From Oceanobacillus manasiensis (GTDB lineage Bacteria > Bacillota > Bacilli > Bacillales > Amphibacillaceae), in contig NZ_CCDL010000003.1 of assembly GCF_000724085.1 (NCBI RefSeq), forward strand, positions 1 to 64,000: 64,000 bases of DNA, read 5' to 3'. Positions 1 to 64,000 of the stretch are shown piece after piece. A program made the position numbers and the translations under genes. Under the pieces are notes generated by a model. The model was given only the letters and a program-made list of their open reading frames with translations. It was not told the DNA's origin and made no database searches. The first letter of the stretch is position 1, and the number at the start of each line of letters is the position of its first letter.

Positions 1-16
1 CCCGTCCGGACCGCCA
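1..16 (+). tRNA. tRNA-Asp, 3' end only (cut by window edge)
   Basis: The first bases are the 3' part of a T-arm and acceptor stem ending in an encoded CCA. They match the end of Bacillus tRNA-Asp, and Asp precedes Phe in Bacillus tRNA operons. The anticodon lies outside the window, so identity rests on the acceptor sequence and gene order. Confidence 0.8.
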
Positions 17-45
17 CTTTATCTGGTAAGTCTTAAAAACTAAAT

Positions 46-121
46 GGCTCGGTAGCTCAGTCGGTAGAGCAAGGGACTGAAAATCCCTGTGTCGGCGGTT
101 CGATTCCGTCCCGAGCCACCA
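46..121 (+). tRNA. tRNA-Phe (GAA)
   Basis: Complete cloverleaf with 7-bp acceptor stem (GGCTCGG/CCGAGCC), anticodon loop with GAA, T-loop TTCGATT and encoded CCA. It is almost identical to Bacillus tRNA-Phe and lies in a same-strand tRNA operon. Confidence 0.97.
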
Positions 122-146
122 TTTTTTTATTTAAACATTTATATAT

Positions 147-231
147 GGAGGGGTAGCGAAGTGGCTAAACGCGGCGGACTGTAAATCCGCTCCCTCAGGG
201 TTCGGCAGTTCGAATCTGCCCCCCTCCACCA
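147..231 (+). tRNA. tRNA-Tyr (GTA)
   Basis: Class II tRNA with a long variable arm, acceptor stem GGAGGGG/CCCCTCC, anticodon GTA and encoded CCA. It follows tRNA-Phe after about 25 nt in the same operon. Confidence 0.97.
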
Positions 232-251
232 TTTAATCAAATAAGATAAGT

Positions 252-325
252 AGGGGTATAGTTTAATGGTAAAACGAAGGTCTCCAAAACCTTTGATGTG
301 GGTTCGATTCCTACTACCCCTGCCA
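252..325 (+). tRNA. tRNA-Trp (CCA)
   Basis: Acceptor stem AGGGGTA/TACCCCT, anticodon CCA in the loop CTCCAAA, encoded 3' CCA. Matches Bacillus tRNA-Trp. Confidence 0.97.
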
Positions 326-336
326 TTTCTATGTAT

Positions 337-413
337 GGCGGTCGTGGCGAAGTGGTTAACGCACCGGATTGTGGCTCCGGCACACGTGGGTTCGATCCCC
401 ATCGATCGCCCCA
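337..413 (+). tRNA. tRNA-His (GTG)
   Basis: Anticodon GTG, acceptor stem GCGGTCG/CGATCGC plus the extra 5' G(-1) facing C73 that is specific to tRNA-His, encoded CCA. Confidence 0.97.
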
Positions 414-424
414 TTTTAATCTAA

Positions 425-499
425 TGGGCTATAGCCAAGCGGTAAGGCATCGGGTTTTGATCCCGTGTATCCCAGGTTCGAATCCTGGTAGCCCAGCCA
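425..499 (+). tRNA. tRNA-Gln (TTG)
   Basis: Acceptor stem TGGGCTA/TAGCCCA, anticodon TTG, encoded CCA; typical U1-A72 start of bacterial tRNA-Gln. Confidence 0.97.
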
Positions 500-503
500 A
501 TAT

Positions 504-578
504 GCGGAAGTAGTTCAGTGGTAGAACATCACCTTGCCAAGGTGGGGGTCGCGGGTTCGAATCCCGTCTTCCGCTCCA
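504..578 (+). tRNA. tRNA-Gly (GCC)
   Basis: Acceptor stem GCGGAAG/CTTCCGC, anticodon GCC, encoded CCA. It starts only 4 nt after tRNA-Gln. Confidence 0.97.
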
Positions 579-588
579 TTACTTTTAT

Positions 589-662
<74 letters not shown>

Positions 663-673
663 TTTACACACAT

Positions 674-712
674 GCCGGTGTGGCGAAATTGGCAGACGCG
701 CGGGACTCAAAA
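674..712 (+). pseudogene. tRNA-Leu (CAA), 5' half, cut in the anticodon loop (left attachment junction)
   Basis: The acceptor 5' strand GCCGGTG, a normal D-arm and the anticodon stem-loop up to CTCAAAA are present. After that the sequence no longer continues a tRNA. The missing 3' half, whose strand CACCGGT pairs with GCCGGTG, is found 18.3 kb away at 19013-19070. The 13 bases GCGGGACTCAAAA (700-712) occur at both places. This is the pattern left when an integrase recombines in an anticodon loop. The gene as it stands cannot make a tRNA. Confidence 0.85.
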
Positions 713-758
713 GCGTGCGATTTTAATTTTAGCTTCACATTGGTAGGATTATTAATAT

Positions 759-841
759 GCCGAAGTGGTGGAATTGGTATACACGCAGCACTCAAAATGC
801 TGTGCTCTCTGAGCATGTGGGTTCGACTCCCACCTTCGGTA
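759..841 (+). tRNA. tRNA-Leu (CAA), complete, probably brought in by the inserted DNA
   Basis: Class II fold: acceptor GCCGAAG/CTTCGGT, anticodon loop CTCAAAA (CAA), long variable arm TGCTCTCTGAGCA, T-loop TTCGACT. Unlike most neighbours upstream, it does not encode CCA. It reads the same codon as the disrupted tRNA-Leu and lies 46 bp inside the inserted segment, so it probably replaces the lost function. It would be transcribed by read-through from the tRNA operon and is followed by a terminator. Confidence 0.93.
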
Positions 842-854
842 TCTATCAAAAACT

Positions 855-887
855 GACTTTCAACGTTAATGTTGAAGGTCTTTTTTT
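855..887 (+). terminator. Rho-independent terminator after tRNA-Leu
   Basis: Stem GACTTTCAAC/GTTGAAGGTC with a 6-nt loop, followed directly by seven T. It would end transcription of the tRNA operon at its new distal gene. Confidence 0.85.
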
Positions 888-957
888 ATTGCCTTTTTAC
901 GGGACTGAATAAAGCTAAAATCGTGCGCTGTGAATCCCATTCATTGGAGGTAGTAAA

Positions 958-1268
958 ATGTCTAGAAGAAGAAATGAATTAAGTTTATTGAAGTCTAATG
1001 TTACTGATGAGGAAGGAATTTATAAGTATGGTTCTTACCAAACAATCATAACCAGAGAGGGATATGAAAAAATTCCTGAAACTCCGTTTGTAAGAATGAG
1101 ATCAGCAAACTTAAATTTACTTCAAACTCAATTGAAAATCTCCAGATAGATCCCCAGCGTAGCCAGTTACTAACTAAATCAGTACTTAATGACACAAATA
1201 TGATGGATTATGACGATTTAGAAGATGATGATATCTTACAAGGAATATATGGGAGGTTGGATAATTGA
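958..1268 (+). pseudogene. Unknown small protein gene, frameshifted
   Basis: A good ribosome binding site (TTGGAGG) precedes ATG 958. The first frame gives 63 residues beginning MSRRRNELSLLK and then stops. Shifting frame near nt 1110 gives an uninterrupted continuation (FTSNSIENLQIDPQ... ending GIYGRLDN) to a TGA at 1266-1268. The original protein was therefore about 100 residues with an acidic C-terminus. I do not recognise the family. Its stop overlaps the TTG start of the next gene, so the two were once translationally coupled. Confidence 0.6.
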
Positions 1269-1603
1269 CAGAACAAGAAGCAAGAGAAATTTTTGAAAAG
1301 GAATTTCCCAAGCATCCGGTTAAACTATATAAGCTAATTAATGAGGCTAAAAAGCTAGAATAGAAAGAAGCTTTATCAATCTTAGTTAAGAGTTATGAAC
1401 TTCTCCTCCCTTTACCATTCATTTTATTTTGTTCTAATGCTAACTTAGTTAAGATTATCTCATATGATGAATATGCTTCCATAATGATTCATAGAGCTAG
1501 AAAGAATAAGAATTATGGTTTACTGAATATAGCTAAAGCAGCTAGAAAAGTTGCCAAGGATGTGTCTATAATGAAACTGTACGACTTCTCTAAACTGTTT
1601 TAA
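1265..1603 (+). pseudogene. Unknown small protein gene with premature stop
   Basis: The TTG start follows GGGAGG and overlaps the preceding stop. The frame reads MTEQEAREIFEKEFPK... for 32 residues to a TAG at 1361-1363. It then continues in the same frame for another 79 codons (KEALSILVKSYELL... to LYDFSKLF) to TAA 1601-1603. This looks like one protein of about 112 residues broken by a nonsense mutation. The alternative is a genuine 32-residue peptide gene. The family is not recognised. With the previous gene it marks this segment as decaying DNA. Confidence 0.5.
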
Positions 1604-1627
1604 GTGATTTTTTCATCGTGGTATAAT
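1600..1627 (+). promoter_or_regulatory. Putative promoter of the first DUF6241-like gene
   Basis: A perfect TATAAT lies at 1622-1627, about 30 nt upstream of the start codon. The -35 candidate (TTAAGT at 1600-1605, 16-nt spacing) is weak. Confidence 0.5.
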
Positions 1628-1656
1628 AGAAATAAATGGGTTTAAAGGAGAAGAAA

Positions 1657-2244
1657 ATGAAGAGTGGCATCAAGAATAAAATCATCTTATCGCTAGTTGG
1701 TATACTATTTTTCTGCATAGGTTCATATGCATTTGTGAAATTTAATTATATTGAGGGATCAAACCAGGTCCTTTCGGGGCCGGAAAAAGAGGGAAGAGAA
1801 AAATTTGAATATCTTTCAAACTTAGACGATGTTAATAAAGAAATAATTCAGATGACTTCTCAAAAAATAGAATCTGATCAGCTAAAGGAATTAATAAGAG
1901 GCAGCAGTAGTGGAAGCTTTACGCCAGCCTACCTTAACACTTTGGGATTTGACTTAGCTCCGTACTACAGAACTTTAACTGTTGAAAATATAGAGTATGT
2001 GGAAGAATACGTTAAGAAACTAGAGGTAGATAAAGATACAGAAGGCTATTATCTGAGTTTCTTAGAAGAGTGGAAGAAAGGGGATTACAGTAGATTAGTA
2101 GAAGTTCATAAGAAGATTTTCCATGAGTATGCTGATTTCTCTAATAAGATGAGGTTTAAAGAAATAGATGATTATCGCTTAGCTACTCCAAAAGAAGAGC
2201 AAGATTTTCTAGATCATTATAGTCTCAACAATAAAGAAAGGTAA
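1657..2244 (+). CDS. DUF6241-like membrane-anchored/secreted protein (copy 1)
   Basis: The start is ATG 1657, preceded by AAAGGAG 5 nt away; an ATG seven codons upstream lacks a binding site. The 195-residue product begins with a basic tip (MKSGIKNK) and a hydrophobic segment (about residues 8-27), so it is a signal peptide or membrane anchor with the rest outside the cell. The body shares blocks with the opposite-strand neighbour at 2339-3034: VNKEIIQMTSQKIES, LVEVHKKIFHEYA and DDYRLAT. The match to DUF6241 is from memory of Bacillaceae proteins. No enzymatic motif is visible and no function is known. Confidence 0.75.
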   Translation: MKSGIKNKIILSLVGILFFCIGSYAFVKFNYIEGSNQVLSGPEKEGREKFEYLSNLDDVNKEIIQMTSQKIESDQLKELIRGSSSGSFTPAYLNTLGFDLAPYYRTLTVENIEYVEEYVKKLEVDKDTEGYYLSFLEEWKKGDYSRLVEVHKKIFHEYADFSNKMRFKEIDDYRLATPKEEQDFLDHYSLNNKER

Positions 2245-2251
2245 AAGAAAG

Positions 2252-2280
2252 GGCGAACTATACATTATAGTTCACCTTTT
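2252..2280 (+). terminator. Terminator after DUF6241-like copy 1
   Basis: An 11-bp stem (GGCGAACTATA/TATAGTTCACC, one mismatch) with a 3-nt loop runs into TTTT and an A/T tail. Confidence 0.7.
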
Positions 2281-2293
2281 ATATTTTATAATA

Positions 2294-2338
2294 TAAAAAG
2301 AGAGCCCGTAGTTTATACAAAGGCTCACTCTTTTTATA
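2294..2338 (-). terminator. Terminator of the minus-strand DUF6241-like gene
   Basis: Inverted repeat AAAGAGAGCC / GGCTCACTCTTT with a 15-nt loop and A/T runs on both sides. It sits directly after the stop codon of the minus-strand gene and could work in both directions between the converging genes. Confidence 0.65.
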
Positions 2339-3034
2339 TTAGTATTGGGAACCGATTCCGTAATGACTTAAGAAGGCTTCTTCTTCTTCCTTCGTAGCTA
2401 AACGATAGTCGTCTACTTCAAGATACTGTTCTGTTCCATCCATTGGATTTGCATATTCATGTAACAGATCTTTATGAACTTCAACCAAATTACTAAAGTC
2501 TTCTCTTTTCCATTCACTTAGGAATCCTTGATAACGTTCGTTGATTTCTTTATCTAAATCTAGTTTTGAAACAACGTACTGAAGATATTCTAAATTGTCC
2601 AAAGTCAGTGCTGCATAGTTATTGGTGGACTCGAATAGTCCTAATCCTGAAGGATAAATAGGAGTGAAAGGAAATGTTGGAGCATCTCCACCCAATAATT
2701 CTCTTGTCTTAACAGACTCAATTTTTTGAGAAGTCATTTGAATGATCTCTCTGTTAACATCTTCTATCGTTTCTATTTCTCCAAATCCATATTCATCTGC
2801 AGCCCCATAAAAGTTATTTTGGACTTCTTTAAACTTTGACATAGACCAACCTTTAATTGGACTATCTCCATGACCTTGTTCTTGCTCTTCTTGAACAGTT
2901 TTTTCATCGGCTGACTCTTCTTTTACTTTCTTTTGACTTTCATCTGATGAACTTTCATTGGATGTAGCAAAAATAACAACACTACCTCCAATTAAAAATA
3001 ATGCTACGATTAGTACTAGAAATATCTTCTTCAT
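2339..3034 (-). CDS. DUF6241-like secreted protein (copy 2)
   Basis: 231 residues. The N-terminus is a signal/anchor: MKK, a hydrophobic run (residues 4-23), then a low-complexity Ser/Glu/Lys linker (about 25-60). The globular part (about 65-231) is paralogous to copy 1 and shares VNREIIQMTSQKIES, LVEVHKDLLHEYA and DDYRLATKEEE near the C-terminus. A ribosome binding site (GGAGGAATTCAC) precedes the ATG. It converges on copy 1, so the pair is an inverted duplication. Function is unknown; it should act at the cell surface. Confidence 0.78.
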   Translation of the reverse strand: MKKIFLVLIVALFLIGGSVVIFATSNESSSDESQKKVKEESADEKTVQEEQEQGHGDSPIKGWSMSKFKEVQNNFYGAADEYGFGEIETIEDVNREIIQMTSQKIESVKTRELLGGDAPTFPFTPIYPSGLGLFESTNNYAALTLDNLEYLQYVVSKLDLDKEINERYQGFLSEWKREDFSNLVEVHKDLLHEYANPMDGTEQYLEVDDYRLATKEEEEAFLSHYGIGSQY

Positions 3035-3124
3035 GTGAATTCCTCCAGTTGATTAACTAACTATATCATACCAGATAATGGCATCTTTCTTAACCATAGA
3101 AACAATATTTTTAAATCTTGACTT

Positions 3125-3475
3125 CTATTGGAAATTACTTTTAATATAGCTTAACTCTTCATCTACTGGTAAAAGCGATGTGGCTTTTCCTCCAGTGCCA
3201 TTTTGCAGTCCCCAAAAGTAATTTTGATCAGAAACAGCATTACTAAAATCTCCAATTTTCCAACCTTCAAGGATATCCATTAAAGTACTTTTATTATCAA
3301 AGTGACTGTGCTTAACTACTTCATAACCCTGATCAATTGTATCAGGGTGCATTGGAGCTTTTCCCCATTTTTTCTGAGCTTTAATTTTTTGATGGACCAT
3401 TTTGAGCATGACATTTATAATTTCATCTTGGCTTGAATACTTATCGATGTCTAAATCTAAAGACAAAATGACCAA
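3125..3475 (-). pseudogene. DUF6241-like gene (copy 3), 5'-truncated
   Basis: The readable part (116 residues) lacks the signal peptide of copies 1 and 2. It resembles their middle and C-terminal parts: MVHQKIK corresponds to MTSQKIES, and LEGWKIGDFSNAV to LSEWKREDFSNLV. The 5' end runs into the coding frame of the plus-strand GIY-YIG gene, and no ribosome binding site precedes the first ATG. I read it as a fragment joined to unrelated DNA near 3467. Confidence 0.6.
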
Positions 3476-4067
3476 TCAGGATATAGCTGAGATATATGGT
3501 GTAAAGTATCAAAAAATCCAGCAGTTAATTAGAAAGCATAAACTTAATACAAATGAGCTAAGAAAAGTTGACAAGCAAATCGTCTATGAACATTGGTACA
3601 AAGGTAAAGTAGTTTATGTTGGTTCAGGGAAATGGAATAGAATGACATCAAGTTCCAGAAGAAATTTGGAACATAAAAAGTTAATGCAAGATGGATTAAT
3701 TAAATATAAGATTGTTAAAGAGTTTAACGATGTGCAGTACGTTAGAGAATACGAAAATAAATTGATTACAAGATATAGAAGTTTAGGCAAAGCTGACTTC
3801 AATTTAAAATATGATGGTGTGCGAGAGGAAATATCCAACAGAGGTTATACTTCCACTACAGAATCAAATAATAAAGATAAACCGATTTTAGTCTGGAAAA
3901 ATGGAAGTTACTTTGGCACATACAATCGCATTATAGATTTCGCTAGTGAAGTTTCTGATCAGCCTAAAAAGTTGTTAAGCTGTATCTCTTTAATCATTCA
4001 TAGGAATTGGAGACCAATGCAAGGGAATTTAGGAGGCTATGTAATTAAATTTAAAGATAATTCTTGA
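3468..4067 (+). CDS. GIY-YIG-like nuclease with C-terminal NUMOD1-like motif, probably missing its 5' end
   Basis: The frame from MTNQDIAEIYGVKYQKIQQLI starts with a helix-turn-helix-like segment. A GIY-YIG-type block follows: VVYVGSGKWNR, then an HKKLMQDG stretch and YENKLITRYRSLG. The C-terminal 50 residues (ILVWKNGSYFGTYNRIIDFA) resemble the NUMOD1 DNA-binding module of homing endonucleases. The frame stays open upstream to 3402, but only over sequence belonging to the antisense DUF6241 fragment, and there is no ribosome binding site. The gene was probably cut at its 5' end. Family assignment is by motif only. Confidence 0.55.
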   Translation: MTNQDIAEIYGVKYQKIQQLIRKHKLNTNELRKVDKQIVYEHWYKGKVVYVGSGKWNRMTSSSRRNLEHKKLMQDGLIKYKIVKEFNDVQYVREYENKLITRYRSLGKADFNLKYDGVREEISNRGYTSTTESNNKDKPILVWKNGSYFGTYNRIIDFASEVSDQPKKLLSCISLIIHRNWRPMQGNLGGYVIKFKDNS

Positions 4068-4147
4068 CCTTTCTTTTAATCAATAGCATAATAGTCAGTA
4101 ATCACATGCATCGCTTTTAGCAAGTGGGGAAAAACGTTGTTATGTCA

Positions 4148-4230
4148 GCTCGTGTGGCGGAATTACAGTGCGTCGGGACTCAAAATCCCGTTCCTTCACG
4201 GGAGTGTCGGTTCGACCCCGACCACCGGTA
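4148..4230 (+). pseudogene. tRNA-Leu (CAA)-like sequence with degenerate 5' half; internal attachment site
   Basis: Positions 4174-4230 are identical to 19014-19070, the 3' half of tRNA-Leu(CAA): anticodon stem-loop, variable arm, T-arm and acceptor 3' strand. The 26 bases before it (GCTCGTGTGGCGGAATTACAG...) resemble a tRNA-Leu 5' half. However, they lack the D-loop GG and put a C-C mismatch in the acceptor stem (GCTCGTG against CACCGGT). A tyrosine recombinase gene begins about 155 nt downstream, the usual position for an attachment site. It may still score as a weak tRNA, but I doubt it is functional. Confidence 0.75.
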
Positions 4231-4385
4231 CTATAAACGTTGATATGACGGCGTTCTAACGGAGTTTATTCGTTAGGGCGTCGTCTTTTTTGCGTTCATT
4301 TTACGTAGAACGTGTGGACATTAGTCCCGTGAATACAGACGAACTTACGCTTTCCTTTGAAGTAATCAGAGGGAGGCGTTTTTTA

Positions 4386-5366
4386 TTGACAAAAAATACA
4401 GGCAAGCGTCGCAACAACGAATTAAACGTAAACGAAATCGACATAGCAACAGAGCCACTAGAACTAGAGACGTTATCGTACGATGAAGCGGTTAAACGGT
4501 TTCTAGCAGACGCGCAACGGCGAGGTTTACGTCCGGACACAATACAGTATTACAGGGACAAGACAGGTATGTTTAGACGTTGGCTAGTTGCGGAAGATAA
4601 GGCGGACTTTATTCGTATGGTCATGCGACCGGATATAGACGCATACGTGGACTATTTAAAAGCAACACGCGGACTAAGTAACGGTTCTGTAAATACACAT
4701 TTAAGAGCAATTAGGGCGTTTTTCGGTTTCTTACTTGATTCTAAGTATATACGCAATAGCCCCACGAAAAACTATCCGTTGTTAAAAGTCCGTGCGGGCA
4801 ATATTGAAACTTTCACTGTTAAGCAACTAAGATCGTTATTTAATGCGCCCGATAAACGAACATTTACAGGCTTACGTGACTACACGTATATGCTGTTGCT
4901 TTTAGAAACTGGCATAAGGTTGTCGGAGTCGGCTGCTATTTTAATAGAGGACGTAAAACTGGCGGAAGGGGTTATATTCGTACGTCATACAAAAAATAAC
5001 TTTCACAGATACGTACCTATACAGACTAAAATGATCGAACAGTTACGGCGTTATTTAAAAATACGGGGAACGTGCGAGTCAAACCACTTATTTGTAACGC
5101 TTGATGGCGAAGCAATGACAAGAGCGGGTTTACAAAAGATCGTTACGAAGTACGGTACACAGGCGGGCATAAAGGGCGTAAGGTGTAGCCCGCATACACT
5201 ACGGCATACGTTTGCGAAACTATCCGTTATGAACGGTGCAGGAGTATTCGAGTTACAGAAAATACTAGGTCATTCCACGATGGAAATGGTACGCGTTTAT
5301 GTAAATTTATATTCTAGCGACGTGAATGATAGGCACAAGGAATTTTCACCGTTAAGAGATTTATAG
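4386..5366 (+). CDS. int: Tyrosine recombinase (element integrase)
   Basis: Phage/Xer-type integrase, about 326 residues, expected to integrate and excise the element at tRNA-Leu. It has an N-terminal SAM-like core-binding domain (about residues 25-120) and a C-terminal catalytic domain. Visible catalytic residues are Arg in ETGIRLSE, Lys in HTKNN, HTLRH, the His in LGHST, and the Tyr nucleophile in VYVNLY. I chose TTG 4386 because GGGAGG lies 9 nt upstream. An upstream TTG at 4290 keeps the frame open but has no binding site. The gene lies directly beside the internal attachment site. Confidence 0.92.
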   Translation: MTKNTGKRRNNELNVNEIDIATEPLELETLSYDEAVKRFLADAQRRGLRPDTIQYYRDKTGMFRRWLVAEDKADFIRMVMRPDIDAYVDYLKATRGLSNGSVNTHLRAIRAFFGFLLDSKYIRNSPTKNYPLLKVRAGNIETFTVKQLRSLFNAPDKRTFTGLRDYTYMLLLLETGIRLSESAAILIEDVKLAEGVIFVRHTKNNFHRYVPIQTKMIEQLRRYLKIRGTCESNHLFVTLDGEAMTRAGLQKIVTKYGTQAGIKGVRCSPHTLRHTFAKLSVMNGAGVFELQKILGHSTMEMVRVYVNLYSSDVNDRHKEFSPLRDL

Positions 5367-5380
5367 AGGGAGGGGCACGA

Positions 5381-5485
5381 ATGGACAAGCAAACCGCACG
5401 TATCGCATATTACACGCGCAAGGTCGCCGATTACGGCGCACAGCACGTAAGCCAGGGGCGCAACAATATCGTTATGATCGCCTAA
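5381..5485 (+). CDS. Small basic protein, 34 residues
   Basis: ATG 5381 is preceded by GAGGGAGGGG, a strong binding site, 14 nt after the integrase stop. The peptide MDKQTARIAYYTRK...GRNNIVMIA is basic. It resembles no family I know. The position suggests an integrase-linked accessory factor, possibly excisionase-like, but nothing in the sequence proves that. Confidence 0.5.
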   Translation: MDKQTARIAYYTRKVADYGAQHVSQGRNNIVMIA

Positions 5486-5708
5486 TGGCGTATAAGCAAC
5501 GGCTAAACGTTTCACTTAGCGAATAAATAGTTACGCATAAAAAAAAAAAGACGCGCATGAAGCGAATATAAAAACTCGCTACAATACACGACCTAGACAA
5601 TCGTTATTGTATCGCGAAAAACCGTTAAATGCAAGGCTTATTTAACTATGACCTTGAAAACGAACATATATTCGTATTCGTGTGTCCACAATCGGAGGGG
5701 CAAACGAA

Positions 5709-6497
5709 ATGACAACGTACTTAATCGCAAACGAAACTACTTACCGCAATCTATCCACGTTCACTAGCGTTGAAGCTATGGACGCCGAAATTAAACAGCA
5801 CAAGGACGCCCACAACCTTACACAGACGGAAAGAGACGTCCTGGACGTACTGGCACGCCATAGTTGCAAGTACAAGGGCGTTAGCTTCCTAACGAATAGT
5901 AAACTCGGCATGATCGTAGGCATACGCAGGGAGACGGCTTCCCGCGTTCGTAGCAAGCTAGAACGTAAGGGAATTATTCGCCAGTACAGGTTAAAGCGTG
6001 ACGGGGGCGACCGTAGGGAAACGGGCAGCGCTGCCGTTATACAACCGGCAGTCACGGCGGAGGTCACACCCAACGTGTCACACCATAAAGCCACGCCTAA
6101 TAAACTTAATAAAAACAGTAATACACATAAAAGAGACGGGGACAAGCAAGCCAACCCGCAACCAAACGCAGACGAACTAGGCAAACGTGCGCTTAAAACG
6201 GGCATACCTAGTGCGATATATGACGCGTTGGCGCCTTACTTTGACGTAAAGGCATTGTACGACGTTTACGGCATTCTCATACGTGCCAAGGCGTCCGTAG
6301 ACCGTTCTATTACGTTTGAAGAACACGGACAAGCGTATATTGACGAATTTCATAACATAATCCGCAAGCTTAAATTAGGACAAGTACGCAATTTTAACGG
6401 CTTGCTATACGTAGCATGGCGCAAGGTTACGGAACAAGTCAGTCGGCTTGTTGGCAGTGCGCGTAGCCCGTTGTATTACGATTGGCTGGCGGAATAG
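5709..6497 (+). CDS. Winged-helix DNA-binding protein, possible replication or regulatory factor
   Basis: 262 residues from ATG 5709, chosen because TCGGAGGGG lies 8 nt upstream. The N-terminal third carries a winged helix: LTQTERDVLDVLARHS..., LTNSKLGMIVGIRRETASRVRSKLERKGII. A Thr/Asn/Lys-rich linker follows (about 115-165), then a C-terminal helical domain ending SPLYYDWLAE. HTH-linker-helical layouts occur in plasmid and phage replication or regulatory proteins of Firmicutes, but I cannot name a family. The 220 bp upstream to the previous gene is A/T-rich and otherwise featureless. Confidence 0.7.
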   Translation: MTTYLIANETTYRNLSTFTSVEAMDAEIKQHKDAHNLTQTERDVLDVLARHSCKYKGVSFLTNSKLGMIVGIRRETASRVRSKLERKGIIRQYRLKRDGGDRRETGSAAVIQPAVTAEVTPNVSHHKATPNKLNKNSNTHKRDGDKQANPQPNADELGKRALKTGIPSAIYDALAPYFDVKALYDVYGILIRAKASVDRSITFEEHGQAYIDEFHNIIRKLKLGQVRNFNGLLYVAWRKVTEQVSRLVGSARSPLYYDWLAE

Positions 6498-6605
6498 CGC
6501 TTGTGTTATAGGCGCATAGTGTATGTTTTCGGTACTAATAACTTATTTATATGGGACGTAGTTTAAGTTTAGTGCGCGCAGTACGTTGTATTACGATGAT
6601 TGGCG

Positions 6606-6845
6606 TTAGTAATCGAGTTTACTTACGAAATCAAGTATTTTGGCGAAGTCGCCTTCCGACCAGTTGGCGTTCACCGCTTTATTAACGATAAAAGCCGGTA
6701 AACCATATTCACGAAGATAACGCTTGATTATTTCTTTCTTGATTTGATCGGCCTTTGTTGACGATTGTTCGTAATCTGCAATTAGCGTTTGTGCGGTAGG
6801 TTCGTCACTCGATGAGATCCATCGAAAACCTGGCGATATTGTCAT
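6606..6845 (-). CDS. Small hypothetical protein, 79 residues
   Basis: Minus-strand frame with start at 6845 (MTISPGFRWISSSDEP) chosen for GGAGGG 9 nt upstream; a longer frame to 6908 lacks a site. The C-terminal half (STKADQIKKEIIKRYLREYGLPAFIVNKAVNANWSEGDFAKILDFVSKLDY) is helical. No recognisable family. It converges on the winged-helix gene. Confidence 0.6.
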   Translation of the reverse strand: MTISPGFRWISSSDEPTAQTLIADYEQSSTKADQIKKEIIKRYLREYGLPAFIVNKAVNANWSEGDFAKILDFVSKLDY

Positions 6846-7616
6846 AATATAAAACCCTCCTATAACGTGTTTAACAGCAGTATACAGTTTTTTGCGAGTA
6901 ACGACCAAATTACGAAAAGTGACGAAGGTAGTTATATTAAGCTAAACGTGTATATAGGCAAGGTAATGTTAGGTTGAACAAAGGAAAGAGATAAATTTGT
7001 GGAATATTTATAAATTTAGTATACCTTGAAATATAGCGATACTAAAGCATTTATAACTTTTTTTAACGATTACGTTGGTTTGTTTGCTTGATTATCGAAA
7101 AATCGTGGTTTATGATATTTATGCGAAGAAACGGAGAGTACATTTATAGGACAATATGACAAAATAATATCGCCTAGCTTGTCTGTCGGGGAGGGTTTCA
7201 ATGGAGATAGTGTATGCGGTGTTGTTCGTTCTTTACGTGTTAAAAAACATATCTTTTTCACTTACTATAACAAAAAAGTGACCCTAAACTAAGAGAGTCA
7301 CTACACAAATAGTTATTTTTAGTCGCTAGTTGGCCGCTGGCGACTTTCTTTTATTATAACCACGTTAACGATTGTTTGTAAATACATAATAAAAACCCTT
7401 GACCTTTGAAATTTCGTAGCAAATTTTCGGACACCCGGCAGCCGGCACAAACATTCCACCGCCCCGCCCCCCTATCGTTCTATTTTACCTTGCCAAGCGT
7501 GCTTCCGTCGCTTACACGGCGTTCGTTTAAGTATACCTTTACGGAATATATAAAAGGACTTGTTTGTCCGTTCGTTAAGGTTATATAATCAACTTTATAA
7601 ACGTTCATAAAATATA
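6846..7616. other. Long non-coding stretch in the element
   Basis: About 770 bp with no credible gene; a 63-residue minus-strand frame (7070-7261) has no binding site. It holds an inverted repeat AGTGAC/GTCACT (about 7276-7302), a terminator-like hairpin at 7321-7350, and, near the recombinase promoter, CGTTCGTT (7569-7576) facing AACGAAC (7629-7635). Such a region beside a serine recombinase could contain its recombination sites or an origin; this is inference. Confidence 0.5.
7321..7350 (+). terminator. Terminator-like hairpin
   Basis: Stem AGTCGC/GCGACT with a loop of about 14 nt, followed by TTCTTTT. It lies far from any plus-strand gene, so it may block read-through or terminate an unseen RNA. 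Confidence 0.45.
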
Positions 7617-7645
7617 TTGACGTTTACGAACGAACAGGTTAGAAT
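7617..7645 (+). promoter_or_regulatory. Sigma-A type promoter of the serine recombinase
   Basis: TTGACG (7617-7622) and TAGAAT (7640-7645) are separated by exactly 17 bp, about 30 nt upstream of the recombinase start. The spacer contains ACGAACGAAC, one arm of an inverted repeat whose other arm is CGTTCGTT at 7569-7576. Binding of the recombinase or a repressor there would cover the promoter. Confidence 0.7.
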
Positions 7646-7675
7646 TAACGTAACACACTAACGGAAGGTGGTCGC

Positions 7676-8323
7676 ATGGCAACAGGCAAGACATTCGGAT
7701 ATATCCGGGTTAGTAGCAAGGAACAGAACGAGGCACGGCAAGTCCACACTATGCAAGAACTAGGCGTCCATGAGCGCGATATATACGTAGATAAAGCCAG
7801 CGGGAAGAATACGGACAGACCTAAGTACCAGGCGTTAAAGTCCGTTCTACGACAAGGTGACACGGTTATATTCGATAGTATAACGCGTATGAGCCGTAGC
7901 ATGGACGATACAAAGGACGAGTATAAATGGTTCGTGGATCACGGCATTTCCTTACAATTCGTTCATGAACCGATGTTAAACACGGTGGCAACGGACGAGA
8001 ATGGCGACGTGTTACAGCGTGCTATTTCCGACATCATTCTAACGTTGTTGTCCGCCTTTGCCGAGAAGGAACGGCTAGACATTCGCCAACGGCAGGCAGA
8101 AGGCATAAGAACCGCCAAACAAAAAGGAAAACACTTAGGACGTCCAAAGGTTTCGTTTAACACGTTGCCAGCCGACCAAAAAGAGGTATTTAAGGCACAG
8201 TACAGACGGTGGAAGGACGGCGAACAAACGGCGGTACAGACGATGGAAAACGTAGACATGAAAAAGACGACCTTCTATAAGATCGTCAAAGAATACGAGG
8301 ATATAACGGGGGTTGGCCGGTAA
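7676..8323 (+). CDS. Serine recombinase of the resolvase/invertase type
   Basis: 215 residues, the usual length of small serine recombinases. The N-terminal catalytic domain has FGYIRVSS with the nucleophile Ser at about residue 13, the DRP motif in NTDRPKYQAL, ITRMSRSMDD (Arg residues of the active site) and AEKERLDIRQRQAEGI before the long helix. The C-terminal part (about 150-215) includes GRPKVSF and a helix-turn-helix-like end (MKKTTFYKIVKEYE). The binding site AACGGAAGGTGG precedes ATG. It probably resolves dimers or inverts a segment of the element, apart from the integrase. Confidence 0.92.
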   Translation: MATGKTFGYIRVSSKEQNEARQVHTMQELGVHERDIYVDKASGKNTDRPKYQALKSVLRQGDTVIFDSITRMSRSMDDTKDEYKWFVDHGISLQFVHEPMLNTVATDENGDVLQRAISDIILTLLSAFAEKERLDIRQRQAEGIRTAKQKGKHLGRPKVSFNTLPADQKEVFKAQYRRWKDGEQTAVQTMENVDMKKTTFYKIVKEYEDITGVGR

Positions 8324-8347
8324 GTAACGGCTGCCCCCTTTTATTTT
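8307..8347 (+). terminator. Terminator of the serine recombinase gene
   Basis: GGGGG...CCCCC stem with an inner CCG/CGG, followed by TTTTATTTT. It overlaps the stop codon region. Confidence 0.7.
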
Positions 8348-8503
8348 GCGGGTGGCTCCGTCGTGAACGCCGTGCCCCGTCGAATGTCCGTAATATGTAT
8401 AGTTGTGTAAACGTCCTGGCACGTCACCAAACCGCCTTTTTATCGTGTTTCTTCTATATAATGTCGGGAAAATGGTCGATCACATAACCATAATGATTTC
8501 GGT

Positions 8504-8728
8504 TTACATTTCGTCGCTTTTCGTTTCCTCTATCGTTAGTAATTCCTCTATCCCGATCCCCAACGTAATACATACGGTTGCTAACGTCTCCCTATGGTAC
8601 TGTACGGTCTTATCGTTATATAGACGGCGAACGGTTTCAAACGGTAGGCCGGCTCTACCTGCAAACTGGCGGATTGATTCGTTCTTGGCGACTAGAATCG
8701 CCTTTAAATTGCTCTTTACTTCGTGCAT
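8504..8728 (-). CDS. Xre/Cro-type repressor
   Basis: 74 residues that are essentially one helix-turn-helix domain: NLKAILVAKNESIRQFAGRAGLPFETVRRLYNDKT followed by TLATVCITLGIGIEELLTIEE. This is the compact HTH_26-like form of the Xre family. AAAGGGG precedes the start. It is divergent from the 8854 gene and a palindromic operator lies between them, so it is probably the switch that keeps the element's genes silent. Confidence 0.85.
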   Translation of the reverse strand: MHEVKSNLKAILVAKNESIRQFAGRAGLPFETVRRLYNDKTVQYHRETLATVCITLGIGIEELLTIEETKSDEM

Positions 8729-8775
8729 ATGTATTTCCCCTTTTTAGTTCGTTTCGTAAATTATATCATAATCGG

Positions 8776-8829
8776 TTGACAACGGAAATTGGTCATAGTA
8801 TATTATAGTTGTGACTACGTAATGTAGTC
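8776..8829 (+). promoter_or_regulatory. Consensus promoter plus palindromic operator
   Basis: TTGACA (8776-8781), 17 bp, TATATT (8799-8804): a near-perfect sigma-A promoter. Just downstream lies GACTAC-GTAAT-GTAGTC (8813-8829), a 6+5+6 palindrome over the transcription start. It sits between the Xre gene and the genes it probably controls. A repressor bound there would block the promoter. Confidence 0.75.
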
Positions 8830-8853
8830 AAATGATGAAAGGAGGATGGCAAT

Positions 8854-9057
8854 TTGGGCGTGAGATATAGCGATAAAGACATTGCGGACATGTCGACGGA
8901 AGAACAAAACGTAATTCTTAGCTGGTACTTCGATAACCACGGCATTAATCCGAGGATTATGGCTGCATGTGTAGTCGGAGTTGAATGGACCGATGACCAA
9001 ATGCGGTTTATGCAAAGGGAGGTGCGACGGAATGAACATATACGAAATATGGAGTAA
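8854..9057 (+). CDS. Small unknown protein, 67 residues
   Basis: TTG start with AAAGGAGG upstream, directly behind the palindromic operator. The product is MGVRYSDKDIADMSTEEQNVILSWYFDNHGINPRIMAACVVG..., an acidic N-terminal half and a basic C-terminal end (REVRRNEHIRNME). No family recognised. As the first gene of the repressible transcript it could be an antirepressor or excision factor, by position only. Confidence 0.6.
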   Translation: MGVRYSDKDIADMSTEEQNVILSWYFDNHGINPRIMAACVVGVEWTDDQMRFMQREVRRNEHIRNME

Positions 9058-9187
9058 GTTTTGCGATGTTATGTTCGGCAACCCGGACGCCGACGTTGAG
9101 GACGTTGTGTACTACTGTTTAACGGTACTTTGCGTGATGTTTACGACCATGCCAAAGGACTATCTTATGCGGTTTTTCGGCGGATAA
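9032..9187 (+). CDS. Small possible membrane protein, 51 residues
   Basis: ATG 9032 follows GGGAGGTG and overlaps the previous gene by 26 nt, so the two are translationally coupled. MNIYEIWSKFCDVMFGNPDADVEDVVYYCLTVLCVMFTTMPKDYLMRFFGG contains one hydrophobic stretch (about 24-40). Unknown function. Confidence 0.55.
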   Translation: MNIYEIWSKFCDVMFGNPDADVEDVVYYCLTVLCVMFTTMPKDYLMRFFGG

Positions 9188-9321
9188 AAAAGCCGGTCTT
9201 TTGGCGGAGACCGACTCGTTAGTTAGCGACGTTATTGGCGTGACGTCACGATCAAATTACTTTGCTACCGTATTTGGCGGTACGGTTAGCGGTAAATCGA
9301 AAGAAAGGAGTTACTTACCTT

Positions 9322-9441
9322 ATGCGTATGATTATAACGGAAATAAAACGGCTGAACAAGTTGGATAAGGCAGACGTGGCGTATTTGCTGGCGTTCCTGG
9401 CGACGTTGGCGTTTTTGTATTACGGAATGGTCACGGCTTAA
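9322..9441 (+). CDS. Very small membrane peptide, about 39 residues
   Basis: AAAGGAG lies about 11 nt before the start. The peptide MRMIITEIKRLNKLDKADVAYLLAFLATLAFLYYGMVTA has a basic N-terminus and one transmembrane helix (about 20-38). It is followed by a terminator. The start position may be off by one base. Not recognised; holin-like or toxin-like peptides have this shape, but nothing more supports that. Confidence 0.45.
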   Translation: MRMIITEIKRLNKLDKADVAYLLAFLATLAFLYYGMVTA

Positions 9442-9490
9442 CATAGATAACGTAACGGCATCATTGGCGGGATTTCCGACGTAGTGAAAG

Positions 9491-9521
9491 GGCGACCGGT
9501 TGGCGACGGTTGGCCTTTTTT
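9491..9521 (+). terminator. Terminator closing the small-gene transcript
   Basis: Stem GGCGACCG/CGGTTGGCC around TTGGCGA, followed by six T. Confidence 0.75.
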
Positions 9522-9624
9522 AATCGTAAATTAATTAGTTCAACCTAGCAAAACTACTATTTTTAACCTTAAAAGTAAATTTGTTCTTTTAACAATATAC
9601 TTCCTTGTAATACTAACTATGTAA

Positions 9625-9939
9625 TTATTTAACTAAATAATAGATAAAACTTTTTATAGTATGGCGAATTCTTAAATTTTCGCTGATTACTCCACTTTTA
9701 CCGTTTTCTACTAAATCAAGTTTTCCAATTAAAAAGTCGAATCTTTGATATTCAATGACAAAGTTAGGTATGCCTTCTGTTAAGTAGGTATTAATTTGTA
9801 TTGTGTGTCCATTCTTTATAGGGCCAATAGTGGAAATTAACTTTCCTTTTTTAAATTTATTTGTATCAAAGTTATATACTTTGAGATGTCGTAGAGGTTG
9901 TGATGGAGTGATATTGTGTTTTGCAATAGAAAAGTACAT
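9625..9939 (-). pseudogene. C-terminal part of a gene interrupted by the IS21 element
   Basis: A 104-residue minus-strand frame, AT-rich, ending SFIYYLVK, without a binding site at its first ATG. Its 5' end lies 28 bp from the IS end. On the other side of the IS is the N-terminal part of a minus-strand membrane protein (12236-12628). The size, strand and base composition fit one protein split by the insertion. The two parts are not in one frame across the junction, so extra changes would be needed. The alternative is a separate small gene. Confidence 0.45.
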
Positions 9940-9985
9940 AATAATGCAATAAAAAATACATAAGCTTGCCAGCCGGTACTTTCAA

Positions 9986-10705
9986 TTAATTTTGTCTTGA
10001 TAATGCGTGGCTTACACGGTAGCTGTCTCCTGTAAAGGTAAGTACATGAGCGTGATGTATAACGCGATCAACTAAAGCAGCTGTAAGCCTCGAGTCCACG
10101 AATATCCGATTCCACTGACTAAATTCCAAATTTGAAGTGATGATGATGCTTTTTTGCTCATACCAATCGGTGATCAGTTGAAATAGAAGCTCCGCTCCTT
10201 CTTTGCTGAATGGAATGTACCCCATTTCATCTAAGATGATAAGATCTACTTTTTTAAAACGATTCCTAAACTGGTGAAGCTTTCCTTCTCTCCACATTCT
10301 TTCTAACGTATCAACTAGATCGGATACCCGATAGAACCGCACCTCATATCCTTTCTTGCACGCCTCACGGCCTAACCCTGTCGCTAAATGAGTCTTTCCT
10401 GTACCTGGGGAACCGGAAAGAACGACATTCTCTTTCTTAGATATAAAGTGAAGTTCTTTCAATTCAGTACGGTCGACCTGAGGGGGAAATCTTATCTGAT
10501 CTCCCCATTGAAAGTCTGCAAGACTTTTGTGATTGGAGAATTTTGCTTTTTTTATAAGACGTTCAGCTTTTGCTTCCTCTCTCAATTCAAATTCTCTTTG
10601 GAATAATGTTTCCAAGTATTGCGTTTGATTTTCAAACGGGATTTTTTCATAAATATCGGCTACATAGGCTAGGCGTAGACTTTTACACATCTCTTTTATA
10701 TTCAT
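9986..10705 (-). CDS. istB: IstB-like ATPase of the IS21 element
   Basis: 239 residues, normal for IstB. Walker A GSPGTGKTHLA (about residues 99-109), Walker B VDLIILDEMGY, sensor-like IIITSNLEFSQW, and the typical C-terminal end (VDRVIHHAHVLTFTGDSYR). In IS21 transposition the AAA+ helper binds target DNA and activates IstA. It starts inside the end of istA with a 4-nt overlap, so it is translationally coupled. Confidence 0.95.
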   Translation of the reverse strand: MNIKEMCKSLRLAYVADIYEKIPFENQTQYLETLFQREFELREEAKAERLIKKAKFSNHKSLADFQWGDQIRFPPQVDRTELKELHFISKKENVVLSGSPGTGKTHLATGLGREACKKGYEVRFYRVSDLVDTLERMWREGKLHQFRNRFKKVDLIILDEMGYIPFSKEGAELLFQLITDWYEQKSIIITSNLEFSQWNRIFVDSRLTAALVDRVIHHAHVLTFTGDSYRVSHALSRQN

Positions 10706-12147
10706 ACTCGTTGCTCCCCATCCTCTTGCGCAACTGGTTGTAGTAGGTCGTATTTAGACCAATCAACGTCATACGGGTGAGAAGTAGAATCAAAGGTTCT
10801 TTCTGGTTGTTGTTGTAGAAGATCATAAAACTTGTCATTAACCTCTTCCATATCATACTGAATTAATAAGTTGATTAACCAATGTAGACGCTCTTTCCTT
10901 AATGTAAGAGGCTCTATGCTTAGATAAGCTGCTATTCGGCCAGGCAAATATGGATTATATCTTGAGTAAGGAACCGATCTTGGTTTAGAAGCCCAGGCTC
11001 TCATAATGGAAAGCCAAGGTATATTTCGGTTTTTGTTCATATATGGCCGATAGTCTGAATGGAGAATCTCTCCGTAAGGAGATACCACTTTATATCTATC
11101 CCAATAGAGTATCAAATGAAGATAACTGAAATTATATCCTTTTGGAATATGTTCTTTCATACTGTCTATAGTGATTTCTCCATACTTGTTAGCTGTTACT
11201 TTCGTTTCTTTGAAAATCGGATAATCTTCCTCCGGAAGAGCTAAGGCATGATTCAATTCTTCATCAAGTAGTTCTTGAATACGAACTTCCTTTGCGTAAT
11301 GAATGCGTTGCCGATCCTGTGCCAGTTTTTCACTTAAAATAGTAGTTAGATCTTCATAGCTTTCTATGACTGGAGAAGGAGTTACAAAGTTATATCTTAC
11401 ATACCCTACTTTATTTTCAACGTGTCCTTTCTCATTGCCCTTACGTACATTACATGCTTGGATTTCAAAACGGTAGAAATTAGCGAATTGAAGAAACTCA
11501 TCTGTAAAAATGGCTTCGCCATCCTTATTCCTTGCTTTTATTACGGCGGCTTTCAAGTTATCAATTCTAAGCTTTCGTGGTACGCCACCCAGTAGTTCAA
11601 AGCTTTTCTTTAACCCATATAAAAAGCATTCTTGGTTTTCCCCTGGAAGAGGGATGGTAAAAGCTGCATTACTATAAGGCAGGCTCATTATTAAACAGTG
11701 GACATCGATGAATTTTCCATCTTTCACAGCTTCTGTTATTCCAAAATCCACTTGAGCTTCAGCCGGAGGGTGATTTAGTCTTTCACTATTCTTATCTTTA
11801 ACGTCATCTGAATTTCCTTTTCCCTCTTTCCATTCAGCTATGAAGTAGGAAACGGTCCTATAGGAACCAGTAAACCCATGCGTTTGAAGTTCTTGAAAAA
11901 TGGTCTTGTTTCTCCTTCTCAGTTTTGGCTTTAGTTTTTGATCTTCAATAAGCCAGTCCGTGACAATCTCTCCCCAATGTTCTTCATACATCATTCCTTT
12001 TCTCATTACTTGTTTCTCTTGGGGAACCTGGTCTTCGTCCGCATATTTCTTGGCGGTACGCCAATTCACTTGAGCCCTTTGGGCAATTTTATTTATAGAT
12101 ATGTCTTCATGATTTCTTAAAGTTTTGATATGATTAATCTTAGTCAT
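10702..12147 (-). CDS. istA: IstA transposase of the IS21 element
   Basis: 481 residues from the start MTKINHIKTLRN, which has GAGAGGATT upstream; a longer frame runs into the IS end. The N-terminus has a helix-turn-helix (ISINKIAQRAQVNWRTAKKYA). The DDE catalytic core shows Asp in AEAQVDFG, Asp in KLRIDNLKAAV and Glu in GNEKGHVENKVG. The C-terminal region binds DNA ends in this family. No frameshift or missing catalytic residue seen, so it should be active. Confidence 0.95.
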   Translation of the reverse strand: MTKINHIKTLRNHEDISINKIAQRAQVNWRTAKKYADEDQVPQEKQVMRKGMMYEEHWGEIVTDWLIEDQKLKPKLRRRNKTIFQELQTHGFTGSYRTVSYFIAEWKEGKGNSDDVKDKNSERLNHPPAEAQVDFGITEAVKDGKFIDVHCLIMSLPYSNAAFTIPLPGENQECFLYGLKKSFELLGGVPRKLRIDNLKAAVIKARNKDGEAIFTDEFLQFANFYRFEIQACNVRKGNEKGHVENKVGYVRYNFVTPSPVIESYEDLTTILSEKLAQDRQRIHYAKEVRIQELLDEELNHALALPEEDYPIFKETKVTANKYGEITIDSMKEHIPKGYNFSYLHLILYWDRYKVVSPYGEILHSDYRPYMNKNRNIPWLSIMRAWASKPRSVPYSRYNPYLPGRIAAYLSIEPLTLRKERLHWLINLLIQYDMEEVNDKFYDLLQQQPERTFDSTSHPYDVDWSKYDLLQPVAQEDGEQRV

Positions 12148-12235
12148 TGCTAGCAATCCTCTCGACCTCCACTGTTTTGATTCGACACCAACTACAGTAG
12201 AGTTATTTTGGATGGCTGGCAAGGCTTTTTTTTAT

Positions 12236-12628
12236 CTAAAAAAGAAGTGCAGAGTTATGTACGTTTTGGTTGCACATCTCTGTACTTCTATTTTGCACTA
12301 CACAGATATAAACTTTTTCATTAGTTAATTCGCCTAAGTTAATAACTTCAGTTATTTTATAATGGTTTTCTTTATCAATATAAGTTACATCTAAACTTTC
12401 AAATAATGTTTTTTCCATCTGTTTTATTAAAAAGACTTTACCTATAATATAAGTGAAAAATAGCAGCACTGTGATTATAGAAGCAATATTCCCAACTAAA
12501 GTTACAAAACTTGTATTACTATATTGCCTTATAAGTGTTGAAACAATATTCTCTACTCCTTTATTCCCTAATATATAACCTAATAGAAAAATGATAACTA
12601 TAATAATAGAGTTAATAAAAACTTTCAT
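12236..12628 (-). pseudogene. N-terminal part of a membrane protein cut by the IS21 insertion
   Basis: 130 residues with two hydrophobic segments (about 4-20 and 44-70: TLVGNIASIITVLLFFTYIIGKVF) and then a soluble stretch. It ends at a stop 14 bp before the IS. It is much more AT-rich than the element's other genes and points the same way as the fragment at 9625-9939. I take the two as one disrupted cargo gene. The family is not recognised. Confidence 0.5.
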
Positions 12629-12772
12629 AGAAACTACCTTCTTTCTAATAAATATTTACCTCTTTTATACTATACAATATTACCTGTGTTTTTAATGGTT
12701 TTTTTATCGAAAAATAGAAGGATGATTTACTATATATGTGATTTTTACAATTAGATAACGTGTTATTGACTA

Positions 12773-12815
12773 TCCCCTCCCATAATAGATCTGTTTTGGG
12801 AAGGGGCTTTCTTTG
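12773..12815 (+). terminator. Terminator-like hairpin
   Basis: CCCCTCCC pairs with GGGAAGGGG across an 18-nt loop, followed by CTTTCTTTG and a T-rich stretch. Confidence 0.5.
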
Positions 12816-12857
12816 TCTTTTTTTTAATTTCTATGTCCCATATTCGACGTTTACCGT

Positions 12858-13003
12858 GGTATTAGAATATGAGGCTAAAAAAGTTGGCGATCGTTGTTAC
12901 ACAAACGCCGACTATTTTGTTATTAGATATATAGAGACCGAAAAAAGTTGGAAATCATTGTTACATTTTCAGTAACAATTTTGGTATTAGATGAATAGAG
13001 GCG
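12858..13003 (+). repeat. Imperfect direct repeats upstream of the HNH endonuclease gene
   Basis: A block containing GGTATTAGA...GAGGCT, then AAAAAAGTTGG and ATCGTTGTTAC, occurs at about 12858-12902 and again, diverged, at 12919-12965. A third partial copy (GGTATTAGATGAATAGAGGCG) lies at 12983-13003. The period is about 61-64 bp. It directly precedes the endonuclease gene. Confidence 0.6.
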
Positions 13004-13050
13004 CTTTTTTACCCTCAAAAACTAAACAAATTTTAAAAGGAGTGGTTTAC

Positions 13051-13677
13051 ATGGAAAGCAAAAAAATAGAGTGGAAAAGCTTAAACGGGATAGTCGAGAA
13101 CGGAGAAAACTACGAAGTTTCAACCTGGGGAAACGTTAGAAACAAGTTTGGACGTATAATGAAACCCGGTGCAGTTAAACAGGGATACAAACGGCTAGTA
13201 TTGTCTCGTGATAATCGTCGTAAAGATTATTACGTTCATCGTTTAGTAGCGTTAGCATTTATTGATAACCCGGAATGCAAGCCGACGGTTAACCATATTA
13301 ACGGCGATAAGTCGGACAATCGCCTAGAAAATTTAGAATGGGCAAGTAGGTCGGATCAAGTTAGCCACGCGTTAGATAGTGGCCTGTATCGTAAGGGCGA
13401 GGCACACGGAAAATCTTTTATGTATGACGCCGAGGTGTTTCTTATTCCATTAATAGAAGGCGCCACCCGTGCACAAATCGCTGAAGCTTTCAATTGTTCG
13501 GTACAAAACGTTGACGTAATTCGTGCTGGAACTAATCGCGGAGATATGAAAACTTTAGCTGATCAGTTACCGGATTGTAGATTAACGCTAGACCAAGCCA
13601 TAACTGCTAGGGCCTACTTTCGTTACATTAAACAAACAGGGTGGGAGCCGGAAAAGGAAGTAACGGAATGTACTTAA
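13051..13677 (+). CDS. HNH homing-type endonuclease with NUMOD4 domain
   Basis: 208 residues from ATG 13051, which has AAAAGGAG upstream. The N-terminal part (IEWKSLNGIVENGENYEVSTWGNVRNK) matches the NUMOD4 DNA-binding motif. The HNH core follows: YVHRLVALAFIDNPECKPTVNHINGDKSDNRLENLEW, with the catalytic His/Asn/His pattern. The C-terminal part may hold another helix-turn-helix (ATRAQIAEAFNCSVQNVDVIRAG). Such enzymes cut a specific target and spread themselves or their intron. The gene is whole. Confidence 0.9.
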   Translation: MESKKIEWKSLNGIVENGENYEVSTWGNVRNKFGRIMKPGAVKQGYKRLVLSRDNRRKDYYVHRLVALAFIDNPECKPTVNHINGDKSDNRLENLEWASRSDQVSHALDSGLYRKGEAHGKSFMYDAEVFLIPLIEGATRAQIAEAFNCSVQNVDVIRAGTNRGDMKTLADQLPDCRLTLDQAITARAYFRYIKQTGWEPEKEVTECT

Positions 13678-14059
13678 CAGGCGAGGTAATACGTCACTAG
13701 CGAGCGCGTAAGCAATTGATCGCGTTAGGGAGTAAGTAGCAAGCGGGGTTATACAACCTTACCGAGGCTGGCGCCCCGCAATGCCGGCTGACCGCCTTCA
13801 TTGAATCTACTACTCTATCGTACCCAAAGAGGACTTTTAAAGGACAAGGTACGGCGTAACGGAACGAAGTGGAGTGGAGCCGGGTGTTTCTGGTTTTAGG
13901 TAGACCGCGGTAATGTGTGCCTAGCGTACACTATCCGTACAAAAAGAACTTAATACGGACACTGATATAGAAGATGAACCAGTATTTTAGAAAAGCGGAT
14001 TAAAACGTCGTAAAAGTTAGAAAATAGGCGTTATTTTACGATAAATGACATTTTTAAAT
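13678..14059 (+). other. Non-coding, GC-richer stretch with strong pairing potential
   Basis: About 380 bp without a gene, between the HNH gene and the Rep-like gene. Complementary blocks are visible, for example GCGGGG (about 13743) against CCCCGC (about 13772), and GGCTGGC/GCCGGCTG. A structured RNA here, such as the 3' part of a group I intron served by the HNH enzyme, a replication-control RNA or an origin, is possible. I could not identify conserved intron core elements. Confidence 0.4.
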
Positions 14060-14111
14060 GCACCCAAAAACCAACCTATCTACCCGAAAATGCACCCGAA
14101 AACCGACCTAT
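14060..14111 (+). repeat. Two 20-bp direct repeats before the Rep-like gene
   Basis: The 20-mers at 14060-14079 and 14092-14111 differ at only two positions (both GCACCC.AAAACC.ACCTAT). They sit about 30-80 bp before the start codon of the putative replication initiator, where iterons or autoregulatory operators are often found. Confidence 0.6.
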
Positions 14112-14140
14112 TTTTTGAGGAAATGAAAGGAGAATGGAAA

Positions 14141-15097
14141 ATGGCAAAGCCAGCAAGAGATTTTAAACGTGAACAGCAAGTATGGAAAGGTGCAAGCCCA
14201 GAGTTGAAACGACAGGCGTTAGATAAGACGCAGAACTTTACCGTGATAGACGGACAGGCCTACGACACCGAAACAGGCGAGAATATAACGGACCAAGTGT
14301 ATATAGAACCGGTTGTCTCCGTTGCACAGCGACAAGGGGCGCAGATAAAGGCAAACTTGAAACGACATGAGGACGAAAACGGCGGTTACGTATTCGCATT
14401 TTTTCACTCGCTAGAGTCAATACAAGAACGTTTTCCGAGTTTATCCCAACCCGACCTATCCCGGCTAATGTTTCTAGGAACTTACGTTTCTTACAACCAA
14501 GGAGAGCCAAGCCACGGCTATCTAACGTATGATAACGGTGTGAAAATAACCAAAAAGTCTTTAGGCCAATTACTAGGTATGAGTCGTAATAGATTCGCAG
14601 AGTTTTATAAAAGGCTAGTTAGCGAAGAAATTATAAACGAAATGGCGGACGGAATAGCGTTAAACCCAACGGTGTTTTACCGAGGGGAAAACCTAGCGGA
14701 CATTAAGGGAGATTATCAATATACCCGATTATTTCGTAGAACCGTCCGCGAACTCTATACAAAGTTTAAGGTTAGGTCAATTAAAAAGCTAGGCGTAGTT
14801 TATCAGATACTACCATACGTAAACTTTAACTTTAATATCGTCTGCAATAACCCACAGCAAGTTATAAATGGAAAGATAGAAACCATGCAATTACAAGACT
14901 TGGCTGCCAAGTTAGGTTATGACGACTACAAACATCTATTAAAAAACATGCGGGAAATTAAGATCGACGACCAGCCAGTTTTTAAGTTTGTGGACGACGG
15001 TAAAGACAGACGTAGCAGCTACGTTATTGTTAACCCTAACGTTATATATGCTGGTAACGGAAAGCATTTAGACGGCTTAAAAGTGTTGTTTAAGTAA
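14141..15097 (+). CDS. Putative replication initiator / winged-helix protein (RepL-like)
   Basis: 318 residues from ATG 14141 (AAAGGAG 8 nt upstream). A central winged-helix block is clear: GYLTYDNGVKITKKSLGQLLGMSRNRFAEFYKRLVSEEIINEMADG. It is followed by ALNPTVFYRGE and YQYTRLFRRTVRELY. This arrangement recalls Firmicute RepL-type plasmid initiators and phage replication proteins, but the match is loose. The iteron-like repeats just upstream support a replication role. The other possibility is a transcription regulator. Confidence 0.55.
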   Translation: MAKPARDFKREQQVWKGASPELKRQALDKTQNFTVIDGQAYDTETGENITDQVYIEPVVSVAQRQGAQIKANLKRHEDENGGYVFAFFHSLESIQERFPSLSQPDLSRLMFLGTYVSYNQGEPSHGYLTYDNGVKITKKSLGQLLGMSRNRFAEFYKRLVSEEIINEMADGIALNPTVFYRGENLADIKGDYQYTRLFRRTVRELYTKFKVRSIKKLGVVYQILPYVNFNFNIVCNNPQQVINGKIETMQLQDLAAKLGYDDYKHLLKNMREIKIDDQPVFKFVDDGKDRRSSYVIVNPNVIYAGNGKHLDGLKVLFK

Positions 15098-15159
15098 AAA
15101 GGGGACGCCAAGACAGTGTAATCATACAAACAAACTGCTAAAGGAGAGGAAACAACACC

Positions 15160-15684
15160 ATGCAAAGTTACAACAAGGAAGTAACCGCAGTAATAGACGC
15201 TGGCTTGCCCGCAGACGCCACCGTCCAGCTTTTCCAAGTGCTTACCAACCATTTCGCCGAAACAGATCACTGCCCCGAGGTATACGAATTTAGAGACGTT
15301 CTACTAGCCAAACGCAAGTACAGTCGGCGGAAATTCCATCGTTCCATAGACGAGGTTTGCGCCCACTATCCGTTGCCCGTAAAACTTACATGGCGCCAAG
15401 TAAAATACGAGCCGAAACGTATTAGAAGGTGCGCCGTTTGTAGCGACTACTTTTACGACGTCAGCCGTAACGGACGTTCTGCGACTTGTTTCAACGGACT
15501 CTGCCCGAAATATTACGAACAGCGTCGTAAACGTGCTGGCACGATCATAGACCCGGTGTATAGGCGTCGGGTGGACGAAGTGCTGGTGGATTTTCAACCA
15601 GGGGAACACGATAAAAGAGGTCATGCGGTGCTAAACGAAGTAGAAATGACGGCAGTACGAAATAAATTTACGGAATATTCGTAA
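15160..15684 (+). CDS. Zinc-ribbon protein, unknown function
   Basis: 174 residues; AAAGGAGAGG precedes ATG. A probable metal site is RCAVCSDYFYD...SATCFNGLC (CxxC...C...C, about residues 92-117). It is flanked by basic segments (RKYSRRKFHRS, YEQRRKRAG). This suggests a nucleic-acid-binding protein. It follows the Rep-like gene by 62 bp on the same strand and may act with it. The family is unknown to me. Confidence 0.65.
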   Translation: MQSYNKEVTAVIDAGLPADATVQLFQVLTNHFAETDHCPEVYEFRDVLLAKRKYSRRKFHRSIDEVCAHYPLPVKLTWRQVKYEPKRIRRCAVCSDYFYDVSRNGRSATCFNGLCPKYYEQRRKRAGTIIDPVYRRRVDEVLVDFQPGEHDKRGHAVLNEVEMTAVRNKFTEYS

Positions 15685-15720
15685 AACTATATAAACAGGT
15701 GGGAATTTCACAGTTTAGTA

Positions 15721-15746
15721 GAGGGCAAATAGCCCGTTATTTTTTA
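15721..15746 (+). terminator. Short terminator
   Basis: GGGC-AAATA-GCCC hairpin followed by GTTATTTTTT. Confidence 0.55.
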
Positions 15747-15798
15747 TCACGACAATGAAGAAAACAAAAGAAAATGAGAGGTTAAAGGAGGAAATTAA

Positions 15799-16023
15799 AT
15801 GACTAATAGTACATTCCGGCTTATCAGGGCTTACCTGGGACTCACTCAAGCAGAGTTTGCAGAATTACTAGGTGTATCTTATTCGACGGTTGCAGGCATT
15901 GAAGCTGGGAATAGACGCGTTAGTGAAACTGTACAGGCAAGAATAGCTAAAGACTTTAGAGCCGGGGATGCATTTTATGAGTTTGTAGAACGTCACAGGA
16001 TACTGGAAGGAGATAGAACATGA
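15799..16023 (+). CDS. Xre-family helix-turn-helix regulator
   Basis: 74 residues; AAAGGAGG upstream. Clear HTH_3-type sequence: LIRAYLGLTQAEFAELLGVSYSTVAGIEAGNRRVSETVQARIAKDF. It begins a run of tightly packed genes (4-nt overlaps) and probably autoregulates that operon. Confidence 0.88.
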   Translation: MTNSTFRLIRAYLGLTQAEFAELLGVSYSTVAGIEAGNRRVSETVQARIAKDFRAGDAFYEFVERHRILEGDRT

Positions 16024-16316
16024 ACTTTGCAAAACAAGCACAAGCATTACTAAACCGTCATTACAACGGTGAACTATCGACTAACCAATTCTTGCATCAA
16101 CTAAACAGGCTTATCACCGTACGGAAGGACGAGCCAACCGTGGTCACCGAGGTAAGTGACAGCCTGTACCTTTTACAGACGACCGATGCGCACATCATAC
16201 CAGCCTTACTCAATTCGGACGGGGAGATCATAGCGAAGTCATATGACGTCAATGGCTTTGTGGACAAGGTAAGGGCGGTAGTTGACGAGGTAACCGTACG
16301 GGAGGTTATAGCGTGA
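16020..16316 (+). CDS. Hypothetical protein, 98 residues
   Basis: Overlaps the Xre gene by 4 nt (ATGA) and the next gene by 4 nt, so it is clearly part of the operon. GGAAGGAG lies before the start. MNFAKQAQALLNRHYNGELSTNQFLHQLNRL... is mixed helical and strand, without a motif I know. Confidence 0.65.
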   Translation: MNFAKQAQALLNRHYNGELSTNQFLHQLNRLITVRKDEPTVVTEVSDSLYLLQTTDAHIIPALLNSDGEIIAKSYDVNGFVDKVRAVVDEVTVREVIA

Positions 16317-16540
16317 CGAAAAACGATTTGTTCTATGCAGACAGTTCACACTTACTAGGTGTCACGTCAGATAAAAAGATACAACGTAATATAGAGCGCA
16401 GCGCTACGAGAGCAGACTGGACGCTTATAGGAAAGTCGAATACTAAGTACGACGTTGCTTACCGTTATTTGATACCGCTAGGCAATCGTAACAAGGAACA
16501 GGCCGAACGAGTTTTCGGAGTTAAGGCGCGAAATTTATAA
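16313..16540 (+). CDS. Hypothetical protein, 75 residues
   Basis: GTG start overlapping the previous stop; GGGAGG upstream. The basic protein MTKNDLFYADSSHLLGVTSDKKIQRNIERS... ends VFGVKARNL. No family recognised. The following 180 bp hold no gene but include a GGGG...CCCC hairpin at about 16673-16690. Confidence 0.6.
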   Translation: MTKNDLFYADSSHLLGVTSDKKIQRNIERSATRADWTLIGKSNTKYDVAYRYLIPLGNRNKEQAERVFGVKARNL

Positions 16541-16719
16541 TGTGCATATTTAGGTAAAATACGGCGATTCTCGCGAATTTTGCAATTAAGTGAGTAATGT
16601 ATCGCAAAGACAAAAGTTATTGCGCCACAGGGCTATATTTTAGTCAAATATGTATCATATACGTCACAAAAAAGGGGGGTTATACCCCTAAAAATACGCA
16701 ACAACTGGGGAGCGAGCAA

Positions 16720-16950
16720 ATGGCATTAAAAAAAGTAAGAATCGAAGACAAAGGACAAAAGCCACAGTACCAAGCCAAGGACGTGTTTGACAAGTCTAGC
16801 GATGTCACCGTATATAACGTGTTCGATCAAGACTGGGCGACTTTGCAAACGGAAGGCTTGGCACGGCTATTCGACAGCAAGGCAGAGTTTGAACGCAGAA
16901 AGAAAGAGGTGACGAGCAATGGCGAGGAGAAAGCAAATCAAACAGCGTAA
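16720..16950 (+). CDS. Hypothetical charged protein, 76 residues
   Basis: Start ATG 16720 chosen over an upstream in-frame ATG because GGGGAGCGAG precedes it and the upstream region carries a hairpin and stop-rich leader. MALKKVRIEDKGQKPQYQAKDVFDKSSDVTVYNVFDQDWATLQTEGLARLF... is highly charged. Unknown. Confidence 0.55.
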   Translation: MALKKVRIEDKGQKPQYQAKDVFDKSSDVTVYNVFDQDWATLQTEGLARLFDSKAEFERRKKEVTSNGEEKANQTA

Positions 16951-17041
16951 TAAAAACGGCATACGCATGGAAAGTGATAGGCCACCACGTAAGGTACAAG
17001 CAAAAAACGCACTACTCGACGATAGGAGGTTTCGCAAGTGA
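16919..17041 (+). CDS. Very basic small protein, 40 residues
   Basis: Overlaps the preceding gene by 32 nt in another frame and the next gene by 4 nt (GTGA). GAGGTG precedes ATG. MARRKQIKQRNKNGIRMESDRPPRKVQAKNALLDDRRFRK is rich in Arg/Lys and probably binds nucleic acid. Confidence 0.5.
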   Translation: MARRKQIKQRNKNGIRMESDRPPRKVQAKNALLDDRRFRK

Positions 17042-17361
17042 AGCTATTCGGGCTAGGCGACAAGGCTGGCGAGATCACGTACGACGAGCCGAACATGGAC
17101 GGACGTATAATTGCACGGATAACAGTTGACCGCATAGACCGCCAACGTAGCAAGGTTAAGGAGTTCGCAGTTGAGCGCACAACAGGTAAAACGGTGTACA
17201 AGCTACGTTATGAGACCGAAAAGAACGGCTTAACGGCGTATTATGAAGCCGAAAAATACGTTAAGGCGTTTGCTACCGACAATGACTTCATTATTGACGG
17301 CAATATTAGTACCAACGTTGACTTGCCGTATGTGAGGACAGTCGCAAAACGTACAAGGTAG
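17038..17361 (+). CDS. Hypothetical protein, 107 residues
   Basis: GTG start, coupled to the previous gene; AGGAGG 8 nt upstream. MKLFGLGDKAGEITYDEPNMDGRIIARITVDRIDRQ... has alternating short strands and no known motif. C-terminus basic (TVAKRTR). Confidence 0.6.
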   Translation: MKLFGLGDKAGEITYDEPNMDGRIIARITVDRIDRQRSKVKEFAVERTTGKTVYKLRYETEKNGLTAYYEAEKYVKAFATDNDFIIDGNISTNVDLPYVRTVAKRTR

Positions 17362-17423
17362 ACAAGATATGCCCCGTTTGGACTACGTGCCGGGAAATCG
17401 TAGGAGGGGAAGAAAGGCGCATA

Positions 17424-17513
17424 ATGTCGGAACGTCGTGCGCCGATCGTTTTAAAGGCTTGTAGGATAGGCGCCGGGTGGGGGCGCGAAAAATACCCGCC
17501 ACAAAACTATTAA
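17424..17513 (+). CDS. Possible 29-residue basic peptide
   Basis: MSERRAPIVLKACRIGAGWG... follows AAAGG with 6-nt spacing and GGAGGGG further up. It lies in the gap between two genes of the operon. Too short to judge by composition alone. Confidence 0.35.
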   Translation: MSERRAPIVLKACRIGAGWGREKYPPQNY

Positions 17514-17532
17514 ACAAAGGGGAAATTACGAA

Positions 17533-18315
17533 ATGACACAAGTATTATTTACGGAAAGCACAGCGATTGAGGGAGTAAAATATGGACGAAATCAAATATA
17601 CAACTTAACGGGTGCACAGCTAAAAAGGGCGCTAGAATCAGACGTAGCGTATCAATTCGATATGCCACAGCTAAAATCGTATGAAAACCAAGCTAGCCAG
17701 GCGGTCGCCAAGTTTAAAAAGGCGGTAGGCAAGATTGAGGGCAGCCTAGACCCGCGTTTTAAGGACGAGCAATTTAAACAGAGCGCTATAGACGAGTTAA
17801 AAGCTACTTTAAAAGACGAAGTGGAAGCCGTACAGCGGAATTATGAAGACGCACTGGAAGCCTTGCGCGAGGAAGCTAAGAAAGCAGTTGCCCAGCAGTC
17901 TATCACGGTTAACCCGACTGACGCCAACCAGGCACAGCTACGAATAAAACAAATCGCGGGCGAACTAGCGTTAGGGCACGGCGACGGAGCGCTGGACCAG
18001 TTAGCGACTGACCTAGAACGCATTACCGAGGAACGCAAGCAAGCGATCGGGCTAGAATTACCAACGTTAATGGGCGCCGTCGCGGGAGACAAGGCGCTAG
18101 AACGCAAGGTAAAGGCGATGTATGAGCAAGCCAAGCCCGGCCTAACTAGCGAGGAAGTCTTCATGCGTGGCATTAACGCCGTATCTAACCGCGTTGACCA
18201 GGAATACACACGTTTAAAACTAATAAACCGATACTTTGACGACGAGCCACGGAACATTCACAACCCGGTCAATGCGCATACAGAAACGGTTTATACGCCG
18301 ATTACACGGGTTTAA
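17533..18315 (+). CDS. Long helical/coiled-coil protein, 260 residues
   Basis: AAAGGGGAAATTACGAA precedes ATG. Residues about 50-190 are strongly helical and charged (KFKKAVGKIEG, ELKATLKDEVEAVQRNYEDALEALREEAKKAVAQQ, LATDLERITEERKQAIG), so a coiled coil is likely. No catalytic motif. Phage scaffold or plasmid partition proteins can look like this; neither is supported by neighbours. Confidence 0.65.
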   Translation: MTQVLFTESTAIEGVKYGRNQIYNLTGAQLKRALESDVAYQFDMPQLKSYENQASQAVAKFKKAVGKIEGSLDPRFKDEQFKQSAIDELKATLKDEVEAVQRNYEDALEALREEAKKAVAQQSITVNPTDANQAQLRIKQIAGELALGHGDGALDQLATDLERITEERKQAIGLELPTLMGAVAGDKALERKVKAMYEQAKPGLTSEEVFMRGINAVSNRVDQEYTRLKLINRYFDDEPRNIHNPVNAHTETVYTPITRV

Positions 18316-18346
18316 AACTAACTAATTATAAAAGGAGAGCGATAAA

Positions 18347-18664
18347 ATGGAATTAACAATGACTATCGAGGTTAAAAATCACGAACAAACATGGCGCAGG
18401 AGCGGCTATCGCAGTCTTAAAGCGACAACAGTGGACGAGGTAGGCAGAGAGTACACGCATAGCACAATAAACGGCGGGGACGTTGTAACCTTTATCGAGG
18501 AAGCAATCACAGACGTATTGAGATCGCTATTGGACCAAACAGCGGAGCCGTCAGCCATTACCGTTAATGTGCCAACAAGTGTAACGATTAGCGAAGCACT
18601 TAAAACGCATTTGACGGACAAGTACGAAGCCGACCCGGTTATCTCAACGTTGGCGATCGTGTAA
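18347..18664 (+). CDS. Hypothetical protein, 105 residues
   Basis: AAAGGAGAGCG precedes ATG. MELTMTIEVKNHEQTWRRSGYRSLKATTVDEVGREYTHSTINGGDVVTFIEEAI... with alternating strand and helix. Unknown family. Confidence 0.6.
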   Translation: MELTMTIEVKNHEQTWRRSGYRSLKATTVDEVGREYTHSTINGGDVVTFIEEAITDVLRSLLDQTAEPSAITVNVPTSVTISEALKTHLTDKYEADPVISTLAIV

Positions 18665-18666
18665 CA

Positions 18667-18810
18667 ATGAATCAGATCGTTTATTCCACGGAGGAATGGG
18701 CGCAGTTTGTCGAGTATGTGCGCCGGGCTGGCGGGCATGTGACGAATACCTTAACGTTACAGGACGGGCGTATATGCGTAAAATACGAATGGAACAACGG
18801 GCGGTCATAG
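18667..18810 (+). CDS. Small hypothetical protein, 47 residues
   Basis: ATG two bases after the previous stop. MNQIVYSTEEWAQFVEYVRRAGGHVTNTLTLQDGRICVKYEWNNGRS is acidic at the N-terminus. It is the last gene of the element and is followed by a terminator. No separate binding site, so translation is probably coupled. Confidence 0.5.
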   Translation: MNQIVYSTEEWAQFVEYVRRAGGHVTNTLTLQDGRICVKYEWNNGRS

Positions 18811-18839
18811 CGACTAGCCCGCTTTTTTTTTTTCGTGCT
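18797..18839 (+). terminator. Terminator at the right end of the element
   Basis: ACGGGC pairs with GCCCGC around a loop of about 15 nt, and is followed by eleven T. Confidence 0.65.
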
Positions 18840-19012
18840 TAACCCCCGATGTTTTGAAAATTGTAGCAAAATTACGGGGCTTGGCTTGCTTAATTTCGTT
18901 ATGTGTTTTATAATGAGCGATAACAAAGGAAAGTAAGTCATGTTACGAATAAACGTGCATTTTCCGCAGAACGTACGTCACATATATACGTAGGGTACAC
19001 GGTAGTTTTTTT

Positions 19013-19070
19013 GCGGGACTCAAAATCCCGTTCCTTCACGGGAGTGTCGGTTCGACCCCGACCACCGGTA
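19013..19070 (+). pseudogene. tRNA-Leu (CAA), 3' half (right attachment junction)
   Basis: Anticodon stem-loop from GCGGGACTCAAAA, variable arm, T-arm and acceptor 3' strand CACCGGT of tRNA-Leu(CAA), preceded by unrelated element DNA. It completes the 5' half at 674-712 and is identical over 57 bp to the internal copy at 4174-4230. The intrinsic terminator that follows at 19114 is probably the original end of the tRNA operon. Confidence 0.85.
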
Positions 19071-19113
19071 TCATTGTTATACACGGAAATAAATATTACT
19101 ACCGGGGCAGGGT

Positions 19114-19142
19114 GAGATAAGTTTAAAACTTATCTCTTTTTT
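19114..19142 (+). terminator. Original terminator of the tRNA operon
   Basis: Perfect 11-bp stem GAGATAAGTTT/AAACTTATCTC followed by a run of T. It lies 43 bp after the tRNA-Leu 3' end. Confidence 0.8.
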
Positions 19143-19322
19143 GTTGAAAGATTTGTTGATAAAATGAAAAGGTTGGTAATCTATATATAAGACGAAAGCA
19201 CTATTAAGTAAATAAAATAATATTATTTTTAGCGATTTCAGCTTTTAAAATATAGTGTGATAGACTCAGGTTAAATACCCTATTCACATAATGACAATAA
19301 TTATATTTGAGTAGTTATACCT

Positions 19323-19369
19323 ATTTACACAATACTGGTAGGCTGTTAAAATATCAGTATTATGTAAAT
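19323..19369. repeat. 15-bp inverted repeat
   Basis: ATTTACACAATACTG (19323-19337) faces CAGTATTATGTAAAT (19355-19369) with one G-T position and a 17-nt spacer. It lies in about 290 bp of AT-rich, gene-free DNA between the tRNA terminator and the minisatellite. It could be a regulator site or the remnant of a small mobile element. Confidence 0.65.
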
Positions 19370-19431
19370 AATTAAACAATTTACATTTTTGATTACAAAA
19401 TAGACAAAATACACATCGAAATCCTCACCAA

Positions 19432-19850
19432 GACTTCCATAAAAGTATCTCTCTCATGTACTAAAAAGACTCCATGAAAGTATCTCTCTCATGTACTAAA
19501 AAGACTCCATAAAAGTATCTCTCTCATGTACTAAAAAGACTCCATGAAAGTATCTCTCTCATGTACTAAAAAGACTCCATGAAAGTATCTCTCTCATGTA
19601 CTAAAAAGACTCCATGAAAGTATCTCTCTCATGTACTAAAAAGACTCCATGAAAGTATCTTTCTCATGTACTAAAAAGACTCCATGAAAGTATCTTTCTC
19701 ATGTACTAAAAAGACTCCATGAAATATCTTTCTCGTGTACTAAAAAGACTCCATGAAAGTATCTTTCTCATGTACTAAAAAGACTCCGGGAAATATCTTT
19801 CTCGTGTACTAAAAAGACTCCGGGAAAGTATCTCTCTTATGTAATATTTG
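19432..19850 (+). repeat. Minisatellite: about 12 tandem units of period 35 bp
   Basis: Units begin with GACTCCATGAAAGTATC, continue with TCTCTCATGTACTAAAAA, and start near 19432, 19468, 19503, 19538, 19573, 19608, 19643, 19678, 19713, 19747, 19782 and 19816. The first six or seven are nearly identical; the last five carry CTTTCTC, CGTG or CGGG changes and 34-bp units, so the array has grown at one side. Every unit contains CATG twice. There are no unique spacers, so it is not CRISPR. It ends about 150 bp before the first gene of the biosynthetic cluster. Confidence 0.93.
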
Positions 19851-19996
19851 TAATAGTTTTCATTACGTTAATTTCTAATTGGATTTTGTATCAAGGCTCA
19901 TTTTAAAAATAGATACTAATGTATAGGCTAACGATTTTGCGATTCCTGTGTAAACTATTTAATCAAAATACATACTGTGGAGGTATTGAATTCTAT

Positions 19997-20971
19997 ATGG
20001 TTCTTGAAATTAAAGGCATAACTAAGATTTATCGTGGTCGTCACAAATCCCAGATTGTTGCAAACGATAATCTCACAATTTCTATAAAAGAGGGAGAAAT
20101 CCTAGGCCTATTGGGACATAATGGGTCTGGTAAAACCACTCTTGTCAATCAAATTATTGGCACATCAACCCCTTCAAGTGGTGATATTATCCTTCTTGGA
20201 GAATCTGTGAAAAATTCACCTAAGCGTGCCCGCTCTCTCTGTTCCGTGCAGCCTCAATCACAACTTCCTTTGGGTTTTTTGACCCCGTCACTAGCAGTTT
20301 CAACCATGGGGAAAATGCGTGGGGGTAACAAGAAAGATGTTAGTGAGAGAATGGAAATGTTATTTGAAGCATTGGATATAGGTAAGTGGGCCAATACCCA
20401 GGGAATAAAGCTTTCCGGTGGTATCCGCAGATTGACAGCTTTTTGTATGGCTGTGATCAAACCCGGAAATCTGGTGATTCTGGATGAACCTACAAATGAT
20501 GTGGATCCGACTCGCCGCCGTTATCTTTGGGAGGTGATTCGCCAATTAGCTGATGATGGAACCTCAGTAATCTTAGTTACGCATAACGTTATTGAAGCTG
20601 AGAAAGCTGTAGACAGGGTAGCCATTTTACACAAAGGTCAATTCATTGCTAGTGGGTCCCTTTCGGAAGTGAAAAGAAGAGAGAATAACAAAAGGCGTAT
20701 TGTGATAAATCCATTGGCCGGCATTGGAGAACAGGTAGTTCCGGAGTGGGCAATATCAGCACATCGTAATGGTACAGGGGTTACCATTTCAATAGACGAG
20801 GACGCTGTATCAAAGACAATTGAGTGGGCTGAATTTCAGATGAAGCATGGTATTATTTCAGATTATTTATTATCTCCTACTACACTTGAGGATATTTATG
20901 TCAATTTAACAAAAGAAAAGGATAAAGTAATAGACATAAATCGTGACTCAGAAAAGGGGGTTAGTCTATGA
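19997..20971 (+). CDS. ABC transporter ATP-binding protein of the cluster
   Basis: 324 residues from MVLEIKGITKIYRG; GGAGGT lies 12 nt upstream, somewhat far, and the longer frame to 19919 adds a poor leader. Walker A GHNGSGKTT, Q-loop region VQPQSQ, signature LSGGIRR, Walker B LVILDEPT and H-loop THNV are all present. It belongs to the ABC-2/drug-export subfamily (DRI type), with a C-terminal extension of about 80 residues. It overlaps the permease gene by 4 nt. It probably exports the cluster's product and gives self-protection. Confidence 0.9.
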   Translation: MVLEIKGITKIYRGRHKSQIVANDNLTISIKEGEILGLLGHNGSGKTTLVNQIIGTSTPSSGDIILLGESVKNSPKRARSLCSVQPQSQLPLGFLTPSLAVSTMGKMRGGNKKDVSERMEMLFEALDIGKWANTQGIKLSGGIRRLTAFCMAVIKPGNLVILDEPTNDVDPTRRRYLWEVIRQLADDGTSVILVTHNVIEAEKAVDRVAILHKGQFIASGSLSEVKRRENNKRRIVINPLAGIGEQVVPEWAISAHRNGTGVTISIDEDAVSKTIEWAEFQMKHGIISDYLLSPTTLEDIYVNLTKEKDKVIDINRDSEKGVSL

Positions 20972-21702
20972 CTACTTTTATTAACGATTTTAAATATGTG
21001 TTTCAAATGCAATTCAACAGGTATTCAGGTTTCCTATCCTTCTATGTCTTTGTTCAAATAATAATTTCGTTGGGTATTGTAATTGGTTTTACCTATCTGA
21101 TTGGGGATTCGAATGCTAATGAACTCCTTTATCTGGCTACTGGAGCACCAACTTTTGTTTTGGTGATTACGGGTCTCGTTCTTTTGCCTCAACAAATTGC
21201 CTCTTCTAAAACAGAAGGGTATATCGAATTTATACGTACCTGGCCAGTGAACAGGGGAGTGGTTATGGTAGCAGACACCGTTATCTGGTTGCTGATAGCA
21301 ATTCCAGGGATAGTAATTTCATCCTTGTGTGCACACTTTATGTTTCATCCAGGGTATGATGTATCATGGACAATTATTCCAGCAATAATTCTGATAGCCT
21401 TAGCATCAATTGGTGTTGGCTATGGGTTATCATATGCATTGCCTCCGCAAATATCAATGGCACTTACAAATGTACTTGCCTTTGGGGCACTAATGTTTTC
21501 ACCTATTAATTTTCCGATGGAGCGACTTCCTGAATGGCTTCAGACCCTCCACACCATTTTACCATTGTTTTCTATGGCAGAGATTATGCGTGAATCAATG
21601 GCAGCTTCAACCTTTACTGCTGACCTAGGAAATTATATTAATTTAACGATTTGGGGTGTCGTTGGTTTTATTGGAGCCATTTTCATATTAAATAAAAAGT
21701 AA
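20968..21702 (+). CDS. ABC-2 type transporter permease
   Basis: 244 residues with about six hydrophobic segments (near 20-40, 52-75, 103-125, 138-160, 168-185 and 222-242), and the ABC-2 feature of a conserved segment before the last helix (MERLPEWLQTLHTILPLFSMAEIMRES). AAAAGGGGG precedes the start. It forms the membrane channel for the ATPase encoded just upstream. Confidence 0.88.
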   Translation: MTTFINDFKYVFQMQFNRYSGFLSFYVFVQIIISLGIVIGFTYLIGDSNANELLYLATGAPTFVLVITGLVLLPQQIASSKTEGYIEFIRTWPVNRGVVMVADTVIWLLIAIPGIVISSLCAHFMFHPGYDVSWTIIPAIILIALASIGVGYGLSYALPPQISMALTNVLAFGALMFSPINFPMERLPEWLQTLHTILPLFSMAEIMRESMAASTFTADLGNYINLTIWGVVGFIGAIFILNKK

Positions 21703-21735
21703 TTTAATAAAACTAATACGAAGGATATGATAAAC

Positions 21736-22584
21736 ATGAGTGTTATTGCAGTTGTTGGAGCAGGTGTAATGGGAACTGATATAGCATCCACACTGTCATA
21801 TTATGGTTATAACGTTATTTTAAAAGATATACATCCAGAGGTGTTAGAGGAAGCACCACGCATTATGAGACAGAAAATTCGGGATTATAAAATGATTTCT
21901 ACCGATCTCCAAGACTGGAATGCATTAGATATTCTGAACAGAATAACATTCACGGATAACTATGATGCATTTGATGAAGTGTCATGGGTGATAGAGAATA
22001 TTACAGAAGACTTGGATGCCAAAATCAGTCTTTATAAAGAACTAAATCATAGATGTGGACAAGATACCTTGTTTGCTGTTAATACCAGTTGTCTTCCTAT
22101 CACTAAGCTCGCTTCCCAACTTTCAAGGCCAGATAGAGTAATTGGAATGCATTTTATGAATCCTGTACCTCTGAATGACATTGTCGAAACAGTACATGGA
22201 TTTCATACATCAAGCGAAACTGAAAGCACCGCCAAGGTATTTCTGAATAGTATTAATAGACAACCTTTATTAGTGAAGCGGGATTTTCCCGGTTTTGTAT
22301 CTAATCGTTTGTCACACTTATTTATGAATGAGGCTGCATTTTTAGTTCAAGAAGGGGTAGCAGATCCAGAACAGATAGATGCAATCTTTAGGAAAGGATA
22401 CTCACACAAAATGGGCCCCTTGGAAACGGCTGATTTAATTGGGTTGGACACCGTGGTTCAGTCTCTTAAAGTCTTGTTTGATAGTTACCAAGATTCAAAA
22501 TTTCGTTGTTGCCCTCTTTTGATGCAGATGGTGGATGCTGGTTTACTTGGTCGTAAAAGTGGCCGCGGTTTTTACTCGTATTAA
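21736..22584 (+). CDS. 3-hydroxyacyl-CoA dehydrogenase-like enzyme of hydroxymalonyl-ACP synthesis (FkbK/ZmaG type)
   Basis: 282 residues from MSVIAVVGAGVMGTDIASTL, an NAD-binding Rossmann start (GAGVMG). The dehydrogenase part has ENITEDLDAK, NTSCLPITKLAS, and GMHFMNPVP with the catalytic His; the helical C-terminal domain contains DFPGFVSNRL and GRKSGRGFYSY. In FK520 and zwittermicin pathways this enzyme oxidises glyceryl-ACP at C3. I preferred ATG 21736 to ATG 21727 because the latter lies too close to AAGGA. It starts the extender-unit block, whose four genes share one direction. Confidence 0.88.
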   Translation: MSVIAVVGAGVMGTDIASTLSYYGYNVILKDIHPEVLEEAPRIMRQKIRDYKMISTDLQDWNALDILNRITFTDNYDAFDEVSWVIENITEDLDAKISLYKELNHRCGQDTLFAVNTSCLPITKLASQLSRPDRVIGMHFMNPVPLNDIVETVHGFHTSSETESTAKVFLNSINRQPLLVKRDFPGFVSNRLSHLFMNEAAFLVQEGVADPEQIDAIFRKGYSHKMGPLETADLIGLDTVVQSLKVLFDSYQDSKFRCCPLLMQMVDAGLLGRKSGRGFYSY

Positions 22585-22607
22585 TCTTTGTAGAAAGGAT
22601 AATTAAT

Positions 22608-23654
22608 TTGAAGGAAGTTAAATGTGTAATTTGGGACCTTGATAACACTTTGTGGGATGGTACGTTGCTTGAGGGAGATGAAATCAAGCTGAAACCTGGA
22701 ATTCTTGATATTCTCCATACGCTTGATTCTAGAGGGATCCTTTTGTCTATAGCAAGTAGGAACAATCATAATCATGCAATGGCTAAGCTGAAGGAGTTTG
22801 GAATTGATCACTATTTTGTTTACCCGGAGATTGGATGGAACGCAAAATCTCATTCGATAGCTGAAATCCAAGAAAATCTTAATATTGGAATGGATACCTT
22901 ACTATTTATTGATGACCAGGAATTTGAGGCTGAGGAGGTTAAGTCAACTCATCCACAGGTTACTATCGTTCTTGCACACGAGTATCAACAATTGACATCT
23001 ATGAAACGCCTTATACCTAAAGTGATTACAGAAGAAAGCAGGCGGCGGAGATTCATGTTCATACAGGACCAAAAGAGAAAGGAGGATGAACAGTCTTTTG
23101 TAGGTCCATCGGGAGAGTTTCTAGCCAGTTTAAATATGATTTTCACGATTTCAACAGCACGTGAGGAAGATTTGTTGCGTGCTGAGGAGCTAACAATTCG
23201 AACAAACCAGCTTAATTCAACAGGCATTCAATACAGCTTTGATGAACTGAAGAAATTTTTGCATTCTCCACAGCATCATTTATGGGTTTGCGATCTATCA
23301 GACAAATACGGCAGCTATGGAAAAATAGGACTAGCACTTGTTGAAGTCAAAGATAATTCTTGGCACATTCGTCTATTACTTATGTCCTGCAGAATTGTTT
23401 CGAGAGGTGTTGGAACTGTCATGCTATCGCTTTTAATGAAAGAAGCAAAAATGGAAGGTAAATTACTTACAGCTGAATTTTTACGAAATGAACGAAACCG
23501 CCAAATGTTGATGACATATAAATTTGCTAACTTCAAGGAAAAACAACGTGTAGGAGACAAAATCTTATTTGAAAATGATTTAACAATCATTCAGGAATAC
23601 CCTCAGTATATTCAAGTGGTTGTTGATGGTATTCATTATAGTCAGGAGGTATGA
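22608..23654 (+). CDS. FkbH-like HAD-family glyceryl-ACP synthase
   Basis: 348 residues, TTG start behind GAAAGGATAATTAA. The N-terminus has the HAD nucleophile motif WDLDNTLWDG, then SIASRNNH and LLFIDDQEFE. The C-terminal half is the GNAT-like domain of FkbH proteins (LRAEELTIRTNQLNSTG, IRLLLMSCRIVSRGVGTVM). FkbH enzymes take 1,3-bisphosphoglycerate, dephosphorylate it and load the glyceryl group on a dedicated ACP. The next gene encodes that ACP. Confidence 0.93.
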   Translation: MKEVKCVIWDLDNTLWDGTLLEGDEIKLKPGILDILHTLDSRGILLSIASRNNHNHAMAKLKEFGIDHYFVYPEIGWNAKSHSIAEIQENLNIGMDTLLFIDDQEFEAEEVKSTHPQVTIVLAHEYQQLTSMKRLIPKVITEESRRRRFMFIQDQKRKEDEQSFVGPSGEFLASLNMIFTISTAREEDLLRAEELTIRTNQLNSTGIQYSFDELKKFLHSPQHHLWVCDLSDKYGSYGKIGLALVEVKDNSWHIRLLLMSCRIVSRGVGTVMLSLLMKEAKMEGKLLTAEFLRNERNRQMLMTYKFANFKEKQRVGDKILFENDLTIIQEYPQYIQVVVDGIHYSQEV

Positions 23655-23658
23655 AGTT

Positions 23659-23931
23659 TTGAATCGTACAGAGGTTTATAACCAAATCCGTGACTTCATA
23701 ATAAAAAACATGGAAGCATTCAACGATGGAGAAGACCTAGCTGATTCCGATAACATTTTTGAAAAAGGCTTTGTAAGCTCCATTTTTGCAATACGTTTAC
23801 TTCATTTTATTGAAAGTAAATTCGACATCGAAGTTTCAGATGAAATGATAGTTTTGGAGAACTTCAGCTCTGTGGATAATATCGCTAATTTGGTTAAGCA
23901 GCTAAAAGGACGTAATACTCATGCAAACTGA
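23659..23931 (+). CDS. Dedicated acyl carrier protein (FkbJ/ZmaD type)
   Basis: 90 residues. I chose the in-frame TTG 23659 (AGGAGGT 10 nt upstream); an ATG at 23651 is out of frame. It is a single ACP domain: IFEKGFVSSIFAIRLLHFIESKFDIEVSDEMIV. The phosphopantetheine Ser is the second S of GFVSS, where the usual Asp before it is replaced by Ser. It would carry the glyceryl, hydroxypropionyl-semialdehyde and hydroxymalonyl intermediates. Confidence 0.88.
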   Translation: MNRTEVYNQIRDFIIKNMEAFNDGEDLADSDNIFEKGFVSSIFAIRLLHFIESKFDIEVSDEMIVLENFSSVDNIANLVKQLKGRNTHAN

Positions 23932-25102
23932 AAGGCAGAGCGATATTTTAGAGAGAGCCTCAAGGTATGTTGAAACAGTCATTAGACCACAATCGGGAGA
24001 ATTTGATCAAAATCAAGCGATATCAGAAGAGGTAATTTTCGGTATGGCTGAGAGAGGGTTTTTGGGAGCAGCCATTCCAACTGAATACGGCGGTTTAGGA
24101 CTAGATCCTTTGAATTACGGTATCTTCACTAAAATATTTGGGAAAGCATGTTCCTCCACAAGAACTTTATTGACTGTTCATACTTCCCTTGTATGTGAAA
24201 CATTGTTGAAATTAGGAAGTACCTACCAAAAGGAAAAGTACTTAAAAGACCTTGCGAACGGTCGACGCATTGGGTGTTTTGCTTTATCGGAGCCAAATGC
24301 TGGAAGTAATATCAACGACTTACAAACAAAATGTGAGGAGCAAGAAGATTATTTCATTCTGAATGGGAAAAAAAAGTGGATTTCATTTGGAGAAGTAGCT
24401 GATTTATTTTTGGTTGTCGCAACGGAACAAGGTATCATAAAGACCTTTATCGTCGAAAGTTCAATGCCAGGAATTGAAATTCAACCAATGAAAGGTATGT
24501 TAGCTGGACGTGCTACACACATGGCCGAAGTTACCTTGCGCGACATGAAAGTTCCAAAAGAACAATTAGTGGGGATATACGGAAAGGGATTCAATATTGT
24601 AGTTAATACAGCTCTTTTTTATGGCCGTTACAGTATTGCCTGGGCTGGACTAGCAATTGTAGAATCCGCTTTAGAGGAAATGACGAAATACGCCAGAACT
24701 AGAGAGCAGTTTGGTCAAAAAATCGGCCAATTTCAACTCGTTAAAAGAATGATTGCTAACGCCGTAACGGATGTCCATGCCGCTCAATCTTTGTGCAATA
24801 GAGCGGGAGAGTTACGCAATGCTAATAACGATGAGGCAATTATGGAAACGAACATAGCTAAATACTTTACGTCCAAGGCAGCATTTCGCGTTGCTTCTGA
24901 TGCTGTTCAAGTATTAGGAGGCAACGGATGTTGGAATGAATATCCTGTTGAAAGATTATTTAGGGAATCAAAAATTTTGGAAATCATAGAAGGTACTTCA
25001 CAGATTCAACAGATTCTAATTGCAGATTATGGAATCCAAAAATATAGTACCAATACTATGGAACGGAGGAGTGGTTATGAAAAAGTACACGACTTTAGTT
25101 GA
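23921..25102 (+). CDS. Acyl-CoA dehydrogenase-like flavoenzyme (FkbI/ZmaE type)
   Basis: 393 residues, overlapping the ACP gene by 11 nt. Family hallmarks: CFALSEPNAGSNINDLQT, GKKKWISFGEVADL, TREQFGQKIGQFQLVKRMIA, VQVLGGNGCWNEYPVERLFRESKILEIIEGTSQIQQ, including the catalytic Glu in IEGTSQIQ. In FK520 and zwittermicin clusters this enzyme oxidises the C1-C3 unit on the ACP toward hydroxymalonyl-ACP. It is encoded together with its ACP, FkbH and FkbK partners, which fixes its role. Confidence 0.88.
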   Translation: MQTERQSDILERASRYVETVIRPQSGEFDQNQAISEEVIFGMAERGFLGAAIPTEYGGLGLDPLNYGIFTKIFGKACSSTRTLLTVHTSLVCETLLKLGSTYQKEKYLKDLANGRRIGCFALSEPNAGSNINDLQTKCEEQEDYFILNGKKKWISFGEVADLFLVVATEQGIIKTFIVESSMPGIEIQPMKGMLAGRATHMAEVTLRDMKVPKEQLVGIYGKGFNIVVNTALFYGRYSIAWAGLAIVESALEEMTKYARTREQFGQKIGQFQLVKRMIANAVTDVHAAQSLCNRAGELRNANNDEAIMETNIAKYFTSKAAFRVASDAVQVLGGNGCWNEYPVERLFRESKILEIIEGTSQIQQILIADYGIQKYSTNTMERRSGYEKVHDFS

Positions 25103-27038
25103 GAGTTTAAAGGAAGGAGCAGTAAATGATAAAGGAGTCCAATTTATTTATAGTGCCAATGATGAGGAATTTATGTCATACGAGGAGCTTTTATCAGAAG
25201 CTAGCAATTATCTTACGGCATTTCAAGAAATGGGTGTTAACAAGGGAGATGAATTAATATTACAATTTGAATCCGAACGTCCATTTCTCATATCCTTTTG
25301 GGCATGTTTGATTGGGGGAATAATCCCTGTTCCACTTCCATTTGATGAAACAAAGGGAAACGAGAAAAGATTGTTTAATCTTTGGCCTATACTTAAGCAA
25401 CCTTGGATTGCAACAAACAGTGACATACTTAAAAATAATTTAAAGTTATTTGCAAAAGAAAATGATCTTTTCCATACTTTTGAATCAATGTCATCACATC
25501 TGTTTTCACCTGAGCAAGTAGATTGTGTGAATCAACAACCTGAATATTATGAGCCTCATGCTGATGATATTGCATATATTCAATTCTCATCAGGTTCTAC
25601 TGGTCAGCCTAAAGGCGTTATAATAACACATAAATCATTATTGACAAGCCTATATGATGCGGCAGAAAAAATGAAGCCCATTAAGTCAGATTCAATGCTA
25701 TGTTGGATACCTTTAACACATACATTTGGCTTTACTCTTTTCCATTTGTTTCCGATATTATATGGATTAAATCAATATCATATGCAGCCGGGAGTATTTA
25801 TATCAAATCCTAACATTTGGTTTAGTTTTGTTCATAAATATCAAGTTAGTGTGATAGGTGCTCCAAATTTCGGATACCGTCATTTCCTTAAGCACTTTAA
25901 TTCCGAAATAGCTAATAAAGAAGAGTGGGATTTTAATTGTGTCAGGATGACTTGGTTTGGTTCAGAAAATATACCGATATCGTTATATAACGAATTCTTA
26001 GAATCGTTGAGTCCATGGGGGTTATCAGATCAGACATTCATAACGGCTTACGGTATGACTGAAAACAGCGCACTAGTAGCTATGAATGACTTAAATCAAC
26101 TACCTTTATCTTATTCTGTTGATCGTACACATTTGGGTGTGGGACAGGAACTAAAAATTGTTGAACCTGATTCCATGAATGCTATTGAAATTGTGAGTGT
26201 CGGTTATCCGATTGAGCATACTGATCTTAGGATTATTGTAAACGGTACAGCCTGCATTGAGAACGTTGTAGGACATATTGAACTCAACGGACCCACTGTG
26301 ACTCCAGGATATTATCGAAATTCAGAAACTACACAAAAGTCATTTACCGTGGATGGTTGGTTAAAGACTGGAGATATTGGGCTTATTGCTGGTGGTGAGC
26401 TATTTGTTATAGGACGTGCTAAAGACATAATCATCATCAATGGGAAAAATTACTTTCTTACGGATATTGAAGATATGCTTGTTCAAGGTGCTGGTAAAAA
26501 TATGGTTGGGGCATATGTCGCATGTGGTGTTCCAAATGCAGAAACAAGCACAGAGGATTTGATTATATTTGTACATTTAGAGGAAGAGGCCGATCAGTTT
26601 AATTCCATTGTAAAAGAAGTTCAACTAGCGCTATTTAAGCATAATGGTCTACGTGCTGCACACGTATTACCTATTAAATCAATACCAAAAACCGATAGCA
26701 ATAAAGTTCAACGTTATAAATTGGTCGAGAATTACCAAGCAGGGGAGTTTAATCAAATCATTGATAAGATAAATCAGTCTAGTCGGTCAATTAAACAAAA
26801 AAATAAATGGATTAAGTTAATTAAGGCAGAAGTTGAAGAGTTGACAGGAATGACAAATGTAAGTGTAACTACTAATTTTTTTGATCTAGGCCTTAGTTCG
26901 GCCCAGTTGGTCGTATTACAAGATCAATTGCAAAAAAGTTTAGGTGTTGATCTAGAAGTTTCTGATACCCTGAATTATCCAAATATACAAACTCTTGCGA
27001 ACTTCATAAACAGTAATGGAAAAGCTTCGTTAGTTTGA
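25077..27038 (+). CDS. Acyl-AMP ligase-ACP loading protein (FAAL-like)
   Basis: 653 residues from MKKYTTLVESLKEG (ACGGAGGAG 5 nt upstream), overlapping the previous gene by 26 nt. The adenylating domain has IQFSSGSTGQPKGVIITHKS (A3), WIPLTHTFGF, the FAAL-like GAPNFGYRHF, AYGMTENS, LKTGDIG and GRAKDIIIINGKN. A C-terminal ACP (about 580-650) has its attachment Ser in FFDLGLSSAQLV. Such proteins activate a carboxylic acid as the AMP ester and pass it to their own ACP, so it should start the assembly line. Starter identity cannot be read, but a fatty or short aliphatic acid is likely. Confidence 0.88.
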   Translation: MKKYTTLVESLKEGAVNDKGVQFIYSANDEEFMSYEELLSEASNYLTAFQEMGVNKGDELILQFESERPFLISFWACLIGGIIPVPLPFDETKGNEKRLFNLWPILKQPWIATNSDILKNNLKLFAKENDLFHTFESMSSHLFSPEQVDCVNQQPEYYEPHADDIAYIQFSSGSTGQPKGVIITHKSLLTSLYDAAEKMKPIKSDSMLCWIPLTHTFGFTLFHLFPILYGLNQYHMQPGVFISNPNIWFSFVHKYQVSVIGAPNFGYRHFLKHFNSEIANKEEWDFNCVRMTWFGSENIPISLYNEFLESLSPWGLSDQTFITAYGMTENSALVAMNDLNQLPLSYSVDRTHLGVGQELKIVEPDSMNAIEIVSVGYPIEHTDLRIIVNGTACIENVVGHIELNGPTVTPGYYRNSETTQKSFTVDGWLKTGDIGLIAGGELFVIGRAKDIIIINGKNYFLTDIEDMLVQGAGKNMVGAYVACGVPNAETSTEDLIIFVHLEEEADQFNSIVKEVQLALFKHNGLRAAHVLPIKSIPKTDSNKVQRYKLVENYQAGEFNQIIDKINQSSRSIKQKNKWIKLIKAEVEELTGMTNVSVTTNFFDLGLSSAQLVVLQDQLQKSLGVDLEVSDTLNYPNIQTLANFINSNGKASLV

Positions 27039-27057
27039 GAAAAGGGAGGAGAACGAC

Positions 27058-30000
27058 ATTCGGGAAAATGAGGGTATTGCTATAGTTAGTATGTCTTGTC
27101 GCTTTCCAGGAGGTGCAGATACACCGGAGAAATTTTGGGAACTATTGGATAAGGGCATCGATCCGGTTAGTGAAATACCTGAAGGTAGATGGAAAGACGA
27201 TCCGTCGACCAACAAAAATATTACTACACGTAAAGGATCATACCTTGATGATGTAGAAAAGTTTGATCCATTGTTTTTTGGAATTTCGCCAAAGGAAGCT
27301 CAATCAATGGACCCTCAACAACGGCTTTTGCTGGAATTACATTGGGAAGCTTTAGAGGATGCAGGTTGGGATCCAACATCATTAGCTGGAACAAAAACAG
27401 GGGTGTTTGTAGGGATTTCTGGCAGTGATTATGCTCAGATCGGTCGTGACCTTGGGCATTCCCCGGGACCCTATACCTTTACCGGAACTTTGCTGAATAC
27501 TGCTGCTGGTCGAATTTCATATGTTCTTGGTCTGCAAGGTCCATCCATGGCTATTGACACAGCATGTTCTTCTTCTTTGGTATCGGTACATCAGGGGATG
27601 TTACAACTACGGTCAGGTGGTTGTGATGTCGCATTGGTATCAGGGGTAAATTTAATTTTAAGGGCAGAGGGACATGTTGGTACAACCAGCCTTGGAGCAT
27701 TGTCTCCTTCTGAGCGTTGCCGAAGTTTTGATGATTCTGCTGACGGATACATTCGGAGTGAAGGTAGTGCTGTTCTTATCCTCAAACGATTGGAAGATGC
27801 AAAGCGGGATGGAGATTATTTGTGGGGGGTTATCCGTGGAGGTGCCGTTAATCACGATGGCCGTAGTGGTGGACTGACTGTTCCTAATGGATTGTCCCAA
27901 CAACAACTGATCCGGTATGCTTTATCTGATAGTGGTTTAAAGCCGGAAGATATCGATTATGTGGAAGCACATGGCTCTGCTACAAAGATTGGTGACCCAT
28001 TAGAGGTCAATGCATTAGCAGAAGTTTTTAAGAAAAGGAAACAATCGGTTCACTTAGGGAGTGTAAAATCAAATCTGGGTCATCTTGAAGCGGCTGCAGG
28101 CATAGCCGGTTTGTGTAAAATATTGTTATCGATGAAGCATGGTCGGATTCCAGCAAATCTACATTTCCAAAAAGGGAATCGCTTAATAAAATGGGATAAA
28201 ATCCCACTTGAGGTTGTTCATGAGCCTATAGAATGGAAAGCAAGACAAGGTGTGCGTCGGGCTGGGATAAGCGCATTTGGTATTAGTGGAACCAATGCTC
28301 ATTTAGTGGTTGAATCAGCTACTGAAAATAATAAGGAATTACCATTAAATAATACAGATGCACATTTATGTACGATATCTGCTCAAAGTGAGAATGCTTT
28401 GCGTCAATATGTCAGGGATTTAGCAGATTGGTGTCGTCAACCGACAGCTGGAATAGCTGAACTTTGTGTGAATCTTAACCGGGGGAGAGCGTCACTCAGT
28501 CATCGACTTGCACTGACCGTAAGTGATTTGGAATCTTTGGAAAAACGACTGGACAATCTGGCTAATTCTTCAAAGAAGCTAGGGGTTCAAGTGGGTGAGG
28601 TACAAAAACCTTTAGTTTTTCTGTTCACTGGACAAGGATCACATTACCATAATATGGCACGAACCTTGTATGAACAATCCTCAGTATTTAGAAAGAAATT
28701 TGATGAACTTGATGCATTGTTTGAAATGAAAATCGGAAAATCGTTGGGACAAATCATTTATGGTCCAGAGACTGCTGAGATTCATCTCCCTTTATATGCA
28801 CAACCTTTGATCTTTTCCATCCAGATCGCATTAGCTCATTTTTGGGAATCTTTAGGCGTAGTACCGGATATGTTCATTGGACATAGCATTGGCGAGTATT
28901 CAGCTGCATGTTTAGATGGTGTAGTAAGTATGGAAGATGCTATCCATATGGTTTTCACTAGAGCATATATCATGGATGAAACGCCTATGGAAGGTCGTAT
29001 GGCTGGTATGTTAGCCAATGAGTCTGTTGTTCGCGAAATGATTAGTAAGTATGATGATGTTTCTATAGCTGCAATTAACTCATCAGAGAATGTCACAGTA
29101 TCTGGTGGAAAGTCGAGTATGGACGATTTAGTATCTCGAGCACGAAAAAAGAGAATCTTTGTTGAGGATCTTTTAGTGTCTCATCCTTTCCATTCGGTGA
29201 TGATGAAAGATAGGGCACACCTACTAAAAACTGAATTTGAAAAAGTGACATTTCATGAACCATCCTATCGTTTTATCTCTTCGGTATATGATGATTTTAT
29301 TCCTGAAGATGTCATGTTAAATGGGGATTATTGGGTAAAACATTTGGTGGAGCCAGTTCGCTTTTCTGATGCATTGGAAACAGCGGTTTCACAAGGAGCC
29401 CGTGTTTTTCTGGAAATTGGAGGTACTGCAACCCTATGTGGACTGGCAGCGCAAAACAATTTAAGTGGAGAAAATTTGTTGTTTTTACCTAGTTTACGTA
29501 AGAATCGTTCTTCATGGAAGCAAATATACCAAAGCTTAGGCCGATTGTGGGAAACTGGTTATCCAATACAATGGAATGCTCTTTATAGTGGTGATTTTAC
29601 AAGAACAGAGAATCTTCCACATACTCCTTACGATCGCAAAAAATACTGGATATCGGATATAAATGTTTCCAATCAAACATCCCAGGAGATTGAGAATACG
29701 TTGGAATCAAAAGTGGAGCAGCAAATAGACGATTTCCGGGGAAAAATGGATACGCATTTGAAGAAGATTGAAAATGATGCTGATATTCAGGAGTCTTTAA
29801 GGAACATGCTAGAGGACATTGTAGAGGTGCGTAGTGAAGATATTACGAATTCTATGAATCTATTTAGATTTGGACTGGATTCTTTAATGCTTGTACAACT
29901 TTCCGAGAAAATTATGCATCAATATCGTTTAGATATTCCAATAAAAATGTTCTTTGCTGATTTGAATACAGTTAATGCATTAAGCAAATATATTCACGAG

Positions 30001-33000
30001 AATTGTTTTGAATCCGTTAATGCTTCTGCACAAGAATTGAGAGTTGAGGAAGAGACGTCTATGTCAGCTCTAAGCTCCTTGCTGGAAAAAATGGAAACAC
30101 GGTTAATCCGCATTGAGGAAAGGTTAACAACGTTAGATCCAAACGATGAAAACATTGTAAGAGTTGATAATAACAAAGGTGAGAGTAACAAGCAGGATCT
30201 CGAATTAACTTCTGATCAACAAAGAGTTTACTTTTTATCACAACTTGAAGGTGGAAATGTCGCTAACCAAATTGCTCAGGTGTATAGGTTAGATAATCCG
30301 ATTGATATCAATAAATTAAAAAAATTCTTTCAGAATATTTCAGATAAACATGAGACACTACGGAGCTCTTTCCGCATTACAGGCTCTAATATTACCTATG
30401 ACATTGCCGATAGAATTGAACCCGTGTATGCAGAGATAGATCTACGAGATGAAGATGGTGAAGCGAAATTTAAGGATTTCTTTGAAAGTCCATTTGTCCT
30501 TTCTAAGCCTCCTTTGTGGAGATGGGGATTAGTACAAGATGATAAAGGATATAGGTTGATCTTAAATTCACATCATACTATTGCTGATGGGTACGCTTTA
30601 AACCTGATATTGAATGATTTATCTGATTTATTGAATGGAGTTCCCTTGAGGGAGGTACCGAAGCATTATCGAGATTTCGTAGTGAAAGAACAGGCATTCC
30701 TAAATAGCAAAGAGGCCCATAAACAACGGGAATGGTGGTTAAACCAATTGAACCCACTTCCGAATTCGCTGGATCTTCCAAGTGATATATCTAGACCAGA
30801 AATAAACCCCTTTGGAGGTTCGATAAGTAAATTTACGCTGGATGCTGATATAACAGCTGCTATTAAAACCTTGGCAAAAGAAAATAATGCTACAACATTC
30901 ATGGGAGTATTGGCAGCATGGACTGCATTTTTGGGTAAGTTGTCTAATCAAACAGACTTTTGTGTTGCTGTTCCATTGAATAGACGAAATGTGGGTGACT
31001 TTAAATACAATGTCGGGATGTTTACTCAAACAATCATACTGCGGTCGAATCTCGATTCATCCATCTCCTTTATCGATTATTTACGAACGATGAAAGATAC
31101 CCTTCTGGATGCGTATAGTAACGGTGATTATCCTTTTGATATGTTGTTGGAAGAACTGGAAATTCCACGAGATATGAGTCGTAATCCACTATTTGATGTG
31201 ATGGTCAATTACAATACGATAGAACAAAAGGATTATCAATTTGGTGATGTTAAAGGAGTTCGAGATGAAATTCCACGCCGATATGCCCAGTTCGATTTAT
31301 TTTTAGATGTGCTGGAAAGTGATGATGAAATAATTTTCAGGTTAAATTATGCAAAACCATTGTTCTCACAGGAACGTATTGATGATTGGATTAAGCGTTT
31401 TCAGATATTTTTAAAGGAAATCATCAAAGCGCCTGAAATACCATTTTCAGATTTTGAACTCACACATGGGGCAGAACAAAAGCTGCTGTCTATGGGGAGA
31501 GGAGTTAAAGACGAAAATGATAAAACGACGGTAAACAAACTTTTGTCTGATGTTTTTAAAAATAAACCCACGGAATCTGCCGTTTGGTTTCAAGGAAAAG
31601 AACTATCCTATAAAGAACTTGGTATACGATCTAGGATGTTGGCTGATCACTTAATGAAATTAGGGGTTCGCCCTGGGGGGAAAATAGGAATATTGCTTTC
31701 ACGAACTCCTGATATGCTGGCATCGATGTTGGCGGCGATAAAATTAGGGTGTGTTTTTGTACCTTTGGACTCGTCATTTCCAAAGGAGCGCTTGAGATAC
31801 ATGATGGAAGACAGCGCTATTCAGCAATTGATAAGTGAAAGAACAATAATGGAATACCATGACTTTTCATTACCTTACTTAGATCCAGCTAATCTTGAAA
31901 TGAATGAAAAGAATGGGAATCTAGAAGCCCCCATCTTGAATAACGAGGTACAACCAAGTGATATAGCTTACATTATTTATACATCGGGTTCGACTGGGAA
32001 GCCGAAAGGAGTAGAAATAGAGCACGGTTCCTTGGCCAATTTTACGGTTGGCATGGCGAAAGCATTAGACTGGCCGAATGGAGCAAGAACTGCTTGTTTT
32101 ACAACTTCATCTTTCGACATATTTCTACTTGAAACAATACTTTGCCTTGTACATGGCGGATGTGTTGTATTGTCACATAATGAAGCGGCTAATCCAGCTG
32201 AAATGGCACATATAGTGACCAATGGAGGAGTGGAATGTCTACAGATGACTCCTACACGATTACAGCTATTGTGTGCTGATTCTAAAAATGCGGATAAAGT
32301 TTTGAAATCGGTAAAAGTCCTTATAGTTGGAGGAGAGGTTTTCCCGACCCCTCTGTTACCTTTCCTACAAAGCTTTCCAACTCTACGTATCTTTAATGTA
32401 TACGGACCAACAGAGACATGTGTGTGGTCCACGTATAAAGAATTAACAAAAACTGAAACAGTCAGCATTGGACTTCCGATTGCCAATACAAATGTTTATG
32501 TATTGGATAAAAACAGACGCTTGGTATCTACAGGAGTAATTGGCGATTTATGGATAGGCGGATCAGGTGTTGCGCATGGGTATCATAATAAACCGGAATT
32601 GACCGCTGAACGGTTTGTTGAAGAGCCATTTACGGATGGGAGAATGTATTTTACTGGTGATCGGGCTGTGTGGAAGGATGGCGAACTAGTTTCACTCGGT
32701 AGAGAGGATGATCAAGTCAAACTTCGAGGTTTTCGAATCGAATTAGGTGAAATTGAAGAAGTTTTGCGAGAACATCCTGCCATTATTAATGGTGCAGCAG
32801 CAGTCCAAGAGTTAAGTCCTGGAAATCATGTGTTAGTAGCATATTTCCAAAAGCATCAAGAAGAAATTGTAATAGAAAGTGAGATTAGTGAATGGTTGGC
32901 TGAACGATTACCGGAATATATGGAAGCTGATTTTATCGTTGAACTACCTTTTATTCCACAAACATTGAATGGGAAAACCGATCGGAAACAATTGCCATTG

Positions 33001-33852
33001 CCCAACGTAAATAGAAAAGAGCATTCGAATGAAAACGTAGCGGAGCGAGTGGAAGATACCATTCTAAATATCTGGAAAAAGGTTTTGGGAGATAAAGAGA
33101 TTGGACTTAACGATAGTTTTTTTGATATTGGCGGCAAGTCCTTCAGTCTTGTTCTTGTTCATGATGAACTGGAAAAAAAGTTTCCAGGTGTTGTTACCGT
33201 AGCTGATTTGTTTGCACTTTCCACCATTTCAAAATTAAAGGAATACATTGTGGATGTAGGTCAGAAAACGGTTCATAAAGGGAAGTTTGCATTGCCAGAA
33301 GCATGGTTTGATGTTTATTCAAAAGAGGAAGGTCAAGTTGAGACAATGTTAGAATTAGGGATTTCCAACGCTGTAAAAGATTTAGGGTTCCATTATGGTT
33401 TAGATTTCTCTGAAACGCTTTTTGGTCTATTTGCCTTGTATTTGCATAAAAGTCACAGATTGGAGAGAGTTCCTTTATGGACCATTGGCTATATGGAACG
33501 TGCTGCTTGTGTGAATTTTGATTTTCACAGTTATTCTGATCTTGGGCAGGTTCTTAAGGATCTATCAGCTTCTTTTCCAACACAGAAAGATTTCCAAACG
33601 ATCAATTCTCTGGATTTGATTACGAGTTCAGATGAACATGTCCGGGTAGGCTTTGTAAATGAGAACGACATGGATAGTAGAAAGCTGTTAAAAAAGTTTG
33701 ATTTTTACTTAGTTGTTCATAAGAAGCAGGACCAAATAAAATTATCCATTATTTATGGAAGACGTACTGCAGCAAATACTTTACAGACCCAACTCAAACA
33801 ATTTGTAAAAATGGTAAGCCTAGTAGTAGAAAAAATAGTTAGTTTGACCTAA
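27058..33852 (+). CDS. Hybrid PKS-NRPS: KS-AT-ACP-C-A(Gly)-PCP, with a C-terminal C-like remnant
   Basis: 2253 residues from the first ATG (27091), but KS homology begins earlier (ENEGIAIVSMSCRFPGG). The only candidate start is ATT at 27058, 7 nt after GGGAGGAG. Counting from the ATG: KS (Cys 159 in DTACSSS, EAHGSAT, NLGHLE); AT with GHSIGEYSA (Ser about 599) and HPFH; ACP (Ser 931 in FGLDSL); C domain with HHTIADG (about 1161); A domain with TSGSTG (about 1631); PCP (Ser 2017 in GGKSF). The A-domain pocket reads D-I-L-Q-I-G-V-V-W, close to the glycine code. The last 180 residues resemble the end of a condensation domain. The AT may take hydroxymalonyl-ACP (inference). Confidence 0.92.
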   Translation: MRENEGIAIVSMSCRFPGGADTPEKFWELLDKGIDPVSEIPEGRWKDDPSTNKNITTRKGSYLDDVEKFDPLFFGISPKEAQSMDPQQRLLLELHWEALEDAGWDPTSLAGTKTGVFVGISGSDYAQIGRDLGHSPGPYTFTGTLLNTAAGRISYVLGLQGPSMAIDTACSSSLVSVHQGMLQLRSGGCDVALVSGVNLILRAEGHVGTTSLGALSPSERCRSFDDSADGYIRSEGSAVLILKRLEDAKRDGDYLWGVIRGGAVNHDGRSGGLTVPNGLSQQQLIRYALSDSGLKPEDIDYVEAHGSATKIGDPLEVNALAEVFKKRKQSVHLGSVKSNLGHLEAAAGIAGLCKILLSMKHGRIPANLHFQKGNRLIKWDKIPLEVVHEPIEWKARQGVRRAGISAFGISGTNAHLVVESATENNKELPLNNTDAHLCTISAQSENALRQYVRDLADWCRQPTAGIAELCVNLNRGRASLSHRLALTVSDLESLEKRLDNLANSSKKLGVQVGEVQKPLVFLFTGQGSHYHNMARTLYEQSSVFRKKFDELDALFEMKIGKSLGQIIYGPETAEIHLPLYAQPLIFSIQIALAHFWESLGVVPDMFIGHSIGEYSAACLDGVVSMEDAIHMVFTRAYIMDETPMEGRMAGMLANESVVREMISKYDDVSIAAINSSENVTVSGGKSSMDDLVSRARKKRIFVEDLLVSHPFHSVMMKDRAHLLKTEFEKVTFHEPSYRFISSVYDDFIPEDVMLNGDYWVKHLVEPVRFSDALETAVSQGARVFLEIGGTATLCGLAAQNNLSGENLLFLPSLRKNRSSWKQIYQSLGRLWETGYPIQWNALYSGDFTRTENLPHTPYDRKKYWISDINVSNQTSQEIENTLESKVEQQIDDFRGKMDTHLKKIENDADIQESLRNMLEDIVEVRSEDITNSMNLFRFGLDSLMLVQLSEKIMHQYRLDIPIKMFFADLNTVNALSKYIHENCFESVNASAQELRVEEETSMSALSSLLEKMETRLIRIEERLTTLDPNDENIVRVDNNKGESNKQDLELTSDQQRVYFLSQLEGGNVANQIAQVYRLDNPIDINKLKKFFQNISDKHETLRSSFRITGSNITYDIADRIEPVYAEIDLRDEDGEAKFKDFFESPFVLSKPPLWRWGLVQDDKGYRLILNSHHTIADGYALNLILNDLSDLLNGVPLREVPKHYRDFVVKEQAFLNSKEAHKQREWWLNQLNPLPNSLDLPSDISRPEINPFGGSISKFTLDADITAAIKTLAKENNATTFMGVLAAWTAFLGKLSNQTDFCVAVPLNRRNVGDFKYNVGMFTQTIILRSNLDSSISFIDYLRTMKDTLLDAYSNGDYPFDMLLEELEIPRDMSRNPLFDVMVNYNTIEQKDYQFGDVKGVRDEIPRRYAQFDLFLDVLESDDEIIFRLNYAKPLFSQERIDDWIKRFQIFLKEIIKAPEIPFSDFELTHGAEQKLLSMGRGVKDENDKTTVNKLLSDVFKNKPTESAVWFQGKELSYKELGIRSRMLADHLMKLGVRPGGKIGILLSRTPDMLASMLAAIKLGCVFVPLDSSFPKERLRYMMEDSAIQQLISERTIMEYHDFSLPYLDPANLEMNEKNGNLEAPILNNEVQPSDIAYIIYTSGSTGKPKGVEIEHGSLANFTVGMAKALDWPNGARTACFTTSSFDIFLLETILCLVHGGCVVLSHNEAANPAEMAHIVTNGGVECLQMTPTRLQLLCADSKNADKVLKSVKVLIVGGEVFPTPLLPFLQSFPTLRIFNVYGPTETCVWSTYKELTKTETVSIGLPIANTNVYVLDKNRRLVSTGVIGDLWIGGSGVAHGYHNKPELTAERFVEEPFTDGRMYFTGDRAVWKDGELVSLGREDDQVKLRGFRIELGEIEEVLREHPAIINGAAAVQELSPGNHVLVAYFQKHQEEIVIESEISEWLAERLPEYMEADFIVELPFIPQTLNGKTDRKQLPLPNVNRKEHSNENVAERVEDTILNIWKKVLGDKEIGLNDSFFDIGGKSFSLVLVHDELEKKFPGVVTVADLFALSTISKLKEYIVDVGQKTVHKGKFALPEAWFDVYSKEEGQVETMLELGISNAVKDLGFHYGLDFSETLFGLFALYLHKSHRLERVPLWTIGYMERAACVNFDFHSYSDLGQVLKDLSASFPTQKDFQTINSLDLITSSDEHVRVGFVNENDMDSRKLLKKFDFYLVVHKKQDQIKLSIIYGRRTAANTLQTQLKQFVKMVSLVVEKIVSLT

Positions 33853-34077
33853 ATGTACTAGCGGTGAACACTTGGAGGCGAGGATAGTAAAGACTGTCGA
33901 ATGTCACTTTCGGTTTTGACAATTTATTCTTGCCTTCTCTTGTTAATGAGACGGGTAATGTACGAAGTAAAATGCACACTAAATTATCTCAATGTTATAA
34001 AGATTTACATCTGATCTATAATTATATAGCCTTTCATTTCAAATATGATGAAAGGTTAGTGTAAAGGGGTTATAAAA
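33853..34077 (+). promoter_or_regulatory. 225-bp intergenic region with possible internal promoters
   Basis: This is the largest gap inside the synthase genes. It contains TTGACA (33917-33922) without a good -10 at 17 bp, and TATAAT (34017-34022) about 55 nt before the trans-AT gene with a weak -35. A second transcription start for the trans-AT and later genes is plausible. Confidence 0.4.
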
Positions 34078-35349
34078 ATGGATAAATCAGTGGTGATGTT
34101 CCCAGGACAATCATCCCAATATGTTGGAATGGGGAAATATTGGTTTGACAATTATGAGATAGTTCGACAACGGTTTGAAGAAGTTTCTGAGATTTTAGGT
34201 TTGGACTTGGCTTCATTATGTTTTAATGGTCCCGCCAATGAGTTGAAGAAAACAGAGAATACGCAAGTAGCTCTTCTAACATTAAGCGTGGCTATGTATG
34301 AAGTGTTATTAGAGGAAGAAAAGATTAAACCTGCATTTTTGGCTGGACATAGCATTGGTGAATTATCGGCTTTGACTGCATCTGGAGTATTTACCTTTGC
34401 AGATGGTGTGCATCTGGCGCGTGTTCGAGGTGAGGCGATGGCTGCTTGTAATACAGATAAACAAGTTGGTATGGTCGCAGTGACAAACATTAAGGCATCC
34501 ATTGTAGAATCTTATATTGCAGAAACGGATCCTAAAGGGGTCAATATTCAGATTGCTAACTTCAATAGTCCAACTCAAACGGTATTGTCAAGTATTACAG
34601 AGGAGATGCTCAAGATAGGTGAACATCTGAAAGGTTTAGGTGCAAATGTGATTCCTCTGAATGTAAGTGGGGCTTTTCACAGTGAATTTATGGCAGATGC
34701 ACAAGGTCCATTGGCTCAAGCCTTAGAGCCTATCATTCTTGGAGATATGTCTGTGCCAGTGATGTGTGGACAAGATGGACGCTTATATACTAAAGAAGAT
34801 GATATTAAGGGATTTTTGGTATCCCAATTAACTCAACCAGTACGATGGACCAAGACGCTTTCCAGGTTATCCGAAGAACGGATAGATAATTGGTTAGAAA
34901 TTGGTCCCAAAAGCGTTCTTAAAAACCTGACATTACAAACAATACCCGAAGCCCGAGTATATGCTTATGACGAGGAAGCAGATCGTAATGCAAGAAAATC
35001 CGAATATGAATTGAAAGAAAAAGACAATTCAAAGCTACCTAATTTTGTTGGACTTTGTTTGGGAGCGGCAGTAGCTACCCGTAATATGAATTGGAACGAA
35101 GACGAATATAAAAAAGGGGTGATAGAACCTTATAAAAGAATTCAAAAGGTTCATGATTTGATTGAGCAGGAAAAACGCTCCCCTAAAAAAGAAGAATTGT
35201 TACACGCCTTATCTGATTTGAAAATAATCTTTAAAACAAAAGGTGTTCCTGAACAAGAACAGAATGAAAGGATAAAACAAATTTCACATTCAACATCTAT
35301 CGAGTCACTTATAATGGAAGATTTACAGTTGGTTAGGGAGGGTGGTTGA
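34078..35349 (+). CDS. Free-standing (trans) malonyl acyltransferase
   Basis: 423 residues; AAAGGGG precedes ATG. FabD-like fold: MFPGQSSQYVGMG, LAGHSIGELSALTASG with the Ser-His pair (GHSIG, and SGAFHSEFM), LEIGPKSVLKNL. It is about 120 residues longer than FabD; the C-terminal extension (LPNFVGLCLGAAVATRNMNW... to the end) has no known function. It should load malonyl units on the AT-less modules of the next three proteins. Its stop overlaps the next start (TGATG), which couples them. Confidence 0.92.
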   Translation: MDKSVVMFPGQSSQYVGMGKYWFDNYEIVRQRFEEVSEILGLDLASLCFNGPANELKKTENTQVALLTLSVAMYEVLLEEEKIKPAFLAGHSIGELSALTASGVFTFADGVHLARVRGEAMAACNTDKQVGMVAVTNIKASIVESYIAETDPKGVNIQIANFNSPTQTVLSSITEEMLKIGEHLKGLGANVIPLNVSGAFHSEFMADAQGPLAQALEPIILGDMSVPVMCGQDGRLYTKEDDIKGFLVSQLTQPVRWTKTLSRLSEERIDNWLEIGPKSVLKNLTLQTIPEARVYAYDEEADRNARKSEYELKEKDNSKLPNFVGLCLGAAVATRNMNWNEDEYKKGVIEPYKRIQKVHDLIEQEKRSPKKEELLHALSDLKIIFKTKGVPEQEQNERIKQISHSTSIESLIMEDLQLVREGG

Positions 35350-38300
35350 TGGGTACATTTAATTTCAATTTGGACGAGATCGATTTAGATGAAATTGTGG
35401 ATCATGATGGTCAACCTGAGGTTCATTCCAACCAAATAGGGTCAGATTCAAAAGGGGATGCAGTTGCCATTATAGGGATTTCTGGTCGTGTAGGTGCCGC
35501 AGAGAATCTAGATGAATTTTGGGGATTGCTCGTTCAAGGTCGGGAAGGAGTTAAGGATCTCCCATCACAAAGATACAAGGATTTGGAAGCATTCTTGCAA
35601 GCTAAAAATCTATCGATCCATGATAGGGAGGTTATGCGTTCCACGTACATGACTGATATTGCTGGGTTTGACCCAGGATTCTTTGGAATTTCCCAACAAG
35701 AAGCAAATTACATGGATCCAAATCAGAGAATTTTTTTAGAGACGGCATGGAAAGCTTTGGAGGATTCAGGCTATGGGGGAACGGATATTATAGGATCAAA
35801 CACCGGTATTTTTGTCGGGTTCTCGACAGACTTTAATGTAGATTATCGTCAAATACAGAGTACCTTAAACCCCGGGGCACCAGAAGTAGCTACACTTGGA
35901 AATATTAAGTCCCTGATTGCCAGTCGACTGGCTTATCACCTAAATTTTAAGGGGCCGACTCTCTTAATTGATACTGCATGTTCCTCGGGTTTGATGGCAA
36001 TGTACCATGCCTACCGGTCTATTGACAGAGGAGATTGCTCTGTGGCTATTGCAGGTTCCGTTAAAAGTCAATCAATCCCTTTGTTAGATGACGAAGAATT
36101 ACGTACTGGCATTAAAGGCCTTTCTGGTATCGGCTCTTCGGATAGCAAAACACGGACCTTTGATGATTCATCTGATGGAACAACGACTGCGGAGGGGTCA
36201 TTTGCATTTGTCCTTAAATCTCTGGAAGAAGCTAAGCGTGACGGGGATCATATTTATGCCGTCATATTAGGCGGAGCTTCTAATCAGGATGGGGCTTCCA
36301 ACGGAATTACAGCCCCAAATTCAGAGGCTCAGAAAGAGTTGATAATTGAAGCTCTAGATGATGCTGGAGTGACAGGAGATCAGTTGAGCTATATAGAAGC
36401 TCATGGTACAGGTACTAGACTGGGGGATCCTGTAGAGATTGACGGAATACAGCGAGCCATCAGTCAATTTACCGAGAAAAAGCAATTTTGTGGTATAGGT
36501 TCTTTAAAATCGAACATTGGACATTTAGATCATGCGTCAGGTCTGGGAGGTGTAGCTAAATTAGTCTTGGCAATGAAAAAGAAGGTTTTACCTGCGAGTC
36601 TTCACTTCTCTGTACCGAACCGAAATATATCATTTGTTGAGTCTCCTGTACATGTAATTGACAAGACGGTACCGTGGTCAAAAGAAAACGAGGAAGTTTT
36701 ACGAGCGGGTATTAACAGTTTTGGACTAAGTGGAACGAACTGCCATCTTGTATTGGAATCAGCCCCAAAGGAACGTGTTAGGAACAATAATCTAAACAAT
36801 CAACCATTTTTATTGCCTTTAAGTGCTAAAACATTAAAAGCATTAAGGTTGTTGACCGCAGAATACATACAACGTCTGGAAGATAAGGAAATAAATTTGG
36901 CTGATATGGTATATACAGCATCACAGGGAAGGATGCATCATCCTATACGTTTGGCCATTCGATTTGATACCCGTGAACAGTTGATGTCTGCTTTAAGACG
37001 CTTTACTGCACTGGGAAAGGATGCATTACCTGACTCCTCTCTCTGGTATGGTGAACATCGTTTATTTGAGAATGAAAGTAAACGACGACAAGCCTCAGAC
37101 CTAACGCCAACCAAATTACGAAGGTTAGAAAAGAAAGCTCAAGATTTGGTGAGTGCTAATCATAAGAACTATACCGATGAAGTTTTAAATAAGTTAGCAG
37201 AACTCTATATTTTGGGAGTTGAGCTACCGTGGGATCTTATGATGAGAGGATGGGAAGCAAGGCGTATTCCCCTCCCAACATATCCTTTTCAACACCGTCA
37301 TTGTTGGGTTGAATCCAAAGCGATTTCGACCGCAGCAAAAGGTCATCCATTGCTTGGGGATTATCCAGTCAGCACAATTGGACACACAGTGTTTCGGAAA
37401 ACGTTTCAGCCAGAAAACTATTGGGAGTTGACTGAACATAGAATTATGGGGATCAGTACGCTTCCGGGGTCTGCTTTACTAGAAATAATGGTGGAGTGGG
37501 CGAGAAACGTATATGGAAATAATTCAATGTTGTATTTTACTGATGTCAGATTTATTCAGCCTTTCACGGTGGAAGATGGGGCATCGAAAGAGCTGCATTT
37601 ATTAATAGAAGACAAAGGTACTCAAAAACATATGCAATTTGCTAGTCTTAATAAAGAAAATGAATGGGTCCAACACGCTGAAGCGACGTTCGAAGGGGAA
37701 CAAAAAAGTCAATCTGATGGCGTGAAAGTAAATATGGAGCATCTGATGGAACATGTAGACACGCCATTAAATATTGATTTATCAAATTCTGAAAGTCAAA
37801 ACATTATAGTGAGTGAACGTTGGACAAAATCATTAATTGAAGGTCGAATGGATCAATCGGGAAAGGAATATTTAATTAAACTGAGCCTTCCAGAAAAATA
37901 TAAGGAAGATAGAGAGAGTTATCATTTACACCCCGCTGTTATGGATTTATGTATGAATGGCATCAACATTCGGTTAGATGAAAAAGAGTTTTATTTACCG
38001 TTATCTTATGGTGAACTATTTGTTTACAATAAGCTCTCTACCACTGTATATGCACATTTGACAAAAATTGATGAAACAAATAATTCGAATATTCATCGTT
38101 TTAATGTGAAGATATATGATTCAACAGGAAATTTATTGGTTGAGGTAAAAGATTATTGTATCAAATCAGCCTCGTCCACATTAAATCGAACAGACCAATC
38201 AGATGGTTATGGTTATAAAAGAGTATTCCGTCCCTATGACTTGCCTAAAGAAGTAACACTTCCTTCAGGTGCAGTTGTTTTAGCAGGAAAAAGTAATGCT

Positions 38301-40049
38301 GCTTCCAAAGCCATAAAGGATGTTTTGACGGAAAAGGGAACCAACGTAATTGAGATTTCTCCTAGCGATAATAATTTAGAAAAGTCGTTAAAGGTTTTGG
38401 AAGGTGTAGACATGGCTCTAACTATTTTCACTTGGTCAGCACCAGAACACTTAGGCACCGATTTGGATTTATGGAAGATGGAATCTGAAGATGCTGTGAT
38501 GGAAGGTTTTCAATTTCTGAAGGCCTGGTCGAAAATGAAATTTAAAACCAAATTAGGGGTAATAGCTTTAACTAGAAATGCTTGGGACGTTAATGGAGAT
38601 GAGACAAATATCCAGCCAGGCCAAGCCGCTTTAACAGGACTTTGGGAAGTTGGAAGACAAGAGTTTAAGGCATTAAACATGAGAGTTATCGATTATGATC
38701 ATGAAACATCGGCAGAGCTGTTACTTCACGAGATAGCTAATAAAGACCGCCCTTCTTTCTTGGTATATCGTTCTACAGGAGTTTATGAACCAGGTTTAGA
38801 GGAAAGTCGACTTCCGGCCAAACAAAATAAGATCATTGACAAGGAAGAGGGGGTTTATGTACTGAGCGGTGGTACGGGTGATCTTGGAATAGAACTCGCT
38901 GGACACCTAGCAAAACTTGGTGTTAGACGTCTCGTGTTACTTGGGCAACGTCCTATTCCACAACGCGAATTATGGGAATCGATTGTTGATCAATCCAATG
39001 AAACGCATGAAAGGCAGCGTGTGAAGCAATGGCTGGAACTAAAAAATAAACTGGATTCCTTAGAGGTACTTTCCGTAGCAATTGATAATTATGAGCAAGT
39101 ATCCAAGTTTTTATCGGATATACGTTCAGCATACGGACGGATCAAAGGTGTTTTTCACCTAGCTGGAAAAGCTGGTGATGGGTTTATTTATAAAAAGCAG
39201 ACAGAAACTTTTTATGATGTATATTCTCCAAAAGTAAATGGAGCAATTCATTTACATTTGGCAACATTACAGGATAACCCAGACATATTTATTACTTTTT
39301 CAAGTATTGCATCATTGGAACCGAGACCAGGTCAAGGAGATTACACATCAGCTAACATGTTCTTGGATGCTTTTATTGTTTACAGACAACGTATGGGATT
39401 GCCAGCTTTAAGCCTTCAGTGGCCAGCTTGGCGGGAAACTGGAATGGCCAGACGGATGGGGGCCGTGGTTGAAAACCAGAACTTTACGCCATTGGACACA
39501 AGGGAAGCCTTAGTAATCATGGAACATATTTTGTCGCAACCTGAGTCATTACCAGCAGTTTTGATGCCAGGTCAAATACAAAGAACAGATAATATAAGAA
39601 AGGAAACAAGGGTAGAACATAAACCGAAACAGCATACAGGTGAAATAAGGAACGTATATCTGACAGGCATATTGGACCCTGATGAGGTTGATATGAATGT
39701 TGCTAATATTTGGGCAAGAACATTACTAATGGACACTTTGGATGCTGATGATGAATTTGATGCATTGGGTGGAAATTCAATATTAACGATACAATTACAC
39801 GACGAATATGAAATAAGTTATCCAGGAATGATGGATATTGCGGATTTATTTACTTATACAACTGTTCTTGAACAGGCAAATTATATAAAATCGCAACTTG
39901 GCCAATCTGAGTCAGTGTCCACATTTGTTGAAGAGGATGAAGGTGACAGCGAAGGTAATGAGGACATAGATGATATTCTCGATAGGATTGCCCAAGGTGA
40001 TTTAACCGTAGAGGATGCTATGTCACACATACCATCTAAAAGGAGGTAA
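35349..40049 (+). CDS. AT-less PKS module: KS-DH-KR-ACP
   Basis: 1566 residues from ATG 35349, with GGGAGGG upstream. KS about 35-455 (Cys 211 in DTACSSG, EAHGTGT, NIGHLD), then a linker where a cis-AT would be but is not. DH about 660-960 with EHRIMGISTLP (His 697) and HPAVMDLCMN (Asp present, usual Gln replaced by Asn). KR about 1170-1440 with GGTGDLG and the Ser...Tyr...Asn set (FSSIAS; GQGDYTSAN, Tyr about 1332), and AGDG at the stereo motif, suggesting a B-type product. ACP Ser 1477 in GGNSI. The acidic/basic C-terminal tail (DIDDILDRIAQGDLTVEDAMSHI) looks like a docking element. It would add a double bond. Confidence 0.9.
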   Translation: MGTFNFNLDEIDLDEIVDHDGQPEVHSNQIGSDSKGDAVAIIGISGRVGAAENLDEFWGLLVQGREGVKDLPSQRYKDLEAFLQAKNLSIHDREVMRSTYMTDIAGFDPGFFGISQQEANYMDPNQRIFLETAWKALEDSGYGGTDIIGSNTGIFVGFSTDFNVDYRQIQSTLNPGAPEVATLGNIKSLIASRLAYHLNFKGPTLLIDTACSSGLMAMYHAYRSIDRGDCSVAIAGSVKSQSIPLLDDEELRTGIKGLSGIGSSDSKTRTFDDSSDGTTTAEGSFAFVLKSLEEAKRDGDHIYAVILGGASNQDGASNGITAPNSEAQKELIIEALDDAGVTGDQLSYIEAHGTGTRLGDPVEIDGIQRAISQFTEKKQFCGIGSLKSNIGHLDHASGLGGVAKLVLAMKKKVLPASLHFSVPNRNISFVESPVHVIDKTVPWSKENEEVLRAGINSFGLSGTNCHLVLESAPKERVRNNNLNNQPFLLPLSAKTLKALRLLTAEYIQRLEDKEINLADMVYTASQGRMHHPIRLAIRFDTREQLMSALRRFTALGKDALPDSSLWYGEHRLFENESKRRQASDLTPTKLRRLEKKAQDLVSANHKNYTDEVLNKLAELYILGVELPWDLMMRGWEARRIPLPTYPFQHRHCWVESKAISTAAKGHPLLGDYPVSTIGHTVFRKTFQPENYWELTEHRIMGISTLPGSALLEIMVEWARNVYGNNSMLYFTDVRFIQPFTVEDGASKELHLLIEDKGTQKHMQFASLNKENEWVQHAEATFEGEQKSQSDGVKVNMEHLMEHVDTPLNIDLSNSESQNIIVSERWTKSLIEGRMDQSGKEYLIKLSLPEKYKEDRESYHLHPAVMDLCMNGINIRLDEKEFYLPLSYGELFVYNKLSTTVYAHLTKIDETNNSNIHRFNVKIYDSTGNLLVEVKDYCIKSASSTLNRTDQSDGYGYKRVFRPYDLPKEVTLPSGAVVLAGKSNAASKAIKDVLTEKGTNVIEISPSDNNLEKSLKVLEGVDMALTIFTWSAPEHLGTDLDLWKMESEDAVMEGFQFLKAWSKMKFKTKLGVIALTRNAWDVNGDETNIQPGQAALTGLWEVGRQEFKALNMRVIDYDHETSAELLLHEIANKDRPSFLVYRSTGVYEPGLEESRLPAKQNKIIDKEEGVYVLSGGTGDLGIELAGHLAKLGVRRLVLLGQRPIPQRELWESIVDQSNETHERQRVKQWLELKNKLDSLEVLSVAIDNYEQVSKFLSDIRSAYGRIKGVFHLAGKAGDGFIYKKQTETFYDVYSPKVNGAIHLHLATLQDNPDIFITFSSIASLEPRPGQGDYTSANMFLDAFIVYRQRMGLPALSLQWPAWRETGMARRMGAVVENQNFTPLDTREALVIMEHILSQPESLPAVLMPGQIQRTDNIRKETRVEHKPKQHTGEIRNVYLTGILDPDEVDMNVANIWARTLLMDTLDADDEFDALGGNSILTIQLHDEYEISYPGMMDIADLFTYTTVLEQANYIKSQLGQSESVSTFVEEDEGDSEGNEDIDDILDRIAQGDLTVEDAMSHIPSKRR

Positions 40050-40053
40050 TGAA

Positions 40054-43000
40054 ATGTCAACTGAATTAAAAAAATATATACTTTCTCAAGTTGCCAAACA
40101 AGCGTTACCAAAAGAGGAGGCGAAAAAATACTTACAAGAATTAACTGCTCAAGAACAATCAGCAGAAACGGATGTCGCTATTATTGGAATTGCAGGACGA
40201 TTTGCCGAAACGACAGATCCTGAATCATTTTGGCAATTGTTGAGAGAAGGAAAAAACTCTATTAGAAAATTCCCTAAAGATAGATTTAAAGATGCAGAGG
40301 ATGTTCTGCGAAATCCGCATCTTTCGGAATTTGTTTTTGGAAATTCGATCCGGCCTGAGGATGTCCCATTCGCTCTCGCTGAATCTGGATATTTAATAGA
40401 AGTAGATAAATTTGATGCACCTTTTTTTGGTATTTCACCGATTGAAGCGACTCATATGGATCCCCAACATCGATTGGTGCTAGAAGTAGCCTATGAGGCG
40501 ATGGAAGACGCAGGATATGGTGGTCAATCATTATATGGAAGCCGAACAGGGGCATATATTGGAAAAGAAGGAACTAATAATACTTTTTACAGTCAACGTT
40601 CAGTGCAAAACCCAATGCAACTGACAGGTAGCTGGGAAAGCTTAATGGCAAGTCGAATATCATATCTTTTTGATTTCAAATCACCATGCATGGTTGTTGA
40701 TACAGCGTGTTCCTCGGGGTTGGTCAGTGTTCATGTAGCTGCCCAGGCCTTGATTGCTGGTGATTGTGATGTCGCTATTGCAGGTGGAATAAATTTAGCT
40801 CTTAATGGTGATATAAAACCAGAGTATCAAAAAGGTGCAAGCATGGGAGATGTTCAGGCTCAAGATGACAAGGTAAGACCTTTTGATGCAAAGGCGACTG
40901 GTACGTTATGGGGAGAAGGGGTTGGTATGGTCATATTAAAACCTCTTCATAAAGCTATTGAAGATCGCGATCAAATTCGCGCGATTATTAAAGGAAGCTC
41001 TATCAACAATGACGGTGCTTCTAAAAGCATCACGTCACCTAATGCAGAAATGCAAGAAGAAGTCATAGTAGATGCATGGAAAAAAGCTGGTATCGCCCCA
41101 GAAACCATTTCCTATATAGAAGCACATGGAACTGGAACGGTTTTAGGTGACCCAATTGAAGTAAAGGCCTTGCATAATGCCTTTCGTAGATTCACATCAG
41201 AAAAACAATTTTGTGCTATAGGGTCTTTGAAAACAAATATGGGGCATTTAGTAGGAGCATCAGGTACAACCGCATTAATTAAAGTAATCAAGTCATTGGA
41301 ACATAAAGAGGTTGCTCCGATGCTCAATTTTGAATCACCTAATCCATATATTAATTTTATCGAAAGTCCATTATATATCAATGATCGACTACAACCATGG
41401 GATAGTGGTGATAAACCACGAAGAGCTGCAATTAGTTCTTTTGGTTTCAGTCGGACGAATTGCCATATGATAGTAGAGGAACCGCCTGTTGTAAAAATAA
41501 AGGAAGCGAAGCAACCACGTTATTGCTTAACAATTAGTGCCAAGAACGAAAAAGTTATGAAAAATTACATGAAACGCTATGCTCAATTTTTACAAAAAGA
41601 TGCTTGGACACTAGCGGATTTATGCTATACGAGTAATATTGGTCGTGGTCATTATGAACATCGTGTCGTTCTTATTGCTGAATCCAAGGAAAAGCTCCGT
41701 TCTTTAATGCAAGAATTGGTGAACCATGAAGGAAATCCTTCCGATATAAACGGAATTTATTCAGGACAATTCCGAATTGCAAACGAAAATAAAAAAGATC
41801 TTGAACAAGGTGAAATGAAAAAACATGATCTGATGAAAATGAACAAAACTGCAAATGCAAAATTAAAGGAATATGTCGATGGAAACGCAGAAAATCCCCA
41901 ACTGCTAATGGAAGTCTGTTCCTTTTATTCTCAAGGTGCTGATGTGGATTGGAAGTTGTTTTATCGGGAGGAAAAACGCTCTCGGATTCAAGCTCCTGTT
42001 TATCCACTAGAAAAAATTCGTTTTTGGGCGAAGCCTAAAGTCAAAGTCGAACAATTTAAACAGAGAGAGAAACTACATCCATTAGTAGAAAAGAAAATTT
42101 CACATTCTAATGAAGAGATTTGCTATGAAACAGTATTTCACGTTGATAAACATTGGGTTTTGAATGATCATCGTATAGGTGACAAAGCTGTCTTACCTGG
42201 TACAAGTTACCTTGAGATGGTTCGTTTTGCAGCCACAGAAGTATTTGGTAAAACAGCTTTGGAATTCAGAGATGTGTTTTTCCTATCACCCCTTGTTATT
42301 GATGACCATACTGAATCGTTGGTTAGATTAATATTTGTAAAATTATCATCCGGTTTTTCATTCATAGTAAAAGGAAAAAATCCTGCAGGAGGGTGGGTTC
42401 CTTATGTGGAAGGCAGAATATCTATACTGGAAAAAAGTAAAGCTGATGATCAACAGAAAAGGGATCTATCATCCTTAAAGAGCAATGCAGATACAGTGAT
42501 AGACGCCTATAAAGAAAAGAATGTATCTGAGGTATTTACGTTTGGTCCACATTGGGAAACAGTAACTGCTGTCTGGTCGTCAGAGCGTGAAACATTAGGA
42601 AAGCTGGAATTGCAGGAAGAATATCAGCATGAACTCTCTGATTTCCAGTTGCATCCTTCCATGTTGGATAATGCTGTTAACCTAATCAGTCAGAAAAAAG
42701 GTAAAGTATTTCTTCCTTTTAATTATAAAGGTCTTAAATTATATGCCCCGATGGCTAAAGAGGTCTATACACACATTCGTCAGCTTAATAACATAGACGG
42801 CTCAGAGGGAATTACTACTTATGATATCGATTTGCTTGATAAAGAAGGACGGCTATTGGCGCAAATTAACGATTACACTGTGAAGCAAGTAAAGGATATT
42901 TCTGCACTAGGGAAAAGTGTTATGGAATACGGAAGCTATCAGATGAAATGGGTGCCAAGAGATAGCAATAATTCAAACGAAAACAGTGTTCATGGAGATT

Positions 43001-44925
43001 GGGCGTTGGTTTCGACCCCTGGTTTACGTTCGAGGGAATTGGAAGAAGCTCTGATTGCTTCTGGATTAAATGTAACAACGTATCATCTAGGAACTAGTAA
43101 TCATTCAGACCTGATGTACTTCCCAGATAAGCACGGATTTGACGCTATACTAACCGATGCCGAGAAACGGGGTGTTCAAGGTATATTATTTGCTAGTGAT
43201 TATACGATCGAAGAAGAGGAGAAAGGTCAACTTCTGACTTCTCAGCAGGTATTCCAAAAACGGCGAACACTTGGTGTTGATGCATTATTTCATTTAGGGA
43301 AACAATTGCTGAATAGGAATATGAAACAGATAAACAATCTAAAGGTATTAACAAGTGATGGTTGGATGGTAGACGGCAACGAGTCATCTATTAATCCTTT
43401 ATCTGGTTCAACGGCAGCTTTAGCCAAGGTCATTGGACAGGAGTATCGCCATCTAAAGGTTGATATTACTGATGCCGCAGAAGATGTACCAATTTCGGAC
43501 GTTATTAATGAGTGTTTATGTGAGGATAGAATAAGAGCATTACGCCAATCCGGAGTTTATGTTGAGGAATTAAAACCGTACGAAGTATTACCAACAAACG
43601 GATTTACTCCAGATTCTGGAGGTGCTTATGTAATTTCTGGTGGATTAGGCGGTGTGGGAATGTCAATAGCCGAGCACCTTGCTAAAACTAGAGACATTCA
43701 AGTTGTATTATTAGGCCGCAGATCTCTTGCTCCAGAATCGGAATGGGAGGAACGAGCAAATTCCGGTAGTGCAAAATCCAAAGAAATGTATATCCGACTG
43801 ATTAATCTAAAATCACAAATGAAAACTCTCGAGTATATCTCCATCGATGTATCGAATACATCTGATGTTGAAACGATGGCTCAAGACTTGAAGAAGCGTT
43901 ATGGTCACATTAATGGGATTTTCCATGCGGCAGGTTTGCCAGGCGATGGGTTTTTAATGTTAAAAGAAGAAAATAAATTTAAAGAAGTTTTAAACCCCAA
44001 GCTTGATGGATCCATGAATTTATTACGGATTCTTCCTAAAAACAATAAAAGCTTCCTGTCATTATTCTCATCCGTTAGTTCGCTAGCTGGTGGTGAAGGT
44101 CAAGGTGATTATACTGCTGCTAATGCGTTTCTTGATTCATTAGCTGATATGGGTCAGTTAGAGGGATTAAAGGTGTCAGCAGTGAATTGGCCAGGTTGGA
44201 AAAGTCTGGGAATGACATTATTCCACGAGCAACAAAAGAAGGAAGGAATGTTTAAATCTGTTAATTTAGAAGGCGTTACTGCTGTATCTGCTATGGCATT
44301 TGATGATGTAAGTATTTTCAAGGATATAAGTATCGAAAATGGTATGAAATGGTTAGAGGAATCCATTACTAATCCACAAAGACGAATTATCCCATCGCCT
44401 TTGAACATCACATTGGCAGTCAAACTACAGGAGGGTTTACCTTTTAGATTGGATTCTAGACTCATTCAAAACGTTAGTTCCTCTGAAAAGCCGGCTAGTG
44501 ATCATACTTCAGAGAGTAGTCAGGAAGTAAACGTAAAAATCAAGGGAACAATGGAACCGACCGAAACACAAGTAATTATAGGAAATGCGTTTGGTCATAT
44601 ACTTGGGCTTGATGAAATTGACATTTATACGAGCTTTCAGGACATGGGGGGAAATTCCTTAATGACAACCCAACTCTTGAAACTAATAGATAAACACATC
44701 CCAGGTCAAGTTGATATTTCAGATCTGTTCTCTTATCCATCGGTCAAGGATTTATCAGATTATATCGATGAAAAAAATGGTATCTCAAAAGAAAAGCAGA
44801 CATCAAGTCAAACAGATAATGAAGACAATGAACTTATTGATTTAATCGAGCAGGAGTTAGAAGGAACGGAGTATTTGGATGAATTCTTGGTTCATCTAAA
44901 AGGAGGAGGAAAAGATGGCCAATGA
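40054..44925 (+). CDS. AT-less PKS module: KS-DH-KR-ACP (second)
   Basis: 1623 residues from MSTELKKYILSQVAKQ, behind AAAAGGAGG. The first 45 residues look like a docking helix. KS: Cys 219 in DTACSSG, EAHGTGT, NMGHLV. DH: NDHRIGDKAVLPG (His about 706) and HPSMLDNAVN. KR: GGLGGVG, FSSVSSLAGGEGQGDYTAAN (Tyr about 1353). ACP: Ser 1535 in GGNSL. It repeats the layout of the preceding protein, so a second double bond would make a diene. No AT: malonate must come from the free acyltransferase. Confidence 0.9.
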   Translation: MSTELKKYILSQVAKQALPKEEAKKYLQELTAQEQSAETDVAIIGIAGRFAETTDPESFWQLLREGKNSIRKFPKDRFKDAEDVLRNPHLSEFVFGNSIRPEDVPFALAESGYLIEVDKFDAPFFGISPIEATHMDPQHRLVLEVAYEAMEDAGYGGQSLYGSRTGAYIGKEGTNNTFYSQRSVQNPMQLTGSWESLMASRISYLFDFKSPCMVVDTACSSGLVSVHVAAQALIAGDCDVAIAGGINLALNGDIKPEYQKGASMGDVQAQDDKVRPFDAKATGTLWGEGVGMVILKPLHKAIEDRDQIRAIIKGSSINNDGASKSITSPNAEMQEEVIVDAWKKAGIAPETISYIEAHGTGTVLGDPIEVKALHNAFRRFTSEKQFCAIGSLKTNMGHLVGASGTTALIKVIKSLEHKEVAPMLNFESPNPYINFIESPLYINDRLQPWDSGDKPRRAAISSFGFSRTNCHMIVEEPPVVKIKEAKQPRYCLTISAKNEKVMKNYMKRYAQFLQKDAWTLADLCYTSNIGRGHYEHRVVLIAESKEKLRSLMQELVNHEGNPSDINGIYSGQFRIANENKKDLEQGEMKKHDLMKMNKTANAKLKEYVDGNAENPQLLMEVCSFYSQGADVDWKLFYREEKRSRIQAPVYPLEKIRFWAKPKVKVEQFKQREKLHPLVEKKISHSNEEICYETVFHVDKHWVLNDHRIGDKAVLPGTSYLEMVRFAATEVFGKTALEFRDVFFLSPLVIDDHTESLVRLIFVKLSSGFSFIVKGKNPAGGWVPYVEGRISILEKSKADDQQKRDLSSLKSNADTVIDAYKEKNVSEVFTFGPHWETVTAVWSSERETLGKLELQEEYQHELSDFQLHPSMLDNAVNLISQKKGKVFLPFNYKGLKLYAPMAKEVYTHIRQLNNIDGSEGITTYDIDLLDKEGRLLAQINDYTVKQVKDISALGKSVMEYGSYQMKWVPRDSNNSNENSVHGDWALVSTPGLRSRELEEALIASGLNVTTYHLGTSNHSDLMYFPDKHGFDAILTDAEKRGVQGILFASDYTIEEEEKGQLLTSQQVFQKRRTLGVDALFHLGKQLLNRNMKQINNLKVLTSDGWMVDGNESSINPLSGSTAALAKVIGQEYRHLKVDITDAAEDVPISDVINECLCEDRIRALRQSGVYVEELKPYEVLPTNGFTPDSGGAYVISGGLGGVGMSIAEHLAKTRDIQVVLLGRRSLAPESEWEERANSGSAKSKEMYIRLINLKSQMKTLEYISIDVSNTSDVETMAQDLKKRYGHINGIFHAAGLPGDGFLMLKEENKFKEVLNPKLDGSMNLLRILPKNNKSFLSLFSSVSSLAGGEGQGDYTAANAFLDSLADMGQLEGLKVSAVNWPGWKSLGMTLFHEQQKKEGMFKSVNLEGVTAVSAMAFDDVSIFKDISIENGMKWLEESITNPQRRIIPSPLNITLAVKLQEGLPFRLDSRLIQNVSSSEKPASDHTSESSQEVNVKIKGTMEPTETQVIIGNAFGHILGLDEIDIYTSFQDMGGNSLMTTQLLKLIDKHIPGQVDISDLFSYPSVKDLSDYIDEKNGISKEKQTSSQTDNEDNELIDLIEQELEGTEYLDEFLVHLKGGGKDGQ

Positions 44926-47900
44926 AACCAAAGACTATAAGAAAGAATTAGCTCTATATTTGCTCAATAAAATGAAGCAGAACGACATACCAAAGGAATT
45001 AGCAATAAAATATATCAAAGAATTACAATCAACAAAGAAAAGTAAAGATCGTGAAGATATGGCGATAATAGGAATGGGCTCTAGATTCCCGGATGCAGAA
45101 ACCCCTGATGAGTTTTGGGATAACATTGCAGCTGGTAAAGATTCTATAGGTCCTATCTCGGAACAGCGTAGAAAAGATGGGGAACGAAAGACCGGGAGAG
45201 AATTAAACTTGATGAAGGGGGGCTTTCTAGATTCAGTAGATAAATTTGATCCAGACTATTTTAACATACCACCAAGTTTGGCTACCCAGATGGATCCCAT
45301 TCATCGTAATGTGCTACAAATCTTTGTAGAAACGTTAGAAGACGCAGGTTACAGTCGGAAACAAATCATTGGTGAACCAATTGGGGTATTTATAGGTAAG
45401 GATCACACAAACACAATGACAGATTCATACTTATCCTTTTTAACGGCTACAGATTTTCAAGTAATGACAGGTTCCTTGCCCGGGATATTGGCCAGTCGTT
45501 TGTCATATACATTCAATCTTAAAGGGCCGGCTACTGTAATTGACACAGCTTGTTCGTCTTCGCTCGTAGCTTTGGATACTGCAATCAACTCCATTAACAA
45601 TGGGGACTGTGAAACTGCCTTTGTAGGCGGAGCTAATTTATTTTTCGTGCCAGAGAATTTTAACGCAGATATTCACTCGGGAGATTATAAAGTCAGGGCA
45701 TTTGACCAACAAGCTGGAGGGACGAGTTGGGGTGAAGGTGTCGTAGGAATATATATAAAACCTTTATCCAAGGCTGTGCAGGATGGAGATCATATCTATG
45801 GGGTCATTCGTGGGATAGCCGTGAATAATGATGGGGCCTCCAATGGAATAACAGCACCTAACGCTAGAGCACAACATGATGTTTTGACAAAAGCGTGGGA
45901 AAGGGCGGAGATTTCCCCTGAAACCATATCTTATATTGAAACACATGGAACAGGGACCAGTCTTGGTGACTCGATTGAAATAAAAGGATTAACTTCTGCG
46001 TTTTCATTGTTTACCAATAAACGCCAATTTTGTGCAATTGGTTCCATAAAAACGAATATCGGTCACACAATAGGTGCTTCTGGACTGGCTTCCGTACTAA
46101 AAGTGTTGTTGTCCTTAAGAGAAAAGGCATTACCACCTAGTATTAACTTTAGTCAACCAAATTCTCAAATCGATTTTTGCAATAGTCCAGTGTATGTCCA
46201 GGATAAGTTGGCTGAATGGTCAGTGGACAAAACCCCCCGTCGGGCAGGTATCAGTTCATTTAGTCTGAACGGTACAAACTCACATTTGGTCATAGAAGAG
46301 GGGCCATCCGATAACAGGGGGGGAATAGACGATAGCTGGTTGATATTTCCTATATCAGGACGTTCTCCTGAGTTGTTAAAGAAAACAACGTCCAGGTATC
46401 TCGAGTATTTACAGAAACATGATGAACTTCGGTTAGACGACATTTGTTTTACGGCAAGCACAGGTCGAGAACATCATAATAAACGTGCCATTGTGCTTTG
46501 CCGCGATTCTTCCAGTTTGTTAGCAGGTTTGCAAAGTTTATATGAGATGCTTGACAGTGGTGATCTAGAAAATGGCAATCTGGTTATGCAAAGGGAGAAG
46601 TTTACCATTGTTTGGGGGCCGACAGAAAATTCACCTATAATAACCAATAATGCAGTTGATGTAGATGTAGAGGCGAATAAGCTTGTGTCGAATTTAGCTG
46701 ATCCCACTCAAAAGGAAATCCGAAATGAGTGGGAAAGGCTGTGTAATTACTATGTTCAGGGAGCTGAAATCCAGTTTGTTCAACTGTTCAGTGAAATGAA
46801 TGTAAAACGTTGTTCTTTACCACCTCAAGTGTTTAATAATCAACGATATTGGGATGAAAGTAAACAGAACACCCCAGTGGCTCAAACCTGGCCAACAGAT
46901 CAGGAACAAATGACGGCCGATATGTTGTGGAAAAAGTTCCGGGAAGCTAGCTCTCGTTTGAGTGATGATTCTAGAAATGAAACAGAAGCTTTTATAGCTT
47001 GGTCGTGGTCAGAAATTCTTGGATACCCTGTTATCAATCCTATGGATGATTTTTATTCCTTGGGAGGGGACTCCATTACTGGATTACGCATCATTCAAAT
47101 ACTGGATATGGGGTATGGACTTGATCTTTCCGCTTCAAATCTAATGGGAGCACCAGTATTTAAAGATTTTGTTAAAAGCGTGATGCACGAGCTAAATGAA
47201 GAAGGTTTGTATTCCCAGGTGGATGTTGAAGATAGTGGTCAGGAAGAAGCAATGCCTGATAAAAGTGAGTCACCTTTTCCTTTGTCGCCACCTCAGGGCA
47301 GGGTATTTCTGTCTTCAGGTTGGAATCCTGACTCATTGGTCTACAATGTAACAGCAGTCCGTCAAATTACAGGTTTTCATAATATTAATGAAATTGAGTC
47401 AATCATAAAAAAAGTCATTCAACGTCATGAAAGTCTCCGTACATCTTTTCATTTAGAAGGAGATACACCTGTTCAAGTCGTACACAAAAAAGTAGATTTC
47501 AACGTTGAGCGACGATGGTTGGAAACTAAAGTAAATATGAGCAAGGTGGAGTTGATGAATAGGGAGTTAAAGGATTTTATACGTCCATTTGATTTATCCA
47601 AAGCACCGTTGCTACGAGTAGGTTATTTTGAATTTGATGATAATGACTGTTATTTAGTCATTGATTTCCATCATATTATTACAGACGGAACTTCTATGGG
47701 GATATTTTTCTCCGATTATCTAAGACTTGCAAGTGGAGAAAAACTACTTCCTTTGCCCTTACAATACAGGGATTGGGTTGATTGGGTAAATCATCGAAAA
47801 AATGATAAGCAATTCATGAAAACACGTCAATGGTGGGTGGACATGTTTGTTGATGGAATACCGATTATAAATCTGCCTACGGATAAATATAGACCTGCTG

Positions 47901-50900
47901 TTCGAGATTTCCGAGGTTCACGAATTTTTCACATGATACCGAATGAACTTCTTAATCAAGTGAAAGGGTTTGCAAAAAGTTCCAAAGCGACACTTTTTAT
48001 GGTGTTAATTGCAGTTTTTCATAATCTCTTAGCACGCCTGAGTGGAGATAGGGATATCGTGATTGGAACGCCGGTATCAGGACGTCCTCGAACGGAGTTC
48101 CAAAATTTAGTTGGTATGTTTATTAATACGCTGCCTATTCGAACACAATCACAGCATCAGGAAAGTTTTTTGGACTTTTTGGATCGATTGAAGACGACTA
48201 TGTTGGAAGCATACCAAAATCAGGAATACCCTTATGAATCATTGATTTCTGATTTAAAACTAGAGCGAGATCCTAGTCGCAATCCATTATTTGATGTTTA
48301 TTTTGCTTTACAGAACATTGATATGGGCATCACTGGTGATGAAGGAGAAAAACTTATTGATTTTGATTCCGGAACTGCAAAATTTGATTTGACAGTGGTT
48401 GCACGGGAAACAGAAGAAGGATTGATTATGGAATGGGAATTTTCCGAATCTTTATATAGACCATCTACAGTGGAACGTATGGCTTCGCATTACCAATTTT
48501 TACTCGCCTCTACCGTTTTAAACGCAAATAAGAATTTGGATGAATTAGAAATTATCGATGAGCAAGAACGCAATCTTTTATTGAACGAATGGAATGATAC
48601 TACTACTTCCTATACGGGTAAGCAAGGAATCGTTTCTATTTTTGAAGAGGTTGTTTCGAATAACGGTGAAACAACTGCTTTGATCATCGACAATAAGCAT
48701 ATGAATTACAATCAGCTTAATAAGCAAAGTAATCAGATTGCGCGGGCAATCATAGAACATGGTGGGACGCCAAATTCTCCAGTAGGGATTTTATTAGATC
48801 GATCATTTGATATGATTGCTGCAATCATTGGTGTTTTAAAGGCTGGTTGTTATTATGTGCCGTTAGATGCTGAATTGCCATTAGACCGCTTACAGACTAT
48901 GATTAATGATTGTGATACCGAACTATTAGTAACACATAATGATTTGGGAGATGAGATTTTAGGCAGCGAGCCAATAGACCTATCGATAATGGATCTGGAC
49001 AACTTGGATCCGAATTTGCCAACTCACAACATCGGAATTGAAGTCAATGGAACAAATAAAGCCTATATTAAATATACTTCGGGTTCCACAGGGAATCCAA
49101 AAGGAACGGTGATTAGGCAAGAAGGAGTTATTCGAGTGGTACGTGATTCAGGATATTTAAATATCCAACATGATGATGTACTTCTTCAGCTCTCCAATTA
49201 TTCCTTTGATGGAGCAGTATTTGATATATTTGGGGCATTGTTAAATGGTGCCAGCTTAGTGTTACTGCACAAGTCTGAAGTAACAGAACCAAAACAATTG
49301 GCCAGACGTATTAGGCAAAACGGTGTTTCCGTGTTTTTCATCACAACAGCTCTTTTTAATGCATTGGTCGAAGCTGCTCCTGAATGTTTTGATCATACAA
49401 GGAAAGTGTTATTTGGCGGAGAAGCTGCATCCATTCATCATGTACGTAAAGCTTTTGAACGTCTCGGATCTGGTAGGTTAATCCATGTATACGGGCCAAC
49501 GGAAACAACGGTTTTTGCAACATATTATCCGGTTAACGAAGTTCCAGAGAATCAAAGTCTTCCAATAGGAAAGGCAATTGGCAATACAACTCTTTATGTT
49601 CTTGATGAGCAAATGCGCCTTCAACCATTGGGAGTACCGGGAGAGTTGTATATTGGTGGACAAGGTCTTGCCGTTGGTTATTTAAACCAACCTGACTTTA
49701 CAGCAGAAGAATTTCTAGAATCTCCTTTTAAAATAAATGAACGTATTTATCGAACCGGTGACATGGTTGTTTGGGGTGAAGATGGATATCTACGTTTCTT
49801 TGGACGTCGAGATAAACAGATTAAACTCAGAGGTTATCGAATTGAATTGTCCGAAATCGAGAGGCATACATTACAGTATTCGGATGTGCGTGAAGCATAT
49901 GCAGATGTCTATACGACTGAAAATGGTAGCGGACGAAATCTCTGTATCTGGGTAACTTCAGAGGGGAACCCAACTAATTTTGATACTAAGGGATTGCATA
50001 AATTATTGACACAAAAGTTACCAGATTATATGGTTCCAAATTTTATTATTCCGATGGAAAAGCTCCATTTGAATAAAAACGGCAAGGTCGACAAAAAGAT
50101 GTTGACACCACCAGCAATGATTGTCGAAGGGAAACGAAAAGAATCACGAAATGAACGTGAAGAAATATTAGTTGATATATGGTTGAAGGTTTTGGGTGTC
50201 ACTCCAAGTGTTGACGATAACTTTTTTGCACTTGGGGGAGATTCTATTAAAGCGATTCAAGTAATTGCTAGAGTTCAAGATATGGGTTTGGAAATGGTTA
50301 TGGCTGACTTATTTCAGTATCAAACTGTCGAATCTCTTACCCCACATTTAAGAGAAAAACAAAGGGTAAATATTGAGCAAGGGGAAGTGTATGGACATAG
50401 CCTTCCGACTGTAATCCAATCGAGCTTATTAGACAATGAGCATTTGCCAAACCATTTCACTCAACTTATGGGGATTTATGGTATCCAACATCTGGAGCAG
50501 AATCGTCTAGAGAATGCTTTGACACGTGTATGCAGTCATCATGATTTCTTAAGATTAGTTATCGATTCTAATAAAAATTTGCGTCTTAAAAAACAGGATG
50601 AAGGAAACTTGTTCCATTTGATAGAACTTCCTTCACATATGGAAGAAGACCAACTTCATGACTCGTTAATTAAAGCCCAGCAACAGATTGATTTATATAA
50701 TGGCCCTTTATTGGTTGCGGTGGCAAGATATGAGAATAAAGAACTTTATTTGGCTATCCATCATTTAGCGGTGGATGTTGTATCTTGGACTCCCATTTTG
50801 GAGGATATCTCTACCATTTTAGCAAATCCCAAAGCGTTGCTACCGAAGAAGACAACACCATTTCCAGAATGGACACGAGCTGTTACAGAATGGGCGAAAA

Positions 50901-51754
50901 ATGGCGGAGCAAAGGATGAATTACCTTATTGGAGAGAGGTGGCAAAAGAAGCTCAAGATATAGTTGCACCATTCCCAGAGGTAACGTCACGATACGAGGA
51001 AACTTCAAGTGTTAAGCATTGGATTGATAGAAAGACGAGTCAGTATTTATGTGGTGAAGGAAACCAAGCATTCCACACAGAAACTGTTCATCTTTTTCTA
51101 GCATTTTTATCACGGGCACTCAGTTCATTTGCGCAAACATCAGCTTTATTAGTTAACCTTGAAGGTCATGGTCGTGAGCCGATTAGTAGTGAATTGGATG
51201 TCAGTCGTACAGTAGGCTGGTTCACCAGTCGCTTCCCTATTGTTTTACGAGGGAACGGCGATGTAAAAGATGCTATAAAGTTGGTTAAGGAATCGATTCG
51301 AGGTATCCCACATCGTGGGTTTGGATTTGGAGTGTTAAAGTCGCTAACCCCTGATTTATCACAAGAGGATAAGGACATGTTGGAGCAATTAAGGCCTGTC
51401 ATTAATTTCAACTATCTAGGTAAACAGGAGGAAAGTAACCAGGATGGAATTGTGGTTGAAAATTTATCCACAGAATTGGCAATCGATAAGAATTATCAAA
51501 CCGAATGGGCCTTGGATATTATAGCATTTCAGTCAGATTCCGGTATTTGTATAGACATTCGTTATCCTAACAAATTATTCACTGACAGAGAAATGGAAAT
51601 CTTGTTAAATCTGTTAGATGAAGCGGCAATCGAAGTGGCGAATTGCTGTTTAGATTATAGGTATGGCGAAAAGACAGCTTCGGATTTCACAGTGACTCCA
51701 TTACAGCAGGATGAATTCGAAGACATACTAGAAGATTTGGATATAAATAGGTAG
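44915..51754 (+). CDS. Hybrid PKS-NRPS: KS-ACP-C-A(Ile-like)-PCP-E, AT-less
   Basis: 2279 residues; AAAGGAGGAGG upstream, overlapping the previous gene by 11 nt. KS (Cys 213 in DTACSSS, ETHGTGT, NIGHTI) followed by a carrier domain (Ser 720 in GGDSI) with no AT, DH or KR, so a beta-keto unit is expected. C domain with HHIITDG (about 919). A domain (TSGSTG about 1389) with pocket D-G-F-F-L-G-V-V-F, close to isoleucine codes. PCP (Ser 1777 in GGDSI). Epimerization domain with HHLAVDVVSW (about 1949), NLEGHGRE, TVGWFTSRFPI and NFNYLG. The output is a D-configured Ile-like residue. Confidence 0.92.
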   Translation: MANETKDYKKELALYLLNKMKQNDIPKELAIKYIKELQSTKKSKDREDMAIIGMGSRFPDAETPDEFWDNIAAGKDSIGPISEQRRKDGERKTGRELNLMKGGFLDSVDKFDPDYFNIPPSLATQMDPIHRNVLQIFVETLEDAGYSRKQIIGEPIGVFIGKDHTNTMTDSYLSFLTATDFQVMTGSLPGILASRLSYTFNLKGPATVIDTACSSSLVALDTAINSINNGDCETAFVGGANLFFVPENFNADIHSGDYKVRAFDQQAGGTSWGEGVVGIYIKPLSKAVQDGDHIYGVIRGIAVNNDGASNGITAPNARAQHDVLTKAWERAEISPETISYIETHGTGTSLGDSIEIKGLTSAFSLFTNKRQFCAIGSIKTNIGHTIGASGLASVLKVLLSLREKALPPSINFSQPNSQIDFCNSPVYVQDKLAEWSVDKTPRRAGISSFSLNGTNSHLVIEEGPSDNRGGIDDSWLIFPISGRSPELLKKTTSRYLEYLQKHDELRLDDICFTASTGREHHNKRAIVLCRDSSSLLAGLQSLYEMLDSGDLENGNLVMQREKFTIVWGPTENSPIITNNAVDVDVEANKLVSNLADPTQKEIRNEWERLCNYYVQGAEIQFVQLFSEMNVKRCSLPPQVFNNQRYWDESKQNTPVAQTWPTDQEQMTADMLWKKFREASSRLSDDSRNETEAFIAWSWSEILGYPVINPMDDFYSLGGDSITGLRIIQILDMGYGLDLSASNLMGAPVFKDFVKSVMHELNEEGLYSQVDVEDSGQEEAMPDKSESPFPLSPPQGRVFLSSGWNPDSLVYNVTAVRQITGFHNINEIESIIKKVIQRHESLRTSFHLEGDTPVQVVHKKVDFNVERRWLETKVNMSKVELMNRELKDFIRPFDLSKAPLLRVGYFEFDDNDCYLVIDFHHIITDGTSMGIFFSDYLRLASGEKLLPLPLQYRDWVDWVNHRKNDKQFMKTRQWWVDMFVDGIPIINLPTDKYRPAVRDFRGSRIFHMIPNELLNQVKGFAKSSKATLFMVLIAVFHNLLARLSGDRDIVIGTPVSGRPRTEFQNLVGMFINTLPIRTQSQHQESFLDFLDRLKTTMLEAYQNQEYPYESLISDLKLERDPSRNPLFDVYFALQNIDMGITGDEGEKLIDFDSGTAKFDLTVVARETEEGLIMEWEFSESLYRPSTVERMASHYQFLLASTVLNANKNLDELEIIDEQERNLLLNEWNDTTTSYTGKQGIVSIFEEVVSNNGETTALIIDNKHMNYNQLNKQSNQIARAIIEHGGTPNSPVGILLDRSFDMIAAIIGVLKAGCYYVPLDAELPLDRLQTMINDCDTELLVTHNDLGDEILGSEPIDLSIMDLDNLDPNLPTHNIGIEVNGTNKAYIKYTSGSTGNPKGTVIRQEGVIRVVRDSGYLNIQHDDVLLQLSNYSFDGAVFDIFGALLNGASLVLLHKSEVTEPKQLARRIRQNGVSVFFITTALFNALVEAAPECFDHTRKVLFGGEAASIHHVRKAFERLGSGRLIHVYGPTETTVFATYYPVNEVPENQSLPIGKAIGNTTLYVLDEQMRLQPLGVPGELYIGGQGLAVGYLNQPDFTAEEFLESPFKINERIYRTGDMVVWGEDGYLRFFGRRDKQIKLRGYRIELSEIERHTLQYSDVREAYADVYTTENGSGRNLCIWVTSEGNPTNFDTKGLHKLLTQKLPDYMVPNFIIPMEKLHLNKNGKVDKKMLTPPAMIVEGKRKESRNEREEILVDIWLKVLGVTPSVDDNFFALGGDSIKAIQVIARVQDMGLEMVMADLFQYQTVESLTPHLREKQRVNIEQGEVYGHSLPTVIQSSLLDNEHLPNHFTQLMGIYGIQHLEQNRLENALTRVCSHHDFLRLVIDSNKNLRLKKQDEGNLFHLIELPSHMEEDQLHDSLIKAQQQIDLYNGPLLVAVARYENKELYLAIHHLAVDVVSWTPILEDISTILANPKALLPKKTTPFPEWTRAVTEWAKNGGAKDELPYWREVAKEAQDIVAPFPEVTSRYEETSSVKHWIDRKTSQYLCGEGNQAFHTETVHLFLAFLSRALSSFAQTSALLVNLEGHGREPISSELDVSRTVGWFTSRFPIVLRGNGDVKDAIKLVKESIRGIPHRGFGFGVLKSLTPDLSQEDKDMLEQLRPVINFNYLGKQEESNQDGIVVENLSTELAIDKNYQTEWALDIIAFQSDSGICIDIRYPNKLFTDREMEILLNLLDEAAIEVANCCLDYRYGEKTASDFTVTPLQQDEFEDILEDLDINR

Positions 51755-51771
51755 TAGAAAGTGGTGAAATT

Positions 51772-54700
51772 ATGTTGGAAAAGGGAAATGTCCAAGATAT
51801 TTACGAATTATCACCAATGCAAAAATATATGCTATTCAGTCATGCAATGGATTCTTCTTTAGCTTATATAGAACAATTTGATTTTAGTATAAGTGGAGAT
51901 ATTGATCCTGACCGGATGAGAAAAGCATTGACTCGTTTGTTGGATCGCCACGATATTTTGCGGACAGTATTCTCCTATCGCAAAACTGATCATCCTAGAC
52001 AAGTTGTTCTACAGAAGCGGTCACCCGAATTATTCGTCAAAGACTTACGGGGCTTTCGGGATCCGGGAGAAGCGATAGAAAATTATAAGGAAGAGGATAA
52101 GGAATTAGGATTTGATTTAAGCAGGGATGTCTTACTAAGAGGGGCCTTATTACAAGTAAATGAGAGTAAATGGAGATTTGTAATGACCTTCCACCATATT
52201 ATATTGGATGGCTGGTCTCTTGCCCCCATTTTCGGTGAATTGTTTGATCTATATTTGAAAGCTGGTCAGTTAGATAATGACACTTTTAAACGTGAAGCAA
52301 TTCCGTATAAAGAGTATATAAAATGGTTAAGAAATCAGGATGAATCCTTAGCGGCATCCTATTGGAAGCAATATCTTAAAGGTTATGAAAAACCTGTCAA
52401 GCTACCTTCTAAGAGATTTCAAGATGATGAATCCTATCTTTATGCAAAACATACTTTCACTCTGCCAGATAAATTAAATGAAGGTTTGAACACGTTAGCA
52501 AAATCATATAGGTTAACACCTAATACGATTTTCCAAACAGTATGGGGGATTTTACTTCAAAAATACAATTATACCAATGATGCTGCTTTTGGTAAGGTTG
52601 TATCCGGCAGGCCGACTGATTTAATGGGGGTTGAGTCAATGGTGGGTATTTTTATAAATACCCAGCCACTAAGAGTGCATACAGAAAAAGGAGACAGTTT
52701 TATCACCTTATGTCAAAAAGTTCATCAGGCATCTTTTGCCTCTTCACCTTATGAATACTTTCCATTGTACGAAATTCAAGGGAATTCACTATTAAAAAAT
52801 AACCTATTGGATCATGTTATTGCATTTGAGAACTATCCATTGTCTGAACAGTTGCAGGAATTAGGATCTGATAATAGCGGACCTATCAATATTGAAAATG
52901 TAGAAGTATTTGAGCATGCGAATTATGATTTCAGCATCGTTGCAAATCCTGGGAAAAAATTTGTCATCAATTTCATTTATAATCAAAATCGTTATTCTAA
53001 GGAAACAATTGAGGATTTGCATAGTAGCCTTATTACATTACTAAATTCTGCATTATCTAATCCCGAAAATTCGGTGGAACAGTTAAATCTATGTTCAAGT
53101 TTTGACGAAAACACGAACCTTAAGAAATTTAATCAAACTCAAAAACCTTATACTTCAAATTCAACCATAGATAAAATATTTCGAGATGTTGTTAATAAAT
53201 TTCCAGAAAAGGAAGCACTGAAGTATAGGGAACAAACTTTTACCTACCAAGAGCTGGATGTTTGGTCAGACCAGATCGCTCGACAAATTTTTAATATGGG
53301 TATAGGACAAAATGACACGGTAGGTCTATATGTCCCCCGTTGTCCTGAAATGGTAGCTGGTTTACTGGGGGTTTTAAAAGCAGGGGCATCTTGTGTTCCT
53401 ATTGATATGTTCAATTCTAATGAACAGGTGAAAATTATGTTGGAAGAAGCCGGAGTAAAGTTGGTTTGTACCCTTTCCAATTTGAGTGCCAGGATTCCTG
53501 ATGATCTGAATGTATTATCTTTGGATCAAACCTTAAGCTCTAATGATAGTGAACTGAGGAATCCCCCAATAAACTTGACTCATAAAGCTACAGAACAGGC
53601 GTATTTAATGTATACATCTGGGTCTACCGGTCAACCAAAAGGATGTATTATTAGTCATCAAAATATTTTAAGTCTGGTATTTGGGCCAAATTTTATTGAT
53701 TTTGGGCCACACCAGGTCATTCTACAGACGGGGTCACCGGCTTTTGATTCCAGTATCCACGATATTTGGGGCTCTCTTCTTCATGGTGGTCTTCTTATTC
53801 TAGCGAGTAGAGAGGAGCTTCTGGATTTTGATCAACTGGAACCCCTGTTAGTTGAAAAAGGAGTTCGAACGATGTTTTTAACAACAGCATTGTTCAATAA
53901 GATAAGTGATGAATCTCCTCATTTATTTGCCCCACTTACAGATGTGTTAATTGGTGGTGAAACAGCTTCAATCAGGCATTGCAGGCAAGTTCTAGAGAAA
54001 AACCCAGGTTTAAAGATAACCAATGGATATGGTCCTACTGAAAATACAACGTGTTCAACAGTTCATATCATAAGAGAGATAGATTTTGAAGCACCAAACA
54101 TCCCAATCGGTAAACCTTTGGAGAATAAAACGGCGTATATTTTAGATCGGGGGTTAAATCTCCTTCCAGTAGGAGCAGTTGGAGAAATATGTGTTGGGGG
54201 AGCCGGTGTCTGTTTGGGTTATCATCAAATGCCGAAAATCACTGCACAAAGTTTCTTGGAAGATCCTTTTGTTCCAGGAGGGCGTTTGTATCGGACAGGT
54301 GATTTGGGACGCTGGTTACCAAATGGATCAATAGAATATTTAGGTAGAACTGATTCTCTCGTGAAAATTCGAGGTCACCGAGTAGATCTGAATGAGATCG
54401 AACGGGTCATGAAGAATATTGTGAATATTAGGCAAGTTACAGTGCAGGTAAGAGAAATCAATCACGATAAGCAATTATGTGCTTATTTCACCTCCGAGGG
54501 AAATAGTGATGTCAATGGTTTCAGAACACAGCTATCTTCGGTGCTACCACAATATATGATCCCGGCTTTCTATACCAAGATGGATGTTTTGCCCCTGTCA
54601 GTGAACGGCAAAATCGACCATAAATCGTTGCCGACTCCATTTTCTCAGAACAGGTCAGTGTCTGCGGCAAAACCATCTGGAAAAGTAGAGAAAATTGTGC

Positions 54701-54999
54701 TTGAAATTTTTGCTTCAGTCCTTGGTATAAGAAGTGAGAAAATAGGAGTAAATGAAAACTTTTTTGATATCGGAGGCAATTCTCTGAACATGATTAGTTT
54801 TAATAACCGCCTTAAAAAGCGATTTAATAGAGAAATTACATTAACAGCTTTATTTGAACATACAAGTGTGGCTAGTCTGTCTAATTATTTAGAGTCTGGG
54901 GAAGACGACGAAAAAAATAAAAGTGAAGAACAAGCGATCTCCCAAGCCAAGAATGTCTTGTTGAGAACAAATTCACTTATCCAAAAAAGGAGGGTATAA
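51772..54999 (+). CDS. NRPS module: C-A-PCP, substrate not assigned
   Basis: 1075 residues; GTGGTGAAATT before ATG. C domain with HHIILDG (about 141), which follows an epimerization domain and so should be the D-L type. A domain with TSGSTG (about 615); pocket read as D-S-H-F-L-G-G-T-C, which matches no code I remember. PCP with Ser 1004 in GGNSL. The tail ends in a basic segment (LIQKKRV), perhaps a docking element to the next protein, whose ATG follows the stop directly. Confidence 0.9.
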   Translation: MLEKGNVQDIYELSPMQKYMLFSHAMDSSLAYIEQFDFSISGDIDPDRMRKALTRLLDRHDILRTVFSYRKTDHPRQVVLQKRSPELFVKDLRGFRDPGEAIENYKEEDKELGFDLSRDVLLRGALLQVNESKWRFVMTFHHIILDGWSLAPIFGELFDLYLKAGQLDNDTFKREAIPYKEYIKWLRNQDESLAASYWKQYLKGYEKPVKLPSKRFQDDESYLYAKHTFTLPDKLNEGLNTLAKSYRLTPNTIFQTVWGILLQKYNYTNDAAFGKVVSGRPTDLMGVESMVGIFINTQPLRVHTEKGDSFITLCQKVHQASFASSPYEYFPLYEIQGNSLLKNNLLDHVIAFENYPLSEQLQELGSDNSGPINIENVEVFEHANYDFSIVANPGKKFVINFIYNQNRYSKETIEDLHSSLITLLNSALSNPENSVEQLNLCSSFDENTNLKKFNQTQKPYTSNSTIDKIFRDVVNKFPEKEALKYREQTFTYQELDVWSDQIARQIFNMGIGQNDTVGLYVPRCPEMVAGLLGVLKAGASCVPIDMFNSNEQVKIMLEEAGVKLVCTLSNLSARIPDDLNVLSLDQTLSSNDSELRNPPINLTHKATEQAYLMYTSGSTGQPKGCIISHQNILSLVFGPNFIDFGPHQVILQTGSPAFDSSIHDIWGSLLHGGLLILASREELLDFDQLEPLLVEKGVRTMFLTTALFNKISDESPHLFAPLTDVLIGGETASIRHCRQVLEKNPGLKITNGYGPTENTTCSTVHIIREIDFEAPNIPIGKPLENKTAYILDRGLNLLPVGAVGEICVGGAGVCLGYHQMPKITAQSFLEDPFVPGGRLYRTGDLGRWLPNGSIEYLGRTDSLVKIRGHRVDLNEIERVMKNIVNIRQVTVQVREINHDKQLCAYFTSEGNSDVNGFRTQLSSVLPQYMIPAFYTKMDVLPLSVNGKIDHKSLPTPFSQNRSVSAAKPSGKVEKIVLEIFASVLGIRSEKIGVNENFFDIGGNSLNMISFNNRLKKRFNREITLTALFEHTSVASLSNYLESGEDDEKNKSEEQAISQAKNVLLRTNSLIQKRRV

Positions 55000-57900
55000 A
55001 TGGACGTTAAAACGAATTATACTGGGTTAGAAATCGCAGTAATAGGTATAGCGGGTCGCTTTCCAGGAGCAAAAGATACGGAGGAATTTTGGGGGAATCT
55101 CACAGAAGGTAAGGAATCCATAAGCTTTTTCAGTGATAAGGCTCTTTTAGATGCGGGTGTAGATCCAGAGCTGTTGTCAAATTCAAGGTTTGTAAAAGCT
55201 AAAGGGTTATTTCCAGATATAGAAAACTTTGATGCTGAATTTTTCGATTATACTCCTGGCGATGCATCGCTCTTAGATCCCCAGGTTCGTGCATTGCACG
55301 AGGAAGTCTATCATGCGCTTGAGGATGCTGGCTATGCTTCAGAGGAGAACGTAGATATTGGTCTGTTTGTGGGATCGACGGGTAATTTTGCTTGGGAAAT
55401 GGATACCTTGCAATCTGGTATGAATAAAAATGAAAATCACTTGAGTGCTGTTCAATTCAATGATAAAGACTTTGCAGCTACGCGTATTGCATATAGCCTG
55501 AATTTACATGGACCGAGTGTCACGGTACATAGTGCTTGTTCAACCTCCCTATATGCCGTAGATGTCGCTTGTCGTCATCTACTAACAGGCGGATGTACTT
55601 TGGCCGTTGCAGGGGGAAGTGGCTTAACTCTACCTGAAAAGAATGGATACATGCATCAAGAAGGAATGATACTATCCTCTGATGGCCATTGTCGGCCTTT
55701 CGATGAGAATGCTGATGGGACAGTTGAAGGTAACGGAGTCGGTGTTGTAGTTTTAAAAAGGCTTGATGAAGCAATAAAGGATAATGATCGAATCTATGCC
55801 GTAATCAGGGGTTCAGCCTCTAATAATGATGGGAATCGGAAAGCAGGATTTACGGCACCTAGTATTGATGGACAGGCTAATGTGATTAAACGTGCACTGA
55901 ATATGGCGGATGTACCTTCGAGCAGTATTTCATATGTAGAAACCCATGGTACAGGGACTAACATTGGTGACCCTATAGAAATAGATGGATTAAAAAAGGC
56001 TTTTTCATCATCACACCCAGTTTCGTGTGGCATTGGTTCATTAAAGTCAAATATTGGGCACCTGGATGTAGCCGCTGGTATTTCTTCTTTAATAAAAACA
56101 TCGCTGGCACTCAAACATAAGGTGTTACCTGCAAGCATAAACTTTGAAAAACCAAACAAAAAAATGGAATTGGACAAAAGTCCCTTTTATGTTGTTACTG
56201 AAACAAAGGATTGGCATAGACCGAAGAAAGACAATGAATCTGATGAGTACTACCCATTACGGGCAGGAGTCAGCTCATTTGGAATAGGTGGAACAAATGT
56301 CCATTTAGTATTGGAAGAGCCTCCTGAACAAGGGGAGTCGAGTGAAGGAAGGGATTGGAAACTATTCAGCTTATCTGCCCATACTGATGAAGCATTACAA
56401 CGAATGAAGAAGCATTATCTTGATTATCTAAATAACGCTTCGGGAAAACTGAATTCTTCCGATTTGGCATGGAGTTTACAGGTAGGACAAAGAAATTTAC
56501 CGAAACGTTTTACAATGCCATATAAAGAAATAGAAGATTTAATTCAGAGGTTAACTGATGATTTGGATAAAAAACAGATAACCACTTCAGCTTCTAAACC
56601 AAATGTTTACTTTTTATTCCCAGGTCAAGGTTCTCAGTACCTAGGGATGGCCCGGCAGCTGTATGAATCGGAATCTCGTTTTAAAGAAGAGCTAGAAGCT
56701 TGTCTTCAGCTTGTGGAGAAGGATGGAAATACAGAGCTAAGAACATTGCTATTGGATTTGAAGGATGGCGATGAAGAAAAACTTAAAGGAACGGACATTG
56801 CCCAAATTGCATTGTTTGTTGTCGAGTATGCAATGTCACGTTTGCTGATGTCTTGGGGCATTCGACCATCCGGAATGATTGGTCACAGTATTGGGGAATA
56901 CACCGCTGCAAGTTTATCAGGGGTACTATCCCTGGAAGAAGCCATTCGACTTGTAATGGAACGTGCAAAACTAATGAAATCAATGCCTCGGGGGTCCATG
57001 TTAAGTGTGAATGCATCTGAAAGTATATTAACACCTTTGTTGTCTAAAGGGATATATTTGTCTGCTGTCAACAGCCCAGAGCAATGCACCGTTTCTGGAA
57101 CAGAGGAGGCCATTAATGCTTATAAAGATAAACTAGCGGAAAATCAACTCAGTTTTACTAAAGTGCATACAAATCATGCATTTCATTCTCCGCTTATGGC
57201 AGAGGCAAAAAAGTCATTTGAACAAGTATGCAGTAGTGTTCCATTCGGCACGCCTCGTATTCCTTATATAGCGAATCTGACAGGGGAATGGATGACTGAG
57301 GAAGATGCGGTATCCCCTTCTTATTACGGCAATCATTTGCAGGAGTGTGTCAAATTTGAAGAAGGACTTGAGAAAATTCTATCTGATGATAAAGCGATAC
57401 TTATAGAAGTAGGACCTGGGCATACTTTGTCTACCTTTGTCCGTCAAGCTCAATCTTACCGGCCTCTTGGGGTACTGAACACTATACGACATCCTAAAGA
57501 AATAGTTGACGATGACGCATTTCTTGTCGAGAGATTGGGAAAATTATGGACTTTTGGGGTGAGGATTGATTGGGAGGAATATTACAAGGGACAGGTTCGA
57601 AATCGTGTGGATTTACCGCATTATCCTTTTGAAAAGAAAAAATTTCCAGTAGGGAATGGCATAAATCATTTGGTGGAATCAATCAACTCATCGAAAGCAA
57701 AAATTGTAGCCACAAGTGAAGTTGTTGATACTGATCCTGAAATTGAAGAGGTCAATGGAATTACAGCCTCACAGATGCTTTGGGAATCAACATTACTGCC
57801 TTCATTACATCCTTCCGAACAAAAACGGACATGTTTGGTGTTGACGAATGATCCGGGGGGTGTTCGTAAATTGATGGATAACTTGCCTCGATGGAGAAGT

Positions 57901-60900
57901 TTTCTTGTTCGGGACAGTGATCAATATCGATATGAAGGGACTCTTGGTGGAACTATTAGGAATGGAAATTCCATGGATATGGGTCGTTTGATTCGGGACT
58001 TTCGTGAACAGGCAATGATGCCCAATACTATTATCATTGCACATTCAATGGTCCGACAAATAAAAAGTGCACTCAGATCATTGATTTATGCTTTAATGAC
58101 AGAATGGATAGATAACATACCTGAGGTGGTCGTCATAAGCCCGGTTTCTCCTGTTTCCAATGACTTGGAATTAGTCACGATGGTTAGGGGATTGGTTATA
58201 GAGTATCCTGATTTAAGCATACGTTTAGTTGATGCCGGATGTCCTTTAAGAGAAGAAAATGCTCTCGAAACATGGACGACAATATTAAAACGGGAAATGG
58301 ATCCCAATACGAACCGTTATCCTGTTGTATCTTATGTGGATGGTTTACGCCTTGTGCCAAAGTTCAGAGAGATAGAAGCAGATAATACCGGTATGAAATC
58401 ACTGTTTCACAAGGGACATTTGGTGTTGTTTAGCCATGAAGACATGCTTGATGACTCTGTTGTCTTTCAACAAAGCCTTGAAAATGAAACAGGGGCTCGG
58501 GTAAGCATTTTACCTTATCGAATTAAATCTAGTTCGTACAATGAGAAAGCAATTGTTAACATGTTGGAAGAAATTAATTCCGAACAATCCGAATATTTAT
58601 TGGATTTCAGGGGAGAAGATTTACCTGATAATCTGAATGTCTTATATCATAAAATGGATGAATATGCTGTTCGTTTATCTATTGATTTCGTAAATTCGGT
58701 TTTTCCTATGGATATCGGCCAAACTTTTAACAGAAAAGAATTTAAAGAAAAATTAGGTGTCATCCCTCAATTGGAGCGGTATGTGGATTATTTCCTACAT
58801 ATGTTCAGTGAAGACGGGATTGTGGACAGTATTGGGGAAGATCGATATAGGATCACAAAGAATATTTATTCTTTGCGTTCCCCGAATATAATTCGGAATG
58901 AAATTGAAAATTTAACACCTTTATTTACGGGTCAACTAGATCTATTGGAACACAGTGTCAGGAACTTTGGACCAGCGTTTAGAGGCGAGATTCCTTCTTT
59001 GAAAGTATTGTATCCAACAGAAAAAGGGAAGGAAGATTTGCTACTAAAATCACATCGTGAAACGATTCAAGAAAAGGAAGAAATTTTTACTAAACAAATT
59101 TTTGCTTCTATGATTAAAAAAATAGTTGACCGTAAAGGAAAGGAAAAGGTTCGTATCCTTGAGGTTGGTGGCGGATACGGAACAATGGTGCGAGAAGTAG
59201 CCCCATTATTAAAAGAAATGGATGTAGAATTTTATTTTACAGACATAGGAAATTCTTACTTAGAGGCACTTAGGGAATATGCTTTGGTGGAAGAATTAGA
59301 CTTTATGCATTTTGGCCTCTTTGATATTACGAAGGAACCTATGGAACAAGGCCTAGCTCTAGCATCTTTTGACCTAGTATATGGATATAATGTTGTTCAT
59401 GCAACAGAAAGTCTTTCAACCAGTTTAAAAAATCTCCAAAGTCTATTAAAACCAGGAGCATTGTTATGTGTAATGGAACGGACTACAACTCGTAGATATG
59501 TAGATTTGATTTGGGGTTTGTTGGAAGGTTGGTGGCATTTTGATAAGCGTGAAAGAGAATTGTCACCTCTAGTTTCCATCGATGAGTGGATACATCAGTT
59601 TAAGCAAATTGGATTGGAAGCTATAACTTCCTTCCCTGAGGATACTAATTTGGGCATTAATTTAGATGTGGGAATAATTGTCGGCCAGAGGCCTGTCAGT
59701 AATAATCACCTAGGGACTAAAAATAGACTTCCTGGGGCGGGTAATGGAACAATCTTACCGACGGTAGCTGAGTCTACACTGGCTTCTCTAAAATCGGCTC
59801 TTGATCAAAAATTACGGAACATTCCTGATATTCAAGGAATTGTACTGTGGGATGAACTCAGGAAGGGAATAAATAAATTTGAACGTATTAGTCCGATTGT
59901 TCCCGAAGAAGTAAAGGTTGCTAACTGCGTAAACAGTTATGTAATTGAAACCGCAACTAATTTTAAAAAACCAGGGATGATTGTTTCCAAGGTCCCAATG
60001 ACCCATAAATGGGATTCATCCATAACAGAATGGACAATTAATCATGAAGAAATAGATAAAAATCCGTTTTCTCATCGAATCTACGTTCCCGATGGAGAAA
60101 ATTACCAGATTAATAGAATTCCCAATATAATGGAAGGAATGCTGAAATCTGGAATCAGACAACTTGTTATTAATGGAGGCGATCATCCTTTTTTTACAGT
60201 GAAACCAGTAAGACAAGAAGACTCTAGAAAAGAGAAAGTTACAGAATTAAAAAATATGGAGATATTAATTAGTCAGATTTGGGGAGAATTATTTGGCCGA
60301 ACAGAAATTGATATTGATGCGGACTTTTTTGAATTAGGAGGTGATTCTTTTAAACTAATTCAGATGACGGGGAATTTAGAGCATAAGGGGTATAAAGTGT
60401 TGATGAATGAAGTATACAATTACCCTACTATTCGTTCCTTGGCTAAATATATAAATGACAAAAGTAATAAGAATAATCAAAGCATCGTTACTCCTAAAGA
60501 TATGGAAGACTATTTGTATGAACAAACGAAGATTTCATGCTCCTTTCAGGTTGTAAATGGGCCTAAACCACTGAATGTGTTATTAGTGAATGAAAAAGGA
60601 TCCACTGGAACTATTGATACCGTACGGGACCAGCTGAGAAATATTGATGTATCCAATGAGATGCTGCCACATTATATTTTTCCACTTCACAACACGGAAG
60701 AGTTGCAGGATTTGAAAGATGTTAGAGACTTATCTGAATTAGATTATTTGTCTAATTTAGAAAAAGGTCAACTCCAAAATATAATAGAAAATATAAATAG
60801 AGATCAGCAGTTATTTGAGAACGCAATTTTTAGTCAGCCAATTACAAAACGTTATAATCTAAGCAGCATACAAAAAGCTCACTTTAGAGGAGAAGTGCGA

Positions 60901-62148
60901 TTACAATTTTACTTGATTGAATTTCACGAAATGGTAGATTCGTCAAGATTGGAACAAGCCTTTTGTGATGTCATTGATAGTCATGGATTATTACGAAGCA
61001 GCTTGGAAAAGAGTTTGGGGAAATTTAGATGGAGAGAGTATGCTCCTCCTCAAAAGACTTCGATTCCGAAATTGGATATCTCAAACTTAACGTTAAAAGC
61101 CCAGGAACGGATAATGGACTGGCTAGCAAAAACAGAATGGGGTGCAGATTTTAAAATAGCCGACAAACTCATGTACCATGTTGTGCTAATCAAGTTAAAC
61201 GAGCAACATTATAATTTGTTTTTTCAATTCGATCACTCCATTTTTGATGCATCTTCAGGAGCAACTATTCGGCGTCAAGTATTTCAGCGGTACAACGACC
61301 TGAAGAAAGGTGTTAGAACGGCAATGGAAGCATCAGCAAGCTATGAAGAATATTTGAATCAAATTCATCTGGGGCCTATTGATATAAGTCCTGAAGAATT
61401 GCACTCCAAATTTGATTTGGCACGATACAGTGAGTATAAACGTCTTGTTAAATCAAAATTCAAGAAAATTGATACTGGGCGAATTCGAACTTTACAATTT
61501 AGTGTCGATCTCAACTCTTTCCATTTGGAAAACAGCGAAAACGAAAATGGGGCCTTTGAAATTGGAGTACAAGTTTATATTCTTGTGATTTCTAGGTTAT
61601 TAAACATTGACGCAGTCCCTTATGATTTATTATTTCAGAATCGTAGATATCAAGGAAAGAATTTTTCTGATGTCGTAGGTCTTGTTTTAGATCCTGTGCC
61701 TTTCTTGATTCCTGTCGATCGTGATAATCCATCGCGTATGACTGCTTTAATTCGTGAGAGAATTGGAATGTTAAACAAACATAATATTAATTTCGGTAAC
61801 TTATTACGAAACATTCCAACGATATTACGTTGGCGTAAGATAATTAAAGCTACCGGGGCGCTTAATCCCATCTTTTATTCTCCATGTCTTTTGAACTTTG
61901 TAGGGATTTCAGAGATGGAGTATGACAAAATATGGGATTACCACCTTGCACAATTGGATGACGAAGATCAGTCGAAACTGAATTATGGTGATTTTTATGG
62001 CCTTTTCACGACTTCAAACAATCAGTTGAAATTCTTAGTTTTCTCTAAATTCATGAAGGATATGGAGCAACTTCGTGAAGTTTTCAACGAAGAACTGGAT
62101 CATTTGATGCATGTACATGCAGGAAAGGAAGCGGACAATAGCATATGA
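55000..62148 (+). CDS. Terminal PKS: KS-AT-(KR remnant)-C-MT-ACP-terminal C-like domain
   Basis: 2382 residues; AAGGAGG upstream. KS (Cys 180 in HSACSTS, ETHGTGT, NIGHLD). AT with GHSIGEYTA (Ser about 630) and HAFH, the malonyl pattern. Residues about 910-1130 look like only the structural half of a KR, without the TGGTGxLG site. C-methyltransferase about 1330-1560: LEVGGGYGT, YGYNVVHATES, LLKPGALL, LLEGWWHFD. ACP Ser 1783 in GGDSF. The last 500 residues are a condensation-like domain with FDHSIFDASSG (His about 2079) instead of HHxxxDG. No thioesterase follows in the protein, so this domain probably releases the product. Confidence 0.88.
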   Translation: MDVKTNYTGLEIAVIGIAGRFPGAKDTEEFWGNLTEGKESISFFSDKALLDAGVDPELLSNSRFVKAKGLFPDIENFDAEFFDYTPGDASLLDPQVRALHEEVYHALEDAGYASEENVDIGLFVGSTGNFAWEMDTLQSGMNKNENHLSAVQFNDKDFAATRIAYSLNLHGPSVTVHSACSTSLYAVDVACRHLLTGGCTLAVAGGSGLTLPEKNGYMHQEGMILSSDGHCRPFDENADGTVEGNGVGVVVLKRLDEAIKDNDRIYAVIRGSASNNDGNRKAGFTAPSIDGQANVIKRALNMADVPSSSISYVETHGTGTNIGDPIEIDGLKKAFSSSHPVSCGIGSLKSNIGHLDVAAGISSLIKTSLALKHKVLPASINFEKPNKKMELDKSPFYVVTETKDWHRPKKDNESDEYYPLRAGVSSFGIGGTNVHLVLEEPPEQGESSEGRDWKLFSLSAHTDEALQRMKKHYLDYLNNASGKLNSSDLAWSLQVGQRNLPKRFTMPYKEIEDLIQRLTDDLDKKQITTSASKPNVYFLFPGQGSQYLGMARQLYESESRFKEELEACLQLVEKDGNTELRTLLLDLKDGDEEKLKGTDIAQIALFVVEYAMSRLLMSWGIRPSGMIGHSIGEYTAASLSGVLSLEEAIRLVMERAKLMKSMPRGSMLSVNASESILTPLLSKGIYLSAVNSPEQCTVSGTEEAINAYKDKLAENQLSFTKVHTNHAFHSPLMAEAKKSFEQVCSSVPFGTPRIPYIANLTGEWMTEEDAVSPSYYGNHLQECVKFEEGLEKILSDDKAILIEVGPGHTLSTFVRQAQSYRPLGVLNTIRHPKEIVDDDAFLVERLGKLWTFGVRIDWEEYYKGQVRNRVDLPHYPFEKKKFPVGNGINHLVESINSSKAKIVATSEVVDTDPEIEEVNGITASQMLWESTLLPSLHPSEQKRTCLVLTNDPGGVRKLMDNLPRWRSFLVRDSDQYRYEGTLGGTIRNGNSMDMGRLIRDFREQAMMPNTIIIAHSMVRQIKSALRSLIYALMTEWIDNIPEVVVISPVSPVSNDLELVTMVRGLVIEYPDLSIRLVDAGCPLREENALETWTTILKREMDPNTNRYPVVSYVDGLRLVPKFREIEADNTGMKSLFHKGHLVLFSHEDMLDDSVVFQQSLENETGARVSILPYRIKSSSYNEKAIVNMLEEINSEQSEYLLDFRGEDLPDNLNVLYHKMDEYAVRLSIDFVNSVFPMDIGQTFNRKEFKEKLGVIPQLERYVDYFLHMFSEDGIVDSIGEDRYRITKNIYSLRSPNIIRNEIENLTPLFTGQLDLLEHSVRNFGPAFRGEIPSLKVLYPTEKGKEDLLLKSHRETIQEKEEIFTKQIFASMIKKIVDRKGKEKVRILEVGGGYGTMVREVAPLLKEMDVEFYFTDIGNSYLEALREYALVEELDFMHFGLFDITKEPMEQGLALASFDLVYGYNVVHATESLSTSLKNLQSLLKPGALLCVMERTTTRRYVDLIWGLLEGWWHFDKRERELSPLVSIDEWIHQFKQIGLEAITSFPEDTNLGINLDVGIIVGQRPVSNNHLGTKNRLPGAGNGTILPTVAESTLASLKSALDQKLRNIPDIQGIVLWDELRKGINKFERISPIVPEEVKVANCVNSYVIETATNFKKPGMIVSKVPMTHKWDSSITEWTINHEEIDKNPFSHRIYVPDGENYQINRIPNIMEGMLKSGIRQLVINGGDHPFFTVKPVRQEDSRKEKVTELKNMEILISQIWGELFGRTEIDIDADFFELGGDSFKLIQMTGNLEHKGYKVLMNEVYNYPTIRSLAKYINDKSNKNNQSIVTPKDMEDYLYEQTKISCSFQVVNGPKPLNVLLVNEKGSTGTIDTVRDQLRNIDVSNEMLPHYIFPLHNTEELQDLKDVRDLSELDYLSNLEKGQLQNIIENINRDQQLFENAIFSQPITKRYNLSSIQKAHFRGEVRLQFYLIEFHEMVDSSRLEQAFCDVIDSHGLLRSSLEKSLGKFRWREYAPPQKTSIPKLDISNLTLKAQERIMDWLAKTEWGADFKIADKLMYHVVLIKLNEQHYNLFFQFDHSIFDASSGATIRRQVFQRYNDLKKGVRTAMEASASYEEYLNQIHLGPIDISPEELHSKFDLARYSEYKRLVKSKFKKIDTGRIRTLQFSVDLNSFHLENSENENGAFEIGVQVYILVISRLLNIDAVPYDLLFQNRRYQGKNFSDVVGLVLDPVPFLIPVDRDNPSRMTALIRERIGMLNKHNINFGNLLRNIPTILRWRKIIKATGALNPIFYSPCLLNFVGISEMEYDKIWDYHLAQLDDEDQSKLNYGDFYGLFTTSNNQLKFLVFSKFMKDMEQLREVFNEELDHLMHVHAGKEADNSI

Positions 62149-62855
62149 GTGAAATTGATTTATTCTGCATTCCCTATGCCGGGGGATCTGCAAGTGCCAT
62201 CTATGGTAAATGGGCCCAAGAGCTGGCCCCCATTATCAATTTAATGCCATTGGAATTGGCTGGGCATGGCAAAAGGATGTCTGAACCTTTCCATTCTAAT
62301 ATTAATGGCGTTGTAGAAGATCTACTCAAGAACATGCGGAATCGGATTCAGGATCGTCCTTATGCAATATATGCTCATAGTATGGGGACTATTATAGCGT
62401 ATGAATTGGTGGTAGCTATTTGTACCGCTGGACTTCCACAGCCCCATGCTCTATTTTTATCTGGTCGTCAGCCACCAGATTACCAATATGTAAACAAGAA
62501 CTTTCACAAGATGTCGGAGAAAGACTTTCTCCAAGAGATTAAAGATATTGGCGGGACACCGGAAAAGTTTTTCAATTCTCAAGAGTTGATTGACGCATTT
62601 TTACCTATTCTTCGTGATGACTACCGTATCATTGAAAATTATAGTTTCTTAGACCGGAAAATCATCTTTGACTCTGATATAGTTTTTTTCTATAGCGATA
62701 ATGATGATTTAGTTAATAAACCCGGTATAATCAATTGGGAGCGATTTACTAAGAAGTCATTTGAGTATTATGAGTTTAACGGTGGGCACTTTTTTTTGAA
62801 TGAAGTATGGAGAGATATAGTAAGAGTGATTAATAAGAAACTAATTAGTAACTAA
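62145..62855 (+). CDS. Type II thioesterase
   Basis: 236 residues, the usual size, overlapping the synthase by 4 nt (ATGA). Alpha/beta-hydrolase of the RifR/SrfAD type: IPYAGGSASAIYGKW, LELAGHGKRM, active-site Ser in YAHSMGT (AHSMG in place of GHSMG), and His in FNGGHFFL. Such enzymes clear misloaded or stalled acyl groups from carrier domains. It is not a product-release domain. Confidence 0.92.
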   Translation: MSEIDLFCIPYAGGSASAIYGKWAQELAPIINLMPLELAGHGKRMSEPFHSNINGVVEDLLKNMRNRIQDRPYAIYAHSMGTIIAYELVVAICTAGLPQPHALFLSGRQPPDYQYVNKNFHKMSEKDFLQEIKDIGGTPEKFFNSQELIDAFLPILRDDYRIIENYSFLDRKIIFDSDIVFFYSDNDDLVNKPGIINWERFTKKSFEYYEFNGGHFFLNEVWRDIVRVINKKLISN

Positions 62856-62860
62856 TTGTT

Positions 62861-62960
62861 TGAATGAATTGGGCTAATCATCATTCAACTAAAAAATTAA
62901 GAGTAGCTCATTATGTATGTTTACGATTAGAAATGGCCTGGCTTAATTCATTCATTTTTT
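62861..62960 (+). terminator. Long hairpin with T-run: terminator or attenuator before the PPTase gene
   Basis: TGAATGAATTGGGCT (62861-62875) can pair with GGCTTAATTCATTCA (62940-62954) as a 15-bp stem (three G-U pairs) with a 64-nt loop, directly followed by six T. The same TGAATGA can instead pair with TCATTCA at 62881-62887. Two exclusive hairpins, the later ending in a T-run just before the ribosome binding site, look like an attenuator. A plain terminator is the simpler reading. Confidence 0.5.
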
Positions 62961-62974
62961 GAGAGGTGAAGAGG

Positions 62975-63721
62975 GTGATATATGAAACCAGTTGTAGTAT
63001 TGAACTAGCTAGACAGAGTAAAATATATCACGCATATTTTGTAATGGGACAAAATCTAGGTGGGGAATCAAACTTAGTTCAAACCCTGAGTATCGATGAA
63101 TTAAAAGAGTATAACACACATAAATACAAAAAACGGATGGTTGAATATTCATTTGGAAGATATATTGCTAAAAAAAGCGTAATCCATTTTTTGAAGAATA
63201 AAAATCTTAATGAGATAACAATAGGTAGGGGAGTTTTTAATCAGCCTGTAGTATATAGCTCGGAAGATTCAAAAAGACTTCAAGTTAGTATCAGTCATGT
63301 CAACAATATTGCCGTTTCAATTGTTTTTCCGGAAGAACACCCAATGGGAATCGATATTGAAAAAATATCGGATGATAAGTTGGAAGCTTTGTCTAAGCAA
63401 TTATCCGATAACGAAAAAACCCTCCTTTACTTAACAAACTTAGAAAAATCAGAAGGATTTACACTTTTATGGACGGTAAAAGAAGCGATATCTAAAGTAA
63501 TGAAAACTGGTTTAACCGTTCCATTGTCTATTTTTTCAGTGAAAAGTATTGAAAAGGTTAATGGGGGATATATAAGTGAATTTGATCAATTTTTACAATA
63601 CAAAGTCTTCTCCTGGATTATTGACACTTATATTTGTTCGATTTGCATGCCAAGATATTCATCTTTCACTATCAATATAAATAAAGTAAATTTGATGCCC
63701 ATTGATAATTGCGATAAATAA
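62975..63721 (+). CDS. Sfp-type 4'-phosphopantetheinyl transferase
   Basis: 248 residues from GTG 62975, which has GAGAGGTGA 5 nt upstream; the GTG at 62966 would overlap that site. Sfp motifs: VSISHVNNIAVSI, MGIDIEKIS (Mg-binding Asp/Glu) and LWTVKEAISKVMKTGL (WxxKEA). It converts the apo carrier domains of the synthase to holo form. At 248 residues it is close to Sfp. The C-terminus is AT-rich and Ile/Asn-rich. Confidence 0.93.
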   Translation: MIYETSCSIELARQSKIYHAYFVMGQNLGGESNLVQTLSIDELKEYNTHKYKKRMVEYSFGRYIAKKSVIHFLKNKNLNEITIGRGVFNQPVVYSSEDSKRLQVSISHVNNIAVSIVFPEEHPMGIDIEKISDDKLEALSKQLSDNEKTLLYLTNLEKSEGFTLLWTVKEAISKVMKTGLTVPLSIFSVKSIEKVNGGYISEFDQFLQYKVFSWIIDTYICSICMPRYSSFTININKVNLMPIDNCDK

Positions 63722-63845
63722 AACTTTTTATTCTGAATGGAATATAAAATCGTTGGATTAAAGCTTGCCAATATTTAATATCCTGTATTATCTGAAAGGA
63801 TGAATAATGATAGTCTTCAAACAAAAGTGAAAGGAGTAATGATAA

Positions 63846-64000
63846 ATGGGTGAAACGATCGTTAAGGTGGAAAACTTAACTAAAAGGTATGGGAAACAAA
63901 GTATTGCTGTAGATCATTTGAATATGAATGTCCGCAAGGGGGAGGTTTATGGATTTCTGGGACCTAATGGAGCAGGTAAAACAACTACATTACGCATGCT
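63846..64000 (+). CDS. ABC transporter ATP-binding protein, partial (window end)
   Basis: Start behind AAAGGAG. The visible 51 residues, [20 protein letters not shown]... with Walker [10 protein letters not shown], are typical of an ABC exporter ATPase of the drug/lipid type. The rest lies outside the window. It might be a second export or resistance system of the cluster. Confidence 0.9.

Follow-up and report, generated by a model that had tools for sequence, protein, structure and literature searches.

We found that positions 19997-63721 of the window (the whole 64,000-nucleotide stretch of Oceanobacillus manasiensis DNA analysed here, the first 64 kb of contig 3 in a genome of 3.80 Mb) form a single co-directional cluster, which runs from an ABC exporter to a phosphopantetheinyl transferase (PPTase) in the ORF list and Pfam scans. 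It is a real, complete and apparently functional hybrid cis-AT/trans-AT PKS-NRPS cluster. The gene and domain content, the intact motifs and the co-linearity with six relatives are direct observations, and the six relatives are new in this analysis. The co-linearity of the seven clusters shows that the line did not come together by chance. We give a probability of about 0.75 to the main reading as a whole, namely a complete hybrid line that makes a lipidated polyketide-peptide by the stepwise scheme described below. The most likely product is an acyl-(hydroxy-ketide)-Gly-diene-ketide-D-Ile-X-methylated ketide, in which X is one further residue and release is by a terminal condensation-type (C-type) domain.

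Gene content and the constant core

The initial annotation had described a complete co-directional line of genes and domains with a hybrid cis-AT/trans-AT architecture, and every gene and domain that it named was recovered by the ORF list and Pfam. All features given below lie on the + strand. The Pfam E-values of the listed domains were about 1e-6 to 1e-150, the order was as described, and the active-site motifs of the KS, AT, ACP/PCP, C, A, E, DH and KR domains were intact. One line thus combines AT-bearing modules, AT-less modules and a free AT (Pfam). The hybrid architecture was further supported by the affinities of the KS domains in a ranking against solved structures. The KS of PKS 1 was nearest to CurL and DEBS, both cis-AT KSs, that of PKS 6 was nearest to ClbC, and those of PKS 2 and PKS 4 had trans-AT KSs as their nearest neighbours, among them PksJ and PksL of the bacillaene/PksX system (PDB ranking). 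However, compared with the bacillaene/PksX trans-AT PKS, there are only three AT-less modules here, and they lie between AT-bearing modules.

The six co-linear relatives are those of Paenibacillus tyrfis and the genomes G436, G1175, G1628, G1473, and G1482, with core proteins 41-58% identical to those of the window. In all seven clusters, the free AT, the two KS-DH-KR-ACP modules, KS-ACP-C-A-PCP-E, C-A-PCP, KS-AT-MT-ACP-C and the type II thioesterase (TEII) are constant and the active-site residues are kept.

In the window, the free (trans) AT (34078..35349; Pfam Acyl_transf_1, NCBIfam fabD above cut-off) precedes two KS-DH-KR-ACP proteins without AT, PKS 2 (35349..40049; Pfam) and PKS 3 (40054..44925; Pfam and motifs), both with complete DH and KR motifs. 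The free AT would charge these two trans-AT modules, which would add two C2 units and two double bonds. Next, the KS-ACP module of PKS-NRPS 4 (44915..51754; KS-ACP-C-A-PCP-E without AT; Pfam) would give an unreduced ketide, and an Ile-type residue would be incorporated and then epimerised; HHxxxD and NYLG are conserved in the E domain. Residue X would be incorporated by NRPS 5 (51772..54999; C-A-PCP; Pfam).

The Gly and the D-Ile-type residue that had been proposed before are supported by the A-domain codes and the E domain. The first code (DILQIGVVWK) indicates Gly, as in all seven clusters, and the second one (DGFFLGVVFK) is Ile-type in 7/7, with DGFFLGVVYK in G1628. The third code of the window (DSHFLGGTCK) gives no confident residue and is not known to fit any. 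Four of the seven clusters carry a Val-type code for X (DAFW[IVL]GGTFK), and the window, G1175 and G436 carry others. We infer the identity of X, as well as hydroxymalonyl use by module 1 and the release mechanism. Meanwhile, Gly, Ile, the epimerisation, the double bonds and the hydroxymalonyl origin are assigned from established knowledge of these enzyme families.

The exporter consists of an ABC transporter ATP-binding protein (19997..20971; Pfam PF00005, 3e-23), syntenic in 7/7 clusters, and an ABC-2 permease (20968..21702; Pfam PF01061), which is 61-70% identical in the six relatives. In Oceanobacillus and similar genomes, this permease is also frequently encoded on its own.

First module and extender cassette

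The line would start with a fatty acyl-AMP ligase-ACP loading protein (25077..27038; NCBIfam PRK09192, 9e-83; PP-binding domain), whose corrected start is ATG 25077, preceded by GGAGGAG. The ligase would activate a fatty acid and load it on its own ACP. PKS-NRPS 1 (27058..33852; KS-AT-ACP-C-A(Gly)-PCP with a C-terminal half-C tail; Pfam) would then add a C2 unit, most likely hydroxymalonyl from an FkbH/dehydrogenase cassette on a free ACP, and Gly would be incorporated. This gene had been placed at 27091; it is present, but its start is corrected upstream. Because no ATG, GTG or TTG lies near the KS start and AGGGAGGAG is found six bases before ATT 27058, directly after the ligase stop, this ATT is the likely start. 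The tail (33265..33849; hhalign) is similar to only one half of a condensation domain, the C-lobe. It matched the C domains of the cluster with E 6e-6 (template 199-421 of 447), and alignments of the window PKS 1 with the proteins of the relatives extend into it.

The extender cassette includes a 3-hydroxyacyl-CoA dehydrogenase-like protein of FkbK/ZmaG type (21727..22584; Pfam 3HCDH_N, 7e-47), an FkbH-type HAD protein (22608..23654; NCBIfam TIGR01686 FkbH domain, above cut-off), which would charge the ACP with a glyceryl unit, a free ACP (23659..23931; ORF with TTG start and AGGAGG upstream) and an acyl-CoA dehydrogenase-like protein of FkbI/ZmaE type (23921..25102; Pfam Acyl-CoA_dh). The free ACP has counterparts of 58-65% identity in P. 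tyrfis, G1175 and G1628. The gene set of the hydroxymalonyl-ACP pathway is complete, and there is no O-methyltransferase, which supports a hydroxymalonyl-type cassette; the initial annotation had named an extender-unit cassette and one unusual C2 unit. The zwittermicin A pathway has the same content, again with no O-methyltransferase. By analogy with the zwittermicin and FK520 pathways, the cassette presumably supplies hydroxymalonyl-ACP. It adjoins the cluster in all but G1473 and G1482, where the sole FkbH match lies in a separate PKS-NRPS locus.

The lid motif of the AT (a hydrophobic RXR position) was used as a test for ACP-borne extender units, after PMC4207774. The first AT has F-V-E instead of RXR, and this motif differs little in the clusters that have no cassette. 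As G1473 and G1482 share the same module-1 lid motif and neither has an adjoining cassette, the motif is no proof of hydroxymalonyl use and was dropped as such. Hydroxymalonyl is most likely the unit used by module 1. In addition, ZmaA-AT has the motifs GYSFG and GAAH (PMC4207774), whereas the AT here has GHSIG and HPFH, and the remainder of the line is unrelated to zwittermicin A.

The relatives differ in this part. The ligase is present in the window, G1473, G1482, P. tyrfis and G1175 and absent in G1628 and G436, in which a bare ACP opens the first protein. A class III aminotransferase domain lies between ACP and C in G436, P. tyrfis, G1175 and G1628, the copies of the latter three being 58-63% identical to that of G436, and it is absent in the window, G1473 and G1482. 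For the window PKS 1, the search found no aminotransferase domain, and the best matches in the genome (31-34% identity) were on other contigs. In the ACP-C linker of this protein, one segment still looks helical and can be aligned with the linker that precedes the aminotransferase in the relatives. This fits a loss of the domain but is no proof of it. The core tree is unrooted, and reciprocal rooting of PKS 2 and PKS 3 put G436 outermost with weakly supported inner splits. In addition, G436 is the only one of the seven with a degenerate methyltransferase motif I. Two places seem to diversify within the family, namely residue X and the first module with its ligase, extender cassette and aminotransferase. 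Seven clusters with one core and four first-module layouts offer a natural comparison of starter-unit change on a fixed remainder.

Initiation in iturin and mycosubtilin uses MycA/ItuA and a free AT. The window shares with them the fatty acyl-AMP ligase-ACP-KS start and the free AT, so that the first part of an iturin-type start, the ligase-ACP, is present. Their ACP-AMT-C-A order is found in four relatives, whereas the window has no aminotransferase (AMT). The window also differs from them in its cis AT, its extender cassette, and its later trans-AT ketide modules and C-methylated last module. The AMT-bearing relatives resemble the puwainaphycin-type cyanobacterial lines, which are ligase-started and follow a 2-hydroxy-3-amino fatty acid logic. 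However, the hydroxyl of the puwainaphycin-type lines comes from a monooxygenase domain, whereas here it would come from the extender unit.

Last module and chain release

The last module, PKS 6 (55000..62148; KS-AT(malonyl)-C-MT-ACP-terminal C-type domain; Pfam), would add a malonyl unit and C-methylation. A C-methylated last ketide had been suggested before, and this is supported by the best match of the methyltransferase, the solved CurJ C-MT (1e-35). The terminal domain (60604..62145; Pfam Condensation, 8.5e-17) had been called only C-like. It is present, but the description needs correction, because the catalytic second His of HHxxxD is kept (DHSIFD). In all seven clusters the motif is DHSI(F/I)D, with this His invariant and Asp in the first position, and its sequence relatives among solved structures are confined to C domains and NRPS domains related to these.

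In the O. manasiensis genome, the only strong A-domain matches are the three of the cluster itself (no other exceeds 26% identity); thus, the terminal domain has no evident downstream A-PCP partner. Furthermore, Pfam found no fused releasing thioesterase on PKS 6. The domain pattern of fungal-type C release is present: the C domain at the C-terminal end retains its catalytic His, and no module follows it. Since the motif is kept in 7/7 clusters and no A-PCP partner is found in the genome, we propose that the terminal C-type domain may release the chain. Our confidence in this is moderate, because the discrete thioesterase is equally constant. TEII would then edit and the ABC pair would export. 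For the question of how a PKS module that has no fused thioesterase releases its chain, the terminal domain offers a case that can be tested.

The discrete type II thioesterase (62145..62855; Pfam Thioesterase, 7.5e-37) ends the line in all seven clusters, and it might itself hydrolyse the chain to a free acid, the terminal C-type domain being a remnant or a docking element. This is improbable in our view, as the terminal His and its motif are invariant although the whole protein is only 41-55% identical, which is not expected of a remnant. The gene is followed by an Sfp-type PPTase (62966..63721; Pfam ACPS, 2e-11).

The terminal domain could also close a macrocycle. In the AMT-bearing relatives, a 3-amino-2-hydroxy fatty acid would attack the last thioester through its 3-amino group, and in the window the 2-hydroxyl would give a lactone. 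The class III aminotransferase domain between ACP and C in four relatives points in this direction, as do the catalytic His in all terminal C domains and the lack of a fused releasing thioesterase. However, the same terminal domain is kept in three clusters that have no amine-forming domain (those of the window, G1473 and G1482). Attack by an amine therefore cannot be the chemistry shared by all, and we consider macrocyclisation somewhat unlikely.

A route to an N-acylated 3-methyl tetramate would work in 7/7 clusters, independently of the type of first module. It starts from the predicted last intermediate, an aminoacyl-beta-ketothioester with a C-methyl group, in which the amide N of residue X could attack the 2-methyl-3-oxo thioester, either through the terminal C-type domain or with no enzyme. 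Against this, no Dieckmann-type cyclase domain was found in the line, and the reaction is deduced from substrate geometry only. We regard it as unlikely.

Release by the terminal C-type domain is our preferred reading. A wider proposal is that a bacterial DHxxxD condensation-type domain at the end of a PKS is a release and cyclisation catalyst, in a combinatorial family with a constant trans-AT/NRPS core and exchangeable initiation parts that makes a new product class. It can be offered only tentatively, with the odds somewhat against it.

Distribution of the family and identity of the product

A genome search with PKS 4 led to G436 (44% full-length match), whose whole cluster is co-linear. 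The contig scan with PKS 6, the last PKS, gave no match, and the permease alignment led to P. tyrfis instead. Using a profile of the terminal domain, we found G1175 in the family of G586, and G1628, G1473 and G1482 in a class-wide search. Members are sparse: the genome studied here and three others among 399 genomes of the class, and one among 396 genomes in the family of G586. Weaker profile matches in the family of G586 (E 1e-20 to 1e-52) were not counted as members, because the two inspected (G1061 and G1086) were C domains in unrelated NRPSs. There was no cluster match in the PLSDB plasmids, and the sister species G092 gave no match to the terminal domain or to the right-flank gene.

The initial annotation had called the architecture unrecognised. 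No product or description of it was found in the literature searched (MIBiG was outside the scope), but at least six other genomes share it. The cluster may make a known natural product whose link was missed, and with six relatives, one of them P. tyrfis, the product may already be isolated. Full-text literature searches on hydroxymalonyl in Paenibacillus and on 3-amino-2-hydroxy trans-AT lines (MIBiG and most subscription papers lay outside their scope) gave no match, and we consider a known product doubtful. Two candidates were set aside: solanimycin (Gly, aminotransferase and trans-AT domains), whose published architecture differs, and paenilipoheptin, a Paenibacillus hybrid, whose NRPS order differs. 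A new product is probable, and it would combine a diene derived from Gly with a D-Ile-X-methylated ketide terminus.

The cluster of P. tyrfis Q-3-15 (NZ_JAMZAW010000030.1) has the same gene order from the exporter to TEII, with core proteins 51-57% identical. It differs from the window in that the ligase is fused to the first PKS, the aminotransferase domain is present and X is predicted to be Val. In addition, its PPTase gene lies apart on the other strand, whereas that of the window is at the cluster end. Near the G436 cluster, an A-PCP-reductase gene was excluded from the line; it has no counterpart in the window genome. A broken remnant of the cluster was also observed in Paenibacillus sp. 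2.1.

Probable start and C-terminal tail of PKS 1

In the region 27031-27093, we found a strong ribosome site, AGGGAGGAG, immediately 3′ of the stop codon of the ligase gene and ahead of an ATT at 27058, and no in-frame ATG, GTG, or TTG precedes the KS motif of PKS 1 in this region. From the sequence, the ATT at 27058 is probably the start codon of PKS 1. In addition, about 190 aa follow the final PCP of PKS 1 (33265-33849), and their likeness to a condensation domain is limited to the C-lobe half. This tail was also found in the relatives compared, and it may serve for docking to the next KS.

Exporter and possible starter supply

Many Oceanobacillus and Lentibacillus genomes, and others like them, carry stand-alone homologues of the permease (20968-21702) that are 60-69% identical and paired with their own ATPase. 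Thus, a common permease/ATPase pair may be the source from which the cluster recruited its exporter. Meanwhile, in the G436 cluster (L038 7720-9766), PKS 6 and TEII are separated by a zinc-type dehydrogenase together with a KAS III, and these two are perhaps an alternative starter supply replacing the ligase.

Cluster remnant and neighboring genes

Paenibacillus sp. 2.1 carries the cluster in a decayed, remnant form (L079 8192-15240): the ABC gene is broken, the dehydrogenase is truncated, NRPS 5 and PKS 6 persist as pieces, and TEII is intact.

Upstream of the cluster in the window lies a mobile region (4290-12222) with a phage-type integrase (4290-5366), a resolvase (7676-8323), and an IS21-type helper ATPase (9986-10705) adjoining a 506-aa ORF. 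An HNH endonuclease of the homing-endonuclease type, with a NUMOD4-like stretch, is encoded at 12991-13677. Furthermore, about 6 kb past the cluster, at L080 6719-8950, an LXG-domain protein carries a DNA/RNA non-specific endonuclease domain and is probably an interbacterial toxin.
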